The position numbers were made by a program, and so were the translations under genes. Under the pieces are notes generated by a model. It was not told where the DNA came from. It saw only the letters and a program-made list of their open reading frames with translations, and did no database searches. A DNA stretch of 64,000 nt, from the NCBI RefSeq assembly GCF_900168015.1, contig NZ_FUYR01000002.1:1-64000 (forward strand), written 5' to 3'. Positions 1 to 64,000 of this stretch are shown here, in pieces; the first letter of the stretch is position 1; every line of letters begins with the position of its first letter. The DNA comes from Daejeonella lutea. Its GTDB lineage: Bacteria > Bacteroidota > Bacteroidia > Sphingobacteriales > Sphingobacteriaceae.

Positions 1-1098
1 AACCGTGTCTCCCTTGAGCTTTTTTACATGGTCCATAGCCTCCGGATCAAAAACACTCACTTCAGCGCCGTCGTTCAGCAATTCATCAATAATGTACAAT
101 GATGGTGCCTCGCGAATGTCGTCTGTCTCCGGTTTAAATGCCAGACCCCAGACCGCTATCTTTTTACCTTTAAGTTTGCCACCATAATATTTTCTCATCT
201 TCTCAACCATGATGGTTTTTTGGGTATCATTAACCTCCATCACTGATTCCAGAATCTTAAAGTCGTATTTATTTTCCTTCGCTGACTGTGCCAGGGCTTG
301 AACATCTTTTGGAAAACAACTTCCGCCATAACCTACTCCCGGGAATAAGAAACGCTTACCTATTCTGTCATCCGATCCAATACCTTTCCGAACTGCATCA
401 ACATCAGCTCCCACCAGCTCGCAAAGATTGGCGATCTCATTCATAAACGTGATTTTGGTTGCAAGGAAGGAGTTAGCAGCATATTTGGTCAATTCTGAAG
501 ACCGGGTATCCATAAATATGATCGGATTTCCCTGCCGAACATATGGCCCGTATAATTCTGTCATCAGCTTCTGCGCGCGGGGACTCTCTGTTCCAACAAC
601 GACTCGATCAGGCTTCATGAAATCTTCTACAGCTACTCCCTCCCGAAGGAATTCAGGATTAGAAACAACATCTACTTCAACATTCGTGTTATCCTTAAAC
701 ACCTTGATCACTTTGTCTGCTGTGCCAACCGGAACAGTGGATTTGGTGACTATAACTTTATAATCCTTAATTAGCTTCGCTATATCTTCAGCTGCACCTA
801 AAACGTAACTTAAATCTGCAGCTCCATCGCCGCCCGGAGGGGTTGGTAAAGCAAGAAATATGATATGTGCATCCTCGATAGCACTCGCCAGGTTTGTCGT
901 AAACTTCAGACGCTCTTGTTCGATATTCCTATGAAACAGCAACTCCAGTCCCGGTTCATAGATCGGCAATTTGAACGCCTGCATCATTTTAACCTTTTCC
1001 TCGTTTATATCAACACATATAACAGAATTGCCGGTTTCTGCCAGGCAGGTGCCCGTTACTAAACCCACATATCCGGTACCAACTACGGCTATCTTCAT
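1..1098 (-). CDS. ugd: UDP-glucose 6-dehydrogenase (3' end outside window)
   Basis: Oxidises UDP-glucose to UDP-glucuronate with two NAD+, a precursor of surface polysaccharides; cytosolic. The reverse strand reads open from an ATG at 1098 to the window edge, 366 codons, where the family usually has about 440, so the C-terminus is missing only because the window ends. The start MKIAVVGTGYVGLVTG is the classic Rossmann NAD-binding motif. Further in are the segments STVPVG and NPEFLREG and the catalytic-cysteine motif GYGGSCFPKD, all hallmarks of the UDP-glucose/GDP-mannose dehydrogenase family. The substrate (UDP-glucose rather than another nucleotide sugar) is inferred from these motifs. It is transcribed divergently from waaA across a gap of about 65 bases. 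Confidence 0.93.
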   Translation of the reverse strand, partial: MKIAVVGTGYVGLVTGTCLAETGNSVICVDINEEKVKMMQAFKLPIYEPGLELLFHRNIEQERLKFTTNLASAIEDAHIIFLALPTPPGGDGAADLSYVLGAAEDIAKLIKDYKVIVTKSTVPVGTADKVIKVFKDNTNVEVDVVSNPEFLREGVAVEDFMKPDRVVVGTESPRAQKLMTELYGPYVRQGNPIIFMDTRSSELTKYAANSFLATKITFMNEIANLCELVGADVDAVRKGIGSDDRIGKRFLFPGVGYGGSCFPKDVQALAQSAKENKYDFKILESVMEVNDTQKTIMVEKMRKYYGGKLKGKKIAVWGLAFKPETDDIREAPSLYIIDELLNDGAEVSVFDPEAMDHVKKLKGDTV

Positions 1099-1162
1099 TT
1101 ATATTTTAACTCTAGTACAAGATTTACATTATCTTCGGCGAAGATAAGAATTAAGTTTCAAA

Positions 1163-2395
1163 ATGCTTTTTTTGTACGATTTCGGCATCCGGGTGTATTA
1201 TTTTTTGGTGCTTCTAGCCTCCCTGAAAAATAAAAAGGCAAGGGCATGGATTGAGGGGAGGAAGAACGTTTTTAATCGTATTTTCAGCCTGATTGATCCG
1301 TCGCGAGAACATGCCTGGTTTCATTTCGCATCGCTCGGAGAATTTGAGCAAGGGAGACCGGTATTAGAAGAGTTTAAGGCGCATTATCCGGGGATAAGTA
1401 TAATAATCACCTTCTTCTCCCCCTCTGGCTATCAAATAAGAAAGGATTATGATGGTGCAGATCATGTATTTTACCTCCCGCTGGATACAAGAGCCAACGC
1501 CAAAAAATTCATCAAGCTGGTAAACCCTGCAATCGCAATTTTTACAAAGTATGAATATTGGTTTCATTATTTCGATGAACTGCAGGCGAACAAGATTCCT
1601 CTCTATATTATATCCGGCCTATTCAGGCCTGATCAACCTTTCTTCAAATGGTATGGCAGCCTGCACAGAAATATGCTGCACAAGGTTTCACATTTTTTTG
1701 TTCAAAATAAGGAGAGTAAAAACCTTTTGAGTGGCCTTGGATTAAACAATGTTTCTGTCAATGGTGATACTCGCTTCGACCGGGTGGTTAAAAACATAAG
1801 CGAAGTGACTGAAGTACCAATTGTTAGAGATTTCTGCAGCGGGTCAAAAGTCTTTATTGCGGGAAGCACATGGCCTCAGGATGAACTATTGATTGCAAGC
1901 TTAACGTCAAAGTTTCCTGACTGGAAGTTCATAATAGCACCTCATGAAGTCGACCCTGCCCATATCAGGTCAATTGAGAAATTCTTTCCCAACTCGGTAA
2001 AGTTATCGAAACAGAAAGTCAATACCTCTGAACAAGTGCTCATAATTGACAATATTGGAATGCTTTCAAGTCTCTATCAGTATGCCGACCTTGCTTACAT
2101 CGGAGGAGGATTCGGTGTTGGCATCCATAACACCCAGGAGGCGGCAGGATTTGGAATGCCGGTGATATTTGGTCCGAACTACAAAAAATTTCAGGAAGCA
2201 AAAGACCTTATTGTTAGTGGAGCTTTTTTTCCAATTTCGACTGAAGACGATCTCGTTGATAGAATGGAATACCTGCAGGACGAGGATGTTAGAATTAAAC
2301 TGGGCGCAATTGCAAAAGATTACGTGCTGAGCAAAGCTGGAGCAACGAAAATCATCCTGGAATATTTGAAAGAAAAACGCTTCGCTAGCCTTTAA
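1163..2395 (+). CDS. waaA: 3-deoxy-D-manno-octulosonic acid (Kdo) transferase
   Basis: Transfers Kdo from CMP-Kdo to lipid A at the inner face of the cytoplasmic membrane, a core step of lipopolysaccharide synthesis. The 410-residue length is normal. The N-terminus is one hydrophobic anchor (about residues 1-20). SLGEFEQG near residue 58 carries the glutamate of the family's active-site region. NGDTRFDRV sits mid-protein, and the C-terminal GT-B half carries GGGFGVGIHNTQEAAG followed by FGPNYKKFQEA, the donor-binding signature. The last 11 bases overlap the 3' end of the convergent hemH. Whether it adds one or two Kdo residues cannot be read from the sequence. Confidence 0.93.
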   Translation: MLFLYDFGIRVYYFLVLLASLKNKKARAWIEGRKNVFNRIFSLIDPSREHAWFHFASLGEFEQGRPVLEEFKAHYPGISIIITFFSPSGYQIRKDYDGADHVFYLPLDTRANAKKFIKLVNPAIAIFTKYEYWFHYFDELQANKIPLYIISGLFRPDQPFFKWYGSLHRNMLHKVSHFFVQNKESKNLLSGLGLNNVSVNGDTRFDRVVKNISEVTEVPIVRDFCSGSKVFIAGSTWPQDELLIASLTSKFPDWKFIIAPHEVDPAHIRSIEKFFPNSVKLSKQKVNTSEQVLIIDNIGMLSSLYQYADLAYIGGGFGVGIHNTQEAAGFGMPVIFGPNYKKFQEAKDLIVSGAFFPISTEDDLVDRMEYLQDEDVRIKLGAIAKDYVLSKAGATKIILEYLKEKRFASL

Positions 2396-3401
2396 CGAGA
2401 CCTTCCAGTGCGTCAATCCATAAAGGATGGTCGTTAAGACTCTCGACTAATTGTACATGTTCGCCACCGAGTTTCTTGAATTCATCTCCATATTCAACGG
2501 TAACTTCATAAACCGTTTCCAGGCAATCTGCGACAAATGCAGGGCAAAATACGAGCAAACGTTTCATCCCTTTTTTTGCCAGCTCATCAATTACTACGCT
2601 AGTGTATGGTTGCACCCAAGGGTCTTTACCCAAACGCGACTGGAAGCAAACCGTGTATTTATCTGCTGGCAGTGATAATTGATCAGCAATGAGCCTGGCT
2701 GTGTGGTGGCATTGAGCTGAATAGCAAAATTTATTGTCGTTGGTGAGAGTAGCACAACAATTATCTGATTTAAGGCAATGTCTACCTGAATGATCCGATT
2801 TGATTAACTGTCGCTGCGGCAGTCCATGAAAACTGAATAATATATGATCGTAAGTCTCTGGCTTGTACTTCTCAGCATTCTCAGCGAAAACCTTAATCAT
2901 TAACTCATTGTCGTGGAACGAGTTCACGAAAGAAATATTCGGTATAGTTTGCCACTTTGAAACCAATTCCATTACTTTTTGCAAAACCGACCCTGAACTT
3001 GCTGATGCATAATGAGGAAAAAGCGGAACGATGCGGATGCTTTCTACCTGAGCTTGCTTCAAATTTTTTAATGCAGATTCTATTGAAGGACTCTGATAAC
3101 GCATGGCTAGTTCTACGTGGTAATCGCTGCCCAATTGCTTTTGAAGTAATTCCTGTTGCAATAAGCTATAGTGCAGCAAAGGTGAACCAGTTGTTTCTGA
3201 CCAGATTTCCTTATAAAGTTTTGCCGATTTTGGGCTGCGAAATGGAACGATAACGCCCTTTACGAGCATTGTGCGCATCACAGGATTGATATCGATAACG
3301 CGCTCATCCATAAGAAACTCGTCAAGATATTTTCTTACGTCGGCTGTGGAAGGGCTGTCTGGAGTGCCCAGGTTAACAAGTAATACGCCTTTTTTATTCA
3401 T
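2385..3401 (-). CDS. hemH: ferrochelatase
   Basis: Inserts Fe2+ into protoporphyrin IX (or coproporphyrin) at the end of haem synthesis. At 338 residues it is normal length. The start LVNLGTPDSPS, the catalytic-histidine motif LFSFHGLPQR, FQSRLGKDPWVQPYT, and FVADCLETVYE near the C-terminus match the family in order. A cysteine-rich stretch (HCLKSDNCCATL) lies between the first two core motifs; it could be an iron-sulphur or disulphide site, but I cannot assign it. The gene converges on waaA and overlaps it by 11 bases. A -7 box TATCTTTG lies just upstream on the same strand. It sits directly downstream of the carotenoid operon but probably has its own promoter. Confidence 0.95.
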   Translation of the reverse strand: MNKKGVLLVNLGTPDSPSTADVRKYLDEFLMDERVIDINPVMRTMLVKGVIVPFRSPKSAKLYKEIWSETTGSPLLHYSLLQQELLQKQLGSDYHVELAMRYQSPSIESALKNLKQAQVESIRIVPLFPHYASASSGSVLQKVMELVSKWQTIPNISFVNSFHDNELMIKVFAENAEKYKPETYDHILFSFHGLPQRQLIKSDHSGRHCLKSDNCCATLTNDNKFCYSAQCHHTARLIADQLSLPADKYTVCFQSRLGKDPWVQPYTSVVIDELAKKGMKRLLVFCPAFVADCLETVYEVTVEYGDEFKKLGGEHVQLVESLNDHPLWIDALEGLVKG

Positions 3402-3418
3402 ATCGTGTTAAGGAGCCG

Positions 3419-3426
3419 CAAAGATA
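3419..3426 (-). promoter_or_regulatory. Bacteroidota -7 element upstream of hemH
   Basis: On the reverse strand the octamer TATCTTTG fits the Bacteroidota consensus TAnnTTTG exactly and lies about 18 bases before the hemH ATG. The expected -33 TTTG, 19 bases further up, reads as a run of T without the final G, so the match is partial. Confidence 0.5.
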
Positions 3427-3482
3427 GTCCTAGATCGGTTAGAAAAAAATGAATGAGCCTGATTTGACTTTATAAAAACAAT

Positions 3483-4166
3483 TTATTTATTGGCTTCTTT
3501 TAGCTTCCAAAGACGCCACCATGGGGTGCCCGGCGAATCGTGGTGCTCGTAGTGGTATCCAAAAAAATAACAACTTAAAAAGGCCACAATGTGATTCTTA
3601 CCCTGACTCCTTGATTGGTATTCATTATCGTGTTCACCATGATGTGGTACCCAGGTCCCAAAATAGAAAAGCTGCAAGGTGCTTAACAAGGAGGGCAGAA
3701 CCCAAAACAACAGGAGGTTCGATTCGGCAACCCATAGCTTGAGGATATTGAATATAATGGCCATTAAAACAATTTGCCACCATGAAATATATTCCCTAAT
3801 AAAATTAAAGTACCATACAATGAAACTCCCCTGATGATAATCGGGATCATTATCTGTATGCACATGTGCATGATGTTCATGGTGCTTTATATACAACTTT
3901 TTAAACGGAAAGCAGGCGTATAAAATCGTACATAGCTGCCCTATCACATTGTTAAGCAACTTATTGGATGAAACCGTCCCGTGCATCGCATCATGTGCCG
4001 TAATAAACAGGCCGGTATACAAATGCATCTGCACCAAGATCATCAGGTAAATCATTGGATTGCTGAAACTTAGCTGCATGTCCATTAGAAAAATAATCGA
4101 CACAAGCCAGGCACCAATAATTGTAAAGGCCGCGAATACGCCAATATTTGATTTCAATGCAGACAT
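3483..4166 (-). CDS. crtW: CrtW-type beta-carotene ketolase (fatty-acid-desaturase superfamily)
   Basis: Membrane di-iron oxygenase expected to add a 4-keto group to the beta-ionone ring of a carotenoid. Its 227 residues contain the three histidine boxes in CrtW order: HDAMH at 58-62, HHEHH at 95-99 and HYEHH at 205-209. CrtW-specific context is also present: YFGTWVPHH near 168 and GTPWWRLW at 213-220. Several hydrophobic segments cross the membrane between the boxes. It follows ispH by 11 bases and is the last gene of a leftward operon of carotenoid genes, which supports a carotenoid rather than a fatty-acid substrate. The exact carotenoid is not readable from the sequence. Confidence 0.85.
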   Translation of the reverse strand: MSALKSNIGVFAAFTIIGAWLVSIIFLMDMQLSFSNPMIYLMILVQMHLYTGLFITAHDAMHGTVSSNKLLNNVIGQLCTILYACFPFKKLYIKHHEHHAHVHTDNDPDYHQGSFIVWYFNFIREYISWWQIVLMAIIFNILKLWVAESNLLLFWVLPSLLSTLQLFYFGTWVPHHGEHDNEYQSRSQGKNHIVAFLSCYFFGYHYEHHDSPGTPWWRLWKLKEANK

Positions 4167-4177
4167 AGGAACTATGA

Positions 4178-5026
4178 TCAGTATGCTTCAAGGGCATTCT
4201 TTACCTGCGTCATCAACCACATTGGAGTTGATGTAGCCCCGCAGATCCCTACGCTTTCACCAGGATTAAACATCTCTTTGCTTAATTCCTGTTCATTAGA
4301 AACGAAATAGGTATTGGGGTTATATTGACGGCAAACTTCGAACAAAACTTTTCCATTGGAAGATTTTTTTCCTGACACAAACACAATGTGATCGAAGTTG
4401 GTCACAAACTTCCTAAGGTCTTCATCTCTATTTGAAACCTGCCGGCAAATCGTATCGTTTGCTTTGATGTCATATCCTCGGCTAATCAGTTCTGCCTTAA
4501 TCTGGTAAAACTTTGCTGTGCTCTTGGTCGTCTGACTGTATAAAGTGAATTTATCCGGCAGATCGACATCTTCAAGCTCTGCAATATCTTGAAAAACAAT
4601 GGCTTCGTTGTTAGTCTGGCCTTGCAGGCCTATGACTTCTGCGTGGCCGTGCTTGCCAAATATAAGCACCTTTTCCTTGCTGTCATGGGTGTTCTTGATC
4701 CTGTTCTGAAGCTTTAGCACAACCGGACAGGAGGCATCAATGAGGGTAATATTGTTCTCAAGGGCAATTTTATATGTCTCGGGCGCCTCACCGTGTGCAC
4801 GGATCAAGACTTTTTCATTCTTAATTCCAGCTAGGTCTTCATGGGATATAATCTTTAATCCCATACCCTTGAGGCGCGCTACTTCTTCATCGTTGTGAAC
4901 AATATCGCCCAAACAATACAGATAACCGTCTTTTGCTAGTATGTCCTCTGCCATATCGATAGCATAAACCACACCAAAGCAAAAACCCGAATCCTGGTCG
5001 ATAGTTACCCGAAGATTATAATTCAT
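4178..5026 (-). CDS. ispH: 4-hydroxy-3-methylbut-2-enyl diphosphate reductase
   Basis: Last enzyme of the MEP pathway: reduces HMBPP to IPP and DMAPP with a [4Fe-4S] cluster. At 282 residues it is the usual length. The three cluster cysteines are visible as Cys16 in GFCFGV, Cys100 in ASCPVV and Cys262 in GICGATSTP. The substrate-contact histidines are present too (His44 in VHNDEE, His78 in RAHGE). It sits inside the carotenoid operon between the cruF-like gene and crtW, so C5 isoprenoid supply appears to be co-expressed with carotenoid modification. TATTTTTG, a possible -7 box, lies about 35 bases upstream and may give it an internal promoter. Confidence 0.95.
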   Translation of the reverse strand: MNYNLRVTIDQDSGFCFGVVYAIDMAEDILAKDGYLYCLGDIVHNDEEVARLKGMGLKIISHEDLAGIKNEKVLIRAHGEAPETYKIALENNITLIDASCPVVLKLQNRIKNTHDSKEKVLIFGKHGHAEVIGLQGQTNNEAIVFQDIAELEDVDLPDKFTLYSQTTKSTAKFYQIKAELISRGYDIKANDTICRQVSNRDEDLRKFVTNFDHIVFVSGKKSSNGKVLFEVCRQYNPNTYFVSNEQELSKEMFNPGESVGICGATSTPMWLMTQVKNALEAY

Positions 5027-5080
5027 TCAAAATGATTTTAAGCAGCAAACTATAATGAATACAAAAATACTAAAATCTTT

Positions 5081-5713
5081 TCAGCTACCCCATTTATTCA
5101 AAATGATAAAGAAAAGAACCTGGGATACAAAAAGCACTACTGCTGAGCTATTTCGCTTTTTAAAATCCAGGATTGTAAACAATATAAACATCAGGAAAGA
5201 AACGACAAACCAACCGACATAGTTTTGAAAAGGAATAATTTCTTCGTTCCAGCTCCAATAATCGTATCTAATTGCAACCGGTTCGATCAGAAAATCGATT
5301 CCCACTAATAAAATCGCACCGAACAAAGCGAATAGATATTTATTCATCCTTAAAGGGTACAGTAGCACACCGGTTGAGTAGACTAATACCAACCAATTTA
5401 CTCCAATGAGGATTGGTGTTTCCCATATTTTTAAACCAAGTGTTTCTCCGTACGTGTAGGAGCCGAAAATAAGCCCGGTATTCACGCCGACAACCTCAAC
5501 CATGAACCCAGTGAAAAAAACTGCCGTTGCAAATAACCTGATTTGAGCCGTACCATCATAACCCGAAACAATCAGCAGTGCAAGCATCAGGAGCAAATGA
5601 AAAGGTACCAGAGCAATAAACAAATCCGTAAGAGCTGGGTGCGTGAACCCATAGAGCCCCACTAGGTGGAACAGCACTATGATAAAACTACAAAGATTTT
5701 CTTTGGTGAACAT
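5081..5713 (-). CDS. cruF: CruF-like carotenoid 1,2-hydratase (DUF422 family)
   Basis: A 210-residue integral membrane protein with about seven hydrophobic segments. It carries the DUF422/CruF signature: ENxTG-like VVGVNTGLIFGSYTYG near residues 78-93, IGVNWLVL near 104, and IEPVAIRYDYWSWN followed by QNYVGWF near 148-170. Family members hydrate the psi end of acyclic or monocyclic carotenoids, giving a 1'-hydroxyl group. The start codon overlaps the stop of the upstream glycosyltransferase (TAATG), so the two are translationally coupled. In cyanobacteria and other groups cruF acts with a glycosyltransferase, which fits the neighbour here. The alternative is an uncharacterised DUF422 activity; a lycopene cyclase (crtYcd) seems less likely from the motifs. 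Confidence 0.78.
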   Translation of the reverse strand: MFTKENLCSFIIVLFHLVGLYGFTHPALTDLFIALVPFHLLLMLALLIVSGYDGTAQIRLFATAVFFTGFMVEVVGVNTGLIFGSYTYGETLGLKIWETPILIGVNWLVLVYSTGVLLYPLRMNKYLFALFGAILLVGIDFLIEPVAIRYDYWSWNEEIIPFQNYVGWFVVSFLMFILFTILDFKKRNSSAVVLFVSQVLFFIILNKWGS

Positions 5714-6804
5714 TAATTTTTGATTGGTCGCCCTTTCCAGACTATGGTTTTTGTAAAATATTTTTTGACAGATACTATAGCTATCATCAACATGGAAACC
5801 AGCTGTGCCGGGTGAAGTAATATATTAATCCAGACATTCTGTCCCGACATCAGCGAAATCATAATCCGGCTGAGAATGATTAAAGAAAGAGCAAATGAAA
5901 GTAGCTCGGCACTCAATATGTAAGCAATTGCAAAAGGCCCGAGGATCACCAATAAAAGGTAGAGAAATAAGCCTATGACATTATTGTTAAATCCTGCAAG
6001 CAGATTTTTACTAAACCCTCTGAATGCTTCTGTAAAGCTTGTGTACATTCTGCAAAAAATATAGCCGTTTGCTAGTAACGCTTCGCCTCGTAAACCTACG
6101 GCTTTTATCGATCTCATTATTTCGATATCTTCTACCACCTTCATTTTTACTTGTTCATGCCATTGATATTCCCTGTATCTGTCGGCATTAAACATCATAA
6201 ACTGACCACTTGCCGCAGAGAATGCGGGACTTTTTGCAAGCCTGACCAATCGAAGAGGGAGCAGGTTGAGCAGGACGTAATGCATCAGTGGAACTATCGT
6301 CCTCTCACCAAGTGTCACCATAACCTGATTGGTAAATAAGCTTAACAGGTCGAGACGGTAAAACTTCATTCTGTGAACTGTGTTGTTGATTAGGCCATTC
6401 ACTATCGTTTCATCTGCATCAAGAAACATTAAGAATTTACCCCGGGCTTCCCCAGCAAGCTGATAACATGCGTAATTCTTACCTAGCCAATCCTTTGGAA
6501 GCTCTTTACCTCGAACAATTCGAAAGCGCTTATTTACTCTGGAAAATTGCTCGCAAATCTCAAACGTCCGGTCAGAGGAACTATCATCAAGCACAATCAC
6601 TTCATAGTTGTCGTATTCCTGATCACGTATTGACTCGAGCAGATTTAAGATGTTGTTTTCTTCGTCCCTCGCAGGAATTAGTATCGAAACAAGCTCATCA
6701 TATTCTCTTGGCGACTGAGTAAGCTTTGGATTGGATATAAAGTTAAAAAGGGTAACTGTGAACCTTAGGATAAGGAAGAAAAAGATAAAATATATCAGTA
6801 TCAT
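5713..6804 (-). CDS. family 2 glycosyltransferase, probable carotenoid glycosyltransferase (CruG/CruC-like)
   Basis: Membrane-bound GT-A glycosyltransferase of 363 residues. There is one N-terminal membrane helix (about 1-20), then SILIPARDEE near 40, VIVLDDSSSDRT near 69, the DxD motif in MFLDADETI, and VVEDIEIMRSI, whose ED acidic pair is typical of GT2 enzymes. Two to three membrane helices end the protein (about 275-355). It is tightly packed between the acyltransferase (2-base gap) and the cruF-like gene (TAATG overlap). From this context I infer that it glycosylates the 1'- or 2'-hydroxyl of a carotenoid. The sequence alone shows only a membrane GT2, and a lipid acceptor is possible. 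Confidence 0.75.
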   Translation of the reverse strand: MILIYFIFFFLILRFTVTLFNFISNPKLTQSPREYDELVSILIPARDEENNILNLLESIRDQEYDNYEVIVLDDSSSDRTFEICEQFSRVNKRFRIVRGKELPKDWLGKNYACYQLAGEARGKFLMFLDADETIVNGLINNTVHRMKFYRLDLLSLFTNQVMVTLGERTIVPLMHYVLLNLLPLRLVRLAKSPAFSAASGQFMMFNADRYREYQWHEQVKMKVVEDIEIMRSIKAVGLRGEALLANGYIFCRMYTSFTEAFRGFSKNLLAGFNNNVIGLFLYLLLVILGPFAIAYILSAELLSFALSLIILSRIMISLMSGQNVWINILLHPAQLVSMLMIAIVSVKKYFTKTIVWKGRPIKN

Positions 6805-6806
6805 AG

Positions 6807-7430
6807 TTACACCCCGTCCGCGCTCTGTTTTTGGCGCGATGCTTCATAATGTTTATTGTAAGCGCTTTTGATCAGTTGCAGGCTTGTAAACTCAGCGCCT
6901 TCCCATGCATTTAAATAGCAGGTGATAGAAGGCTTACGGTGTTCGAAATAATCTGCGAATGCAGCTGCGAACATATATTGAAATTTCCGTTTTGAGATAT
7001 TGATCATACTCATCAAGCCTTTCTGAAACTGAATCTCGTCGATATGGTTTGAAAAAAGCTTGCCTTGCGGGAAAATCAGCACCAGATTTTCCGAGTCGTC
7101 AAGTAAACGGCCGGCGTATTCGAGAGTTTCTATAATGCTCCGCGAGTTCTTTTTTACAGAAAAGCTACCCAGATACTTTAAAAACCAGACATTTTCATAA
7201 TTCTCTTCGGTGATCATAACGTGAAACTTCTTCCGAAAATAAACTTTGTTAATGTGAAACAAAAGAAATCCATCCCACCAGGAGTAATGATTAGCCAGTA
7301 AAAGAATAGATTTATCCCTGTCGAACTGAACTTCGTTGAATGCCAGTTTATGAAAGTCAGTACTTATGATCCGACTTATATACCAGGAAAAGAACGCGTG
7401 TATAAAGCTATTCCGACGGGGTTCAAGCAT
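6807..7430 (-). CDS. PlsC-type acyltransferase in carotenoid operon (CruD-like role)
   Basis: A 207-residue protein of the lysophospholipid acyltransferase (PlsC) superfamily. Motif I NHYSWWD (HX4D) is near residue 57 and motif III LIFPQGKLFS near 130. I chose the ATG at 7430 because its N-terminus (MLEPRRNSF, then HAFFSWYI) looks like a natural start; a GTG at 7466 would add 12 residues. It lies between the crtD-like gene and the GT2 gene with only two bases to the latter. The position suggests that it acylates the sugar of a glycosylated carotenoid, as CruD does in green sulphur bacteria. That is inference; general phospholipid acylation is the alternative. Confidence 0.78.
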   Translation of the reverse strand: MLEPRRNSFIHAFFSWYISRIISTDFHKLAFNEVQFDRDKSILLLANHYSWWDGFLLFHINKVYFRKKFHVMITEENYENVWFLKYLGSFSVKKNSRSIIETLEYAGRLLDDSENLVLIFPQGKLFSNHIDEIQFQKGLMSMINISKRKFQYMFAAAFADYFEHRKPSITCYLNAWEGAEFTSLQLIKSAYNKHYEASRQKQSADGV

Positions 7431-7539
7431 TTGATTTTTGCAGATGATAAAACGACTCTGACACACCAGCCATTCTCAATTTTTAATTCTTAATTTTCAC
7501 CTTACTAGTCTGCGTCAGCTCTAAGATAAGTAAATACCC

Positions 7540-9012
7540 CTATTTCACCAGTTCATCCACAATTTTAGCAGAAAGAAGAGCTAATGGGATACCTCCTCCC
7601 GGATGAACGCTCCCACCAGCGAAATATAAGCCTTCTATTTTTGAGGAGAAATTGGCGTGACGTAAAAAAGCTGCAAACTGGCTATTCGAACTGCTTCCGT
7701 ACAAGGAACCCTGAAACGAAAATGTTTGAGAGTCAATTTTTCGGGGGTCCAATATCTGTTCTGAAACGATGAGCGTTTCAATCTCCCGGTTGAGGATACG
7801 TGTCAATTTTGCTATGATATTGTTGCGTGCAGACTCGATAAGTTTATCCCAATTCTGACCGGAGTTTGAAGGTACGTTGATCATCGTAAACCAATTCTCT
7901 TTTCCTGGGGGAGCATCTGATTTTTCGATTTTGGAACTTATGTTCAGATAGATGGTGGGGTCCATCGCAATATCTTTCCTCTCCCAGATCTGCCTGAATT
8001 CATCCTCATAATCTTCCGTGAAAAAGATGTTATGAAGATCAAGTTCGGGAAAAGAGCCGCTAATTCCCCAGTAAAATATAAGTGCCGAGCTGCTCCTTTC
8101 CTGACCCAATATGTTTTCCGGAGCCTTGACGTGCTTAAGAAGTGTACGGTAGGTATACCAAATATCCATGTTTGATACAATGATATCAGCAGGATGCATG
8201 CTTTGTCCGCTCCGGACTCCTTTTGCCTTTTTACCGTCCAGGACGATCTGATCGATATAGGTTTCAAATTGGAATTTCACCCCGCAATCGATAGCCAGGT
8301 TCGTTAAAGCACGGATGATGGAGTACATCCCTCCTTCCGGGAAGTATGCACCAAAGTGCTGCTCAAAATGCGGTATGACGTTTAGAGTTGCCGGAGCCTG
8401 GTAGGGATTAGAGCCATTGTAAGTTGCGTAACGATTGAATAATCGGATAGTCTTTGAGTCGGCAAATTTTGAAGAATTGGCCTGATTCATAGTACGAAAA
8501 GCATCTATCCGCGAAAAGCGCAGCAGAGACCGGAGTGTTGTTTTATTAAAATAGTTTTTCCATTTATGCAAAGAGCGCTGCAGAAACACCGGATCCGTTA
8601 TATGATATATTTCTGCGCTTTTGTCTAGGAAATTCAATACCGACTCTTTAGTGTCCTGTGTATGATGTTCAACTTCAGCAGCGAATTTTTGAAGATCAGC
8701 ATATGCATTAATTCGGGCGCCATCTTCAAAAAAATATTTACAAACCTTATCAAGTTTGAGGTATTTATAATGCTCCCGGGGATCTTTACCCGCCAGGGTG
8801 AAAAGCTCGTCGACATACTGGGGCATGGTAAATAGGCTTGGCCCTGCATCGAAACGGAATCCGTCCGATTTTATCTCGGAAAGCTTACCTCCGGGATGTC
8901 GCCCTGCTTCAAAAACCGTTACCGAATACCCTCTGACAGCCAGCCTGATAGCCGCCGCTATCCCTGCGATACCAGCACCAATAATGATTGCCTTGTCAGA
9001 GTCTTTTTCCAT
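7540..9012 (-). CDS. crtD: CrtI/CrtD-family carotenoid desaturase, probably 1-hydroxycarotenoid 3,4-desaturase
   Basis: FAD-dependent carotenoid desaturase of 490 residues. The dinucleotide-binding motif IIGAGIAGIAAAIRL is at residues 10-24 and FEAGRHPGGK follows. The family C-terminal motif YFAGGSVHPGGGIPLALL is near 465. The segment GPSLFTMPQYV near residue 57 is what I associate with CrtD-type hydroxycarotenoid 3,4-desaturases, whereas Bacteroidota phytoene desaturases usually have GPSWYWMP at this place. The downstream cruF-like hydratase supports CrtD, because the CruF product is a CrtD substrate. It is the first gene of the leftward carotenoid operon. Phytoene desaturase (CrtI) is the alternative; no second desaturase is in this window. 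Confidence 0.8.
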   Translation of the reverse strand: MEKDSDKAIIIGAGIAGIAAAIRLAVRGYSVTVFEAGRHPGGKLSEIKSDGFRFDAGPSLFTMPQYVDELFTLAGKDPREHYKYLKLDKVCKYFFEDGARINAYADLQKFAAEVEHHTQDTKESVLNFLDKSAEIYHITDPVFLQRSLHKWKNYFNKTTLRSLLRFSRIDAFRTMNQANSSKFADSKTIRLFNRYATYNGSNPYQAPATLNVIPHFEQHFGAYFPEGGMYSIIRALTNLAIDCGVKFQFETYIDQIVLDGKKAKGVRSGQSMHPADIIVSNMDIWYTYRTLLKHVKAPENILGQERSSSALIFYWGISGSFPELDLHNIFFTEDYEDEFRQIWERKDIAMDPTIYLNISSKIEKSDAPPGKENWFTMINVPSNSGQNWDKLIESARNNIIAKLTRILNREIETLIVSEQILDPRKIDSQTFSFQGSLYGSSSNSQFAAFLRHANFSSKIEGLYFAGGSVHPGGGIPLALLSAKIVDELVK

Positions 9013-9097
9013 TCTAAATGGCTTCTGTTAAAGCTCCGCGCAATTTATCTCGTCTATTCACTCTTGTTTCTCGCATCTCTTTCTCGCTAACTATGCC

Positions 9098-10504
9098 TTA
9101 TTTCAAAACATCCAGCATACTAAAAAGCTTTTGCCTTGCAGAAGAACTGCTTCCGCTGTAGTTATTCATCATGACGGAGAATACGAGTGGTGTACCGGTC
9201 GAACTTGTCTGATAACCGGCATAGGCGATCACATCGCTGATGCTGCCGCTTTTCATTCTCATATTATTGTACACCGGCAGGCTTTCATAATAACTGCCGA
9301 ACCAAGGCTCTTTTTTCAACGATTGCAATATCTGCGCCATCGACATCGTGGTGATCCGGTTGGCTGGTGATAAACCACTGCCGTCATAAATATTCATCGC
9401 ATCCTTATCTATCCCGAGCTTCTTGTTCCAGAAATCTTTGATCGCTTCGACTCCGTCAGGGGTGGTGGCTTCTTTTCCTTGTTTCAACGCTATGCTTTTA
9501 ACTAAATGTTCTCCATACAGATTGATGCTTTTCTGATTAAACCAATAAACTATCTTTTCAAGGGTGGGCGAAGTGTAGGTGTCCAAAATCTTTTCGGCTG
9601 ACCTTATTGGAACATTTTCTGCAACAAGCTCTCTGCCCGTTATGCTAGATTCCACACTAATGCCTCTTGCATTGAGTCTGGCTTTTAGATTATTCGCAAT
9701 GTCTGTCGCCGGATCAGGCACGGAAGCGGATATTGCCTTTTTGAGATCAATGCCATAAGTTCCGCGCAGATATATAATGTTAGCATATGGCCCTGAATAG
9801 GCGTACACATTATCACCCGTTCCGGACTTACCCGTCGTGACTTCATTTACAATTTTGAGATAGCCCATATTTGGCTCAGTCCGCACAAGTGCGGCAGGCT
9901 GACCAACAGCGCCTGAACGGAATATTAAGTCGAATTGGTTCTCCCTCCATGTAAGTGCGGAGGGACCTGCACCATAATAATTCCCCATATCCTGCCATGT
10001 CCAGCCTCCAGGCATGGTCTGAGTTCCAAACAGGCGGTCATCTGCAATAATCCGTCCTCCAATTTTCTTTATTCCTGTTTTACTCACTGCCTCAACCCAT
10101 CGTTTTAATATGACCTCACTCCTTGACTGTTCATAACGATCGCTCCCCAGGCTTGGATCGCCACTCCCTTTAATTATCAGGTCGCCGTTCAGCGTGCCAT
10201 CCGCACTAAGCGATCCGGTATAACCTAAAGTGGTTTCCCAGGTAAAGTCCTTGCCCAATAAATGATAGGCTGTCGCCGAGGTGATGGTTTTTAGTGTCGA
10301 TGCCGACGCGAGTCCCATATTTCCATTTTCAGAGAAAACAACCTCCCCTGTCTCCGCATTTAGTACTGTTAAGGATGCCGATCCAAATGCCAGCTGCTGG
10401 TCGTTGGCAAATTTTTTATAGGCATTGGCAATCCGTTGTTCAAGTGGCTGGGCCGAAACATTGCAATTACAAAGTATCAGAAAAAAACAAAGAATATTTC
10501 TCAT
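9098..10504 (-). CDS. dacB: D-alanyl-D-alanine carboxypeptidase/endopeptidase (PBP4, peptidase S13)
   Basis: Periplasmic penicillin-binding protein that trims or opens peptidoglycan cross-links. The 468-residue protein has a cleavable signal peptide (about residues 1-18, ending SAQ). The active-site tetrad SxxK is S69-T70-L71-K72 and the third motif KSG is at 418-420. The DGSGLSPANR segment around the SxN region precedes it by about 50 residues. The long insertion between the first two motifs is typical of the S13 family. It is separated from crtD by 85 bases and from glycerate kinase by 40 bases on the same strand, and shows no functional link to either. Confidence 0.92.
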   Translation of the reverse strand: MRNILCFFLILCNCNVSAQPLEQRIANAYKKFANDQQLAFGSASLTVLNAETGEVVFSENGNMGLASASTLKTITSATAYHLLGKDFTWETTLGYTGSLSADGTLNGDLIIKGSGDPSLGSDRYEQSRSEVILKRWVEAVSKTGIKKIGGRIIADDRLFGTQTMPGGWTWQDMGNYYGAGPSALTWRENQFDLIFRSGAVGQPAALVRTEPNMGYLKIVNEVTTGKSGTGDNVYAYSGPYANIIYLRGTYGIDLKKAISASVPDPATDIANNLKARLNARGISVESSITGRELVAENVPIRSAEKILDTYTSPTLEKIVYWFNQKSINLYGEHLVKSIALKQGKEATTPDGVEAIKDFWNKKLGIDKDAMNIYDGSGLSPANRITTMSMAQILQSLKKEPWFGSYYESLPVYNNMRMKSGSISDVIAYAGYQTSSTGTPLVFSVMMNNYSGSSSSARQKLFSMLDVLK

Positions 10505-10544
10505 GGAGTGGCTAAATGATTGATTCTACAAGCGTAAAATTAAT

Positions 10545-11684
10545 TCATTTGTTCTTTGATAGAGAAATTAAATTCCCAAGCAGCGTTCCGGTACGTATCA
10601 GATTTGCTTCGGTATTCGCAATTGCATCACTCAGATCTGATGGCTCATGAATGATGCATTGGAGTACATCAAATTGCTTGTTAAGTTCCGCATGGCACTC
10701 AAGTGGCACCCGCCCGGCTATGCCTACCACTGGAATACCGCATTGCTTAGCCATCACAGAAACTGCAAATGGTGCTTTGCCCTGAAGGGTTTGCTTGTCC
10801 AGGCTTCCTTCGCCCGTTATTACCAAGTTACATTTCTGCAGGCTCTGTTGGAAATCCGTTAATTCCAGAAATTGTTTTGCTCCGGCCACCAGTTCTGCAT
10901 TACAGAAAGCATATAAAGCTGCTGCGAGTCCTCCGGCCGCCCCACCATGTTTAACCTTATCCATATGCCTTTTGGTTTCTTTGTATGTCAGATCTGAGAT
11001 GGTCTGAAGTATTTTTTCAAGCTTCGGTATATCCGCATCCTTCGCCCCCTTTTGGGGACCAAATACCGCAGCTGATCCATCCAACCCTAAAAGGTATGTA
11101 TCCACATCGCAAAGTACTGTGATATTGCATAGCGAAATCCGGGCGTCAATTCTCGAAATATCAATTCCTGCAAGCCTGGATAACGCTTCGGGATGTGGTA
11201 ACAATAGCTTGCCTGCTTCATCTATAAACCTCACTCCAAGAGCAGCAAGCATTCCGGCGCCTCCATCTACTGTCGCTGAACCACCAAGGCATAGGATTAT
11301 GCCTGACACACCTTTATCCAGTGCAGCCAGGATCAATTGTCCCGTCCCAACTGACGTTGCATTGAGAGGATTCAGCTCACTCAGCTTTAAGAGCCGAATC
11401 CCAGAAGCATCTGCCGACTCGATGACAGCAGTCTTTCCCATGTCAATCAGGCCGAAAGAAGCGTTGATTTTTCTACCCAGCGGATCGTGAACTTCTACTT
11501 CGACTCTTTTTCCCTTAAACTTTTTAAGAATCAGCTCGGCTGTACCATCGCCGCCGTCTCCAACAGGGAAACATTCGGTTGTACAGGAAAGATTCGATTT
11601 CTCCAGCCCTTTCTGTACAGCCAATGAAACTTCTCCCGCAGTCAGGCTGTTTTTAAAAGCATTTGGGGCTATGAGTATGTGCAT
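10545..11684 (-). CDS. glxK: glycerate kinase (GlxK/GarK family)
   Basis: Phosphorylates D-glycerate with ATP, feeding glyoxylate or glucarate breakdown products into glycolysis; cytosolic. The length of 379 residues is typical of the type I family. It begins MHILIAPNAFKNSLTA. FPVGDGGDGTAE near 40-51, LGGSATVDGGAGMLAALG near 132, and ITGEGSLDKQTLQGKAP near 288 are the family's substrate and nucleotide loops. The isomer made (2- or 3-phosphoglycerate) is not decidable from the sequence. It is divergent from the ROK regulator across 249 bases, so the regulator is a candidate for its control, but no operator was identified. Confidence 0.93.
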   Translation of the reverse strand: MHILIAPNAFKNSLTAGEVSLAVQKGLEKSNLSCTTECFPVGDGGDGTAELILKKFKGKRVEVEVHDPLGRKINASFGLIDMGKTAVIESADASGIRLLKLSELNPLNATSVGTGQLILAALDKGVSGIILCLGGSATVDGGAGMLAALGVRFIDEAGKLLLPHPEALSRLAGIDISRIDARISLCNITVLCDVDTYLLGLDGSAAVFGPQKGAKDADIPKLEKILQTISDLTYKETKRHMDKVKHGGAAGGLAAALYAFCNAELVAGAKQFLELTDFQQSLQKCNLVITGEGSLDKQTLQGKAPFAVSVMAKQCGIPVVGIAGRVPLECHAELNKQFDVLQCIIHEPSDLSDAIANTEANLIRTGTLLGNLISLSKNK

Positions 11685-11933
11685 AATGTCTTTAAAAATT
11701 ATCGGCAGCTGAAATTAGTCAATTGCTTTGAGCAGGGAAAGATAAGGGGCAAATACTTAAACTTTAGTTGCTTCCATTATACCAAGAACTTTAGAGTTTT
11801 TTAGCTAATCAATAGCATTAACTTATCTACGAACTCCTGAGATAACAGCTCCTTCGTTTACTCCTTGCCTCAAGCCATTTGCTTCTACCAAAAAATAATA
11901 GTAAATATGTGATAACCTATGACTTAAACATTA

Positions 11934-13223
11934 ATGAAATCATTTCTCTCAGACAAGAATTATTTAGATACGCTTAGCAATATTGAAAGAAAAAAGTACT
12001 TACAAAAAGTAAGACTTGTAAAGCTGCTTCATGCAGAAGGCGCCAAATCCAATGCCGACATTTACCGTATTTTAAATATCAGCTCCCCAACTTCGCTAAT
12101 CCTCATCAATGAACTGCTTTGTGAAGGTGTGATTGAGAAAAAAGGTAAAGGCCGTTCGATCGGAGGGCGCAAGCCTGAACTTTATAGCCTGCAGGATGAG
12201 ACTTTCTATGTCCTCTGCATTGGGATGGAGCGATTCACCACAGAGATAGCTATCCTCGATAATAATAACAACAATATTTCAGGCACACATAAATTCACCC
12301 TCCGGATGACCAAGGACAAATCGGCAGTCAGCCAATTATACGATTTAGCCAACAGTGTTATCCTTACATCCGGTATAAACACCAAAAAATTTGTGGGTGT
12401 TGGCCTAAGCATGCCAGGGATGATTAATAGCAATGCTGGTAAAAATTACACCTACTTGTTTTCTGGCGATGATTCTAAATCTTTACAGGACAGCCTGGAG
12501 GAACTCTTCAAAAAACCTGTATATATCCAGAACGACGTGAAAACCAATGCTCTCGCAGAATTCAGGTTCGGCAGGGCATCTGGCAGTAAGGATGTACTTG
12601 TACTTCTTATGGACTGGGGCATCGGACTAGGGATCATCATGGATGGCAAGCTCCAGGGAGGAATTTCTGGATTATCCGGCGAGATGGGCCATATGCCCTT
12701 TGTTACCGATGGAGAACTGTGCTATTGCGGCAGGCGCGGCTGTCTGGAAACAGTCGCCTCGGGACATGCGCTTGCACGTATGGCAAAACAGGGCATCCAA
12801 TCTGGTGAAACGTCGATGCTAAACTCCCTGTCAGCAGATGAACTCGAGCATATCGAACCGTATATTATTATTGAGGCGGCCAATAAAGGCGACCAATATG
12901 CCATCAATATTCTATCGGACATTGGCCAGAACCTGGGCAAGGCACTAGCTACGCTAATTCAGTTGTTTAACCCTGCGCTGATAATACTAAGCGGTAAATT
13001 GGCCGAAGCGAAACAGCACATTACAACTCCGATAAAACACTCCATTAATTCATACTGCAATCCGCGGATGCGGGAAAACACTGAGGTGGTACTTTCTGAG
13101 CTGGAAATTGACGCCAGCCTACAGGTGTCCGCAAGTATCGTACTGGAGAATATCTTCGAAAAGCAGATCGAGCTGGCAAGCTACCGATCGGCCGTTTCAC
13201 TTTCTTACAGCAGGGCGAGTTAA
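11934..13223 (+). CDS. ROK-family transcriptional repressor (NagC/XylR type)
   Basis: A 429-residue regulator. An N-terminal winged-helix DNA-binding region (about 20-85) has the helix NADIYRILNISSPTSLILINELL. A sugar-kinase-like ROK domain follows, with VLLMDWGIGLGIIMDG near 225 and the zinc motif GHMPFVTDG then CYCGRRGCLE near 250-272. Family members bind DNA in the absence of a sugar ligand and are released by it. The effector is unknown. It is divergent from glycerate kinase, with 249 bases between them that could hold shared control sites. A strong bidirectional terminator starts at its stop codon. Confidence 0.88.
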   Translation: MKSFLSDKNYLDTLSNIERKKYLQKVRLVKLLHAEGAKSNADIYRILNISSPTSLILINELLCEGVIEKKGKGRSIGGRKPELYSLQDETFYVLCIGMERFTTEIAILDNNNNNISGTHKFTLRMTKDKSAVSQLYDLANSVILTSGINTKKFVGVGLSMPGMINSNAGKNYTYLFSGDDSKSLQDSLEELFKKPVYIQNDVKTNALAEFRFGRASGSKDVLVLLMDWGIGLGIIMDGKLQGGISGLSGEMGHMPFVTDGELCYCGRRGCLETVASGHALARMAKQGIQSGETSMLNSLSADELEHIEPYIIIEAANKGDQYAINILSDIGQNLGKALATLIQLFNPALIILSGKLAEAKQHITTPIKHSINSYCNPRMRENTEVVLSELEIDASLQVSASIVLENIFEKQIELASYRSAVSLSYSRAS

Positions 13224-13262
13224 CAAAAAAAGCCTGTCTTTTCAGACAGGCTTTTTTTGTTA
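13222..13262. terminator. bidirectional rho-independent terminator between the ROK regulator and asd
   Basis: A perfect stem AGCCTGTC/GACAGGCT with a TTTTCA-type loop, flanked by A-runs on the left and T-runs on the right, so both strands give a stem followed by a U-tract. It lies directly after the ROK stop and just before the convergent asd stop and can serve both genes. Confidence 0.92.
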
Positions 13263-13280
13263 CGCAATAATTATCAAGGA

Positions 13281-14270
13281 CTAGATTAACTTCTTCCCCA
13301 TCAGATATTCGGCAATCTGAACTGCATTGGTTGCAGCACCCTTTCGTAGATTATCTGCCACGATCCACAGGTTCAGGGTTTTATCCTGTGATTCATCGCG
13401 CCTGATACGACCGACAAACACCTCATCTTTTTCATGAGCGTCCATAGGCATTGGGTATTTTAAATTAGCAGGATCATCAACTACAATGATACCTTCTTCT
13501 TTTTCGAGGATCGCACGAACTTCGTCCAGGTCAAACTCATTCTCGAATTCAATATTAACGGATTCAGAATGGCCTCCCATTACCGGAATCCGTACAGTCG
13601 TTGCTGTAACGCGAATGGAGTCGTCGCCCATGATCTTTTTAGTTTCAAGGATCATCTTCATCTCTTCCTTCGTATAACCGTTAGCAGTGAACACATCGAT
13701 CTGCGGGATCACATTCAGGTCGATCGGGTAAGCATACGCCATTTCACCAGAAATTCCCTTCCGCTCGTTCATCATCTGGTCCACAGCCTTCACCCCTGTA
13801 CCAGTTACCGACTGGTAAGTTGAAACAACCACTCGTTTGATCTTATATTTTTCATGCAGCGGCTTTAAAACCACCACCATTTGTATGGTCGAACAATTTG
13901 GATTAGCAATGATTTTATCATTTGCGGTAAGTACATTGGCATTTACCTCAGGAACGACCAACTTTTTTTCCGGGTCCATTCTCCACGCCGAAGAATTATC
14001 AATGACTGTTGTTCCTGCTGCGGCAAAACGCGGTGCTGACTCCAGGGACGTACTTCCGCCTGCCGAAAAAAGCGCCACATCCGGCTTCATCGCAATGGCA
14101 TCATCCATCGTCACAACAGTGTACTTCTTTCCCTTGAATTCGATCTGTTTACCAGCACTCTTGGCTGAGGCTACCGGGATCAATTCACTTACTGGGAAAT
14201 TGCGCTCTGCTAAAACTTTTAACATCACCGAACCTACAAGGCCGGTAGCGCCTACTACTGCGACTTTCAT
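13281..14270 (-). CDS. asd: aspartate-semialdehyde dehydrogenase
   Basis: Reduces aspartyl phosphate to aspartate semialdehyde with NADPH, the branch point for lysine/diaminopimelate, threonine and methionine. At 329 residues it is normal length. The start MKVAVVGATGLVGSVML is the Rossmann motif. SAGGSTS is at 69-75 and the catalytic cysteine is Cys126 in NPNCSTIQM. The catalytic-histidine region VMGGHSESV is near 233. It is monocistronic, convergent with the ROK gene over a terminator and divergent from the giant secreted protein gene. Confidence 0.96.
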   Translation of the reverse strand: MKVAVVGATGLVGSVMLKVLAERNFPVSELIPVASAKSAGKQIEFKGKKYTVVTMDDAIAMKPDVALFSAGGSTSLESAPRFAAAGTTVIDNSSAWRMDPEKKLVVPEVNANVLTANDKIIANPNCSTIQMVVVLKPLHEKYKIKRVVVSTYQSVTGTGVKAVDQMMNERKGISGEMAYAYPIDLNVIPQIDVFTANGYTKEEMKMILETKKIMGDDSIRVTATTVRIPVMGGHSESVNIEFENEFDLDEVRAILEKEEGIIVVDDPANLKYPMPMDAHEKDEVFVGRIRRDESQDKTLNLWIVADNLRKGAATNAVQIAEYLMGKKLI

Positions 14271-14481
14271 TGTTTATTTCTTCTAATAATTGTTAATACT
14301 GTTTAATTAAAGCAAATATGCGAAAATTTCAGGGGTTTCGGAGTGAATTTGATTGAGATAACGGCACTGCCCGGCATTCAGAAATCTACTTTTACCCAAA
14401 ATACAAAATATAACGCCTTAAACTAATTGCATTGTGTACATGAAACCACTTTTGTGACTTTTACGGTCTACCCTAGACTGG

Positions 14482-17400
14482 ATGAAAAAAGTTTTGATCA
14501 TTTTCCTGCTGTTCTTTACAAGTAAACTGCATGCGCAACTTACCGATGACTTTAACGATGGGAATTTTACAGGCAACCCCGCATGGACTGGAAGCAATGG
14601 AGGCGGGGATTTCGTGGTAATCGATAACAAGCTACGCTCAAATTCAAGTAATGCTAATTCTAGTTTTTATCTCTCTACTGAGAACTTGCTAGCAATAAAC
14701 GTTCAATGGGAATTTTGGGTAAATCTTCAATTCAGCACTTCAGGTTCTAACTATATGGATATTTATGTTGTATCCGACAAGGCCGACTTAAAATCAAGCC
14801 TGATAAACGGCTACTTTATACGAATAGGAAACACCGATGATGAGATAAGCCTTTACAAACGTACAGGAGCTGCCAATGCAATCGTGAAAATAATTGACGG
14901 GGCAAATGGTTCTGTTGGTTCATCAAATAACACTATAAAAATCAAATTAAAGCGTGATCATTCAGGGACTTTCACATTGGATCGGGAAATTGTGGGCGCT
15001 GGCTCCTCTTATATAACTGAAGGGAATGTGATTGATATTTCTCATACGACCGCTTCCCATTTTGGTATTCTTGTTCAACAGTCGACATCCTCTTTTTTCC
15101 AAAAGCATTTCATTGATAATGTTCTGATCGTACCAATCACGACAGATACAAGTCCACCTTTCGTAACGACTGTCTCAAATATTGATTCAAACACGGTAGA
15201 AATTCTGTTCAATGAACCCATGGATACTGTTAGTGTTAAAACACCGTATAATTACCTCTTGAACAATAATTCCGGATCGATTCTTAATATCAAGACAACG
15301 AACGACCCCGCCAAGTTTATTTTAAATCTTACCAAAACCTTAGAAAGCGGATCACATCTCCTGGCGGTGACAAATGTTAAAGACAGGAATGGAAACCTTA
15401 TAGGCCACAACAACTTTGGATCCTTTACCTACATCAAACCTTATTTCGTTAGATATGGAGATATTGTTATAAATGAAATATTCGCCGACCCTAGCCCACA
15501 AATCGATCTCCCTTCGGTCGAATTTGTTGAGCTTCGCAACACCAGCAGCCAAAAGCTATCGTTGAAAAACTGGAAATTTACCGACTCCGGAGGTAGTAGT
15601 ACACTTGGGGAGATTCAAATAGAGCCTGATTCTTTCGTGATTCTCTGCGCTAAAGCAGATACAGCCGATTACAAATCGTTCGGTAACGTTATCGGCTTAT
15701 CTCCGTGGCCGACGTTAAATAATTCGGGTGAAATATTAAAACTTTTAAGCCCGGAAAATCGAATTATTGATTCAGTGCGTTACTCTGACACATGGTATAG
15801 AAATTCATTAAAAAAACTGGGAGGCTGGACCTTAGAACGCAGAGATCCCGTATCAAAATGTGAAAGCCGCTTTAATTGGTTTGCGTCAACAGATTCTTCC
15901 GGTGGAACTCCTGGGAGAGAAAACTCCATTCATATTGAAGGATACGATTTGATGCCGCTTATTGCGGATAGTATCAAGCAAACTTCTGACACATCCATTT
16001 CGATCAAATTTAACAAGCATCTTGACGCGGCTGCATTAATTCCAGCCAATTTTAAATTAATTCCAAATAATTCTACGGTTAAAAAAATAACTGCTGACAT
16101 TGATTTAAAAACAGTGCAGCTAACCTATGATAAAAACTTAGAAGCCGGAATTGAATATCAGCTGCAAATCTTCAATCTAAAAGATTGCGGAGGAAAGCTT
16201 ATTGGCAGTCCGCAGGAAGGCTTAAAATTTAAAACAATAAAGACCTCGCCAATCATCGAACCTGCTGATACTGCGAATCTGATCATTTCAGAAATATTTG
16301 CAGATCCATCCCCGGAAGTTCACCTGCCTTTAGCAGAGTTTATTGAACTCCATAACCCTACAAAAGACACCGTCGACCTCGATAAATGGACCCTCAGCGA
16401 TCCGACGACAATGGCAATGATTCGGGGACAAAAGATTTTACCTCAGGAATTTATCATTATTTGTCCTATCGCAGATACTGTACAATATAAATCATATGGT
16501 AGAACTATAGGCGTCAGTCCCTGGCCCTCCTTGAATAACAATTCCGATCAGATTATTCTTAGGAGCTCAAAAAACAGAATCGTCGATTCTGTCGGATACT
16601 CTGATATGTGGTATAAAAACGTCTCAAAAAAAGCAGGTGGCTGGAGCATGGAAAAAGTTGACTTAAAATCTGTTTGCGAAGATTTCTTTAACTGGACAGC
16701 GTCGATAGATACCAACGGTGGAACGCCCGGAAAACCGAATTCAGTTAACATTTCGAACTATGACGGCATCAAACTTAAAGTTGACAGTGTTAAACTTACG
16801 TCTGACACCACCGTGAAACTTTATTTCAACAAACATCTGAACGGTGCTACTTTAATCCCGGTAAATTTTCAGTTAACACCTGAAAACCCATTGAGAAAAA
16901 TTACTTCTGATATTCAAGTTAAAGAAATCACTCTAAGTTATTATAAGCGATTTGAAAGTGGAACTAATTATCAAATCACTATATCGGGGATAAAAGATTG
17001 CAGTGGGAATTTAATTTTTCAACAAACACCACTGAGCTTTAAAACCAAGCCGCCTCAGCCACCTGTCTTTGTGAAACCTGATACTGCCATGTTGGTTATA
17101 AGTGAAATTTTTGCCGACCCCTCACCGGAAGTTCACCTGCCTTTGGCTGAGTTTATTGAAATCCACAATCCCTCAAAAGATACTATTGATCTGGATAAAT
17201 GGACCCTCAGCGATCCGGCGACAATGGCTACGATTAGGGGACAAAAAATTCAACCTCTGGAATATATTATTCTCTGTCCCATAGCAGATACTGTTCACTA
17301 CAAATTATACGGTAGAACAATTGGCCTCAATCCATGGCCGTCATTGAACAACGCCGCGGATCTAATTAGTCTGAAGAGTTTCAAGAATAGAACTGTCGAT

Positions 17401-20400
17401 TCTATAGCCTATTCCGATGCATGGTATAAAAACATCTCAAAAAAAGCAGGTGGCTGGAGCATGGAAAAAGTTGACTTGAAATCTGTTTGCGAAGATTTCT
17501 TTAACTGGACAGCGTCGATAGATACCAACGGTGGAACGCCCGGAAAACCGAATTCAGTTAACATTTCGAACTATGACGGCATCAAACTTAAAGTTGACAG
17601 TGTTAAACTTACGTCTGACACCACCGTGAAACTTTATTTCAACAAACATCTGAACAGTGCTACTTTAATCCCGGTTCATTTTCAGTTAACACCTGAAAAT
17701 CCATTGAGAAAAATTACTTCTGATATTCAAGTTAAAGAAATCACTCTAAGTTATTCTAAACGATTTGAAAGTGGAACCAATTATCAAATCACTATATCGG
17801 GGATAAAAGATTGCAGTGGGAATTTAATTTTTCAACAAACACCACTGAGCTTTAAGACCAAGCCGCCTCAGCCACCTGTCTTTGTGAAACCTGATACTGC
17901 CATGTTAGTTATAAGCGAAATTTTTGCCGACCCCTCACCGGAAGTTCACCTGCCTTTAGCAGAATTTATTGAAATCCATAACCCTACAAAAGACACCGTC
18001 GACCTGGATAAATGGACTCTCAGCGATCCGACGACAATGGCAATGATCCGGGGACAAAAGATTTTACCTCAGGAATTTATCATTATTTGTCCTATCGCAG
18101 ATACTGTTCAATATAAACCATATGGTAGAACAATAGGTCTTACTCCCTGGCCCTCTTTGAACAACAATACCGATCAGATTATTCTTAGGAGCTTCAAAAA
18201 CAGGATCGTCGACTCTGTCGGATATTCTGATATGTGGTACAGGAACATCAATAAAAAAGCTGGAGGATGGAGTATTGAAAAGATTGACTTGAAATCAATT
18301 TGCGAAGATTTCTTTAACTGGACTGCCGCAACTGACACCAACGGAGGAACACCAGGAAAAAGAAATTCTGTAAATATTTTAGGATATGATGTTATCCCAT
18401 TAAGAATAGACAGTATAAAATTAACGACCGACAGCACTCTAAAACTGACGTTTAATAAACATATGAACACCGCCACGTTTGTGGCGGAGAACTTCAATTT
18501 AAACCCGACAAATGGCAAAATAATGAAAATAACCACGGATAATTTTGCAAAGGAAGTAACCTTGACCTACAATAAAAGAATCCCGGCATCATCTGAATTT
18601 CAGCTGTTTCTGTCAAACCTCAAAGATTGCAGTGGTAATCTAATTGATCCTCACTCCATTCTTAAATTTAAAACACCACCGCCGCCTCCAGTAGCTAAAA
18701 TACCGAACGATACCGCTAGGATTTTGATAACGGAAATTTTTGCCGATCCCTCACCGGAAGTAAATCTGCCTCTCGCTGAATTCATTGAAATTTACAATCC
18801 ATCCGCAGACACAGTAAATTTGGATAGATGGATAATAAGTGACCCAACTACAAAGGCGCTAATTCGTCAACAGAAAATATTGCCCGGCGAATATGTAATA
18901 CTTTGCCCCATGGCAGATACGACTTTTTATAAACCTTACGGTAAAACGATTGGGCTAAGTCCCTGGCCATCTTTGAATAACGCTGCTGATCAGATTTGTT
19001 TTAGAAGTTTCAAGAACAGGCTGGTAGATTCCGTGGCATATTCTGATAAATGGTATAGGGATCGAACCAAGAAAAATGGTGGTTGGTCGCTAGAAAGAGT
19101 CAATTTGAGCGACAATAGCTGCGGGTTTTACAATTGGGCTTCGTCAACAGACAAGTCGGGTGGAACACCCGGTCGCAAAAACAGTGGGAATATAAATTAC
19201 AGACTACGGGAAATTGAAATTAACTCGCTGCTTCGGTTGTCGGACAGTACTGTAGCAATATATCTGAGTTCGATTCCGGACACGGCATATTTAAAATTAG
19301 CTAATTTCACGATCAATAACAACATCGGCAGTGCAACCGCCATACATATTGAAGATGATTACAAAACCATTCATCTAACGTATGCATCAAAGTTTCAGGA
19401 AGGAGTTACTTATATTTTAAAAGCTGATTCTCTTTTTTCATGTAATGGGTACAATGCCAATATCCCTGCACGTCAGGTCTCCTTTACCATCCCGGTTGTT
19501 CCTGAATTGGAGTACCCTATTGTCATAAATGAAATATTCGCTGACCCATCACCGCAAGTTGGCCTCCCGGAGACAGAATTCATCGAACTCTATAATCCTA
19601 CAGATAAAACAGTAAGTTTAAAAGGAATGATTTATGGTGACGAGACTTCTCAATATCGATTCACCCATGGAGAAATCCCCGCCTTATCCTATTTAATACT
19701 AACCCCGGAAAAGGATACGATAAATTTTATCGCATTCGGTAAAGTAATGGGAATACCAGGATGGCCAAATCTGGCGAATGATAAGGATGTGCTAATTCTT
19801 AAAAGCAATAAAGGCAGGGAACTTCAAAGAGTAGCTTACAACGCGTCATGGTATAAGGACACTGCAAAAAAATCAGGCGGTTATTCATTAGAGATGATAA
19901 ACCATATGTCAATATGTAAAGATTCTCAAAATTGGTCAGCGAGTCGGGACCCGCTAGGCGGAACTCCGGGACGACCTAACTCCGTCTATAACAATACGTC
20001 ATCAGAATCGCTGAAATTAATAAATGTCGTGATGATGGACAGTCTTAGCATCTTACTAACGTTCAGCAAGCCGATCGATAGTTTGTCGGCTTCATTCCCT
20101 AATAAATATCACGTTAATAACGGCGCAGGAATTCCTGAATTCATTTTCCCCCTTTCCCCGACCTTCGAAAAGGTTTTAATTAAATTTAGCAAGCCGTTAG
20201 CGAGAGGACACGTCTACAAAATAACGGCAATAGATCTAACAGACTGTGCCGGTTCCACAATTCAGGCAAGTTCCGGCTCAATGGAATTTTTCCTGGCAAA
20301 TAAAATTGTGAAGGATGCAATTTTAGTAAATGAGATCCTGTTTAATCCAAGATCAGGAGGGGTTGATTTTGTTGAAATCTATAATAACACTAAGCATACA

Positions 20401-21144
20401 TTAGATTTGAAAGATCTTTCGATTGCCACTATTTTAAAAGATACTGTCAGCAATGCAAAAGCAATTAGTCTCAATCAGCGGTTGTTTGAGTCGGGGCAAT
20501 ATCTGGCTATAACCAGCGACCCCGAAATTTTAAAAAAGGAATATATAATTGAAAACCCTGACAAACTTTTGAAAGCTTCGCTACCGCAGTTCAATGATGA
20601 TAGGGGTACAGTTGTGCTGGTTAGTAACGGGGGCCGGGTAGACCAGTTCGACTATACTGACAAATTGCATTTTCCGCTACTTAAAAGCCTCGAAGGCGTG
20701 TCGCTTGAGCGAAGCAGCTTTAACTTAAGGGCGAATGAACCAGGAAACTTTCGGTCAGCAACGGCAGCATCAGGATACGCAACGCCCGGAAAGAAAAATT
20801 CCCAATACAGTGAAGTGATCATAGGCAACGATGAGTTTAAGCTAATATCCAGGACATTCTCACCGGACAATGACGGATTTGAGGATCAACTTCAAATAAG
20901 TTATAAGACTCCTGTTCCTGGCATGGTCGCTAATGTTAAGATTTTCAACGACCGAGGTGCTCTGATTAGAAATTTGGTTAAAAACTTGACACTTAATACA
21001 ACAGGTTTGTTAGTATGGGATGGGCTAGACGAACTGACGAATCCCGCTATAGCCGGAATTTACATCCTTTATGCGGAAATATTTGACACAAACGGCAATG
21101 TCAAAAAATTCCGTAAATCATTTGCCCTGGCTACAAAATTATAG
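14482..21144 (+). CDS. giant secreted protein with seven lamin-tail domains and a C-terminal FlgD-like/CHU_C-type domain
   Basis: A 2220-residue exported protein of unknown function. A signal peptide covers residues 1-19 (ending LHAQ). A concanavalin-like region (20-220) and a Big_5-type Ig domain (about 225-320) follow. Seven lamin-tail (LTD) domains begin near residues 327, 599, 870, 1141, 1413, 1679 and 1946; most start IFADPSPE/Q and end NGGTPGKPNS-like. Ig-like linkers of about 110 residues separate them. The end (from about 2118: FSPDNDGFEDQL) is a FlgD/CHU_C-type domain, common at the C-termini of proteins exported by the Bacteroidota type IX system. I infer cell-surface display. The middle repeats are almost identical at DNA level, with an 813-base period. 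Its partner or ligand is unknown. Confidence 0.87.
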   Translation: MKKVLIIFLLFFTSKLHAQLTDDFNDGNFTGNPAWTGSNGGGDFVVIDNKLRSNSSNANSSFYLSTENLLAINVQWEFWVNLQFSTSGSNYMDIYVVSDKADLKSSLINGYFIRIGNTDDEISLYKRTGAANAIVKIIDGANGSVGSSNNTIKIKLKRDHSGTFTLDREIVGAGSSYITEGNVIDISHTTASHFGILVQQSTSSFFQKHFIDNVLIVPITTDTSPPFVTTVSNIDSNTVEILFNEPMDTVSVKTPYNYLLNNNSGSILNIKTTNDPAKFILNLTKTLESGSHLLAVTNVKDRNGNLIGHNNFGSFTYIKPYFVRYGDIVINEIFADPSPQIDLPSVEFVELRNTSSQKLSLKNWKFTDSGGSSTLGEIQIEPDSFVILCAKADTADYKSFGNVIGLSPWPTLNNSGEILKLLSPENRIIDSVRYSDTWYRNSLKKLGGWTLERRDPVSKCESRFNWFASTDSSGGTPGRENSIHIEGYDLMPLIADSIKQTSDTSISIKFNKHLDAAALIPANFKLIPNNSTVKKITADIDLKTVQLTYDKNLEAGIEYQLQIFNLKDCGGKLIGSPQEGLKFKTIKTSPIIEPADTANLIISEIFADPSPEVHLPLAEFIELHNPTKDTVDLDKWTLSDPTTMAMIRGQKILPQEFIIICPIADTVQYKSYGRTIGVSPWPSLNNNSDQIILRSSKNRIVDSVGYSDMWYKNVSKKAGGWSMEKVDLKSVCEDFFNWTASIDTNGGTPGKPNSVNISNYDGIKLKVDSVKLTSDTTVKLYFNKHLNGATLIPVNFQLTPENPLRKITSDIQVKEITLSYYKRFESGTNYQITISGIKDCSGNLIFQQTPLSFKTKPPQPPVFVKPDTAMLVISEIFADPSPEVHLPLAEFIEIHNPSKDTIDLDKWTLSDPATMATIRGQKIQPLEYIILCPIADTVHYKLYGRTIGLNPWPSLNNAADLISLKSFKNRTVDSIAYSDAWYKNISKKAGGWSMEKVDLKSVCEDFFNWTASIDTNGGTPGKPNSVNISNYDGIKLKVDSVKLTSDTTVKLYFNKHLNSATLIPVHFQLTPENPLRKITSDIQVKEITLSYSKRFESGTNYQITISGIKDCSGNLIFQQTPLSFKTKPPQPPVFVKPDTAMLVISEIFADPSPEVHLPLAEFIEIHNPTKDTVDLDKWTLSDPTTMAMIRGQKILPQEFIIICPIADTVQYKPYGRTIGLTPWPSLNNNTDQIILRSFKNRIVDSVGYSDMWYRNINKKAGGWSIEKIDLKSICEDFFNWTAATDTNGGTPGKRNSVNILGYDVIPLRIDSIKLTTDSTLKLTFNKHMNTATFVAENFNLNPTNGKIMKITTDNFAKEVTLTYNKRIPASSEFQLFLSNLKDCSGNLIDPHSILKFKTPPPPPVAKIPNDTARILITEIFADPSPEVNLPLAEFIEIYNPSADTVNLDRWIISDPTTKALIRQQKILPGEYVILCPMADTTFYKPYGKTIGLSPWPSLNNAADQICFRSFKNRLVDSVAYSDKWYRDRTKKNGGWSLERVNLSDNSCGFYNWASSTDKSGGTPGRKNSGNINYRLREIEINSLLRLSDSTVAIYLSSIPDTAYLKLANFTINNNIGSATAIHIEDDYKTIHLTYASKFQEGVTYILKADSLFSCNGYNANIPARQVSFTIPVVPELEYPIVINEIFADPSPQVGLPETEFIELYNPTDKTVSLKGMIYGDETSQYRFTHGEIPALSYLILTPEKDTINFIAFGKVMGIPGWPNLANDKDVLILKSNKGRELQRVAYNASWYKDTAKKSGGYSLEMINHMSICKDSQNWSASRDPLGGTPGRPNSVYNNTSSESLKLINVVMMDSLSILLTFSKPIDSLSASFPNKYHVNNGAGIPEFIFPLSPTFEKVLIKFSKPLARGHVYKITAIDLTDCAGSTIQASSGSMEFFLANKIVKDAILVNEILFNPRSGGVDFVEIYNNTKHTLDLKDLSIATILKDTVSNAKAISLNQRLFESGQYLAITSDPEILKKEYIIENPDKLLKASLPQFNDDRGTVVLVSNGGRVDQFDYTDKLHFPLLKSLEGVSLERSSFNLRANEPGNFRSATAASGYATPGKKNSQYSEVIIGNDEFKLISRTFSPDNDGFEDQLQISYKTPVPGMVANVKIFNDRGALIRNLVKNLTLNTTGLLVWDGLDELTNPAIAGIYILYAEIFDTNGNVKKFRKSFALATKL
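16250..18690 (+). repeat. 813-bp tandem duplication inside the lamin-tail gene
   Basis: Three consecutive LTD-plus-linker units share long near-identical DNA at a fixed 813-base offset (271 codons). For example, the block starting at 16631 recurs at 17444 with about a dozen differences over roughly 530 bases. The front half of the third unit (from 17902) is closer to the first unit than to the second, a mosaic pattern that points to gene conversion or unequal crossing over. Confidence 0.93.
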
Positions 21145-21190
21145 AATCTTTCTAGGTTCCTAATACTTCCTATCCATCCTTTAAAATCCA

Positions 21191-21198
21191 TACCTTTG
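21191..21198 (+). promoter_or_regulatory. -7 element TACCTTTG upstream of threonine dehydrogenase
   Basis: An exact TAnnTTTG octamer 16 bases before the ATG at 21215. No TTTG stands at the ideal 19-base distance, so this is only the -7 half. Confidence 0.45.
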
Positions 21199-21214
21199 CT
21201 CAAAACCAATTATA

Positions 21215-22159
21215 ATGAAGGATACCATTATTGTTATTGGCTCAAACGGGCAGATTGGAACGGAATTAGTTAGCGAATTGAGAAAGATCTATGGCGATGG
21301 GCAGGTCATAGCTTGTGATATTCGCAGGCCTGATTACGATATCAAGAATGCGGGGCCGTTTGAGTTTGTGAATGTTCTTGAAAAAGACATTCTGAAAAAT
21401 ATTTTCCAGAAGTATAAACCCACACAGGTGTATTTGCTGGCAGCTTTGCTTTCCGCGACCGGCGAGCAGAACCCCAAGCTAGCCTGGGACCTTAACATGA
21501 ACGGCTTGCTCAATGTACTCGATCTGGCCCTTGAATATAAAACCCAAAGGATTTATTGGCCGAGCTCCATTGCTGTCTTCGGACCTAATTCGCCGAAAGA
21601 TTATACACCTCAATACTGCGTGATGGACCCAAATACAGTTTATGGCATTAGTAAGCTGGCAGGCGAGCGCTGGTGTGAATATTACTATCAGAAATATGCA
21701 ATTGACGTACGAAGTATCCGCTACCCGGGACTGATAAGTTGGAAAGCAGCACCTGGCGGGGGAACGACCGATTATGCTATCCATATCTTCCATGAAGCTC
21801 TGAAGAAAGAGAGTTACCGGTCATTCCTTTCTGCAGAAACGGAGCTGCCCATGATGTATATGGACGACGCGATCCGCGGCACCATTGAGTTGATGGACGC
21901 ACCTGCCGAGAAGATAAGCATCCGCTCATCATACAATCTGACGGGAATGAGTTTCACTCCCGAGATCCTGGCAGAGGAAATTAAGAAACACATTCCTGAC
22001 TTCAAGTTGACTTATACCGAGTACGATCAGCGTCAGGCAATTGCATCTAGCTGGCCGCGCTCCATAGACGATGGTCAGGCTAGAATGGATTGGGCCTGGA
22101 AACCCGAATTTGACCTTGCAAAGATGACGGTAGACATGTTTAATAATTTAAAAAGATAG
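21215..22159 (+). CDS. tdh: SDR-type L-threonine 3-dehydrogenase
   Basis: Oxidises L-threonine to 2-amino-3-ketobutyrate with NAD+. The 314-residue protein is a short-chain (extended SDR) enzyme, unlike the zinc-dependent E. coli enzyme. The NAD motif GSNGQIGTEL is at 8-17, the catalytic YxxxK (YGISK) is near 143, and YWPSSIAVFGP precedes it. SIRYPGLISWKAAPGGGTTDYA is the signature region of this subfamily. The next step, 2-amino-3-ketobutyrate CoA ligase, is encoded at 31034, about 9 kb away. UDP-glucose 4-epimerase is the superfamily alternative, but the RYPGLISW block argues for threonine dehydrogenase. Confidence 0.88.
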   Translation: MKDTIIVIGSNGQIGTELVSELRKIYGDGQVIACDIRRPDYDIKNAGPFEFVNVLEKDILKNIFQKYKPTQVYLLAALLSATGEQNPKLAWDLNMNGLLNVLDLALEYKTQRIYWPSSIAVFGPNSPKDYTPQYCVMDPNTVYGISKLAGERWCEYYYQKYAIDVRSIRYPGLISWKAAPGGGTTDYAIHIFHEALKKESYRSFLSAETELPMMYMDDAIRGTIELMDAPAEKISIRSSYNLTGMSFTPEILAEEIKKHIPDFKLTYTEYDQRQAIASSWPRSIDDGQARMDWAWKPEFDLAKMTVDMFNNLKR

Positions 22160-22233
22160 TGAATGATAATCACCAGAATTGTCAATCTTTGGATACAATA
22201 AAGACGATACAACACTAATAACAATCAATAACA

Positions 22234-22959
22234 ATGGGAAGAGCATTCGAATTCCGTAAAGAAAGAAAATTCAAGCGTTGGGCCAAGATGGCCGTGCAAT
22301 TCACACGCCTTGGCAAAGAGATTGTGATGGCTGTAAAGGACGGTGGGTCAAATCCCGATGCAAACTCACGCCTGCGGACAGCCATGCAAAATGCGAAGGC
22401 AGTAAATATGCCGAAACACACGGTAGAAGCTGCTATTAAGCGGGCAAGCAATAAGGATGAAAGCAATTATGAAGAACTAGTGTATGAAGGATATGCACCC
22501 CATGGTGTAGCAATTCTCATCGAAACTGCCACCGATAATACAAATAGGACTGTTGCTAACGTACGAAGCTATTTCAACAAGACCAATGGTACTCTTGGTA
22601 AAACAGGATCACTTGATTTTATTTTTACACGTAAATCTGTTTTCCGATTTGATCCGGGTGACATGGAGCTTGATGAGCTGGAATTGGAGCTAATAGATTT
22701 TGGTTTGGAAGATCTTTATGTGGAGGCCGATGAAACAGGTAAAGACGTCGGAGTGATCCATACTTCATTTGAAGATTTTGGAAAGATGCAGAAGGCCCTG
22801 GAGGAAAAAGGCATCTCTGTTATAAGCGCTAAGCTGGAAAGGGTATCGGAATCAACAACCGAAGTGAGCGAAGAACAGGCTGCCGATGTGTTCAAACTAA
22901 TCGACAAGCTTGAAGAAGATGATGATGTTCAGGCGGTTTATCATAATATGGCAGAATAA
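22234..22959 (+). CDS. yebC: YebC/PmpR family regulator (TACO1-like)
   Basis: A 241-residue cytosolic protein of the YebC/TACO1 family. The start MGRAFEFRKERKFKRWAKMA and the following helical domain (DGGSNPDANSRLRTAMQNAK, near 33-52) are diagnostic. YEGYAPHGVAILIETATDN begins the second domain near 85. Bacterial relatives have been described both as DNA-binding regulators and as ribosome-associated factors that help translate proline-rich stretches. The next gene downstream encodes a proline-rich protein, though the spacing alone proves nothing. The downstream gene starts 11 bases after its stop, so they are probably one operon. Confidence 0.93.
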   Translation: MGRAFEFRKERKFKRWAKMAVQFTRLGKEIVMAVKDGGSNPDANSRLRTAMQNAKAVNMPKHTVEAAIKRASNKDESNYEELVYEGYAPHGVAILIETATDNTNRTVANVRSYFNKTNGTLGKTGSLDFIFTRKSVFRFDPGDMELDELELELIDFGLEDLYVEADETGKDVGVIHTSFEDFGKMQKALEEKGISVISAKLERVSESTTEVSEEQAADVFKLIDKLEEDDDVQAVYHNMAE

Positions 22960-22970
22960 GTCGGGCGAAT

Positions 22971-23699
22971 ATGACTTTCGAGGAATTCCTAAATAAGAAG
23001 AAAATAGACCTGGCGCAATTCAAAACTGCCGAGCCGGGTTTGTATTTGGAATTTCAAAGCCATTATAGTCAGATGGGAGCGAAAAGCTTCGACCATAGTA
23101 AAAAATTCCTTTTCAATAAGTTGAGAAGGGCTTACCACCTTAAGGAAGAACCAAAAACAGTTCCTGCAAAAGAAATTATTGAAGTTAATGAGATTGCTTC
23201 GCAGGCAGAGCCGCTATTATCTCCTTCAGTGGAAGCCACCGTTTACACGCCGCGATTCCGAGCCACCGGGACGCCAAAGAAAGAAGATGAGGAAATCAGA
23301 TATCTGAAATCTGAAAGTGGGGACCTAGCCTCTGATAAACCTAAGCCAGCCTATACCCCTAGGTTTAAGGCACAGCCTGCTCAAAGGCCTGAAGCCAGTC
23401 CTGTAGAAAAAACGGAACAAGCTAGCCTGTCAGCTAAGCCTGCATTCAAGCCCCGCTTTAAGCCGGGCATGACCGGAACAACGTCAGCAAATTCCATAGA
23501 AGAGAATGAAGAAGAAATCCCCGCTGATAAGCCCAAACCCGCATACGTTCCACGTTTTAAAGCTTCCGTAACAGCCAATCCCGCTGAAGAAAAGATGGAA
23601 GAAACTCCTGCAGTTAAACCAAAGCCCGGATACGTGCCTCGATTCAAAGCCCCCGCAAAAGCCAACCCGTCTTCGCCTTCCGAAAACTCGGACCTCTGA
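22971..23699 (+). CDS. hypothetical protein with a small N-terminal domain and five PRF[KR] repeats
   Basis: 242 residues, no signal peptide or membrane segment. Residues 1-57 form a compact basic-acidic helical domain (MTFEEFLNKKKIDLAQFK, later FDHSKKFLFNKLRRAYHL). The rest is low-complexity and rich in Pro, Lys and Glu, with five spaced copies of a motif xPRF[KR], at residues 93-97, 129-133, 160-164, 193-197 and 222-226. Three are preceded by KPKPxY. The regular spacing (about 30 residues) suggests repeated binding sites in a disordered tail, perhaps for RNA or a protein partner. Function unknown. Its last two codons and stop lie inside a 7-bp repeat array. Confidence 0.82.
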   Translation: MTFEEFLNKKKIDLAQFKTAEPGLYLEFQSHYSQMGAKSFDHSKKFLFNKLRRAYHLKEEPKTVPAKEIIEVNEIASQAEPLLSPSVEATVYTPRFRATGTPKKEDEEIRYLKSESGDLASDKPKPAYTPRFKAQPAQRPEASPVEKTEQASLSAKPAFKPRFKPGMTGTTSANSIEENEEEIPADKPKPAYVPRFKASVTANPAEEKMEETPAVKPKPGYVPRFKAPAKANPSSPSENSDL

Positions 23700-23732
23700 C
23701 CTCAGACTACTGACCTCCGAATACAGACCCTA
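23691..23732 (+). repeat. 7-bp degenerate tandem array overlapping a stop codon
   Basis: Six consecutive heptamers read GACCTCT, GACCTCA, GACTACT, GACCTCC, GAATACA and GACCCTA. The array starts inside the last sense codons of the PRFK gene and supplies its TGA stop. The next gene, on the opposite strand, ends six bases after the array. Confidence 0.75.
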
Positions 23733-23737
23733 GTCCC

Positions 23738-24511
23738 CTACCTCCTGTGCGAAAACAACCATGGAAGCAATCCCGGATCAGCAAAGGCCGCATCCCAGCT
23801 ATTGTGGCCAGCCTCAGGATATAATGTCAGCTTAACATCTTTTGCTTTTAGCCGCTGAAGTTCTGCAACCACCACTTTAGATTTCTCACTTGGCACCGTA
23901 GTATCTTTTTCCCCGTGAAAGAACCATAAAGGGATCTTTTTATATTTTTTTACATTAGCCACATTATCGCCCCCGCAGATTGCAAAAGCGGCTGCAAAAG
24001 TTTTAGGCTTGCGGCGCAGGATTTCCAGCGTACCCATGCCTCCCATTGATAATCCACCCACGTAGAATTGTTTATTATCCGAATATTTCAGATCCCTAAC
24101 CTCTTCGACCAAATCCATCAACAAACTCATTGCTTTACCTGGCTCTCCGCCTTCCTGAAAACCGAAGCGTTCGCCCGTATTCCTAATTTGAACATTTGCC
24201 CAAAAATCTCTTGGCGGACATTGCGGCACAACCACTATTGCAGGAAATTCCTGACGCATGCGGGCACTTTGAAAAAGGTCGCCTCCATGGAGCAACTGTG
24301 CTTCATTATTATTGCCCCGCTCACCAGCACCGTGCAAAAAGAACAGGACAGGATATTTTTTCGCTGGGTCAAAGTTCTCAGGCATCAGGAGCCTATAAAG
24401 CAGAGTATCAGTCCCTCTGACAAAAACTTCTTTCGTATAGGTACTAGTTTGGGCTATAGAACTTTGCTGAAATACCAAAATGGTAAAGGCCAGGCAGATG
24501 ATTTTTTTCAT
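23738..24511 (-). CDS. secreted alpha/beta-hydrolase (esterase/peptidase-like)
   Basis: A 257-residue exported hydrolase. The signal peptide is about residues 1-20 (ending SSIAQ). FFLHGAGERGNN near 57 is the oxyanion-hole region, VGGLSMGGMGT near 152 holds the nucleophile serine (GLSMGG), WFFHGEKDTTVP near 200 holds the acid, and EAGHNSWDAAF near 235 holds the histidine. The layout matches the dienelactone hydrolase/phospholipase-carboxylesterase group often annotated as prolyl oligopeptidase family in Bacteroidota. The substrate is unknown; related secreted proteins act on esters of plant polysaccharides. It converges on the PRFK gene over a heptamer array. Confidence 0.85.
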   Translation of the reverse strand: MKKIICLAFTILVFQQSSIAQTSTYTKEVFVRGTDTLLYRLLMPENFDPAKKYPVLFFLHGAGERGNNNEAQLLHGGDLFQSARMRQEFPAIVVVPQCPPRDFWANVQIRNTGERFGFQEGGEPGKAMSLLMDLVEEVRDLKYSDNKQFYVGGLSMGGMGTLEILRRKPKTFAAAFAICGGDNVANVKKYKKIPLWFFHGEKDTTVPSEKSKVVVAELQRLKAKDVKLTLYPEAGHNSWDAAFADPGLLPWLFSHRR

Positions 24512-24685
24512 AAGGTCAAATTAGCAAAAAAATCTATTTATCCAGCCTCGCCTTACCAGTCTGAGAGTTGAAGATCAAAATCAGAAAGGGAAGCAGACCC
24601 TCTCACATAATAAATTGTTATTCGGACATTTGAGGGGACCTAGGTTTACCGGATAAGAATTAAAACCAACCGTTCAAGTGCCTTA

Positions 24686-25057
24686 TTACTTCTTCAAGAA
24701 AACGAAGTATACCGCCAAGATCAGAAACCCAAATCCGACAAGGTGGTTCCAGGCAATCTTTTCGGTACGAAAAAACAAGAGCGAGAAAATTAGGAAAATA
24801 CCAATTGATAATGCTTCCTGCATCATTTTAAGCTCAAGCAGACTAAACGGCCCGCCGTTTCCCTTAAAACCATATTTATTAGCCGGTACCTGGAAAATGT
24901 ATTCAAACAAAGCAATACCCCAGCTGATTGCGATAATTGCGATCAGTCCCAGTCCTTTGCTCCATTCCATTTCTCTAAACTTCAAATGCCCGTACCAGGC
25001 AAGGGTCATGAAAATGTTGGAAATACAAAGCAGCCCAACCGTTGCTAAAGCTTTCAT
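24686..25057 (-). CDS. DMT-family small membrane protein (DUF486)
   Basis: 123 residues with four predicted membrane helices: about 5-23, 35-55, 72-95 and 100-121. The segments NIFMTLAWYGHLKF, SWGIALFEYIFQVPAN and FSLLELKMMQEALS are typical of the DUF486 branch of the drug/metabolite transporter superfamily. No transported substrate is known. Its start codon overlaps the end of trhO (four-base overlap), so the two form one transcript on this strand. Confidence 0.87.
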   Translation of the reverse strand: MKALATVGLLCISNIFMTLAWYGHLKFREMEWSKGLGLIAIIAISWGIALFEYIFQVPANKYGFKGNGGPFSLLELKMMQEALSIGIFLIFSLLFFRTEKIAWNHLVGFGFLILAVYFVFLKK

Positions 25058-26013
25058 TGACTTACCTGGCTAATGATTTGCTTTTTGATATTGACAGGCT
25101 GCGGCACTTTGACGTAATATCCGGTACCGTCATACTCACGCTTTCGTGGGTGGGCCTGACATACGGTTGAACAGGCGCCTTCAAGTTTTTCCCCGCAATC
25201 ATCACATTGGGTAAAGTGCTCATTACATTCAGGATTGGCACAATTAATCATTTTGGTAGTATGACTATCGCAATTTCGGCAGGTGGAAATTACAACCGGA
25301 TTTACTGTGTTCACGTCAACTGCAACCCTATTATCGAAGACGTAACACTTTCCTTCGAAATCCTTACCACCTGCTTCCTTGCCATATTTTATTATCCCGC
25401 CATGCAACTGGTATACATTTTCAAATCCTTCGTGTAAAAGCAGCGCGGATGCTTTTTCGCATTTAATGCCCCCAGTGCAATAAGTAATAATTTTCTTGTC
25501 TTTGTATTGAGCCAATTCGTTGATCTTAGCCGGAAAATCGCGGAAGTTCTCGATATCCAGGGTTACTGCATTTTTAAACCTGCCGATCGAATGCTCATAG
25601 TCTGAACGCACGTCAAGAATAACCACATCGTCATTATCCTTCATGTTGATAAACTCATCTGCTTCGAGATGGATGCCTGTCTTTTTCTCCGGGTTTATAA
25701 TATTTGGATCCCGCAAACCAGAATGTACTATCTCGGACTTATACCGGCAATGCATCTTAATAAAAGATGGCTCGGGTACTTCATCGATCTTAAAGTCGAT
25801 CTTTGCAAAACGAGGATCAGCATGAAGCGTATCCATATATATTTTACAGGATTCTTCAGTACCTGAAACCGTACCGTTCAGACCTTCATCGGCCACGATT
25901 ATGCGGCCAACCAGATTAAGGGACTTACAAAATATAAGATGTTCTGACGCGAATTGTTCAGCATTCTCTATTGCGTTATAGCAATAGTATAGGAGTGTGT
26001 TATACTTAATCAT
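25054..26013 (-). CDS. trhO: tRNA uridine(34) 5-hydroxylation protein TrhO (rhodanese family)
   Basis: An oxygen-dependent hydroxylase of U34 in certain tRNAs, first step towards (methoxycarbonyl)methoxyuridine modification; formerly YceA. At 319 residues it has the expected N-terminal acylphosphatase-like part (IVADEGLNGTVSGT near 37). A rhodanese domain follows (about 120-220) with the active cysteine in ITYCTGGIKCEKA near 177. A cysteine-rich tail has C-x2-C pairs (about 245-290) that may bind zinc. The rhodanese domain of TrhO does not act as a plain sulphurtransferase in characterised members. It is followed by the overlapping DUF486 gene. Confidence 0.92.
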   Translation of the reverse strand: MIKYNTLLYYCYNAIENAEQFASEHLIFCKSLNLVGRIIVADEGLNGTVSGTEESCKIYMDTLHADPRFAKIDFKIDEVPEPSFIKMHCRYKSEIVHSGLRDPNIINPEKKTGIHLEADEFINMKDNDDVVILDVRSDYEHSIGRFKNAVTLDIENFRDFPAKINELAQYKDKKIITYCTGGIKCEKASALLLHEGFENVYQLHGGIIKYGKEAGGKDFEGKCYVFDNRVAVDVNTVNPVVISTCRNCDSHTTKMINCANPECNEHFTQCDDCGEKLEGACSTVCQAHPRKREYDGTGYYVKVPQPVNIKKQIISQVSQ

Positions 26014-26269
26014 AAATCATTGATACTGCTGCAAACAGCGTTTAATGCGGTGGCAAAGATACGACGGAGTGCTTGATTTATCAAGACATGGGGGCTTCGA
26101 ATGCGAAAGTGCCGTAAATTTAGGTCCAACTTTTTGGGTGGAAACCTATCTACAGGTTATTATCAAAAGTTAAGTTGAGTATTTAATTTAATACCTTAAC
26201 TATGTTAGGGAGTTAAATTATGACAAAACACGGCATCAATCATCTGAACTACAACTGTCATACAATCAA

Positions 26270-27070
26270 ATGGCTGTAGATCACGAAAAACTCATGACGG
26301 GCAAATCGTCCGACGGGCTTCAGGCTTACCTGGATAATTATAAGAAGTACACAACCGAAGCAGTTGAGGCTGCAGTCGCAGAAATGCAAAAACGTGGTAG
26401 AGTATTTACTGAAGAAGAGTTGATGAAACTGCGAACTAATCTTAAATCCCAGGAGGTAGTGCGTGAAGAACAAGATATAGCGCTCTCCGGCACCAAATTG
26501 GATGAAAACATTGTCGACGATCAAAATGCCCCCGAATACTATTCTGAAAGGGCGATCTATATATTTTCTGCTCTTTTCAGTGTTCTCTTCGGAGCCGCTT
26601 TGTTAGCTATAAATCTACGAAATACACGACAAGAAAAAGGGATATGGGAAGTTGCGGCATTTGGTATTTTATATACTTCCGTGCATAAAATGGTCTTTAC
26701 CACGATGGATGATACTGCTGAGTTCACTGCAAATGCTGCACTTGATCCGTCTACCCCTCGCTTTTTAAGAATTGCTGGCGACCAGGTAAGTCCTAAGGAG
26801 ATCAGGGAAATAATGAGAGATATATCGGGTAAGAGATATCGCATGCTGAAAACAGGAGGTCCTGGATTGTTGAGTCTGGTAATCAGAATCACTAAAACGA
26901 TTGCTCCTGGAAAGACTGAACTTTACCCTGCCTGGCAGGGAATGCAGTATATGCGAAATATGATAGACAAACGGGCAGATCTGAGCAGCACCGACAATAG
27001 CCGTTATCAGGGGGTAAAGTGGACTACCGTGAAAGATCTGATATCTAAACTTCCGGCAGAAGAAATATGA
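26270..27070 (+). CDS. hypothetical membrane protein
   Basis: 266 residues. Residues 1-65 form a charged helical region (YLDNYKKYTTEAVEAAVAEMQKRGR), a motif I have seen at the N-terminus of other Bacteroidota hypothetical proteins. Two hydrophobic segments follow (about 97-116 and 123-142). The remaining soluble half (about 150-266) is cytosolic or periplasmic and resembles no family I recognise. It stands alone between divergent trhO and the co-directional arr gene, with an 84-base gap to the latter. Function unknown. Confidence 0.72.
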   Translation: MAVDHEKLMTGKSSDGLQAYLDNYKKYTTEAVEAAVAEMQKRGRVFTEEELMKLRTNLKSQEVVREEQDIALSGTKLDENIVDDQNAPEYYSERAIYIFSALFSVLFGAALLAINLRNTRQEKGIWEVAAFGILYTSVHKMVFTTMDDTAEFTANAALDPSTPRFLRIAGDQVSPKEIREIMRDISGKRYRMLKTGGPGLLSLVIRITKTIAPGKTELYPAWQGMQYMRNMIDKRADLSSTDNSRYQGVKWTTVKDLISKLPAEEI

Positions 27071-27154
27071 CCATTAGTATTGGTTAGTAAACTGCAAATT
27101 TTGAGTAATCGCCCCCACTTTCTATCTTTATCTTACTCATCCTAAAAGAAAAAC

Positions 27155-27901
27155 ATGGAATTCAATCCATCGAACCCAATTGTCAAGCTGTGTCTCCAGG
27201 GAATGGCTTTGGAAGACCAGGGCAAACCCGAAGAAGCGGCCAAATTTTTTATCCAGGCATGGACAGAATCGACAAACAACTTTGAAAAGTTTCTTGCTGC
27301 TCATTATGTGTCTCGTCATCAGATGAATGTCCAAGACAGGTTACTCTGGCTTAAAACAAGCCTTGACCTTTCGAAAAAAATAGACAGCCAGCTTGTTCAC
27401 AGTGCCCTCCCTGCTTTATACATCAGCATTGCCCAATGCTATGAGGAATTAAAAGACGCTGCAGCCATTAAACATATCCATGAGGAATTAGCAAAGGAAT
27501 TAACTAAAAACCCCTTTGATAAAGGCCCCTTTTATCATGGAACGAGGGCAGCACTTAATGTTGGTGATCTGTTAATTGCAGGTAGCAATTCAAATTATAA
27601 AACAGACCTCAAGATGAACCACGTCTATTTTACGGCCATAAGTAATGGAGCAGGATTAGCCGCGGCATTGGCTAAAGGTGATGGACCGGAACGAGTTTAC
27701 ATCGTAGAACCCACTTCGGGCTTTGAGAATGATCCGAATGTAACCAATAAAAAATTTCCAGGGAACCCCACCCGGTCGTACCGTTCAACAGCCCCTTTAA
27801 AAATCATTGGAGAGTTAAAAGAGTGGGACAGGATATCTCCAGAAGACCTTCAGCAATGGCGCGATAAGCTGGCCAAAAATCAAGGCGAGATTATTAATTA
27901 G
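27155..27901 (+). CDS. arr: NAD(+)-rifampin ADP-ribosyltransferase (Arr) with an N-terminal helical domain
   Basis: Arr enzymes transfer ADP-ribose from NAD+ to the 23-hydroxyl of rifamycins, inactivating them. The C-terminal half (about 121-248) is a full Arr domain: FYHGTRAALNVGDLL with His128, the SNYKTD segment, VYIVEPTSGFENDPN near 188 (conserved Asp) and KKFPGNPTRSYRS. Typical Arr proteins are about 140 residues. Here 115 residues precede the domain; they look like TPR-type helical pairs (GMALEDQGKPEEAAKFFIQAW, SIAQCYEELKD). The extension could regulate or localise the enzyme. Whether it confers resistance is not shown. No mobile element is adjacent, so it seems intrinsic. Confidence 0.88.
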   Translation: MEFNPSNPIVKLCLQGMALEDQGKPEEAAKFFIQAWTESTNNFEKFLAAHYVSRHQMNVQDRLLWLKTSLDLSKKIDSQLVHSALPALYISIAQCYEELKDAAAIKHIHEELAKELTKNPFDKGPFYHGTRAALNVGDLLIAGSNSNYKTDLKMNHVYFTAISNGAGLAAALAKGDGPERVYIVEPTSGFENDPNVTNKKFPGNPTRSYRSTAPLKIIGELKEWDRISPEDLQQWRDKLAKNQGEIIN

Positions 27902-27946
27902 GCAGCCGATCTTGCCCAGTCGTCGGGCTCTCCTTATATTTATTCC

Positions 27947-28480
27947 ATGGAGAATATAACCGAATCCCTGTTTGCCGAAAATACGCTTGATGAGTTCGGT
28001 TTCATACGCTACATCTACCATACCCATAAACCGAGAGCCTTATTTCTTATCGACTATGAGCCAGATCCTGAGACGCTTGTTTTAGTTGATGAGATTGACA
28101 GTTTTAAAGATTATAGTGACACCGAGATAGATGGAATGATGATCCGGCTCCGGGGGTTATGGCGACAATATAAAACTGAGATTCTGGAAGAACCTGAATT
28201 GTGTTTGGATCCATCCGAAATGAAGCACCCCGATCTTGATGACGTAGTAACCATCTCAATTATAAACGGAACGGAAAAACCTGATCCTGCGGAATTTGAA
28301 ATGCTGGATAAGAGTTGTCTCCTAAAAATGTCAATTAACAATCAAGGATTCTGGGCGAGCATCCTGGAGTTTGATCTCGAAACCGAGTCTATTATTGGCG
28401 TGGTGCAAAGCTACCTAGATGAAGAAGATCTAAAAACAAAAGATCATTTCATGGCCTTCAAAACCCGTATGCTATCCTAA
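27947..28480 (+). CDS. hypothetical acidic protein
   Basis: 177 residues, strongly acidic (pI clearly low by eye), no signal peptide or membrane helix. I recognise no family. Tryptophan and acidic clusters such as DEIDSFKDYSDTEIDGMM and YLDEEDLKTKDHF suggest a soluble cytosolic protein. It follows arr by 45 bases on the same strand and may share its transcript. Its last 23 bases overlap the 3' end of the convergent DUF5686 gene. The reading frame is well formed and has an ATG start. Confidence 0.68.
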   Translation: MENITESLFAENTLDEFGFIRYIYHTHKPRALFLIDYEPDPETLVLVDEIDSFKDYSDTEIDGMMIRLRGLWRQYKTEILEEPELCLDPSEMKHPDLDDVVTISIINGTEKPDPAEFEMLDKSCLLKMSINNQGFWASILEFDLETESIIGVVQSYLDEEDLKTKDHFMAFKTRMLS

Positions 28481-30911
28481 TCCCCTTATCCACTTTAGTC
28501 GCCCTTTCATAAGCGAAGCCGTACATCACACGGAATGTAAGATATTCAAGACCAAAATAAACCTCGCTGTATTGCTTTACATTGGGTTGGGCCAGATAAT
28601 TTATGCCAGCTACCTCTTTCAATTTGAGTTTGCGTATCAAAGGAAGTTTGTTAGTTATGAAGCCAGAGAAATTTTGCTCTAAATGTGCTTCCACATACTT
28701 ATCTGTGGTACTCAACTTATAAAAATCAAGAAAAAGGAAGCTGTTGATCTTTGGAATATAACTCAAGCTCATGTTGCCTACGAAATGTTTTGCATCAGGG
28801 AAGAATATCTTCGTTTGGTTCAGGAATGCACCTCCCCCAAGCCAGAATTTAAACTGCCCGTACATCCCCAGCTTTATGTCTGACTTGGTTAGGTCAAACG
28901 CTAATAGAGAATAGTCAGCGTCGGAACTAAAAACACCGGGAAACGCTCTGGTATAGGTAACACCGAGCCTGGGGTATTTAGATTGTTGATGAACCCTACC
29001 CGTTGGATATGTCGCGTACTTATTGCTAAAATCGTAAGTTCCCCTTAAGGATATTTTGAACGATTGGTTCTCAGGAAAGAGCGGTAAATTCCCAATGCCG
29101 GAATGAAATGGATTGTTAGGTGTAAATGAACGGCTCTTGAGATCACGGACGGTGTAATCAGAAGTGTTTTCCAAACTGATACGGTTTGCCCATTCAGCAT
29201 TCAAGCTTCCAAGCAAGCCACCGAAACGCTGCGACACTCCAAGCAAGAAAAATTTCTTTTCATAAAGCTTTAGCAGGTTTCGTTCATAGAACAAAGAATT
29301 GATGGAATTTCCCAGCTGGCTGATACTACCCTGACTATTCAGGTCAAGCACATCAGACCCAAGGTTAAAAAACAGGTTTGCAGCTTTCACCGGGATATTC
29401 CCTGAAACGCTTCCATATAATTTGTCGCTGGAAAAGCCATAGCGTACCTTACCGGTAAAATTCACAAACTTATTGGTGAGAGAATCGAGTCGCTTTGAAT
29501 AACTGGCCTGATAATTAATCCCAAAGCCTTCAACGGTATTGTAAAATGCGGAATTAATGAGCGAGCCAAAGCTATACGCTTCCTTCCTAAATCTATACCT
29601 TGGGTTATATCCCGAACCAATAACAAACTGGACAGGTTTAAACTTATTATGAACCTTATCCAGGGAATCAAGGTAAGGTTTAGACTCCCGCTTCGCAGCC
29701 AGCACCGCTTTCTTTTCATAATCGTTTTTCTCCTCTTCAGTAAGAGGCACCGGCCTTGCCTGCGTCCAGTATATGCTGTCTTTCTTATTTACCTCCCGGG
29801 TGATCTTTAATACTTCTACGAAATCCTTCTTGGTTAAGCCAGGACTTAGATCATAATTTTTATAAAGCGCCAGGTAATATCCGCCGAAGCGAAACCCAAA
29901 AAGGCCACCGGTGAAATCATACCTGATCGACGACGGCAGCCATACCCTGGAGCTGACAGGAATATATTGCTGTCTGATGCTGAGCGTATCAACGAAGTTG
30001 ATGTTTGCCTGTTTCGTCATATAGAGATCTGAGCTGTGGATCCTCCAGCTGTCTTCGATAATATATATAAACCCTCTGAATACCGGGTCGCCGCCTCTTT
30101 TAGGGATCAGCTCGATTTTGTTAACCAGTTCGCCATTTTCCATACTGGTACCAATGAGCTTATAATTGTAATAGAATAAAGCATTTTCAGCTATTGGAGA
30201 TATAAAAGGTCGGTTACTAATTCCTTCCATATTTATGATATTCTCATAGAAGTTTATATTGATGTCTGAAGCACGATTGAAGCTAAACGCACGGTTGCTT
30301 CCCGACACTTTGGAAGCAATCATTTCTTCGTGATAGCTGTCAGGCTGCTTGTAACTCAACTTTGACTCGGATTCAGAAAGATAAAAGATACCAGTCCGGT
30401 TCGAATCCAACCCGATTTCTTTACCAAGGTCATCAATGTTTTTACCAAGAAACTTTTTCGGTGCTGCAAGCATTTTTTGCATGCCTTTGATATAAACATC
30501 GGTGCTGTACTCATCTGCTTCACGTAAGTGCGCTTTTCTTTTCTTTATGGCGTTCCTGATAACTTCATATGCTGGATCTTCGCCGTCGGATTTGACAATA
30601 ACATCTCCCAGTTCAAATACAGCTTCTGCGAGGCGCACGTCAAGATTGTAATTAGTTTTCAGGTCAATCTGCCTCGTCACCTGGCGATATCCGATCGCTC
30701 GATAATAAAGATCATGCTTCCCTGCATTTAGCCTTAACGAATATTCGCCTTCGCTATTGGCGGAAGTCCCGATTGTTGTATTTTTCTCATAAATGCTTGC
30801 AAATGGGATACCCTTGCCCTGTTGATCGGTGATCTTGCCGCGTACGGTCAATGATTGTGCTGACAAGGTTAGAGAAAGAATAGAAAAGGCGCATGCAAGG
30901 AAAAACTTCAT
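28458..30911 (-). CDS. DUF5686 outer-membrane protein with N-terminal carboxypeptidase-regulatory-like domain
   Basis: 817 residues. The signal peptide (about 1-18) ends LSAQ. A CarboxypepD_reg-like beta-sandwich (about 20-105) starts VRGKITDQQGKGIPFASIYE and is the same module found before TonB-dependent transporters. A DUF5686 body (about 125-817) follows and ends in many alternating hydrophobic strands with a terminal aromatic residue (IAYGF), the usual signature of an outer-membrane beta-barrel. DUF5686 proteins are Bacteroidota-specific and their cargo is unknown. No TonB box or plug domain is visible. The gene is divergent from kbl. Confidence 0.87.
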   Translation of the reverse strand: MKFFLACAFSILSLTLSAQSLTVRGKITDQQGKGIPFASIYEKNTTIGTSANSEGEYSLRLNAGKHDLYYRAIGYRQVTRQIDLKTNYNLDVRLAEAVFELGDVIVKSDGEDPAYEVIRNAIKKRKAHLREADEYSTDVYIKGMQKMLAAPKKFLGKNIDDLGKEIGLDSNRTGIFYLSESESKLSYKQPDSYHEEMIASKVSGSNRAFSFNRASDININFYENIINMEGISNRPFISPIAENALFYYNYKLIGTSMENGELVNKIELIPKRGGDPVFRGFIYIIEDSWRIHSSDLYMTKQANINFVDTLSIRQQYIPVSSRVWLPSSIRYDFTGGLFGFRFGGYYLALYKNYDLSPGLTKKDFVEVLKITREVNKKDSIYWTQARPVPLTEEEKNDYEKKAVLAAKRESKPYLDSLDKVHNKFKPVQFVIGSGYNPRYRFRKEAYSFGSLINSAFYNTVEGFGINYQASYSKRLDSLTNKFVNFTGKVRYGFSSDKLYGSVSGNIPVKAANLFFNLGSDVLDLNSQGSISQLGNSINSLFYERNLLKLYEKKFFLLGVSQRFGGLLGSLNAEWANRISLENTSDYTVRDLKSRSFTPNNPFHSGIGNLPLFPENQSFKISLRGTYDFSNKYATYPTGRVHQQSKYPRLGVTYTRAFPGVFSSDADYSLLAFDLTKSDIKLGMYGQFKFWLGGGAFLNQTKIFFPDAKHFVGNMSLSYIPKINSFLFLDFYKLSTTDKYVEAHLEQNFSGFITNKLPLIRKLKLKEVAGINYLAQPNVKQYSEVYFGLEYLTFRVMYGFAYERATKVDKGIRIAYGF

Positions 30912-31004
30912 GGAATAAAGACGAATATTAATGTTAAAGGTGACGCAAATTACATATATACGTAGAGATGTTATGTTAAGGAAGGTTAAAGTCTGCAGAA
31001 TTCG

Positions 31005-31012
31005 TAATTTTG
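31005..31012 (+). promoter_or_regulatory. -7 element TAATTTTG upstream of kbl
   Basis: An exact TAnnTTTG match 21 bases before the chosen kbl ATG. No ideal -33 TTTG is present. Its position favours the downstream ATG at 31034 over the in-frame TTG at 31010, which would lie inside the promoter. Confidence 0.5.
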
Positions 31013-31033
31013 CAGACTCAAAAGCAACCTTCT

Positions 31034-32224
31034 ATGTATAAAACATTGCAGCCTGTATTGGAAAAAGAGCTTGAAGAAATTGAAAAAGCAGGCTTATATA
31101 AACGCGAAAGAATAATTATATCACCCCAGGGGGCGGACATCCAGGTTGAAGGCGGCCAGGATGTAATAAATTTCTGCGCGAATAATTACCTGGGGCTTTC
31201 ATCTCATCCTAAGGTTATTGAAGCTGCAAAGAAAGCAATCGACTCGCATGGATTTGGCATGTCGTCTGTACGCTTTATCTGCGGAACACAGGATATTCAT
31301 AAAGAGCTGGAGGAAAAGATCTCCAAATTCCTCGGAACAGAAGACACCATACTTTACGCAGCAGCATTTGATGCTAACGGCGGTGTGTTTGAACCTCTAT
31401 TCAACGAGGAGGATGCGATCATTTCTGATACGCTGAACCACGCATCTATTATTGACGGGGTACGTTTATGCAAAGCACAACGCTACCGCTATGAACACGA
31501 TAACATGGCAGACCTCGAAGCAAAGCTTCAGGAAACCCAAAGTTTGCGCCACCGCATCATAGTTACGGATGGATCTTTTTCCATGGATGGAACCATAGCG
31601 CAACTGGACAAAATCTGCGACCTGGCTGATAAGTACAAAGCATTGGTTATGATAGACGAGTGCCATTCATCGGGATTTCTGGGAAAAACCGGCCGTGGCA
31701 CACATGAACATCATAATGTAATGGGTCGGGTTGACATCATCACCGGCACTCTTGGCAAAGCTTTAGGCGGCGCCTCGGGAGGATTTACCTCAGGACCCAA
31801 AGAAGTGATCAGCATGCTGCGCCAGCGCTCAAGACCATATTTGTTCTCAAACACGCTTGCCCCATCAATTGTTGGTGCTTCTATCGCCGTGCTCGATATG
31901 CTGAGTGAGACAACCGATCTTCGTGATAAACTGGAGGAGAACACTAAATACTTCCGGGAAAAGATGACTGCAGCCGGCTTTGACATCAAGCCAGGGGTTC
32001 ACCCAATTGTCCCAATCATGCTTTATGAAGCAACATTGGCACAGGAATTTGCAGCGAAATTACTTAAGGAAGGTATCTATGTTATTGGATTTTACTTCCC
32101 TGTCGTTCCAAAGGGAAAAGCGCGGATACGGGTTCAGCTTTCTGCAGCGCATGAACGGGAGCATCTGGATAAAGCGATCGCCGCATTTACAAAGATCGGC
32201 AAAGAACTGGCTGTGCTGAAATAA
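31034..32224 (+). CDS. kbl: glycine C-acetyltransferase (2-amino-3-ketobutyrate CoA ligase)
   Basis: PLP enzyme that cleaves 2-amino-3-ketobutyrate with CoA to glycine and acetyl-CoA, the second step of threonine catabolism after Tdh. With the ATG at 31034 the protein is 396 residues, matching the family (about 398). An upstream in-frame TTG at 31010 is rejected because a -7 box overlaps it. [15 protein letters not shown] is near 43, the PLP aspartate is in [23 protein letters not shown] near 205, and the Schiff-base lysine is in [15 protein letters not shown] near 240. It is probably monocistronic; pheS follows by 52 bases. Confidence 0.95.
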
Positions 32225-32276
32225 TAACAAAAATCGATTCGTAGAGAATATCCGTATATCATATCAACAATCCAAC

Positions 32277-33311
32277 ATGCAGCAAAAGATCGATCAATAC
32301 CTTAGCGAGATAAATTCTTTCCAAACAAAAAATGCCGATGAGCTGGAAGCATTCAGGATAAAATTCCTGGGCACAAAAGGTATTATTAAGGACCTTTTTG
32401 AAGAGTTTAAAACCGTTTCTCCTGAAGAAAAACGAGGCTTGGGTAAAGTTCTGAATGAGTTCAAGCAGGCTGCAGAGAGCAAGTATCAGGAGGTTAAAGA
32501 GGGTTCAGAAGCCTTGGACGACAGCGCAGGATCAGATCAGGATCTCACTTTGCCTGGGCAGGGGTTTCAACTTGGATCTCGCCATCCACTATCACTGGTG
32601 AGAAAAGAGATCATTGGTATATTTAATAAGCTTGGATTTCATGTTGCTGAAGGCCCTGAAATTGAAGATGACTGGCATAATTTCTCTGCCTTGAATTTCC
32701 CGGAAGAGCATCCGGCGCGTGATATGCAGGATACATTCTTCATTAAAAAGGGTGGTGAAAAGGGTGACATCGCCTTGCGTACTCACACTTCATCCGTACA
32801 GGTTAGGATGATGGAGGCAGGCAAGCCACCATTCAGGGCGATTATGCCAGGACGTGTGTACCGAAATGAGGCAATATCTGCACGCGCTCACTGCTTCTTC
32901 CATCAGGTAGAGGGCTTGTACATTGATGAAAACGTTTCTTTTGCTGACCTAAAGCAGACCCTTTTCTATTTTGTACAGGAATTATTCGGTGAGGGCACAA
33001 AAGTAAGGTTCCGCCCGTCGTACTTTCCTTTTACCGAGCCGTCTGCAGAAATGGATATTTCCTGTACGATATGCAAGGGTGACGGATGCCAGTTTTGCAA
33101 GTACAGCGGCTGGGTGGAAATCCTGGGCTGCGGCATGGTCGACCCGAATGTTTTGGAGAATTGTGAGATAGACAGTAAAAAATATACAGGTTACGCATTT
33201 GGAATGGGGATTGAAAGAATCACTAATCTAAAGTACCAGATCAAAGACCTGCGCTTATTCTCAGAAAACGATGTTCGCTTTTTAAAGCAATTTCAATCAG
33301 AGATGATCTAA
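32277..33311 (+). CDS. pheS: phenylalanine--tRNA ligase alpha subunit
   Basis: Charges tRNA-Phe as the catalytic alpha chain of the alpha2-beta2 enzyme. At 344 residues it has the N-terminal coiled-coil region (about 1-85), then the class II core. HPLSLVRKEI is near 103, motif 2 is FRAIMPGRVYRNEAISARAH near 185-205, and the Phe-binding segment FTEPSAEMDISC is near 250. Motif 3 (YAFGMGIERITNLKYQIKDLR) closes the core. Cys-rich CTICKGDGCQFCKYSGW is typical of the Bacteroidota-type enzyme. pheT is not beside it. The stop overlaps the next start (TAATG). Confidence 0.97.
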   Translation: MQQKIDQYLSEINSFQTKNADELEAFRIKFLGTKGIIKDLFEEFKTVSPEEKRGLGKVLNEFKQAAESKYQEVKEGSEALDDSAGSDQDLTLPGQGFQLGSRHPLSLVRKEIIGIFNKLGFHVAEGPEIEDDWHNFSALNFPEEHPARDMQDTFFIKKGGEKGDIALRTHTSSVQVRMMEAGKPPFRAIMPGRVYRNEAISARAHCFFHQVEGLYIDENVSFADLKQTLFYFVQELFGEGTKVRFRPSYFPFTEPSAEMDISCTICKGDGCQFCKYSGWVEILGCGMVDPNVLENCEIDSKKYTGYAFGMGIERITNLKYQIKDLRLFSENDVRFLKQFQSEMI

Positions 33312-33727
33312 TGAAAATAAGGCTGGGTTTTATACTGCTTTTTTTTGTACTGGCAGCGTGTTCGAAAGACGACGAAGACCGCATACCGAACGTGTACGTG
33401 AATTACCAGGTCACGCTGCAAGAATTTGCAATAAAAAGCAACAATGGGCTACTTGTGGTTAACAAGGCAAGTAATACCGGTGTTGCTGGCTTGATCATAT
33501 ATAAGAAACCAAACAACGAATACGTCGCATTTGACCGTTGCAGCTCTGTTAATCCTCAGCAGCAATGCGCAGTGGTCCCTGATGATCCTAACTTGACCGC
33601 AACCGATCCGTGCAGCGGGGCCAAATTCTCCATGTACGATGGCTCTCCGGTTAAAGCGCCGGCAAAAAGGGGGCTGAAAGAATATCATGTAATAATTACT
33701 AATTTTACGCTCGCTGTAACCAATTAG
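33311..33727 (+). CDS. Rieske-fold-like lipoprotein lacking the iron-ligand histidines
   Basis: 138-residue probable lipoprotein. The lipobox is LAACS (cysteine at about residue 17), followed by an acidic spacer. The rest resembles the Rieske-like lipoproteins of Bacteroidota: GVAGLIIYKKPNNEYVAFDRCSS, then DPCSGAKFSMYDGSPVKAPAKRGLKEY. A true Rieske site needs CxH and CxxH, but here the cysteine positions are kept without histidines, so no standard [2Fe-2S] centre can form. Four cysteines remain after the lipobox and may pair as disulphides. It is translationally coupled to pheS (TAATG) and followed one base later by the TetR gene. Confidence 0.75.
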   Translation: MKIRLGFILLFFVLAACSKDDEDRIPNVYVNYQVTLQEFAIKSNNGLLVVNKASNTGVAGLIIYKKPNNEYVAFDRCSSVNPQQQCAVVPDDPNLTATDPCSGAKFSMYDGSPVKAPAKRGLKEYHVIITNFTLAVTN

Positions 33728-33728
33728 A

Positions 33729-34304
33729 ATGGAAGTCGATAAAATAAAGGAAAGTATAAAGAAAGCGGCGCAGGACCTGTTCAGAAAATACGGTTACCAT
33801 AAAACCAGTGTGAACGAAATTGCCAAACGGGCAAAGATCGCCAAAGCAACAATTTACAAATACTTTGAGAGCAAAGAATTGTTATTGCAGGCAATTTTGA
33901 TGGAATATATACAGCATAGCGTTCATGAAATCATCCATAATCCATCGGAAGACCTGGACGAAGAAGCCTATTTGAGCAGTATTATTCTCAAAACAAGCCG
34001 CCTTTCTTACACTGTTTGTAATGAATTTATTGGCTGGGAATTCATTCGTGAATCCGCAAACTCCCAGGAGTTTTTGAAATCTCTTTCAGATGATCTGGAA
34101 GATCTTCTAATCCGATCATTCAACGAGACACAGCTTTTTAAAGCTGATGACTATATAGCAAGGCTTCGGTTTCTTATCAAGGCCAGCAAAAGTATTGTTT
34201 TCTCATTCGCATTTACTTCGGTAAGCGATTCAGACGTACGCAAAAATTTCATATCTTTTCAAAAGGAGATCCTACCCTATTTGGTTAAGGCGGCGGTTAA
34301 ATAG
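33729..34304 (+). CDS. TetR/AcrR family transcriptional regulator
   Basis: 191 residues. The N-terminal helix-turn-helix (about 10-55) has AAQDLFRKYGYHKTSVNEIAKRAKIAKATIYKYF, quoted here as a region; its key residues are the Gly-Tyr turn and the TIYKYF recognition helix end. The C-terminal ligand-binding helices are not recognisable. It is the third gene of the pheS operon (one-base gap). Its target is unknown; no efflux pump or lipid gene lies beside it, so it probably acts elsewhere or on its own operon. Heptamer arrays begin eight bases after its stop. Confidence 0.9.
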   Translation: MEVDKIKESIKKAAQDLFRKYGYHKTSVNEIAKRAKIAKATIYKYFESKELLLQAILMEYIQHSVHEIIHNPSEDLDEEAYLSSIILKTSRLSYTVCNEFIGWEFIRESANSQEFLKSLSDDLEDLLIRSFNETQLFKADDYIARLRFLIKASKSIVFSFAFTSVSDSDVRKNFISFQKEILPYLVKAAVK

Positions 34305-34312
34305 TATACTTT

Positions 34313-34503
34313 GAGAGTTGAGAGTTTACGGTTGACACTGGAACCCTAACCCTATCTAAAAATCCGTAACTTAATACCTCCACTTTTCACCTTCCACCTT
34401 CCACCTTCCACCTTCCACTTTCCACTTTCCACTTTCCACTTTCCACTCTCCACTCTCCACTCTCCACCTTCCACTTTCCACTTTCCACCTTCCACCTTCC
34501 TCA
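34313..34503. repeat. two 7-bp tandem arrays of opposite strand sense
   Basis: Left arm at 34313-34340: units GAGAGTT, GAGAGTT, TACGGTT, GACACTG. Right arm at about 34378-34503: some 17 pyrimidine-rich units such as CTTCCAC, CTTTCCA and CTCTCCA, again with strict 7-base phase. The right arm has the opposite strand bias (its complement is purine-rich). Together they fill most of the gap after the TetR gene. Confidence 0.85.
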
Positions 34504-34512
34504 CTATACTAA

Positions 34513-34543
34513 TTTGGTTTTCAGTATATTTATATTATCTTTG
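34513..34543 (+). promoter_or_regulatory. full-consensus Bacteroidota promoter TTTG-N19-TATCTTTG
   Basis: TTTG at 34513-34516, exactly 19 bases, then TATCTTTG at 34536-34543. Both boxes match the Bacteroidota housekeeping consensus. The next ATG is at 34566, which opens only an 18-codon frame; the first recognisable gene (rlmD) starts 315 bases downstream. Confidence 0.7.
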
Positions 34544-34565
34544 TTACATTAAGCAAGCAAAAGCC

Positions 34566-34622
34566 ATGAGCAAGGAGATTCTGGAAATTTCTATTTTGAT
34601 CGATGAGCAATTTGATTTTTAA
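34566..34622 (+). CDS. 18-residue orphan ORF behind a consensus promoter
   Basis: ATG to TAA frame encoding MSKEILEISILIDEQFDF. It starts 23 bases after the -7 box of a full-consensus promoter, and a 14-base run after the transcription start leads into it. Codon usage looks normal. It could be a small peptide gene, a leader peptide, or the stump of a longer gene destroyed by the flanking repeat arrays. I do not recognise the sequence. Confidence 0.25.
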   Translation: MSKEILEISILIDEQFDF

Positions 34623-34670
34623 GGAGCATTTGAAAAAATCGAGCCTTTTCAACTAAACTGCATTTTCAAT

Positions 34671-34812
34671 AATTGACAATTGATAACTCTCAATTGACGA
34701 TTGCGAAATTGCTATGCTTATTCCTAACTTAACAAATTACTTCCTACCTACTTCCTACTTCCTACTTCCTACTTCCTACTTCCTACTTCCTACTTCCTAC
34801 ATCCTAACTCAT
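34671..34812. repeat. 7-bp arrays between the orphan ORF and rlmD
   Basis: Left arm 34671-34705: units AATTGAC, AATTGAT, AACTCTC, AATTGAC, GATTGCG. Right arm about 34741-34802: eight copies of ACTTCCT or a close variant. A 142-codon open frame through the right arm would encode YFLLPTS repeats upstream of rlmD; that is an artefact of the 7-base array. Confidence 0.82.
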
Positions 34813-34857
34813 ACCTCATACCCCCTGGCTCAAATAATTTCCCTAATTTTGCCGCTC

Positions 34858-36285
34858 ATGAAAAAAGTGCCGGCAGATAAAAAGTTCTTGCAGAACATCG
34901 AAGTAATAGATATTGCTGAAGAAGGCAAGGGTGTAGGTAAATCGGATGACCTTGTAATATTTATTGACAAAGCAGTTCCGGGTGACCTGGTCGATGTGGA
35001 GCTGGTACGCCGAAAGAAAAAATTCTTTGAAGGCCGGATTCAGAACCTGGTCAGACCATCAGAACATCGCACTGATCCATTTTGTCAGCACTTTGGTGTA
35101 TGCGGCGGGTGTAAATGGCAGACTTTAACTTATGAGTCGCAGCTAAAATTCAAGCAAAAAAGTGTTGGCGATGCACTCCAACGCCTCGCAAAGGTGGATA
35201 TCTCCGGAATGGAAACTATCCTCGGCTCAAAAGCTTCACGATACTATCGTAACAAGCTTGAATATACTTTTTCAGATAAACGCTGGCTTACTGATGGCGA
35301 TATGAGGTCTGAAGAAACCATGGAAATGAATGCCCTCGGTTACCATATTCCCGGCAGGTTCGACAAGATACTGGATATAGAACACTGTCATCTGCAAGCC
35401 GATCCTTCTAATGATATACGCAACCAGGTAAGAGAATATGCCCTTGCAAATGAAATTTCATTTTATAACCTGCGCAACCATGAAGGGGCTCTGAGAAATC
35501 TGATCATCAGGACCTCAAGCATAGGCGAGTTGATGGTTATTGTCGTGTTTGCTTACCCGTCAGATGAGCAGGTGACCGGAATGATGGAATTTCTAAAAAA
35601 CGCTTTTCCAGCTATAACATCGCTGTTATATATAATCAATCAAAAGAAAAACGATACGATTTTTGACCAGGAAATTAATGTTTATAATGGTCGAGATCAC
35701 ATTTTCGAAAATATGGATGGTCTTAAATTTAAAATCGGTCCAAAATCGTTTTACCAAACAAATTCCGAGCAAGCATTTGAATTATATAAAATAACAAAAG
35801 ATTTTGCAGGCTTCAAAGGCGATGAATTAGTGTATGATCTGTACACCGGAGCCGGAACAATTGCAAATTTCGTTGCTTCGGATGTGAGGAAAGTTATCGG
35901 TATCGAATATGTCCCAACGGCCATTGAAGACGCAAAGATCAACTCTGAAATAAATAACATCGGGAACACCAGCTTTTATGCCGGCGACATGAAAGATATT
36001 CTGAATGCCGAATTCATCTCCGAACACGGAAAACCTGACGTGGTAATCACCGATCCTCCCAGGGCAGGAATGCACCAGGATGTGGTAAATCGCCTGCTTG
36101 AAATGGAAGCTGAGAAAATAGTTTACGTAAGCTGCAATGCTGCTACACAAGCCCGAGATATCGCTTTATTGAAAGAAAAATATGAAGTTACAAAGATACG
36201 TCCTGTTGATATGTTCCCTCATACGCAGCACGTAGAAAATGTTGTTTTGCTACAGCTTAGCAAGAACCAACTTTTACAATCATAA
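34858..36285 (+). CDS. rlmD: 23S rRNA (uracil-C5)-methyltransferase, RlmD type
   Basis: SAM-dependent methyltransferase expected to methylate U1939 (or a similar uracil) of 23S rRNA. I start at ATG 34858 (475 residues) because the upstream in-frame extension is repeat-encoded and a TAATTTTG -7 box ends seven bases before this ATG. A TRAM domain (about 8-65) comes first. The [4Fe-4S] cysteines are in FCQHFGVCGGCKWQ near 78-91. The SAM loop VYDLYTGAGTIANFVA is near 326, DPPRAGMHQDV near 400, and the catalytic cysteine in YVSCNAATQ near 424. RlmD, RlmC and TrmA are close relatives; the U1939 assignment is inferred. Confidence 0.9.
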   Translation: MKKVPADKKFLQNIEVIDIAEEGKGVGKSDDLVIFIDKAVPGDLVDVELVRRKKKFFEGRIQNLVRPSEHRTDPFCQHFGVCGGCKWQTLTYESQLKFKQKSVGDALQRLAKVDISGMETILGSKASRYYRNKLEYTFSDKRWLTDGDMRSEETMEMNALGYHIPGRFDKILDIEHCHLQADPSNDIRNQVREYALANEISFYNLRNHEGALRNLIIRTSSIGELMVIVVFAYPSDEQVTGMMEFLKNAFPAITSLLYIINQKKNDTIFDQEINVYNGRDHIFENMDGLKFKIGPKSFYQTNSEQAFELYKITKDFAGFKGDELVYDLYTGAGTIANFVASDVRKVIGIEYVPTAIEDAKINSEINNIGNTSFYAGDMKDILNAEFISEHGKPDVVITDPPRAGMHQDVVNRLLEMEAEKIVYVSCNAATQARDIALLKEKYEVTKIRPVDMFPHTQHVENVVLLQLSKNQLLQS

Positions 36286-36294
36286 CCTACTAGC

Positions 36295-36687
36295 ATGGAT
36301 ATCAAAGACCTGTTAAACCCGGAGGAAAGCAGCGGGGAAGCTAAAAAAGAGAGCCCGCTTAAAAGTCTTGAGGGCGATCTCAAGTTTTATAATGAATCGC
36401 TAAAGGAAGTTGCTGTCGAAATAATGGCTGAGGGCATATCTTCATACCCAATCTTCGTAGCTCACCAGCATGAAGTTAAATTAGGCGAGGTTATTTTAGA
36501 CAAGAACGATCTGAATACAGAGTGGAGTATCCATGCATCCACCCTCGAGGAGTTTATGGAAAAAGGCCTTATTCTTCCTGAGAAACAGGAGAAATTCCTT
36601 AAACAATACAAAGACGCATATCATTTCATGTGCGTCTTTGTGATTGTGCCCGAAGGGGCAAACTTTGTATTCTTCCCGTACCAGTAA
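36295..36687 (+). CDS. conserved hypothetical protein, cytosolic
   Basis: 130 residues, mixed alpha/beta by eye, no signal or membrane segment. It begins nine bases after rlmD and probably shares its transcript. The region from residue 40 (VEIMAEGISSYPIFVAHQHE) to the end (MCVFVIVPEGANFVFFPYQ) looks like one compact domain with a hydrophobic C-terminal strand. I believe it is widespread among Bacteroidota as an uncharacterised family, but I cannot name it. No catalytic motif is visible. Confidence 0.78.
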   Translation: MDIKDLLNPEESSGEAKKESPLKSLEGDLKFYNESLKEVAVEIMAEGISSYPIFVAHQHEVKLGEVILDKNDLNTEWSIHASTLEEFMEKGLILPEKQEKFLKQYKDAYHFMCVFVIVPEGANFVFFPYQ

Positions 36688-36699
36688 GAGGAGAATAAT

Positions 36700-37428
36700 T
36701 TACATCTTTCGAACCCGCGAAGCTATAGAAGACTCGTTATTATCAACCTTTGCATCCCCTTTATAATTGACATTGGAGGCGCCGCTTGCCTTTGCAGAAA
36801 GCGTTTTAGAAGCACTTACATAGATGTTTGATGCACCGCTTGATTCAGAAATAACATCTTCTGCTGAAAGATCGTAAGCTTTAATATTTGATACACCTGA
36901 GGTTTTTGCAGTCAATCTCTTTGTACTGCCAGTTAATGTGATATTGGAAGTTCCGCTTCCGTCAATGTTCAGTTCATTGGACTTGACGTTCAGCTTTACT
37001 GTACTGACACCTGACATACCAATATCCACTTTATCTGATTCAATCAGGCTTTCACCGTATACGTGAGTTACGCCGCTGGCGTCGATCTTGTTGAGATTTT
37101 TATACGAAACATTAATCCTGACTTTGGCATTTCCATAGTTCTGTCCTTTGCCGTTTTCACTTTGTTTCATTCTGATAACCAGCACATTGTTAACGACCTC
37201 TACAATCAGGCGATCGTTGAAATCTTTGTTATTAACCTCTACGTCAACCTTTTCAGTCTCACCCCTTGTAAGATATACGTGGGCAATACCTCCCACCTTT
37301 ATAGCTGAGAAGCTACTAACAGGACGATTCTCTTTTATTAATACATCCTGAGCAAATAATCTGATGCCCGATAGGATAAATAATACGATCAGGCCAATTG
37401 TCAAATTTCTTTTCATAATTTTCATCAA
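36700..37428 (-). CDS. exported GIN-domain protein (DUF2807, putative auto-transporter adhesin head)
   Basis: 242 residues. There is an N-terminal signal peptide (about 1-27, ending RLFAQ) and one DUF2807 beta-helix domain. The repeated short strands end in SGVS/SGAS/SGTS turns (IDASGVTHVYG, MSGVSTVKL, IDGSGTSNITL, TSGVSNIKAY, SSGASNIYVS, ASGASNVNYK). The pattern makes a right-handed beta-solenoid. The precise start is uncertain because four of the first five codons could serve (MMKIM). These proteins are secreted and of unknown function. Convergent with the hypothetical gene at 36295. Confidence 0.87.
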   Translation of the reverse strand: MMKIMKRNLTIGLIVLFILSGIRLFAQDVLIKENRPVSSFSAIKVGGIAHVYLTRGETEKVDVEVNNKDFNDRLIVEVVNNVLVIRMKQSENGKGQNYGNAKVRINVSYKNLNKIDASGVTHVYGESLIESDKVDIGMSGVSTVKLNVKSNELNIDGSGTSNITLTGSTKRLTAKTSGVSNIKAYDLSAEDVISESSGASNIYVSASKTLSAKASGASNVNYKGDAKVDNNESSIASRVRKM

Positions 37429-37452
37429 TGAATAATTGTTTTTTAATGCTAT

Positions 37453-37511
37453 GAAGCTTGCATGAGCTTATTTTCATTTCGTTGTGTGTGCAGTATGCTC
37501 ATGCACGCTTC
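37453..37511. repeat. 15-bp inverted repeat between divergent genes
   Basis: GAAGCTTGCATGAGC at 37453-37467 and its near-perfect reverse complement at 37497-37511 (14 of 15) flank a 29-base loop. A third GCATGAGC lies near 37549. It is in the 200-base gap between the GIN-domain gene and the phosphoribosyltransferase gene and could be an operator or a stem-loop. Confidence 0.7.
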
Positions 37512-37628
37512 TTATTTACCTAACAGACGATTTGATGTTATCCTGCGTTGCATGAGCAGGTGAAATTATTTAATAGTAAACCAGCATATCTGAGAGAATA
37601 TGTATTTTCAAGCGAAATTTGAAGGACA

Positions 37629-38138
37629 ATGACTGCAAAGAAATTATTGATACTTGACAAAAAACAAATCCAGCAGAAGATTGAGCGAATGGCTTATGAG
37701 ATTCTCGAAGATAATCTGAACGAGAAGGAGATCATTATGGCTGGAATTGTTGATAAAGGATATACCATTGCAAAACAGATCAAGAAAGCGCTTGAAGCAA
37801 TTTCCGAAATCAAGGTAACTCTGATGAAGATCGAATTGGATAAGAATAGCACCCATCTGCAGGCTGTCACTGATATTGAAGTCGCAAAAGCCTCAAATAA
37901 AGTAGTAATTCTTGTTGATGATGTCCTCAACAGCGGAAGAACACTTGCCTACGGACTTGGTGTATTCCTGGATATCCCGCTTAAAAAGCTTAGAACCCTT
38001 GTTTTGATTGATCGCAGTCACCGCAATTTCCCCGTATCGCCTGACTATACAGGGCTCGAACTGGCTACCATTCTGAAAGAACATGTAGATGTGGTAATGG
38101 GCGTCAAATCCGAAGCAGACGCAGTTTACTTAAGTTGA
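37629..38138 (+). CDS. PyrR-like phosphoribosyltransferase
   Basis: 169 residues. The PRPP-binding motif VVILVDDVLNSGRTL is near residues 95-109 and is diagnostic of type I phosphoribosyltransferases. The layout resembles the PyrR/uracil phosphoribosyltransferase group (KVTLMKIELDKNSTHLQ near 61, then IDRSHRNFPVSPDYTGL near 128-144). PyrR in Gram-positives regulates pyrimidine genes and has weak UPRTase activity; whether this one regulates is unknown, and no pyr gene lies beside it. Its TGA stop overlaps the first unit of a heptamer array. Confidence 0.85.
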   Translation: MTAKKLLILDKKQIQQKIERMAYEILEDNLNEKEIIMAGIVDKGYTIAKQIKKALEAISEIKVTLMKIELDKNSTHLQAVTDIEVAKASNKVVILVDDVLNSGRTLAYGLGVFLDIPLKKLRTLVLIDRSHRNFPVSPDYTGLELATILKEHVDVVMGVKSEADAVYLS

Positions 38139-38300
38139 AAGTGGAGAGTGGAGAATTGAGAGTTGTGAGTTGTGAGTTGTGAGTTGGCACCGTACCTAGT
38201 CAGATATTCTTACCTTGACCAGCCCTTTACCCAATTACCCGATCACCCAATTACCCGATCACCCAATTACCCGATCACTGATTACCTAATTACTTAGTAC
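38137..38300. repeat. 7-bp and 8-bp tandem arrays after a stop codon
   Basis: At 38137-38186 seven heptamers run GAAAGTG, GAGAGTG, GAGAATT, GAGAGTT, then GTGAGTT three times; the first overlaps the upstream TGA stop. At about 38228-38295 the period is 8: CCCAATTA alternating with CCCGATCA three times, then decaying variants. The two arrays are separated by about 40 bases. Confidence 0.85.
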
Positions 38301-38335
38301 TGATCACTGATTACCGGTTAATAATTACAGTCACC

Positions 38336-38848
38336 TCAGCCGGAGTAACTCAAATTCAAATAAAAAGCAAGCCTCTCTGCAGTGAGATCGCTGGCGCTGA
38401 TCACACACTTTGACTGGTTATAAAACGGCTCCCTCTCTTTTAGCTTTGCGGCAATAAAATCGACAAGTGCCTCACCTTTAAGTCCCCGAATCAATGGCCG
38501 ATCGGTTGTTGAATGCTCCAATCGGGAAGCCAATGCTTTGGGAGGAAGTGAAAGATAGGCTACTTTGCCATTTTCATTCATCCACTCCATATTGTCATCA
38601 TATGTAGGCGTACCACCTCCGGTAGCTATTATCACATTATCAGGATAATGGGTAGTTTGTAAGACATCTCGCTCCATTTTACGAAATTCTTCTTCACCAT
38701 GAGCAGCAAAATAATCCACTATAGTCATACCGGCCCTGGCTTCAATAAATTTATCAAGGTCTATAAATTCATACTTCAAATAGTTTGCGAGCTTTTTCCC
38801 TATGGTAGTTTTACCGCTACCCATAAATCCTATAAGAAAGACCTTCAT
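38336..38848 (-). CDS. aroK: shikimate kinase
   Basis: Phosphorylates shikimate at the 3-hydroxyl in aromatic amino acid synthesis. 170 residues is normal. The P-loop GFMGSGKTTIGKKLA is at residues 7-21, FIDLDKFIEARAGMTI near 29 binds shikimate (DxD region), GGGTPTYDD near 78 is the Walker-B-like glycine triplet, and DRPLIRG near 115 carries the lid arginine. It is followed, in the same direction, by no aro gene here. It may be co-transcribed downstream of the DoxX gene (70-base gap). Confidence 0.95.
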   Translation of the reverse strand: MKVFLIGFMGSGKTTIGKKLANYLKYEFIDLDKFIEARAGMTIVDYFAAHGEEEFRKMERDVLQTTHYPDNVIIATGGGTPTYDDNMEWMNENGKVAYLSLPPKALASRLEHSTTDRPLIRGLKGEALVDFIAAKLKEREPFYNQSKCVISASDLTAERLAFYLNLSYSG

Positions 38849-38918
38849 AAATTTCTCTTCACCGTTTTTTGTTCAGGAATTTTATCCCCTTTAACAATTC
38901 TATAAATGTTTAAATTCT

Positions 38919-40073
38919 CTAATTGTTTCGAAAATATTTATTCGCTAGCTCATCATATGATGGCAGATTATGAAAATGCCATTTATTTATGACGGTACCA
39001 TTTTTCAAAAGCAATAAGCCAGGATTAGCCCTTACCATACTTTTAAGTGGGATACCATCCGCATAAAATATCTCCATAACAAGCTTGTTTTCGTCACTAA
39101 ATTCCTCAGCACTCTGCGCAGAATTCGACGTGAGCAGCACTGTTCGTACATTATAATTTTCGGCAGCATTAATAGCTAATGCGTTTAAATCGCCAATCCC
39201 ATTTTTATTTGCCTTGGAAAGATCGTAGGCCACAACAACCAGGTTATAGTAAGGATTCTCGAGTAGCTCTTTGTTATAATCAGTCCCCTGGCTGTCTGTA
39301 ATCTTAAGATCTTTTATCTTTACATCGTAACCTTTTTTGATCAGTTTATTAACAGGGTCGCCGACAATCGCCCAGTTTGTATCTTTCCAGATCTGAGTTT
39401 TAATGTATTCCTTGTCGGTCATTTTCTTTTCTTCCCCCGACTTCTTATTTTTTAGGTTATACGTGATCTCATATACATCCTGTGGAGCACCGGGTGGGGC
39501 GACCATGAGCGAAGGAATATTATTCCCGATCTTGTAAGGCAAAAAATCCAGTATGGGTTGGAAATTATAGGTGTAGATGCCAAAGCCCAGGGCTACTACC
39601 AAAACAAGGCCTGCAATTAGATCCTGGTTCTTGCTGTTTGCTATTAGTGGCTTGAGATTGTGCCTTTGCCTGAAAATTACAATAATGAATGCCAGGAGAA
39701 TTAAGTCCTTACTGAAAGACTGCCATGGAGTTAAAGGAATTGCATCACCGAAACATCCGCAGGAAGTGACCACTTCAAAGAATGCTGAATAAAATGTCAG
39801 GAAAGTAAAGAAAACAATTAAGAGGAGTAGCCCCCAGGCTACCAGATTGGCCCAAAAACCTAATAGAAGCAAAGCGCCCAATACAATTTCGAGCGTGCAC
39901 AACAAAATTGCTATTGCAGGGGCATAATCATTAAGAAAGCTAATATGGAAGACTTCAAAATACTCCTGCAGCTTGTATCCAAAGCCCAGCGGATCATTGG
40001 CCTTTATAAGACCCGAAAAAATAAAAAGAAGTCCGACAAAAACGCGGCTAACACTTAATAAAATATTCTTCAC
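38919..40073 (-). CDS. DoxX/MauE-like membrane protein (BT_3928-like)
   Basis: 384 residues. The first four hydrophobic helices (about 5-25, 50-75, 78-98 and 123-140) form a DoxX/MauE-like bundle starting SRVFVGLLFIFSGLIKANDPLGFGYK. VTSCGCFGDAIPLTPWQSF near 104-122 is the CGCFGD motif of MauE-type proteins, which handle thiol redox of exported cofactors. A fifth helix (about 155-172) leads into a C-terminal domain (200-384) with a thioredoxin-like ending (SNPGLLLLKNGTVINKWHFHNLPSYDEL), lacking CxxC. I infer a redox or quinone-linked role at the membrane. The substrate is unknown. Confidence 0.82.
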   Translation of the reverse strand: MKNILLSVSRVFVGLLFIFSGLIKANDPLGFGYKLQEYFEVFHISFLNDYAPAIAILLCTLEIVLGALLLLGFWANLVAWGLLLLIVFFTFLTFYSAFFEVVTSCGCFGDAIPLTPWQSFSKDLILLAFIIVIFRQRHNLKPLIANSKNQDLIAGLVLVVALGFGIYTYNFQPILDFLPYKIGNNIPSLMVAPPGAPQDVYEITYNLKNKKSGEEKKMTDKEYIKTQIWKDTNWAIVGDPVNKLIKKGYDVKIKDLKITDSQGTDYNKELLENPYYNLVVVAYDLSKANKNGIGDLNALAINAAENYNVRTVLLTSNSAQSAEEFSDENKLVMEIFYADGIPLKSMVRANPGLLLLKNGTVINKWHFHNLPSYDELANKYFRNN

Positions 40074-40159
40074 AGGCAGTAAATTATTTTTTTAGAAACC
40101 TCAATTTAAGTCTAAAATCCCAGAGAGCTCAGCGCTAATGACTGAAACCTCTACCAACG

Positions 40160-40696
40160 TCACCCAAGCTTTATCAGCGCAAATACCGAATAATTCAACA
40201 TATCCTGGTAATTAGCCCTTACGCCTTCCGAAGCCAGAGTCTGACCCGAGTTATCTTCGATCTGTTTCACACGCAATATTTTCATTAGTATGAGATCCGT
40301 GAGTGAGCTTATCCGCATATCCCGCCAGGCTTCACCGTAATCATGATTCTTGGCAAACATCAGCTCTTTAGTCTCGTTGACCATTTTGTCAAAATAAGTT
40401 TCAACCTCAGCCGCCGGAAGTTCAGTACGCGAATCATCAGCAAGTTCCAGCTGCATCATTGCGATTACGCAGTAATTCACAATGCCAATATATTCTGAAG
40501 TGATGTCTTCTCCGACCTTGGAGATCCTCTTCTCTTCAAGTGTCCTGATGCGCTGTGCCTTAATAAAGATCTGATCGGTTATTGACGAAATTCTGAGTAT
40601 GCGCCATGCAGTCCCGTAATCATTTGTCTTTTTAATAAAAAGCTCCCTGCAAACTCTTATAACAGCATCGTATTCTGAAGATGTATTCCTGGCCAA
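40160..40696 (-). CDS. DUF1599 protein with two tandem copies of the domain
   Basis: 178 residues made of two related halves (about 5-85 and 95-178). Each carries the same motif set: NDYGTAWRILRISSITDQIFIKAQRIRTLE in the first half and HDYGEAWRDMRISSLTDLILMKILRVKQIE in the second, given here as positions 22-51 and 118-147. DUF1599 has been described as a nucleotide-modification-associated domain (Nmad1) mostly in phages, but cellular Bacteroidota copies like this one are of unknown role. Divergent from folP with almost no gap, so the promoters overlap. Confidence 0.85.
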   Translation of the reverse strand: MARNTSSEYDAVIRVCRELFIKKTNDYGTAWRILRISSITDQIFIKAQRIRTLEEKRISKVGEDITSEYIGIVNYCVIAMMQLELADDSRTELPAAEVETYFDKMVNETKELMFAKNHDYGEAWRDMRISSLTDLILMKILRVKQIEDNSGQTLASEGVRANYQDMLNYSVFALIKLG

Positions 40697-40748
40697 GATT
40701 GTGATTTTATTTGTTACAACGATGAATTTATCGGTATTTTGCCTCGCG

Positions 40749-41603
40749 ATGGCGGATAAAAATACAGTTTTTCAGCAAAAATTATCGGTAAATATTGGGG
40801 GCAATCTGATGGATCTTTCCACACCCAAAATAATGGGGATTGTGAACCTTACTCCAGATTCTTTTTATGATGGCGGCCGTAATAATAATCCGTCAAAAGC
40901 TACAAAGAAAGCAGAACAACTTTTGGCAGAAGGCGCCGATATATTGGATCTGGGAGCTTACTCCTCAAGGCCTGGCGCTGAGCATATTTCTGAACTGGAA
41001 GAACTTGAACGCCTATTGCCGGTGGTTAATGCAATTGTCAAAGAGTTTCCTGACGCTGGCCTTTCCATCGACACGTTCCGTTCTGGTGTAGCCAGAGCAG
41101 CCATAGATGCAGGGGCACATGTTATTAACGATATCTCTGGAGGAGAATTGGACAAAGCGATGTTTGCTGCCGTTGCCGCACTTAGGGTTCCCTATATTCT
41201 CATGCATATGAGAGGTACGCCACAAACTATGGCCTCCCAAACCAAATATCAGGATATAACGTCAGAGGTATGCTTCTATTTCGCCGAAAAGATTGCAGAC
41301 TTGAAACATTTGGGGGTCATAGACATAATCATCGATCCGGGATTCGGTTTCGCAAAAACTCCTGAGCAAAGTTATGAGCTCTTGAAAAATCTCGATTTGT
41401 TAAAAATTACTGGACACCCCGTCCTGGCGGGTCTTTCACGTAAATCAATGATTTATAAAACACTCGGTACTGATGCTGAAAATGCACTGACCGGCACAAT
41501 TGCTGCCAATACCATCGCTCTCATGAAAGGTGCAAATCTATTAAGGGTACATGATGTGAGGGCAGCAAAGGAGGCTATTACTATTTTTGAAAAGGTGAGG
41601 TAA
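40749..41603 (+). CDS. folP: dihydropteroate synthase
   Basis: Condenses p-aminobenzoate with hydroxymethyl-dihydropterin diphosphate in folate synthesis; the target of sulphonamides. I start at ATG 40749 (284 residues); an upstream in-frame ATG at 40701 would add 16 residues that overlap the divergent promoter region. PKIMGIVNLTPDSFYDGG is near 29, LDLGAYSSRPGA near 70, the pterin-binding DISGGELD near 127 and DPGFGFAKTPEQSYELL near 196. GLSRKSMI near 227 contributes to phosphate binding. The usual TRPG of this family is replaced by SRPG. Confidence 0.95.
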   Translation: MADKNTVFQQKLSVNIGGNLMDLSTPKIMGIVNLTPDSFYDGGRNNNPSKATKKAEQLLAEGADILDLGAYSSRPGAEHISELEELERLLPVVNAIVKEFPDAGLSIDTFRSGVARAAIDAGAHVINDISGGELDKAMFAAVAALRVPYILMHMRGTPQTMASQTKYQDITSEVCFYFAEKIADLKHLGVIDIIIDPGFGFAKTPEQSYELLKNLDLLKITGHPVLAGLSRKSMIYKTLGTDAENALTGTIAANTIALMKGANLLRVHDVRAAKEAITIFEKVR

Positions 41604-41669
41604 TAAGATTCGCTGCCCGCGGTAGGCACGCCTCGACATTGCACTGAAGCATATCTTCTTCTCCTCCCA

Positions 41670-41733
41670 TCCCGCACGTGCGGGACTATGAATCCTTTGC
41701 CGCGCCGCGCACGCATCCGATAGCTATCGGATG
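41670..41733. repeat. two perfect palindromes in the folP-cdaA gap
   Basis: TCCCGCACGTGCGGGA at 41670-41685 (16 bases) and CATCCGATAGCTATCGGATG at 41714-41733 (20 bases) are both perfect palindromes, 28 bases apart. The region is GC-rich compared with neighbouring gaps. The two may be copies of interspersed palindromic repeats or folP/cdaA control sites. Confidence 0.85.
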
Positions 41734-41821
41734 ACACCTGCCTCTCCGACCTGCATCCTATAATCCTATGAATCCTAGTCATGACAATCCTCAAATCATA
41801 ATTTATCTTTACTTTTAAAAC

Positions 41822-42613
41822 ATGGAAGGATTTGACTTTAGTTTCCTGAATTTGCGCTTGCTGGATATGATCGACATCATCCTTGTAGCGCTCATCATCT
41901 ACTATGTATACAGCCTGATCAGGGGAACAATCGCCTTAAATATCCTACTTGGTCTGGTTATTATATATGCAGTCTACCTGGTTGTGCGCCAGGCCCACAT
42001 GCAGCTACTTACTGAGATTCTCGATGGATTCGTTCAAATTGGATTTATAGCCCTTATCGTAGTTTTCCAGCAGGAAATCAGGCGATTCTTGTTGCTTATT
42101 GGTAGAAACGCGTCCTTGCAGAAAAACAAAGCATGGTGGTCATTTTTATTTGGCCGTAAAGAAATTGAGAAAAATAACTCAGCACGAGTCAAACCAATTA
42201 TTGACGCCTGCAAAAGCATGCAGAAAAGCCGCACAGGAGCGCTTATAATTCTGGCAAAGTATTATGACGAACAGTTCTACCAAAACAGCGGTGAAATTAT
42301 TGACGCACGGGTATCAAAACGCTTACTCGAGAGCATTTTTCAAAAGAATAGTCCCCTGCACGACGGAGCCGTAATCATTTCAGAAAACAAGATCAAATGT
42401 GCAAGCAGTATTCTGCCTTTAACAGAAAATGATAAACTTCCGCCTCAATTCGGCCTTCGACACCGTGCCGGCATTGGAATTTCAGAAACCAGCGATGCCG
42501 TTGCGGTGATCGTTTCCGAAGAAACATCTGAGATTTCTTACGCAAAGCAAGGTAGGGTAAAGATGAAAGTAACCTTAGGAGAATTGGAAAAATTGTTGAA
42601 CAAGGATTTTTAG
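41822..42613 (+). CDS. cdaA: membrane diadenylate cyclase (CdaA/DacA type)
   Basis: Makes the second messenger c-di-AMP from two ATP. 263 residues: three N-terminal helices (about 14-32, 38-55 and 62-85), then a DisA_N catalytic domain. The catalytic motif is LHDGAVIIS near 180 (DGA) and the second motif RHRAGIGISE near 216 (RHR). LLIGRNASLQ near 90 and TGALIILAKYYDE near 139 complete the signature. c-di-AMP usually controls osmolyte and potassium balance; no regulator partner is adjacent. Its folP neighbour is a pairing I recall from other Bacteroidota genomes. Confidence 0.95.
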   Translation: MEGFDFSFLNLRLLDMIDIILVALIIYYVYSLIRGTIALNILLGLVIIYAVYLVVRQAHMQLLTEILDGFVQIGFIALIVVFQQEIRRFLLLIGRNASLQKNKAWWSFLFGRKEIEKNNSARVKPIIDACKSMQKSRTGALIILAKYYDEQFYQNSGEIIDARVSKRLLESIFQKNSPLHDGAVIISENKIKCASSILPLTENDKLPPQFGLRHRAGIGISETSDAVAVIVSEETSEISYAKQGRVKMKVTLGELEKLLNKDF

Positions 42614-42726
42614 TTTTTTGACTGGATTTAACATGTTGCTATCGGAAACGCAATAATTCCTTCCCAGCGTGAATCCTCAATTCGAAACCACCCCTCGAAG
42701 TCCTAAGGTTTTAATCCACACTCGGG

Positions 42727-43998
42727 CTATTGCTTATAAACTACCCCTTCTTTCATCACAAAATTCATAGAACTTAGAATTTTAATATCCTTTAGGGGGT
42801 CGCCGTTTACAGCGATTATATCTGCAGATTTTCCCTTTTCAATAGACCCAACACGGTCGGAAATGCCTAAAAGATCTGCAGCATTCACCGTGGCCGATTT
42901 GATAGCTTCCATTGCCGGCATTCCTGCTTCAACCATATATTCAAATTCCTTATAGTTTTTACCGTGGGCGAATACACCTGCATCCGTACCAAAGGCAATT
43001 TTAACTCCCGATTTAAAGGCAGTCGCAAAAGTGCTTTGAATTTTCGGTCCGGTTGCTATGGCTTTTGGGACTACCAATGGCGGGTAGTACCCAGGTATTT
43101 TGGCAGAATCGGCAACTGATTTCCCGGCTGTTATCGTGGGAACATAATAGGTACCGTATTGCTTCATTAGAGCAATGACTTCATCATCCATAAAAGTTCC
43201 ATGTTCAATTGAAGCCACTCCTGCCCGGATAGCTCTTTTCATTCCCTCAGCACCATGAGCGTGGGCCGCAACACGGTATCCATAGTCTTTGGCGGTATTA
43301 ACAACTGCCCTAATTTCATCTTCTGTAAATTGTGCTCCCGCCCCATCCTTTGCATTACTTAAAACGCCACCCGTAGCGGTAATTTTAATAACGTCAGAGC
43401 TTTCTTTGTAACGTTGTCTCACGGCTTTCCTGGCTTCCTCCGGACTGTTAATTACCCCGTCTTTGGCCTCAGGATCTCCGACTAATGCTCTGCTATAACC
43501 ATTCGAGGGATCCGCATGTCCACCAGTGGTCGCTATACTTTTACCCGCAGCTAAAATTCTCGGCCCTTTGATATCTCCCTGATTAATTGCGTTTCTGAGC
43601 GATATGGCAACAATTCCACCCAAATCTCTTACCGTCGTAAACCCTGCCATCAACGTTCGTTCAGAAAATTTAACAGCCTTCAACGCATAATCATCTTCAT
43701 TCAGAGTAAATTCTTCCATGTACTGATTCTTACTGGTCTCACCAGATAAATGAACATGAGAGTCGATAAAGCCCGGCATTACTGTCTGGTTTCTCTTGTC
43801 AATAAGTTTATCGTTTGCAGAACCAGACTGATAACCCTTTCTGACATCAATAATTTTATTTGATTCTATGACGATCGTCATCTCCGTTTGAACGGAATTG
43901 GACTTCCCGTCGATTAATCGCCCGCACTGTATAAAAGTTTGCTGGGCAAATGCAGGCAGAGTAAAAAATGCAGAAAAAAGAATCGTAGGATATTTCAT
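42727..43998 (-). CDS. secreted metal-dependent amidohydrolase (Xaa-Pro dipeptidase/imidazolonepropionase-like)
   Basis: 423 residues, TIM-barrel amidohydrolase with a signal peptide (about 1-18, ending AFAQQ). Motif 1 is MPGFIDSHVHLSG near 74, ITATGGVLSN near 203 carries the usual lysine/carbamate-side region, AAHAHGAEGMKRAIRAGVASIEHGT near 243-267 holds the metal histidines, and AFGTDAGVFAHG near 335 holds the catalytic Asp. The family often cleaves dipeptides with a C-terminal proline or cyclic amides. The exported location suggests scavenging of peptides. A terminator 40 bases upstream separates it from bacilliredoxin. Confidence 0.88.
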   Translation of the reverse strand: MKYPTILFSAFFTLPAFAQQTFIQCGRLIDGKSNSVQTEMTIVIESNKIIDVRKGYQSGSANDKLIDKRNQTVMPGFIDSHVHLSGETSKNQYMEEFTLNEDDYALKAVKFSERTLMAGFTTVRDLGGIVAISLRNAINQGDIKGPRILAAGKSIATTGGHADPSNGYSRALVGDPEAKDGVINSPEEARKAVRQRYKESSDVIKITATGGVLSNAKDGAGAQFTEDEIRAVVNTAKDYGYRVAAHAHGAEGMKRAIRAGVASIEHGTFMDDEVIALMKQYGTYYVPTITAGKSVADSAKIPGYYPPLVVPKAIATGPKIQSTFATAFKSGVKIAFGTDAGVFAHGKNYKEFEYMVEAGMPAMEAIKSATVNAADLLGISDRVGSIEKGKSADIIAVNGDPLKDIKILSSMNFVMKEGVVYKQ

Positions 43999-44040
43999 AC
44001 CGAGGTTTTGGTTAACCTAAGCTATCCAAAAAAGGGTACA

Positions 44041-44070
44041 AAACAAAAAATCCGGGCTGAGCCGGATTTT
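44041..44070 (-). terminator. rho-independent terminator downstream of bacilliredoxin
   Basis: On the reverse strand a perfect stem AAAATCCGG/CCGGATTTT with a six-base loop is followed by TTTTTTGTTT. It lies 22 bases after the bacilliredoxin stop and 43 bases before the amidohydrolase start, so the two genes are separate transcription units. Confidence 0.88.
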
Positions 44071-44092
44071 AATTTAAATGAGGTTGCCTAGA

Positions 44093-44503
44093 TTAGCAGT
44101 GCTGATCAAATGCCTGATTCAAATTGTCTGCGATCATTTGAGCCGGACGGCCTTCAATTTGATGACGCTCAATCATATGAACAAGCTTGCCGTCTTTGAA
44201 TAAAGCAATTGCCGGTGATGATGGAGGAAATGGCAGCATGTGAGCTCTTGCCTTATCAACAGCTTCCTTTTCCATTCCTGCAAACACAGTCACAAACTTA
44301 TCTGGATGTTTTTCAAACTCTGTGGACATTTTAGCGGCAGGACGAGCATTTGCAGCAGCACATCCACAAACAGAATTAACCATTACAAGCACCGTTCCTT
44401 CAGATTTTATCGCCTGATCTACTTCTTCGGGCGTTCTTAAATCCTGGAAACCTGCATTAACCAACTCCTGGCGCATTGGTGCTACTAAATATTCTGGATA
44501 CAT
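44093..44503 (-). CDS. bacilliredoxin (BrxA/BrxB family, DUF1094)
   Basis: 136-residue thioredoxin-fold protein with the bacilliredoxin active site CGC in VNSVCGCAAANARPAAK near residues 43-59. Family members remove bacillithiol from mixed disulphides during oxidative stress. Bacteroidota generally have bacillithiol or an equivalent, so the role probably holds, but bshA/B/C are not in this window. PFPPSSPAIALFKDGKLVHMIERHQIEGR near 90-118 is the conserved tail with a cis-proline. It is monocistronic, followed by a clear terminator. Confidence 0.9.
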   Translation of the reverse strand: MYPEYLVAPMRQELVNAGFQDLRTPEEVDQAIKSEGTVLVMVNSVCGCAAANARPAAKMSTEFEKHPDKFVTVFAGMEKEAVDKARAHMLPFPPSSPAIALFKDGKLVHMIERHQIEGRPAQMIADNLNQAFDQHC

Positions 44504-44603
44504 ATCTTAATTATTAACGTTTTCTAAACTTTGTACAAAGTTAAGGAATGCTGATGATAGTAGTGGATAAAGAAACGTATTTGACGTTTAGATTACGGAA
44601 GGA

Positions 44604-45044
44604 GTTGACAGTGGACAGTTGACGGTTGACAGTTTTGCATAACTTATAACTAGCAACTACTGTTCTTCAATGATGAGCCCTGTGGATTTGCTTTTACTGT
44701 CATAACCGAAAAGAATCAAGCCAGAGTTTAATAAACCGGATCGCAGCGGCAACTTTTAACCAACGCGCTCTTTATCAATAACATGAATTTCAACGGCCAA
44801 AACTAAAGCGAAGAGCCGGACTACCCTAACCAAAGAACAACAAGCCCGGCTTTTCAACGAATGTTATACAGTCGTTTTAGGCAATAATCTCTCTCAACTT
44901 TACTTTCCCATTTCCACTCGAAATTCTCAGCTCTCCACTCTCAATTTTCCATTATCACCTCTAAACTGTCACCTTTCAACCCTAGCTCATATTCCAGTTA
45001 GATACGTCATTCCATTGTCAACCGTCAACTGTCAACCGTCAACT
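44604..45044. repeat. inverted pair of 7-bp arrays upstream of ahcY
   Basis: Left arm 44604-44632: GTTGACA, GTGGACA, GTTGACG, GTTGACA. Right arm 45017-45044: GTCAACC, GTCAACT, GTCAACC, GTCAACT. Sixteen bases of the left arm (44617-44632) match the reverse complement of 45029-45044 exactly. The 384 bases between contain no convincing gene, only scattered CT-rich, poorly phased repeats near 44880-44990 and an A/G-rich stretch near 44800. Confidence 0.8.
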
Positions 45045-45056
45045 TAACCATCTATC

Positions 45057-45087
45057 TTTGAATTAACAACCCAATCCCTTACCTTTG
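45057..45087 (+). promoter_or_regulatory. ahcY: full-consensus Bacteroidota promoter for ahcY (TTTG-N19-TACCTTTG)
   Basis: TTTG at 45057-45060, exactly 19 bases, TACCTTTG at 45080-45087. Transcription would begin near 45092-45094 and give a leader of about 75 bases. The -33 TTTG is itself the end of an octamer TATCTTTG, which could act as a second, upstream -7 box. Confidence 0.78.
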
Positions 45088-45093
45088 CGAACT

Positions 45094-45155
45094 ATTTCTT
45101 ACGTGCTGGTAAGAAATAACAAATTCATTTATTAATCAATGCGTTAAGGCGCATT
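45094..45155 (+). promoter_or_regulatory. structured 5' leader of ahcY with two perfect hairpins
   Basis: Right at the predicted transcript start, ATTTCTTAC (45094-45102) pairs perfectly with GTAAGAAAT (45109-45117) over a six-base loop. A second hairpin, AATGCG (45138-45143) with CGCATT (45150-45155), also has a six-base loop and ends 13 bases before the ATG. It matches no riboswitch I know; the SAH riboswitch has different conserved blocks. It could be an RNA-stability element or an undescribed control element. Confidence 0.5.
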
Positions 45156-45168
45156 TAAAAAACAAACT

Positions 45169-46485
45169 ATGTCATCAGTAGAGACAACTTATGTACCTTA
45201 CAAAGTTAAGGACATCTCCCTTGCAGAATGGGGACGCAAAGAAATCGGATTAGCTGAAGCAGAGATGCCGGGCCTAATGTCACTTCGCGAGGAGTACGGT
45301 CCGTCACAGCCTTTGAAAGGTGCACGCATCGCAGGATGTCTGCACATGACTATCCAAACTGCAGTTTTAATTGAAACATTGACTGCCCTGGGTGCTGAAG
45401 TTACCTGGTCATCATGTAACATTTTCTCCACGCAGGATCACGCTGCTGCTGCAATTGCTGCTGCTGGTATCCAGGTTTATGCATGGAAAGGTCTCAACGA
45501 AGAAGAATTTGACTGGTGTATCGAGCAGACTTTGCATTTCGGACCAGATCGCAAGCCATTGAACATGATCCTTGACGATGGAGGCGATTTAACTAATATG
45601 GTATTCGACAGGTTCCCTGAACTTATCGCTGAGATCAAAGGTCTTTCTGAAGAAACTACCACCGGAGTTCACCGCTTATATGAGCGTATGAAAAACGGCA
45701 CATTGCACTTACCTGCAATCAACGTTAATGATTCAGTTACTAAATCCAAATTCGATAACAAATACGGATGTCGTGAGTCGTTAGTTGATGCGATCCGTCG
45801 TGCAACTGACGTAATGATGGCTGGTAAAGTAGCTGTGGTCTGCGGATACGGTGATGTTGGTAAAGGTTCTGCTGAATCTTTGAGCTCACAAGGTGTGCGT
45901 GTAATTGTAACTGAAATCGACCCGATTTGTGCTTTACAAGCTGCAATGGAAGGTTATGAAGTGAAGAAATTAGCGACTGCCATTAAAGAAGCTGACATCG
46001 TTGTTACCACTACTGGTAACTGTGACATCGTTCGCGGAGAACACTTCCTTGCATTAAAAGACAAAGCTATCGTTTGTAACATCGGTCACTTCGATAACGA
46101 GATCGACATGGCATGGTTGAACGAAAACTATGGTAATACCAAAGTTGAGATCAAGCCTCAGGTTGACAAGTACACACTTAATGGAAAAGATGTGATCGTT
46201 CTTGCAGAAGGCCGTCTTGTGAACTTAGGTTGTGCAACAGGTCACCCATCTTTCGTTATGTCTAACTCGTTCACGAACCAAACTTTGGCTCAGTTAGAAC
46301 TTTGGACTAACACTGATAAGTATGAAAACAAAGTTTACGTTTTGCCTAAGTACTTAGATGAGAAAGTAGCACGCCTTCACCTTGCTAAAATTGGTGTTGA
46401 GCTTGAAGAACTAGATCAGCATCAAGCAGATTATATCGGTGTGCCGGTTGAAGGTCCGTTCAAAGCGGATACTTACAGATACTAA
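45169..46485 (+). CDS. ahcY: adenosylhomocysteinase (SAH hydrolase)
   Basis: Reversibly splits S-adenosylhomocysteine to adenosine and homocysteine, clearing the inhibitor made by methyltransferases. At 438 residues it is normal length. [23 protein letters not shown] near 50-72 holds the substrate site, [18 protein letters not shown] near 80 is diagnostic, and [20 protein letters not shown] near 222-241 is the NAD motif. It ends KADTYRY, the canonical C-terminus with the NAD-contact KxxxYRY. A strong promoter and a structured leader precede it, and a heptamer array and terminator follow. It is monocistronic. Confidence 0.98.
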
Positions 46486-46513
46486 GAGGTCTGAAGTCGG
46501 AGGTCTGAAGTCT
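46486..46513 (+). repeat. 7-bp array directly after the ahcY stop
   Basis: Four heptamers GAGGTCT, GAAGTCG, GAGGTCT, GAAGTCT begin at the first base after the TAA. They lie in the ahcY 3' untranslated region, just before its terminator. Confidence 0.8.
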
Positions 46514-46537
46514 GATCTTACCGGCGACTAAATATTA

Positions 46538-46569
46538 AACCCTTTCGATTTTTCGGAAGGGTTTTTTTG
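46538..46569 (+). terminator. rho-independent terminator of ahcY
   Basis: Stem AACCCTTTCG with CGGAAGGGTT (one G-U pair) around a TTTT-type loop, followed by a run of T. It ends the ahcY transcript 53 bases after the stop, past the heptamer array. Confidence 0.88.
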
Positions 46570-46828
46570 TTGACGAAAATTAGGCGATAGGTTATGCGTC
46601 AAGTGTCCCCCGCTGGCATACCTTCCACCCTTCGGTCCCCCAGTCGGTTGCTCTGCAGTAGTTTTGCTTCACGTCCCTCTTAAACAACGAAATCGCTTCC
46701 AGCACAAGCTACTGCTGCCGCCCCCGTTTATTTAACAAAAGCCTGTACTGGACGGGAATAACAGTTCATCACATTTTCTCTATCTTTGAAATACCTGCTA
46801 AATTCAATCTTAGCACTCCTATAATACT
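46570..46828. other. intergenic region before pdxJ, no gene seen
   Basis: The 259 bases contain no open frame I can support. The left two-thirds is rich in C and CCC runs (for example CCGCTGGCATACC and CTGCTGCCGCCCCCG) unlike neighbouring gaps, and could be a decayed gene or repeat element. At 46781-46788 the octamer TATCTTTG matches the -7 box and probably serves pdxJ; no ideal -33 box precedes it. Confidence 0.5.
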
Positions 46829-47545
46829 ATGGCACACCTATCGGTAAATATTAATAAAATCGCCACTTTAAGGAATTCAAGGGGCGGCAACAATCCGGAT
46901 CTCGTGAAAGTCGCCCTCGATTGCGAGCGTTTCGGCGCCCAGGGAATTACCGTTCACCCCCGCCCCGATGAAAGGCATATTCGCTACCAGGACGTATTCG
47001 ACCTCAAAGCAGTAATTGCAACCGAATTCAACATTGAAGGTAATCCAACCGAACAGAAATTTGTAGAATTAGTTCTGGCAAATAAACCTGCACAGGTAAC
47101 GCTTGTGCCCGACGCTGAAGGCCAACTCACCTCCAACCACGGCTGGGATACCATAAAGCATCAGGATTATCTTAAAGATATCATTGCCAAATTTCAATCT
47201 GCCGGGATCAGGGTATCCATCTTCGTAGATCCTGAAAATAGAATGATTGAAGCGGCAGCTACCACCGGAACTGATCGCATCGAGCTCTATACCGAAGCAT
47301 ATGCATCGCAATATCATGTAGATAAGGAATCTGCAATTAAGCCTTATGTAGAAGCCGCGAACCTGGCCACCCAGCTTGGACTAGGAATAAATGCCGGACA
47401 TGATCTTGATCTCCATAACCTAAAATATTTCTCACAGCAAATACCTGATCTGCTCGAGGTTAGTATAGGCCATGCATTGATTTCAGATGCTTTATATTTA
47501 GGCTTGGAAAATACAATTCAAATGTATCTCAGACAATTAAATTAA
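46829..47545 (+). CDS. pdxJ: pyridoxine 5'-phosphate synthase
   Basis: Condenses 1-deoxyxylulose 5-phosphate and aminoacetone phosphate to pyridoxine 5'-phosphate, the last ring-closing step of vitamin B6 synthesis. At 238 residues it is normal. [23 protein letters not shown] is at 4-26, [14 protein letters not shown] near 40 holds the catalytic His and Asp/Arg region, FNIEGNPT near 67, [18 protein letters not shown] near 91, and [12 protein letters not shown] near 188 the second phosphate site. It supplies PLP, the cofactor of Kbl and GcvP nearby. The next gene starts five bases after its stop. Confidence 0.96.
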
Positions 47546-47550
47546 AGACC

Positions 47551-48108
47551 ATGAACAAAATATATAGTTCCATACTTCTTGCTTTAATGGCTCTCGCATC
47601 TGCGTGCAGCAATGAAACTTCCATAAATGAAGATGACGCTTCTGAAGTGATCGAACAACATCTTGAGTTAGAGCCTGAATACGAAACCACAATTTTCCGT
47701 TTCGGCGAGATAAAATTAAGGGCGAACAAGGATCGACAGGTCCTGAATAAATATAGACAGCTCGAATCCCAGGGTCTTATCGAGATGACTCTTGACGAGC
47801 AGAAAAAAGTGTTCCTATCAAAGGATACAACGTTCGTTTATCAGATCAGGCTTACAGAAAAAGCAGCACCCCTTGTTCTTGAACAGGGAAAAGATCGGGC
47901 TACCGTTAAAGCTCTGAACTACATCCTTGACGAAGACAAGCCGGTTAATTTTGTAAAATCAAATAATAAAACTGCTAAAGCTACTGTATCGTTAAAAAAA
48001 GCAGAAACCGAATTCTATCCATTTCTGAACAAAGACTCAAACAGTGATTTTATTACCAAAACCTATAAGTTGAGGCTTAAGAAGGATAAGGGCTGGGAGG
48101 TAGAATAG
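47551..48108 (+). CDS. probable lipoprotein of unknown function
   Basis: 185 residues. The signal peptide ends in the lipobox LASACS (Cys at about residue 19), so the mature protein is probably lipid-anchored. After an acidic spacer the rest is a soluble domain without membrane segments. I recognise no family. KLRANKDRQVLNKYRQLESQGLIEM near 52 is charged and helical. The five-base gap to pdxJ suggests one transcript, but no functional link to vitamin B6 can be argued. Confidence 0.75.
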   Translation: MNKIYSSILLALMALASACSNETSINEDDASEVIEQHLELEPEYETTIFRFGEIKLRANKDRQVLNKYRQLESQGLIEMTLDEQKKVFLSKDTTFVYQIRLTEKAAPLVLEQGKDRATVKALNYILDEDKPVNFVKSNNKTAKATVSLKKAETEFYPFLNKDSNSDFITKTYKLRLKKDKGWEVE

Positions 48109-48199
48109 TTCGCTGCTTCTCAAGTTTTTTATAACGTCCGTTGAGCCATAAATAAGGGGAATTTTCTTACTTTTGCCCCACCAATATTCCCCCTCTTTA

Positions 48200-51082
48200 A
48201 TGAAGCTTAATATAGATTACCAGGAAAAATTTGAGCAGCGTCATATTGCTCCTAATGAGCAGGATACTGCCGGCATGCTCGAAACTATCGGCATCAATTC
48301 TTTAGACGAACTGATCGCACAAACTGTGCCTTCCAACATCCGTTTGAAGAGTTCCCTGAATCTTCCTAATGCCAAGAGTGAGTTCGATTACCTGAATGAT
48401 CTCAAAGTTACGGCGTCAAAAAACAAGGTCTTTAAATCTTATATCGGCCAGGGATACAACGATGTGATTGTTCCAGGAGTTATCCAGCGTAACATTCTCG
48501 AAAATCCGGGATGGTATACCCAATATACCCCTTACCAGGCTGAGATTGCTCAGGGGCGCTTGCAAGCATTGCTTAATTTCCAGACAATGGTTGTCGACCT
48601 TACTGGTATGGAAATAGCAAACGCTTCTCTTCTTGACGAAGGTACAGCTGCCGGTGAAGCAATGTTTATGCAATACAGCCTTCGAAAGAATACCAATGCA
48701 AATATTTTCTTTGTTTCTGAAGAAGTTCTGCCGCAAACCATTGACATTTTAAAAACCCGCTCAGCCCCATACGGGATTGAAATAATGATTGGCGATCACC
48801 GCACGGTCGAACTCAATGATTCGATGTTCGGTGCAATAGTTCAGTATCCTGCAGGCAACGGTGAAGTTTATAATTACAAAGACTTTGCAGCTAAAGGCCA
48901 TGAAAAGGGCATTAAGCTGACCGTAGTTGTCGATATTATGTCGCTAAGTTTATTGACGCCGCCGGGCGAATGGGGAGCTGATATTGTTGTTGGTTCAAGC
49001 CAGCGCTTTGGTGTTCCAATGGGCTTCGGTGGTCCGCACGCAGCATTTTTCGCTACGAAAGACGAATACAAGCGCTCAATGCCTGGAAGGATAATTGGTG
49101 TTACCATCGACAGCGCCGGAAATTATGCCCTCCGTATGGCGCTTCAAACTCGTGAACAGCATATCCGCAGAGATAAAGCAACATCTAATATCTGTACTGC
49201 ACAGGCGCTTCTGGCTATTATGGCTGGGATGTACGCGATCTATCACGGGCCAACTGGCATTAAATTAATAGCAGAGCGAATTCACGGTCTTGCTGTATTA
49301 CTTAAAGATTCACTTCAGAGCCTCGGTTATAAACAGGAGAACGAATCATTTTTTGACACCCTACGATTTGATCTCGGTGATCTTGTCAACTCTATTCACG
49401 CAGAAGCATTAAATAATGAGGTTAATCTAAACTATAAAGGATCTATAGTTACCATATCATTAGATGAAACAACATCTTTTGATGACGTGCAAACCTTAGT
49501 TCGCTTGTTTGCAAAAGTGAAAGGTAAAAACCTGCATGACGTCGATACTGATAATCTAAAAGATGCGATTAAACTTCATATTCCTTCAGAATTAGAACGA
49601 ACTTCTGCTTACCTCAGCCATCCAATATTTAATTCGCATCATTCAGAACATGAAATGCTGAGGTACATAAAATCGCTTGAGGCTAAGGATTTATCACTAT
49701 GTCATTCAATGATAGCGCTTGGCTCGTGTACTATGAAGCTGAATGCTACCACAGAAATGGTTCCTGTTACCTGGGCTGAGTTCGGCAAGATGCATCCATT
49801 TGCGCCTTCAGATCAGGTCGGTGGATACATGCAGATCTTTGATGAGCTAAACAAATGGCTGAGTGAGATCACAGGTTTTGCCGCGATGAGCCTGCAACCT
49901 AATGCCGGTGCTCAGGGCGAATATGCCGGTCTAATGGTAATTCGTGCTTACCACCAGGATCGCGGTGATTTCCAGCGCACTGTCGCCCTGATTCCATCTT
50001 CTGCCCACGGAACTAATCCTGCATCTGCAGCTATGGCCGGCATGAAGATCGTGATCGTGAAATGCGATGAAAAAGGGAATATTGATGTGGCTGATCTTAA
50101 AGCGAAAGCTGAAGAGCATGCTGAAAATCTCTCTTGTTTAATGGTTACATACCCCTCAACTCATGGAGTATTTGAAGAATCAATTATAGAGGTCTGCGAA
50201 ACCATTCACAAATACGGTGGACAGGTATATATGGATGGTGCCAATATGAATGCGCAGGTAGGACTTACGAGTCCGGCGACGATTGGAGCGGATGTTTGTC
50301 ACTTGAACCTTCATAAAACATTCTGTATCCCTCACGGTGGTGGCGGTCCGGGAATGGGGCCAATCGGTGTAGCAAAACATCTTGTACCCTATCTTCCTGG
50401 CCATCCGGTTGTTGCAATTGGAAATGAAAAATCTATTCCTGCAGTTTCATCCGCACCATGGGGGTCGGCATCAATTCTTTTGATCTCTCATGCATACATT
50501 GCAATGATGGGTTCTGAAGGTCTCACAAATGCAACAAAATACGCAATACTTAATGCGAATTATATAAAATCAAGGCTGGAAAAACATTACCCGGTGCTCT
50601 ATTCTGGTAGCCAGGGCCGCTGTGCTCATGAGATGATCCTCGACTGCCGTTCTTTTAAAAACTTCGGAATCGAAGTAACTGACATAGCCAAAAGATTAAT
50701 GGATTACGGTTTCCATGCACCTACGGTATCCTTTCCTGTTGCGGGCACAGTGATGATCGAACCGACAGAATCTGAGCCTAAACATGAACTTGATCGATTC
50801 TGCGATGCCATGATCTCGATCCGTTCTGAAATAAAGGAAGTAGAAGCCGGAACGTCTGATAAAATTGACAACCCATTGAAAAACGCACCACATACATCGG
50901 CTGTAGTGACTGCCGATGAATGGGATCGTTCATATAGCAGACAAAAAGCAGCATTTCCTCTTCCTTATGTAGCCGCTTTCAAATTCTGGCCATCAGTTGG
51001 CCGGGTTAACGACACGCACGGCGACCGTACCCTAATCTGTGCTTGCCCTCCTATTGAAAGTTATACGGAAGAGTTGGTTTAA
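48200..51082 (+). CDS. gcvP: glycine dehydrogenase (aminomethyl-transferring), P protein
   Basis: PLP-dependent P protein of the glycine cleavage system: decarboxylates glycine and passes the aminomethyl group to the lipoyl arm of GcvH. With the ATG at 48200 it is 960 residues (a start at 48173 would add nine). A single long chain (fused alpha/beta type). The PLP lysine is in [21 protein letters not shown] near 702-722; [14 protein letters not shown] near 515 and [12 protein letters not shown] near 573 are family markers. TACTTTTG, a -7 box, lies upstream at 48168-48175. gcvT and gcvH are not in this window. A terminator follows. Confidence 0.97.
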
Positions 51083-51102
51083 ACAACCGCCTTCTACATC
51101 CT

Positions 51103-51144
51103 AAAAGCCGGATTCACCACGAAGAAGTGAATCCGGCTTTTTTG
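51103..51144 (+). terminator. rho-independent terminator of gcvP
   Basis: A 14-base perfect stem (AAAGCCGGATTCA with TGAATCCGGCTTT) around an 11-base loop, followed by a T run. It begins 20 bases after the gcvP stop. Confidence 0.93.
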
Positions 51145-51248
51145 TTCCCAGATTTGATACTTTCAATGGAAATCAATCTTATTATCTTAGTTTTCATACA
51201 TTTATTTCCTTGTAACAAATTTGTACCTTAGGTAAATTTGGGTGGACA

Positions 51249-53486
51249 ATGATCCTGGTCAAGCAAGCAAAAAACAACCTTTACCTTTTCATAATCATTT
51301 CAGGGATATTCTGCCTGGGCGTTTTTCCCTGCACGTACCTGAATGCCCAGCAACCTGAGAAAATCAGGCTCCAGTTAAAGTGGCAGCATCAGTTTCAATT
51401 TGCGGGGTACTATGCAGCAGAACAACAAGGATTTTTTAAAGAAGTTGGATTAAATGTAGAGTTGCTGGAGGGAAATGCCAGAAATCCGCCGGTGGCAGCA
51501 GTGCTCGAAGGGCGAGCTGATTTCGGTGTGACAGGTTCGGACATAATAAATTTTCATATCGCCAAAAAACCAGTTGTTGTCATTTCTGCGATATTCCAGC
51601 ATTCTCCCTATGTGTTTCTGACAATGACCGACCGTAAAATTAACTCGGCAACAGATCTTGCGGGTAAAAGGATTATGGTCTCGAAGGATCAGGGTTGGTT
51701 ATTATTAAGAGCATTATTTATTCGGGAAGGTATCCCGGAAAATAAGATTGTCATGGTCGACCATACTTGGAATAGTCAGGATTTGATCAGCGGAAAGGTC
51801 GACGCCATGACTGCTTACAGTACTGTTGAACCAAACCTGATCAGAAAAAAGGGGCATAACGTAACAATGATCCGCCCAATTGATTACGGAATAGATTTTT
51901 ATGGGGACGTACTGTTTACAACCCGGGGAATAGCAACTAATTCACCGGAAAAAGTAGAAAAATTCAATGCCGCGTGCCTCAAAGGCTGGATTTATGCCAT
52001 GTCGCACCCTTCTGAGATGGCAGACTATATTTTAACCTTGCCGGGGGTAAAAGCACGCGGTATAGCAAAGGCAGATCTTCTGAACGAAGCGCAGGAAATG
52101 CATAAGCTAATCCTTCCGGATCTGGTAGAGATGGGTCATATGAATCCCGGCAGATGGCAAAGCATGCTAAGCATTTATAAACAACTTGGGATTGCTGGTA
52201 AAAACGATTCTATTGATGGATTTCTGTTCGAAAATGCGAGTGCCCGGAAGGTAATTTATTTCGACATTTTAATTTATGTCCTTGGAATAGCTGCATCCCT
52301 GTTCGTTATAGCAATTATCTGGAATTGGCAGTTGAGGAAAATCGTTTCAAAAAAGACTCTGGCCCTTCAAAAAGAAATTACTTTCAGAAAAGGGGCAGAG
52401 CAAAGACTCGAATTAGCGATACAAGCGGCTGGCCTTGGAATTTGGGAATGGGACCTTTTGACAAATAAAACCACCTACGACAGCGTTTGGGTAAGATCAT
52501 TGGGTTATGATCCTGATGAGTTCCTAAGAAATTCTTCATGGCTTGAGCTCGTCCATGAAGAAGACCGTGATACCGTTCAGGAAATTATCAGCGGGCTTGT
52601 AGAAGGAAAATATCCCTCAAACAGTCTCGCGTATCGAATAAAAACCAAAGAAGGTGCATGGAAATGGATCCTTTCCTTCAGCAAGGTAGTCAGCCTGCAG
52701 GATGATGGTAAAGCAGCCACAATGATCGGAACACACCTGGATATCGATTTTATAAAGGAAAAAGAAATTGAGTTACAAGACATCACCAGTGAGTTAAGAA
52801 AGACTAATTCGGAACTTGAGAAGTTCGCCTACATCACTTCCCACAACCTTCGTGCACCGGTTGTAAATCTGAGAAGCTTGACAGAAATGCAATCTGAACA
52901 AAGCCTAAGCCCCGAACTCAACGAAGAAATTACCCAAAAGATCCACTATTGCGTAAAACAGCTTGATTCCACTTTAAGTGACCTGATAGAAATTGTTGCG
53001 AGTAAATCCGGCAAAGATGTCCACAAAGAAACTTTAGATATCGAAACCGAATTAAATTTGATCATCAGAAGTATTGAAAACCAGGTCAATGAATCAGGAG
53101 CTCAAATAGATATAAATTTCTCGGAGATCAAAACAGTTTTCTTCCCAAAAAGATTCCTTCATAGCATTCTTCTCAACCTGCTAACAAATGCGATAAAATA
53201 CCGTTCGGATAAACGCAAGCTTATTATCAGTTTGAAAACACGAATCAGAAAAGAACATACCGTATTATATTTCAGCGACAACGGCATGGGGATGAATATG
53301 AATAAGTTTGGAAATAAAATATTTGGACTTTATCAACGTTTCCATAGCAAAATAGACGGCAAGGGACTTGGTTTATATATCATTAAATCGCAAATTGAGT
53401 CGCTTGATGGTAAAATTGAAGTAGACAGCATGCCTGACGTGGGTACCACTTTTAAAATTTCTTTCAAGAATGCGGTAATCCCTTAA
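51249..53486 (+). CDS. sensor histidine kinase with periplasmic THI5/NMT1-like ligand-binding domain and a PAS domain
   Basis: 745 residues. A signal/anchor segment (about 10-32) and an NMT1/THI5-like periplasmic binding domain (35-325): LKWQHQFQFAGYYAAEQQGFF near 40, VLEGRADFGVTGSDI near 87, GKRIMVSKDQGW near 140. A membrane helix (about 334-356) leads to a PAS domain (about 385-495). A histidine kinase follows with H-box ITSHNLRAPVVNLRSL (His near 534), N-box LLNLLTNAIKY near 640, FSDNGMGM near 676 and GKGLGLYIIKS near 708. THI5-like domains bind pyrimidine or related small molecules, so a thiamin-precursor-like ligand is possible. No response regulator is adjacent. Confidence 0.88.
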   Translation: MILVKQAKNNLYLFIIISGIFCLGVFPCTYLNAQQPEKIRLQLKWQHQFQFAGYYAAEQQGFFKEVGLNVELLEGNARNPPVAAVLEGRADFGVTGSDIINFHIAKKPVVVISAIFQHSPYVFLTMTDRKINSATDLAGKRIMVSKDQGWLLLRALFIREGIPENKIVMVDHTWNSQDLISGKVDAMTAYSTVEPNLIRKKGHNVTMIRPIDYGIDFYGDVLFTTRGIATNSPEKVEKFNAACLKGWIYAMSHPSEMADYILTLPGVKARGIAKADLLNEAQEMHKLILPDLVEMGHMNPGRWQSMLSIYKQLGIAGKNDSIDGFLFENASARKVIYFDILIYVLGIAASLFVIAIIWNWQLRKIVSKKTLALQKEITFRKGAEQRLELAIQAAGLGIWEWDLLTNKTTYDSVWVRSLGYDPDEFLRNSSWLELVHEEDRDTVQEIISGLVEGKYPSNSLAYRIKTKEGAWKWILSFSKVVSLQDDGKAATMIGTHLDIDFIKEKEIELQDITSELRKTNSELEKFAYITSHNLRAPVVNLRSLTEMQSEQSLSPELNEEITQKIHYCVKQLDSTLSDLIEIVASKSGKDVHKETLDIETELNLIIRSIENQVNESGAQIDINFSEIKTVFFPKRFLHSILLNLLTNAIKYRSDKRKLIISLKTRIRKEHTVLYFSDNGMGMNMNKFGNKIFGLYQRFHSKIDGKGLGLYIIKSQIESLDGKIEVDSMPDVGTTFKISFKNAVIP

Positions 53487-53697
53487 TCATTATTACCCGT
53501 AATATCCTGGTGACAGAAAACACTTGTCTGAATATCTATGAAATTTTCGGATATATTTATACAATATGTTTGCACTAAATTTAATTACACTTTTAAAAAT
53601 CCTCATGATTTGCTCGAAACCATAGCGGTATGATGATCAGATCATGACAACCCTGCATACCGCGGGCAGGTTCATAACCATCAAAAAACTCAAACAA

Positions 53698-54285
53698 ATG
53701 AAAATGAAGAAAATCTTTTTAACTCTCAGCATTCTAACAGGGATGGCAGTTTTTATGTCATTCGATAAACCGGTAAAGGATACGATCTATACTGTAGATA
53801 CGGAACGCTCTACAATTGACTGGACTGCAAAGAAGGTTGGCGGCGGACATACCGGAACAATCAAAATCACCTCTGGAAATCTAGTACACAATGGGAAATC
53901 TTTAACAAAAGGCACTTTCCTGATTAACATGGCGAGCATTACCTCTGACAATGCACGTGTTACCACCCACTTGAAATCAGACGATTTTTTTGCAGCTGAA
54001 AAAAATCCAAATTCGAAATTTGAAATTACTAAAGTTACCCCTGCCGGCACTGACCGCGTAAATATTGCGGGAAATCTTACTATAAAAGGCATAACTCAGC
54101 CAATCTCTTTTCCGGCGACCGTTAAAACACAGAAAGGTATAATTGTCGCTGTGGCAAACGGAATCCGTGTAGATCGTACTAAATATGATATCAAGTTCCG
54201 TTCAAAAACGTTCTTCCTTGATATCGGCGACCGTGCTGTTGATGATGAATTTGAATTGAATATTAATTTGGTAGCCAAAAAATAG
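53698..54285 (+). CDS. exported YceI-family lipocalin-like protein
   Basis: 195 residues from ATG 53698; an upstream in-frame ATG at 53644 would add 18 non-signal-like residues, so the later start is preferred. The signal peptide is about residues 3-22. The YceI domain (about 30-195) shows DTERSTIDWTAKKVGGGHTGTIK near 34, FLINMASITSDNARVTTHLKSDDFF near 78 and ITQPISFPATV near 133. Family members bind isoprenoid-like ligands in a lipocalin barrel, and some are induced by stress. It is monocistronic. A 7-bp inverted repeat array begins at its stop. Confidence 0.9.
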   Translation: MKMKKIFLTLSILTGMAVFMSFDKPVKDTIYTVDTERSTIDWTAKKVGGGHTGTIKITSGNLVHNGKSLTKGTFLINMASITSDNARVTTHLKSDDFFAAEKNPNSKFEITKVTPAGTDRVNIAGNLTIKGITQPISFPATVKTQKGIIVAVANGIRVDRTKYDIKFRSKTFFLDIGDRAVDDEFELNINLVAKK

Positions 54286-54355
54286 AACCAAGAGCCAGGA
54301 ACCAAGAATCAAGACTGTTCATGTGTCTTGATTCTTGGCTCTTGATTCTTGATTC
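54285..54355. repeat. 7-bp inverted array forming a 14-bp perfect hairpin between convergent genes
   Basis: Left arm 54285-54315: GAACCAA, GAGCCAG, GAACCAA, GAATCAA, GAC, starting on the last base of the yceI TAG. Right arm 54325-54354: GT then CTTGATT, CTTGGCT, CTTGATT, CTTGATT. The central part, CCAAGAATCAAGAC with its exact reverse complement (54302-54338), is a 14-base stem with a nine-base loop. The convergent MBL gene ends six bases further on. Confidence 0.88.
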
Positions 54356-54360
54356 AAAAA

Positions 54361-55125
54361 TTACAGTATCCGAAACCCTTCACCTTCTCGCCCCACCTTC
54401 GCTATAGCCTTCGATTTCGCATGGTAGAACAAGCAATCCCAATTGCCTTCTGCTGCTCTCGCTCCAAACTCCTGCCGTAACTCCATAGCTCTCCTTCCAT
54501 CAAAATCATATTTAGCCATAAACTTCCGTAAAAGTTGTTCGGGTTCGGGGAGGATATCGCCTCCGAAGAATACAGTTTCATCACCTTCTTTTACGAGAAA
54601 TACCTGATGATATTCACAGTGCCCGCCAGTTAGTTCATAAGATATTGAATCATTCAATTTACCGTTCCCTTCCACAAAGTGTACAGAACCGCTTCGCTGA
54701 AGAAAGTCAAAAATCTCCGTTTTATAGGACCGCGAAGGCTTACTGTAAGCAGCCTCCCACTCCCCCCTCTGTATCACATATTCTGCATTTGGAAAACTTA
54801 AACTAATGTTATCATCGGTCTTATTGATCATTCCACCTGAATGATCGAAATGGAGGTGAGACATTAAAACAAGACTGACGTCATCGGGCTCAAAACCAGC
54901 TTTACGGATATTCTCGTGTATAATCAACTCATTCTTGTCGTTCCGAAATCCTAATCCTGCGTCGAAAACTATCAGATCATTTTCGGTCTTTAGCAGGAAA
55001 GGCTGTACATAAATAAAGAGTGATCCAGGTCGATCTTTAGTACTATGGATAGCTGGATCGAAGGGCAAAAAAGTCTTCGTACTATCCACTGAATAGGACC
55101 CTTCGTATAAGGCTAAAGCTTTCAA
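54361..55125 (-). CDS. metallo-beta-lactamase-fold hydrolase
   Basis: 254 residues, no signal peptide. The metal motif HxHxDH reads LMSHLHFDHSGGM near 85-97, a further histidine is in ELTGGHCEYHQVFLV near 166-180, and an aspartate in FFGGDILPEPE near 190. The start LALYEGSYSVDSTKTFLPFD resembles the lactonase/quorum-quenching-like branch, but the substrate cannot be read. It converges on yceI and is divergent from recJ. A TATCTTTG -7 box lies upstream on the same strand (around 55175). Confidence 0.87.
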   Translation of the reverse strand: MKALALYEGSYSVDSTKTFLPFDPAIHSTKDRPGSLFIYVQPFLLKTENDLIVFDAGLGFRNDKNELIIHENIRKAGFEPDDVSLVLMSHLHFDHSGGMINKTDDNISLSFPNAEYVIQRGEWEAAYSKPSRSYKTEIFDFLQRSGSVHFVEGNGKLNDSISYELTGGHCEYHQVFLVKEGDETVFFGGDILPEPEQLLRKFMAKYDFDGRRAMELRQEFGARAAEGNWDCLFYHAKSKAIAKVGREGEGFRIL

Positions 55126-55181
55126 TGTCTTTGTTTATTATGAGGTTAAATTCTATTTTTACGGCTTAATAGGGCAAAGAT

Positions 55182-56891
55182 ATGCAAAAAAGGTGGGTGG
55201 AACAGGAGGTCAAAAACCCTGCGCAAATAGAGGAGCTGCAACAATTACTTAATGTAGATCCTGTTTTGGCGAGCCTGCTCGTTGGAAGGGGGATTGACAC
55301 CTTCGAAAAAGCCCGGCATTTTTTCCGCCCTGACCTTTCAGACCTTCATGATCCATTTTTGATGAAAGATATGGATCTGGCGATTGTGCGCATCGAACAG
55401 GCATTAAGTTCCGGTGAAAAGATCCTTGTCTACGGCGATTACGATGTGGACGGCACAACTTCGGTTGCCCTGGTCTATAGCTTTTTTAAGAAATATCATT
55501 CCCAGATCGATTTCTATATTCCAGACCGGTATAAAGAAGGCTATGGAATATCCTCACAGGGCATAAATTTTGCTGCAGAAAATGGATTTTCGCTCGTGAT
55601 TGCATTGGACTGCGGCATAAAGTCCATTGATAAGATCGATTACGCAAATGGAAAAAAGGTAGATTTTATTATATGTGATCACCATCTTCCTGGAGAAGAA
55701 CTTCCAGATGCAATTGCGGTTCTAGATCCGAAGCGGATTGATTGCCTTTATCCCTACAAAGAATTATCAGGCTGCGGCATTGGATTTAAGCTTGTTCAGG
55801 CATATTGTCAAAAAAACAATATCGCATTCAGCGACATCTCTTGTTATCTCGATCTGGTGGCTGTCAGTATTGCGTCGGATATTGTACCAATTACTGGAGA
55901 AAATCGGGTCCTGGCCTGGTATGGCCTGCAACGGATAAATACTGAACCGTGCAAAGGTATAACTGCGCTTATGAATTTATCCGGCAGGAAAGACAATCTG
56001 ACAATTACCGATGTCGTCTTTACAATCGGACCTCGTATCAATGCGGCAGGAAGAATCGATGATGCAAAACATGCTGTAAATCTGCTGATCGCTGAAACAG
56101 ATGCCATCGCATTTGAAAAAGGTGAGGTTATTAACATAAAAAATACTGAACGGAGGGAGCACGATAGCAATATTACCGAACAGGCATTAGCATTTATTGA
56201 TGCTGACCCGGAATTAATTTCCCGAAAAACCACTGTCGTATACAATGAGCAGTGGCATAAAGGTGTCATCGGAATTGTTGCATCCAGGCTGACTGAGAAA
56301 TACTATCGTCCTACCATTGTTATGACTCATTCCAACGGTTACGCTGCAGGCTCAGCCAGGTCGGTACTCGGCTTTGACCTGTATGAAGCTTTGCTGGAAT
56401 GCAGCGATTTGCTTGAGCAATTTGGGGGACATAAATATGCTGCCGGCCTCACCATGAAAACAGAAAACATTCCGGCATTTCAGGCAAAATTTGAAGAAGT
56501 TGTAGGTCGTACGATACCACCGGAATTGTTAATTCAGACGATAACGATTGATGCCGAAATGGAACTTCACAAAATAGATCCTAAGTTCTATCGAATTTTG
56601 AAGCAATTCGAACCCTTCGGTCCTCAAAATATGGCGCCTGTATTTATGAGCAGAAATGTCTATACTTACGGTTCCGCTTCAACTGTTGGGGGGAAGCATT
56701 TAAAAATGAGCGTGCGTCAAAACAACAATACAATTTATAACTGCATAGGATTCGGACTGGCCGATTATCTTCCTCAAGTCAACAATGGTATGCCATTTGA
56801 TATTTGCTACACCATTGAGGAAAATAAATGGATGGATAGAACATCGTTACAATTGAATATCAAAGGAATTCGCACATCGCAACCAGCTTAG
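55182..56891 (+). CDS. recJ: single-stranded-DNA-specific exonuclease RecJ
   Basis: 5'-3' single-strand exonuclease used in recombinational and mismatch repair. 569 residues. DHH motifs: VYGDYDVDGTTSVALVYSFF near 83-102 (motif I), ALDCGIKS near 143 and ICDHHLPGEELPDA near 162-175 (DHH), LDLVAVSIASDIVPITGENR near 227-246. The DHHA1 domain begins with WHKGVIGIVASRLTEKY near 352 and holds GGHKYAAGLT near 423. The gene is followed after 12 bases by lptB, a pairing that suggests one operon although the products act in different processes. Confidence 0.96.
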   Translation: MQKRWVEQEVKNPAQIEELQQLLNVDPVLASLLVGRGIDTFEKARHFFRPDLSDLHDPFLMKDMDLAIVRIEQALSSGEKILVYGDYDVDGTTSVALVYSFFKKYHSQIDFYIPDRYKEGYGISSQGINFAAENGFSLVIALDCGIKSIDKIDYANGKKVDFIICDHHLPGEELPDAIAVLDPKRIDCLYPYKELSGCGIGFKLVQAYCQKNNIAFSDISCYLDLVAVSIASDIVPITGENRVLAWYGLQRINTEPCKGITALMNLSGRKDNLTITDVVFTIGPRINAAGRIDDAKHAVNLLIAETDAIAFEKGEVINIKNTERREHDSNITEQALAFIDADPELISRKTTVVYNEQWHKGVIGIVASRLTEKYYRPTIVMTHSNGYAAGSARSVLGFDLYEALLECSDLLEQFGGHKYAAGLTMKTENIPAFQAKFEEVVGRTIPPELLIQTITIDAEMELHKIDPKFYRILKQFEPFGPQNMAPVFMSRNVYTYGSASTVGGKHLKMSVRQNNNTIYNCIGFGLADYLPQVNNGMPFDICYTIEENKWMDRTSLQLNIKGIRTSQPA

Positions 56892-56903
56892 ACGACGAAA
56901 AAA

Positions 56904-57638
56904 ATGATCCTAAGAGCTGAGAATCTCGTAAAAAAATACAAACAACGCACCGTAGTCAACGATGTTTCGTTTCACGTTTCGCAAGGTGAAATCGTCGGTT
57001 TGCTGGGCCCGAACGGTGCTGGTAAAACCACCTCATTCTATATGATCGTAGGTCTGATCAGACCAAATGAGGGAAACGTTTTCCTGGATGACGCAAACAT
57101 CACAGAAGATGCTATGTATCGAAGGGCACAGAAAGGTATCGGCTACCTTGCCCAGGAAGCTTCCGTTTTTAGAAAACTAACTGTTGAGGATAATATAAAA
57201 GCCGTTCTTGAAATGGGCAGGCTTAGCAAAGAAGAGCAACGTGAAAAACTCGAGCAGCTGATCGATGAGTTTAGTCTTCATAAGGTTCGTAAAAATCGCG
57301 GCGACCTGCTTTCGGGAGGAGAACGCAGAAGGACTGAGATAGCCCGCGCACTAGCTGCCGACCCTAATTTCATACTCCTCGATGAGCCCTTTGCTGGTGT
57401 CGATCCGATAGCGGTAGAAGAAATTCAAAGCATCGTGGCCAAACTTAAGCTGAGAAATATAGGGATCTTGATAACCGACCACAATGTGCAGGAAACGCTG
57501 TCGATAACCGACAGGGCTTATCTGCTGGCCGAAGGGAAAATAATGCTTACAGGAACACCTGTGGAAATCGCAAACAATGAAATGGCCAAAAAATTCTACC
57601 TTGGCCAGAATTTCGAGTTACGTAAAAAGAAACTCTAA
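56904..57638 (+). CDS. lptB: LPS export ABC transporter ATP-binding protein
   Basis: ATPase of the LptB2FG complex that pulls lipopolysaccharide from the inner membrane to the Lpt bridge. 244 residues. Walker A is [13 protein letters not shown] near 36-48, the Q-loop region [12 protein letters not shown] near 83-94, the ABC signature [15 protein letters not shown] near 135-149, Walker [14 protein letters not shown] near 156-168, and the switch histidine in [10 protein letters not shown] near 192. These match LptB over generic ABC ATPases. lptF/G and lptA/C are not in this window. The GH3 gene follows by 23 bases. Confidence 0.95.
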
Positions 57639-57661
57639 ACCGGGTATAGTCCTATCTCTCT

Positions 57662-59170
57662 ATGACAATAGTAAATTCCATTTTTACCTGGATAATGAAA
57701 AAGCGGATGCATCAGATCGAGCTTTTCATTAAATATCCATATGATGTCCAGGATGAATGGTTCCAAAATCTAATATCATCTGCTCAGCATACTGAATGGG
57801 GAAAGACCCATGGATATTCCACCATATACACTCAGGATCAATTTAAAGAGCGGGTACCTATTCAAAATTATGATACTCTCAAGCCATATATTGAACGGAT
57901 GCTTGCCGGCGAGCAAAATGTCCTTTGGCCATCAGAAATAAAGTGGTTTGCAAAATCCTCAGGCACAACCAACGATCGCAGTAAATTCATTCCGGTAAGT
58001 GAAGAATCCCTTGAAGAGTGTCACTTCAAAGGCGGTAAGGATTTGCTCAGCATGTACTGTGACAATCGACCGGACACCAAAATATTTACGGGAAAATGCC
58101 TTGTGCTCGGTGGTAGTCATCAGATAAATCAGCTGAATTCGGATTCATGCTATGGAGACCTTTCCGCTGTGTTAATAAAGAACCTTCCTTTCTGGGCAGA
58201 GTTTTATCGTACACCGGACATGTCGATCGCACTGATGGATGACTTTGAAGCTAAAGTTGAGAAAATGGCTCAGGCAACAATCGGCGTCAATGTCACAAAC
58301 ATATCAGGTGTTCCCACCTGGAATATAGTGCTTGCAAAACGCGTCCTCGAAATAACGGGTAAAGATAATTTGCTTGAAGTATGGCCCAATCTGGAATTTT
58401 ACTTCCACGGCGCTGTAAATTTCAAACCCTACAGAGAGCAATTTAAAAAGCTCATTCCTTCGGATAATATGTATTATATGGAAACATATAATGCGTCCGA
58501 GGGGTTTTTTGGTATTCAGGATCAGCCCAATTCGGAAGAAATGCTGCTGATGCTTGATTACGGCATTTATTATGAGTTTCTTCCTATGGAAGACATTCAT
58601 GCAGAGAATCCTAAAACCCTCGGCCTGGATGAGGTGCAGCTGAATAAGAATTATGCTCTGATCATCTCTACCAATGCCGGCTTGTGGCGATACATGATCG
58701 GAGATACAATTAAATTCACCTCCCTTTCTCCGCATCGCATTCAAATTACCGGGCGGACAAAACATTTTATTAATGCATTTGGAGAAGAATTAATCATAGA
58801 TAATGCGGAGAAAGGTCTTTCTAAAGCTTGCAGCGAGACAAACGCCGTTATCCGCGACTACACAGCCTGCCCCATTTACTTTAAAGGAAATGAAGCCGGA
58901 GGTCATGAGTGGATCATTGAGTTTGAACAAAAGCCGAATGATATCGAACGATTTACTGATGTCCTCGACGAGACTCTGAGAAGTATTAATTCAGATTACG
59001 ATGCCAAACGATTCAAGGATATGGCACTCCGCAGACCAAGGATCCATGTTGCTGAAGATGGCGTTTTCTATCACTGGATGAAAAACCGGGGTAAGCTGGG
59101 CGGCCAACATAAAGTGCCGCGGCTGGCTAATGACAGGACGTATGTGGATGAAATCTTGAAAATGCTTTAG
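57662..59170 (+). CDS. GH3-family acyl-acid amido synthetase-like protein
   Basis: 502 residues of the GH3 (auxin-responsive promoter) family, ANL-type adenylating enzymes. The plant enzymes conjugate carboxylic acids to amino acids after adenylation. The ATP site is seen in WFAKSSGTTNDRSKFIPVS near 99-117; YYMETYNASEGFFGIQDQ near 270-287 and LWRYMIGDTIKF near 342 are further adenylation-fold motifs, and KFINAFGEELIIDNAEKGL-like KHFINAFGEELIID near 363 follows. In bacteria the substrates are unknown. It follows lptB by 23 bases, so a role with a lipid or LPS acyl group is conceivable but unproven. Confidence 0.87.
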   Translation: MTIVNSIFTWIMKKRMHQIELFIKYPYDVQDEWFQNLISSAQHTEWGKTHGYSTIYTQDQFKERVPIQNYDTLKPYIERMLAGEQNVLWPSEIKWFAKSSGTTNDRSKFIPVSEESLEECHFKGGKDLLSMYCDNRPDTKIFTGKCLVLGGSHQINQLNSDSCYGDLSAVLIKNLPFWAEFYRTPDMSIALMDDFEAKVEKMAQATIGVNVTNISGVPTWNIVLAKRVLEITGKDNLLEVWPNLEFYFHGAVNFKPYREQFKKLIPSDNMYYMETYNASEGFFGIQDQPNSEEMLLMLDYGIYYEFLPMEDIHAENPKTLGLDEVQLNKNYALIISTNAGLWRYMIGDTIKFTSLSPHRIQITGRTKHFINAFGEELIIDNAEKGLSKACSETNAVIRDYTACPIYFKGNEAGGHEWIIEFEQKPNDIERFTDVLDETLRSINSDYDAKRFKDMALRRPRIHVAEDGVFYHWMKNRGKLGGQHKVPRLANDRTYVDEILKML

Positions 59171-59175
59171 GAAGA

Positions 59176-59332
59176 AGTATCAAGAGCCAAGTATCAAGTA
59201 TCAAGAGTTGGGGCAGGTAATTTTTATAAGCAAGCCCTACAGTCCAAGTATAACTCCACCAATCGGGAACCGAATATCAATTTAACCAAGAACGTATCTT
59301 GATACCTGCTACTTGATACCTGATACTACCTC
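59176..59332. repeat. inverted pair of 7-bp arrays linking two convergent stop codons
   Basis: Left arm 59176-59210, five bases after the GH3 stop: AGTATCA, AGAGCCA, AGTATCA, AGTATCA, AGAGTTG. Right arm 59298-59332: CTTGATA, CCTGCTA, CTTGATA, CCTGATA, CTACCTC, which contains the TAG stop of the leftward terC gene (59326-59328). In its own reading direction each gene ends in the same TATCAAG-like unit. About 87 unremarkable bases lie between. Confidence 0.88.
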
Positions 59333-60372
59333 TCTTTCTTCTTAGGAAACGCCAACGACGCCACAATACTCGCCGTTAAAATAAAGAGAATTATAAAAAG
59401 TGAATGGCTTGTTTTAAAGCCCCATTCGCTCAGCCAGTGATGCCCGAGCATCTTAACCCCAATGAATACAAGCAGAAAGGATAATCCTGTCTTCAGGTAA
59501 TGGAATTTATGGATTACGTTGACCAGCAGGAAAAACATCGATCTAAGGCCAAGGATGGCAAATATATTCGAGAAAAAAACAATGTATGGATCTTTGGTTA
59601 CGGCAAATATGGCCGGGATTGAGTCTACCGCGAAAATAAGGTCAGTGAACTCAACAATCAAGAGTACTATAAACAACGGCGTGATCATCTTTTTACCGTC
59701 TATCTTTACGAAGAACCTGTTGCCCACATACTCGGGATGAACTGAGAAATATCTCGAGGCAAACCTGACAACCTTATGATTCTCTGTATCTATTGTTTCC
59801 TCTTCGCTCCGGTTAATAAACATCATAATACCCGTGTAGATCAGGAAGGCGCCGAAAACATACAATATCCATCCGAACTCATTGATCAGCGTAGACCCTA
59901 CAAATATGAATAGGAAACGCATGATTACCGCACCAATAATTCCCCAGAAGAGCACCCGGTGATAATACTTTTCATTCACCTTGAAGGCGGAGAATATCAG
60001 CACCATCACGAAAATATTATCCACAGAAAGAGCATACTCGATCACGTATCCGGTAAGGAACTCGAGCGCCAGGTTCTGCTTATAATGAGCCAGACTTTCC
60101 GCATAGTTGCCTGGAATCAGGGTAATGTTATGCAGATGCTTTTTTGTTACTTCCTGTAATTGAGGGTAGTTATTGATGTCATGGAGTACTTCCCCCTCAC
60201 TTAACAGTATAAAGTAAAAGCCGATAGCAAAGGTCACCCAGATAAAGCTCATCACAGCAGCTTCCTTCATACCAACCTTCTTATCCGTCTTGTTAAAAAC
60301 GCCAAGATCGATGGAAAGCATCAGAATAATAAATAGCAGGAAACTGCCGAAAAATATCGTTTCGTTAGACAT
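59326..60372 (-). CDS. TerC/Alx-family integral membrane protein
   Basis: 348 residues with about nine membrane helices. The TerC signature is clear: FLTGYVIEYALSVDNIFVMVLIF near 107-129 and VEFTDLIFAVDSIPAIFAVT near 239-258, both with the paired acidic residues in the membrane (SVDN and AVDS). Relatives include Alx, a pH-regulated manganese exporter, and TerC of tellurite resistance; here metal homeostasis, perhaps loading exported metalloenzymes, is the likeliest role. It is translationally coupled to the upstream polyprenyl synthase (TAATG). Its stop lies inside a heptamer array. Confidence 0.92.
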   Translation of the reverse strand: MSNETIFFGSFLLFIILMLSIDLGVFNKTDKKVGMKEAAVMSFIWVTFAIGFYFILLSEGEVLHDINNYPQLQEVTKKHLHNITLIPGNYAESLAHYKQNLALEFLTGYVIEYALSVDNIFVMVLIFSAFKVNEKYYHRVLFWGIIGAVIMRFLFIFVGSTLINEFGWILYVFGAFLIYTGIMMFINRSEEETIDTENHKVVRFASRYFSVHPEYVGNRFFVKIDGKKMITPLFIVLLIVEFTDLIFAVDSIPAIFAVTKDPYIVFFSNIFAILGLRSMFFLLVNVIHKFHYLKTGLSFLLVFIGVKMLGHHWLSEWGFKTSHSLFIILFILTASIVASLAFPKKKER

Positions 60373-61343
60373 TATTTTTTCCGTTCTGTAGTAAATCGCA
60401 CAAGCTGCTCTAATGCATCACGTGAGCTTTGTGCTGGTAAATCCTTTAGTATATTGAAAGCCTGGTCCTGATATGACTCCATTTGTTTTGTAGCATAATC
60501 CATACCACCACTCTGCCTTACGAAATCAATAATTTCTGAAACTTTGTCTGCTTCTTCATTATGATTCTTTACAAGATTAATGATTCTTCTCCTTTCAGAC
60601 CGGCTGGACTTATTTAACGCATAGATTAATGGAAGAGTGATTTTCTTTTCCTTAATGTCGATTCCAAGTGGCTTCCCAATTGCATCAGTACCAAAGTCAA
60701 ACAGATCATCTTTTATTTGAAATGCAATTCCAACTTTTTCGCCAAAAAGCCGCATTTTTTCGACTGTTTCCGCATCCGCTCCTGCAGATGCAGCCCCGCA
60801 CGCGCAACAAGAAGCTATAAGTGAGGCGGTCTTCTGACGAATAACCTCGTAATAGATTTCCTCATCAATATCAAGACGACGTGCCTTTTCGATTTGCAAA
60901 AGTTCGCCCTCACTCATCTGCTTTACTGCTTCAGAAACAATTTTGAGTAATTCAAAATCATTATTATTTATCGACAGCAGGAGCCCTTTCGAGAGCAGAA
61001 AATCTCCAACCAGAACAGCAATTTTATTCTTCCACAATGCGTTGATGGAAAAAAAACCCCTTCTTTCATAAGAGTTATCTACTACGTCATCATGGACGAG
61101 AGTAGCTGTATGTAATAGTTCCACCAGTGCAGCACCACGATGCGTAGCCTCAGTGATTCCGCCGCAAAGGCTTGCCGAGAAAAACACGAACATAGGGCGT
61201 ATCTGTTTTCCTTTGCGTTTAACTATGTAATGAGTAATGCGGTCCAAAAGCGGAACAGAACTCTGCATCGAAGCTTTGAACTTCCCTTCAAAAGTATCAA
61301 GTTCTGCGGCGATCGGCTTTTTGATCTCGTCGAGATTCAGCAT
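60372..61343 (-). CDS. ispB: trans-polyprenyl diphosphate synthase (quinone side-chain type)
   Basis: Chain-elongating prenyl transferase, probably making the long polyprenyl tail of menaquinone. 323 residues. First aspartate-rich motif LVHDDVVDNSYERRG near 77-91, second motif FQIKDDLFDFGTD near 207-219, and GKQIRPMFVFFSASLCGG near 43-60. The small residues before the first DDxxD favour a long-chain product (heptaprenyl to octaprenyl) over geranylgeranyl, but GGPP for carotenoids is the alternative. It is transcribed with terC downstream (TAATG overlap). Confidence 0.88.
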   Translation of the reverse strand: MLNLDEIKKPIAAELDTFEGKFKASMQSSVPLLDRITHYIVKRKGKQIRPMFVFFSASLCGGITEATHRGAALVELLHTATLVHDDVVDNSYERRGFFSINALWKNKIAVLVGDFLLSKGLLLSINNNDFELLKIVSEAVKQMSEGELLQIEKARRLDIDEEIYYEVIRQKTASLIASCCACGAASAGADAETVEKMRLFGEKVGIAFQIKDDLFDFGTDAIGKPLGIDIKEKKITLPLIYALNKSSRSERRRIINLVKNHNEEADKVSEIIDFVRQSGGMDYATKQMESYQDQAFNILKDLPAQSSRDALEQLVRFTTERKK

Positions 61344-61450
61344 TAATATGTGGACCTGTTAGTATGTAATTGTTCATGCAAACATATCGAAAATGCAGCA
61401 TTTTTCAATACTAAAAGAAGTACTGGTGCTCGGGGGAAGGACGAGTTTTA

Positions 61451-61521
61451 ACCGCAAAGAGCGCAACCTTGACACGAAGAGCGCGAAGTTGTTGAAGTAA
61501 TTTTTTTGCGACCTTTGCGGT
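61451..61521. repeat. imperfect inverted repeat in the gap upstream of ispB
   Basis: ACCGCAAAG at 61451-61459 and its exact reverse complement CTTTGCGGT at 61513-61521 enclose 53 bases that hold further partial matches (GCGCAA and TTGCG). The text resembles GCAAAGAGCGCAA-type repeats that recur in Bacteroidota intergenic DNA. The rest of the 525-base gap contains only the small frame at 61557. Confidence 0.6.
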
Positions 61522-61556
61522 GTATTAACGTCGTGTAGATGTGACGGTAGGTGAAT

Positions 61557-61649
61557 TTAAAATTGCTGTACTATAAATACATATAACGCTGCAACTATAA
61601 AACCTAAAGGGATAAGGGCAATTAAATGATTGTAGTTAAGTCTTTTCAT
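61557..61649 (-). CDS. candidate 30-residue single-pass membrane peptide
   Basis: The reverse strand has an ATG-TAA frame of 30 codons encoding MKRLNYNHLIALIP, then a hydrophobic stretch LGFIVAALYVFIV and QQF. A positive N-terminus followed by one membrane helix is the usual look of small membrane proteins. No Shine-Dalgarno sequence is visible, which is common here. No conservation check was possible, so this is tentative. Confidence 0.35.
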   Translation of the reverse strand: MKRLNYNHLIALIPLGFIVAALYVFIVQQF

Positions 61650-61868
61650 GTTGTGATAATTTGTGAGATTTATTTCTTCTCCCAATTAATCAAACAAGAG
61701 GCCAAGTGCAATTTGGTGCCTTCAAACCGTTTTTTTCCATTAATTCAAACAAATGCCGAGAGATTATACCTCAGGACGGGGAAAGAAATCACGGTTATGA
61801 AGTGGCGAAAATCAAAATTCATCCTTTTTCTCGCCACTTTAATCGAATCTGTCAGAACCAAGCAGGAT

Positions 61869-62297
61869 CTATTTCCAGTGAGTAAGAATTAGAGATACTA
61901 CGATCAAAGAGAGGAGGCTGTAACCAGCATCAATGAAAAAAAGCTTCCACGACTTTTGCTCCCATACAGTCGCGCCAAGATGTCCCGGAAAATAGAAACC
62001 CAGCCAAAGGAAGAATGCAGAACTAAGCGCATTGCTTATTGGGCCCATTTCAGCCACCCCAGGCACAAAGTTCCATGCTGCAATATTGTGCGCCAGAACC
62101 CACGCAAAAAAGAAGTTCCCAATAACCATAAAGATCATTCCTTTCACCATCACTTTAGGATCCGGCTTGGTATTAGAATCATAACCCATCTCTCTCCCCC
62201 ACACTTTCCCAAAAAGCGGCGTATACCAGATAAATCCAATAAAAAAGTTGACAACTACGGCAACCAATATTGCAGCCATGTTCAGGTTTAGTTCCAT
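61869..62297 (-). CDS. DUF1761 integral membrane protein
   Basis: 142 residues from the ATG at 62297; the in-frame ATG at 62369 would add 24 charged residues and is less likely. Four hydrophobic segments (about 6-26, 52-72, 82-105 and 118-138). The DUF1761 hallmark is VNFFIGFIWYTPLFGKVWGREMGY near 13-36 and SSAFFLWLGFYFPG near 90. The family is of unknown function and common in Bacteroidota. Alone in its transcription unit, downstream (on the reverse strand) of the tRNA-Ser and its terminator. Confidence 0.85.
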   Translation of the reverse strand: MELNLNMAAILVAVVVNFFIGFIWYTPLFGKVWGREMGYDSNTKPDPKVMVKGMIFMVIGNFFFAWVLAHNIAAWNFVPGVAEMGPISNALSSAFFLWLGFYFPGHLGATVWEQKSWKLFFIDAGYSLLSLIVVSLILTHWK

Positions 62298-62573
62298 TGT
62301 TTGGTTTTTTAAGATCCTACTCTTTTGGATTTTCGGTTCCTCCCTTTTTTTAAATGGATGCTGCTCCATTTTAACTTGCTGGTAAAAGTGTTTCGCATGG
62401 GTATAATAAATATATAAAATAAATGCCCTCCAATGGAAAGCTTTTTTGCGGAAAGGAATAATTGTATTGGTCCTCAGTGGCGGGCTGCAAAGAAATGCTC
62501 CTGACGCTTAGTTGCACTCAGGTCTCATCATTTTTTGTTTCTCACTCATCGAGCAAGTTTGAAACGTTCGAAA

Positions 62574-62609
62574 CAAAAAATGCTGTCCGCCTGAGGCGAA
62601 CAGCATTTT
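62574..62609 (-). terminator. rho-independent terminator of tRNA-Ser
   Basis: On the reverse strand AAAATGCTGTTCGCC pairs with GGCGGACAGCATTTTT (one mismatch) over a tiny loop, followed by a run of T. It starts five bases after the tRNA 3' end. Confidence 0.8.
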
Positions 62610-62612
62610 GTT

Positions 62613-62700
<88 letters not shown>

Positions 62701-62890
62701 GTGAATAGCCTTTGAAGAGGTGCAAAAGTATTAAAAAATCAGGAAATCCGGCACACCAACATAGAATTCCATGACACAATTAAATCATGGTTTTTTTCTA
62801 TGCCAGGGGGAGCCTTTCCAACAGTGGCACATCAATATATTCTCTTCTTTTATTCAGAATTTTTATAATCCTTTTAACTATAATTGACTA

Positions 62891-63442
62891 ATGTCGGGTA
62901 ACGAAGATTATAGCTTGTATTGGGAAGGGCTGCGCCGGGGTGATAAGCAGGCTTTGTTTAACCTGTACAACGACATGTATTTCCATCTCATCAGGTTTGG
63001 GCTGAAACTCACGGGCGACGATGAACTCGTCAAGGACAGTATAAATCAGCTTTTTCTAAATCTTTGGGATAAAAAAGACAAGTTAACAGACGTCAGTAAT
63101 GTAAGGTCATACCTATTTTCTGTATTAAGAAATACCATAATCGATGAACTAAAACATTCCGGGAAAGTCGATGAAGCGATTCGTCGAAGATTACTAGAAG
63201 AAGAGCTTGATGAACTGCCCTATGAAGAGATAATCATCCGAGTTCAAAATGATGAAGAACTGAAGGCAAAATTACAATTAGCGATCAAAAAGCTCACGCC
63301 GCGGCAGATCGAATTAATTCAGCTTCGTTTCTTTGAAGGAATGTCATATGAACAGATCGCAAATACTACATCACAATCAGTAAAGACAGCGTATAATACG
63401 ATTTATGATGCTGTGAAAATGTTAAGGAAGTTGTTAAAATAA
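62891..63442 (+). CDS. ECF-type RNA polymerase sigma factor
   Basis: 183 residues. Region 2 (about 10-85) includes RRGDKQALFNLYNDMYFHLIRFG and the -10-reading part NVRSYLFSVLRNTIIDELKH near 73-92. Region 4 (about 125-180) has LTPRQIELIQLRFFEGMSYEQIANTTSQSVKTAYN. The spacing fits ECF factors that control TonB-dependent uptake systems with a FecR partner. A FecR-like gene starts 252 bases downstream, so the pair probably controls an uptake locus lying to the right of this window. Confidence 0.92.
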   Translation: MSGNEDYSLYWEGLRRGDKQALFNLYNDMYFHLIRFGLKLTGDDELVKDSINQLFLNLWDKKDKLTDVSNVRSYLFSVLRNTIIDELKHSGKVDEAIRRRLLEEELDELPYEEIIIRVQNDEELKAKLQLAIKKLTPRQIELIQLRFFEGMSYEQIANTTSQSVKTAYNTIYDAVKMLRKLLK

Positions 63443-63485
63443 AGGTTTTTATATCAGCGAACATCGCTAATTCTATTGAAGTTTC

Positions 63486-63568
63486 CCGCCTTGAGCAGGC
63501 GGAACCGCACTTACTTTTTGCTTTAGGTCAAAAAATAAGCAACCTGCCGCCCGCGGCATGAGCGGGCG
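63486..63568. repeat. two GC-rich hairpins between the sigma factor and the anti-sigma gene
   Basis: CCGCCT/AGGCGG at 63486-63502 (five-base loop) and CGCCCGC/GCGGGCG at 63548-63568 (seven-base loop) are perfect stems about 45 bases apart. They are more GC-rich than the surrounding DNA, and the first resembles the stem of the tRNA-Ser terminator. Confidence 0.7.
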
Positions 63569-63694
63569 AATATGTCAAAGTGATGCGCTCATCCTAAGCC
63601 AACAAAAGACGTTCTAAAAAACCATTTTAATAAATTCTCAATTTCTCTTAGGAAAACCACTTCAATTCTCAGTCTCTATACTAAAGTCCCGGAA

Positions 63695-64000
63695 ATGACA
63701 CCTCATTCTGAAAAAATTTCTATTGAAGAACTTATTTGCGATGCCACCTTCCAGGAATTTTGTCTGGGAAGTAACCTTTCCAGCCAGGTATACTGGGAAG
63801 AGTGGATTCAAAAAAATTCGCATCGCGCATCTGATGTCAAAGAAGCGCGTGATGTCATTTATATTCTAGCAGCAAAACAAGGAAATCGCTCTGAGCAACT
63901 AAAGCAACTTCGGGCGGGTATCAACCAATCCGAAAGCTTCAAAAAACTTATTACCACGGTCGCCGTTCCGGGGTCTTTACCAGACCACCCAAAAAGCAGC
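63695..64000 (+). CDS. FecR-family anti-sigma factor (3' end outside window)
   Basis: The frame opens at ATG 63695 and stays open for 102 codons to the window edge. The N-terminal region FQEFCLGSNLSSQVYWEEWIQ near 20-40 is the DUF4880-like start of FecR proteins, which hold an ECF sigma factor at the membrane and relay a signal from a TonB-dependent receptor. The membrane helix and periplasmic domain would lie outside the window. It partners the sigma factor upstream. Confidence 0.85.
   Translation, partial: MTPHSEKISIEELICDATFQEFCLGSNLSSQVYWEEWIQKNSHRASDVKEARDVIYILAAKQGNRSEQLKQLRAGINQSESFKKLITTVAVPGSLPDHPKSS

What the first reader, a model, noticed from the sequence alone, without database searches (positions are those of the whole stretch)
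23691..59332. Locus-specific 7-bp tandem arrays recur across intergenic gaps and often touch stop codons
At least eight gaps carry arrays with a strict 7-base phase but a different unit each time: GACCTCT (23.7 kb), GAGAGTT and CTTCCAC (34.3-34.5), AATTGAC and ACTTCCT (34.7-34.8), GTGAGTT (38.1), GTTGACA and GTCAACC (44.6-45.0), GAGGTCT (46.5), GAACCAA (54.3) and AGTATCA (59.2). The phase is shared though the sequence is not, which plain homologous repeat spread does not explain. The arrays at 23691, 38137, 54285 and 59298 overlap a stop codon, and 46486 abuts one. No protein or CRISPR structure accounts for them. I know no named element with these properties. They may be 3'-UTR stability or termination elements, products of slippage at gene ends, or a mobile miniature element. 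This is the strongest candidate for an undescribed system in the window.
Basis: seen in the sequence. Interest (0 to 1): 0.78.

Follow-up and report, generated by a model that had tools for sequence, protein, structure and literature searches.

The report
Polar heptad-repeat hairpins between bacterial genes
Gaps between genes in this Sphingobacteriaceae genome carry tandem arrays of 7-base units that often face each other as hairpins; at the gaps compared, related species keep an array in the same place but with a different unit, an unusual variant of a known kind of simple repeat.

Summary
In a 464-kb sample of the genome, period 7 gives 81 arrays (71 intergenic); other periods from 5 to 20, except its double 14, give 1-13 (0-4 intergenic). 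Dinucleotide-shuffled gaps give 0.6 against 68. The units share a degenerate grammar, roughly G[T/A]NNNA[A/G/C], and fall into dispersed unit families. The arrays are polar: the G-rich strand reads into the gap from its edge at stop AND start codons (46 of 51 near-edge arrays here, 37 of 37 in congeners), so the rule concerns the gap, not the stop codon. In the array-bearing congeners, four gaps with arrays here have arrays in 24 of 28 orthologous gaps; seven gaps without, mostly shorter, have 0 of 45. Yet the unit differs between species. Best reading: inherited intergenic palindromes with slippage-prone heptad arms whose units turn over in place. Nearest kin are Xanthomonas GGGAATC inverted pairs, other heptamer repeats and the Nostoc tRNA-Leu intron P6b stem. 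Function is unproven; neither Y1 transposase nor reverse transcriptase tracks the arrays.

The parts
23687..23729 (-). CT-type heptad array (GTCAGAG on - strand), weak, overlaps stop of + gene 22971-23699; convergent gap
34311..34326 (+). G-type array TTGAGAG (GTTGAGA), left edge of gap after stop at 34304
34379..34500 (-). CT-type array TCCACTT, 17.4 copies; (TCCACTT)3 gives 14 overlapping matches at 6 places in the genome
34671..34703 (.). weak AATTGAC array (65% matches)
34738..34822 (-). CT-type array CCTACTT (8.6 copies at 34747-34806), right edge of gap upstream of the probable true start at 34858
38132..38186 (+). G-type array GTTGAGA/TTGTGAG overlapping stop of phosphoribosyltransferase gene 37629-38138
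38227..38314 (-). repeats at the other side of the same gap, CT-type by eye: 16-bp ACCCAATTACCCGATC x3.1 (perfect), then degenerate GATTACT heptads
44603..44634 (+). G-type array GTTGACA, left arm of inverted pair in a divergent gap
45017..45043 (-). CT-type array (GTTGACG on - strand), right arm; arm similarity 0.89
46486..46515 (+). G-type array GTCTGAA directly after stop of SAH hydrolase; a separate hairpin + T-run lies at about 46537-46568
54284..54314 (+). G-type array GAACCAA, left arm, overlaps stop of YceI gene 53644-54285
54326..54355 (-). CT-type array (GAATCAA on - strand), right arm; with the left arm forms a -37.1 kcal/mol predicted hairpin filling the 75-bp convergent gap
59175..59205 (+). 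G-type array GTATCAA, left arm after stop of GH3 gene 57662-59170
59298..59327 (-). CT-type array (GTATCAG on - strand), right arm, touching stop of - gene 59326-60372

Best explanation
The arrays are slippage-prone heptad simple-sequence repeats built into intergenic palindromes: a G-rich array (roughly G[T/A]NNNA[A/G/C]) at the left edge of a gap, a spacer, and its C-rich inverse at the right edge, so that either strand reads G-arm, loop, CT-arm. Shown: period, intergenic location, grammar, polarity, matching unit family in the two arms in this genome, and, for four gaps, position shared across congeners with change of the unit. Inferred: units change in place by replication slippage that amplifies variants, plus exchange (ectopic conversion) between arrays dispersed in one genome. 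Inferred, weaker: the hairpin is kept because it acts at gene ends (backstop of transcription or 3'-end protection).
For: Period and chance. Grammar; the own-genome grammar also fits congener arrays, 3.09 against 1.99 +/- 0.20 phase-permuted (51 arrays). Polarity: neighbouring arrays in a gap +/- 20, -/- 3, +/+ 2, -/+ 1; congeners +/- 11, -/- 8, +/+ 2, -/+ 1; near-edge arrays with the G-arm outermost 46 of 51 (own) and 37 of 37 (congeners), at starts 20 of 21. Arms match in unit: 0.724 against permuted 0.521 +/- 0.028, maximum 0.600 (20 pairs). Position: 24 of 28 against 0 of 45 orthologous gaps. Unit similarity: same gap/other genome 0.580 (154 pairs), same genome/other gap 0.552 (22), neither 0.469 (289). 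Unit switch between two species 92.0% identical, read by eye in degenerate repeats below my array threshold: SAH-hydrolase gap of G031 GTCGGAG-like, of G010 GTTGACA/GTTGATA-like. Arrays per kb of gap: convergent 3.86, co-directional 1.80, divergent 0.90. Canonical terminator at convergent gene ends: with array 1/30 own and 1/38 congeners, without 11/60 and 6/28. Paired convergent gaps fold more stably than shuffles (z -3.62, n=6; gaps without arrays -1.31, n=19).
Against: In congeners the arm match is only suggestive: 0.661 against 0.543 +/- 0.060, permuted maximum 0.709 (11 pairs). Unit order is not mirrored between arms (31 pairs: 16 up, 12 down, mean gain 0.45), so neither base-by-base selection on pairing nor recent arm copying is shown. 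The position count is confined to window 40-64 kb: 20 of the 28 come from two convergent gaps, the array-free controls are co-directional or divergent and several are short (23-64 bp), and the 'array-bearing' group was defined by having arrays, not by a tree. The congener terminator counts are mostly the same two convergent gaps in different species and count both ends of a gap. At co-directional ends there is little or no terminator depletion (3/24 and 0/9 against 15/131 and 15/106), and array and terminator coexist after SAH hydrolase. Within-array differences are transition-rich (0.57 own, 0.67 congeners), but so are coding differences (0.56-0.66); array-free gap differences range from 0.35 to 0.62. 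Fold comparison rests on 6 convergent and 6 co-directional paired gaps. No within-species data, no RNA data. Slippage alone does not explain polarity or grammar.
Confidence: 0.55

Rival explanations
1. Small mobile (MITE- or SDR-like) elements whose terminal inverted repeats happen to be heptad arrays insert at gap edges; different subfamilies bring different units.
For: Fixed polarity, matching arms, unit families dispersed over gaps. A 9-mer CTGGGCGGA (56 genome matches against 7 for the reversed pattern) follows an array within 20 nt in 11 of 30 loci read; 10 of these are among the 19 loci called gap and lie 0-5 nt after G-arrays of several different units. A palindrome CCGATAGCTATCGG (11 sites, 0 for the reversed pattern) or a variant lies amid heptads in one congener and is absent in a related one (L161/L162, heptads there by eye; L194/L187). 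Two neighbouring gaps of L095 are strongly alike outside the arrays, and L205 and L234 share their sequence after CTGGGCGGA.
Against: Positions are shared across congeners, 24/28 against 0/45 (with the limits given above). Apart from the L095 pair, array-masked spacers of array-bearing gaps give only short or weak matches. Y1 transposase was not found in the own genome and 6 other genomes of 20, and was found in array-poor ones (G005, G013, G015, G016). RVT_1 was found in 3 of 20 genomes, the own included. Target-site duplications were not examined and other transposase families were not searched.
Confidence: 0.2
2. Transcription terminators or 3'-end stabilisers in their own right, replacing ordinary terminators.
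For: Convergent enrichment; fewer canonical terminators at convergent array-bearing ends, 2/68 against 17/88 with both samples summed; by eye an ordinary hairpin + T-run at the end of the YceI gene in two congeners without arrays there (L153, L155).
Against: Same gap polarity at start-codon edges, 20 of 21; 6 of 61 divergent gaps carry arrays; array and hairpin + T-run coexist after SAH hydrolase. The counts are not independent (two ends per gap, same gaps in different species).
Confidence: 0.25
3. Neutral polymerase slippage alone, with 7 nt set by polymerase geometry (the Mrazek proposal as told in PMC4679880 and PMC4692102).
For: 7-nt phase, array-length differences between close species (by eye), and known over-representation of heptamers in many bacteria (PMC4692102 passages).
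Against: Does not predict polarity, a shared grammar, or inverted pairs of the same unit.
Confidence: 0.15
4. Sense-strand binding sites for an RNA-binding regulator, as proposed for TAACTGA repeats of Beggiatoaceae.
For: 30 arrays lie within 15 nt of the nearest stop with the G-strand sense, against 2 antisense; congeners 28 against 1.
Against: At start-codon edges the sense strand is the C-rich one, and in co-directional gaps 18 of 37 arrays are sense: orientation follows the gap, not transcription. Units differ between genes and species.
Confidence: 0.07

Closest known systems
GGGAATC heptamer repeats of Xanthomonas and GGGGA(T/C)T of Nostoc (PMC4692102; start of abstract, section 10 and passages seen)
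   Same: Period 7, 89-93% intergenic in Xanthomonas, 70-75 convergent inverted pairs, closer to the 5' neighbouring ORF (average 28 nt) than to the downstream one (160 nt), mostly between the same genes but with length and sequence variation in related species, degenerate unit (GGGANTN).
   Different: One G4-forming unit type is studied there; here many unit families under a looser grammar, mostly without GGG, and the unit itself differs at one gap between species.
P6b stem-loop of the Nostoc tRNA-Leu intron, Class I TDNGATT / Class II NNTGAGT (PMC4476775; abstract and passages seen)
   Same: Hairpin stem built on 7-nt repeat motifs; unit class replaced repeatedly at one fixed place; gain or loss of 7-nt repeats.
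   Different: A single locus inside a group I intron; here many intergenic gaps.
TAACTGA direct repeats of Beggiatoaceae, Cyanobacteria and some Bacteroidetes (PMC4679880; abstract, introduction and sections 11, 12, 24 read)
   Same: Intergenic 7-mers; other heptamer direct repeats noted in gaps of Gramella forsetii, A. sublithincola and Elizabethkingia anophelis; indels mostly in 7-nt steps between two close Cyanothece strains.
   Different: One unit, mostly just upstream of start codons in BOGUAY; no inverted-pair polarity described in the sections read.
Cyanobacterial STRR repeats with embedded small dispersed repeats (SDR); Elhai et al. 2008, recalled, not read
   Same: Small repeats embedded in heptamer arrays (recalled).
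   Different: Different phylum and sequences; two Nostocaceae plasmid stretches of 50 kb held only 2 and 4 period-7 arrays, so no direct comparison was obtained.

Membership tests
Heptanucleotide long simple-sequence repeats (LSSR) | tandem 7-nt units beyond chance, mainly non-coding | tested here: met
Heptanucleotide long simple-sequence repeats (LSSR) | copy-number change by multiples of 7 between close relatives | tested here: inconclusive
   searches show array-length differences by eye; indel lengths were not tabulated
Xanthomonas/Nostoc G-quadruplex heptamers | GGG tract in each unit | tested here: not met
   unit lists: nearly all consensus units lack GGG (exception GGGTTAG)
Xanthomonas/Nostoc G-quadruplex heptamers | convergent inverted pairs in one gap | tested here: met
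TAACTGA repeats | unit TAACTGA, just upstream of starts | tested here: not met
   consensus units and positions
REP/BIME moved by RAYT (Y1 transposase) | Y1 transposase in genomes that carry the element | tested here: not met
   no match in the own genome; matches in 13 of 20 genomes, array-poor ones among them
MITE | conserved internal sequence between copies | tested here: inconclusive
   one strong pair of neighbouring gaps, otherwise short or weak matches between array-bearing gaps; a short junction motif, and one shared core (L205, L234)
MITE | target-site duplication and empty sites | not tested
   no strain-level genomes held; not examined in congeners
Intrinsic terminator | GC stem followed by T-run | tested here: not met
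   at own array-bearing gene ends 1/30 convergent and 3/24 co-directional score as canonical terminators
CRISPR | repeats of 23-50 nt with unique spacers | tested here: not met
   contiguous 7-nt units
Known structured RNA (Rfam) | match above gathering score over the arrays | tested here: not met
   a tRNA and a DUF805 RNA in the window, neither at an array

The most novel reading that the evidence does not exclude
Heptad palindromes with the G-rich arm outermost are a general architecture in several phyla (Bacteroidota here; inverted heptad pairs in Xanthomonas and a heptad-built stem in Nostoc are in print), maintained by an unidentified trans-acting machinery with a 7-nt step that fixes grammar and polarity, tolerates any unit that obeys the grammar, and converts both arms of a palindrome to one unit.
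Probability: 0.15. Interest if true: 0.8.

Novelty: new variant of a known kind. Interest (0 to 1): 0.55.

Why it matters
Why heptamers are favoured among bacterial simple repeats is an open question in the papers seen. Here one genus offers many arrays, some at shared positions with different units, with a fixed polarity and a shared grammar, so that slippage, conversion and selection on hairpins can be separated by strain sequencing and simple deletions. It also warns that a conserved gap structure can hide behind sequence that does not align.

Tried and rejected
Rejected: stop codon as the seed of the array (column match at the three stop positions 0.29, 0.32 and 0.36; positions upstream range from 0.14 to 0.44; 58 arrays). 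Rejected: arrays as serial stop codons in three frames (G-strand units hold a stop triplet in 57% of own arrays, permuted 59 +/- 5%; congeners 31%, permuted 41 +/- 5%; C-strand units hold more than permuted, unexplained). Rejected: transcription-sense orientation as the rule. Not found: mirrored unit order between arms. Rejected: RVT_1 or Y1_Tnp as the genus-wide driver. Inconclusive: transition excess as a sign of wobble pairing; Nostocaceae plasmids as a comparison. Outside the genus, the 80 named Bacteroidota loci show weaker polarity under the grammar learned here (stop 22:5, start 8:7, 13 far). One search used a motif pattern one letter too long for CCGCCCAG; one search rescanned with CTGGGCGGA and variants. 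One search crashed and was redone.

Limits: genes were called by a simple longest-ORF rule, so gap edges at starts are approximate, and in G002 none of the 6 arrays of its stretch was counted as intergenic. The array threshold (score 9) misses short or decayed arrays. Of the 10 arrays inside ORFs, nine were left out and one (34738) was kept, giving 72. Searches used 70 own arrays, without that one. Thirty-three arrays farther than 40 nt from a gene edge (19 own, 14 congener) were left out of the polarity count. The CTGGGCGGA motif was first noticed in the sample, one of the 30 loci read (L234) overlaps that sample, and 26 of the 56 genome matches were not read. The GH3, YceI and SAH-hydrolase gaps were chosen because they bear arrays here; one search gives the controls. 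In some searches two YceI loci (L150, L157) were read from the opposite gene of the gap. No species tree was built.
Full report
Setting. The window is G000:C8:1-64000 of a 4.03-Mb genome in 10 contigs. The best named relatives of one window protein are a Pedobacter MAG and a Daejeonella MAG at 84% identity, so it is a Sphingobacteriaceae bacterium, probably Daejeonella or a near relative (inference). Nineteen congeners (G001-G018, G031) were searched over.

Observation. In the window 15 segments score at period 7 against 0-2 at periods 5, 6, 8-13 and 15; period 14, the harmonic, gives 12. In 464 kb of the own genome there are 81 arrays, 71 intergenic, against 1-13 (0-4 intergenic) at other periods from 5 to 20 except 14. 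Shuffled gaps give 0.60 (maximum 2 in 20 rounds) against 68 observed.

Units. An EM over 72 arrays with free rotation and strand found a shared grammar: G at 0.90, then mostly T or A, three loose positions, then mostly A, then A/G/C; mean 3.82 bits against 2.88 +/- 0.08 with phases permuted. Congener arrays fit the same matrix, 3.09 against 1.99 +/- 0.20 (51 arrays). Units form families: 57% of 70 own arrays have the same consensus in another gap, null 16%.

Architecture. Within a gap the order is G-array then CT-array in 20 of 26 neighbouring pairs here, with 1 in the reverse order, and in 11 of 22 against 1 in congeners. In the own genome the two arms use the same unit family more than permuted arms do; in congeners this is only suggestive. 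The order of variants is not mirrored. The polarity belongs to the gap: near-edge arrays have the G-arm outermost in 34 of 38 at stops and 12 of 13 at starts here, and in 29 of 29 and 8 of 8 in congeners. The 75-bp gap after 54285 is one predicted hairpin of -37.1 kcal/mol.

Evolution. Four gaps of the window's last 24 kb bear arrays here and have orthologues in array-bearing congeners: 24 of 28 of these have arrays (1/3, 4/5, 11/11, 8/9). Seven array-free gaps with orthologues give 0 of 45. The controls are co-directional or divergent gaps of 23-218 bp, and the group of congeners was defined by bearing arrays, so this is strong but not matched evidence. The unit differs: at the YceI gap GAACCAA here, GAACAAA in G003, GACAACA types in G017, G009 and G002; at the SAH-hydrolase gap GTCTGAA here, GTTGTCA in four congeners and GTTGCCA in one. 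Unit similarity is raised both by sharing a gap (0.580) and by sharing a genome (0.552) over neither (0.469) (pairs not independent). Six congeners (G005, G006, G013-G016) have 0 or 1 array in the stretches read. Close species differ in array length and composition with alignable flanks.

Extra parts. CTGGGCGGA follows G-arrays of several different units by 0-5 nt in 10 of 19 gap loci (30 loci read). It also exceeds the reversed pattern in array-poor congeners such as G013 and G016, so part of its excess is unrelated to arrays. A palindrome, CCGATAGCTATCGG, has 11 sites here, none for the reversed pattern, and it or a variant lies amid heptads in some congeners only. This recalls the small repeats embedded in cyanobacterial heptamers (recalled, not read).

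Mechanism. I favour inherited palindromes with slippage-prone arms, units replaced by amplification of variants and by exchange among dispersed arrays. What keeps them is open. A role at gene ends is suggested by the density order convergent > co-directional > divergent and by fewer canonical terminators at convergent array-bearing ends, and weakened by start-edge arrays and by coexistence with a hairpin + T-run after SAH hydrolase. Neither Y1 transposase nor reverse transcriptase is shared by the array-bearing genomes.

Comparison with print. Nine searches of the library led to heptamer papers on Beggiatoaceae, Xanthomonas/Nostoc and the Nostoc tRNA-Leu intron. No listing described grammar-bound heptad palindromes with differing units in Sphingobacteriaceae; subscription papers, among them Mrazek 2007 and Elhai 2008, were not read. 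Period 7, inverted pairs and unit replacement are thus each known; their combination under one grammar and gap-edge polarity is what I did not find.

Noticed in passing
window 38227-38278: Perfect 16-bp tandem repeat ACCCAATTACCCGATC (3.1 copies), also read as 8-mers, next to heptads: a rare change of period.
   Followed up: no
G000:C8:228608-228810 (L218-L220): Tandem units of 97 bp made of ATAGGAT-like words with CTGGGCGGA in each; similar words occur before other CTGGGCGGA sites (L207, L209).
   Followed up: partly
own genome, 11 sites incl. window 41717-41730: Palindrome CCGATAGCTATCGG dispersed, none for the reversed control; it or a variant lies amid heptads in congeners (L161, L194).
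   Followed up: partly
L117 and L151 (G001): REP-like palindrome GGACAGGTCGCGACCTGTCC in gaps where congeners carry heptad arrays.
   Followed up: no
L170 and L178, downstream of SAH hydrolase: Higher-order repeats: a heptad block plus TGGCTAACGACA-like sequence, about 50 nt per unit, repeated.
   Followed up: no
C-strand units: C-strand heptads hold a stop triplet more often than permuted units (53% against 32 +/- 5% own; 35% against 23 +/- 5% congeners).
   Followed up: no
window 62310-62374 (-): DUF805 RNA (RF03081), 63.2 bits, near the 5' end of the - ORF at 61869-62369.
   Followed up: no
window 34714-36285: Mechanical ORF start is probably wrong: the two closest homologues begin at residue 43-44 and an array lies in the supposed N-terminus.
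   Followed up: partly
window 14482-21144: ORF of 2220 aa, not examined.
   Followed up: no
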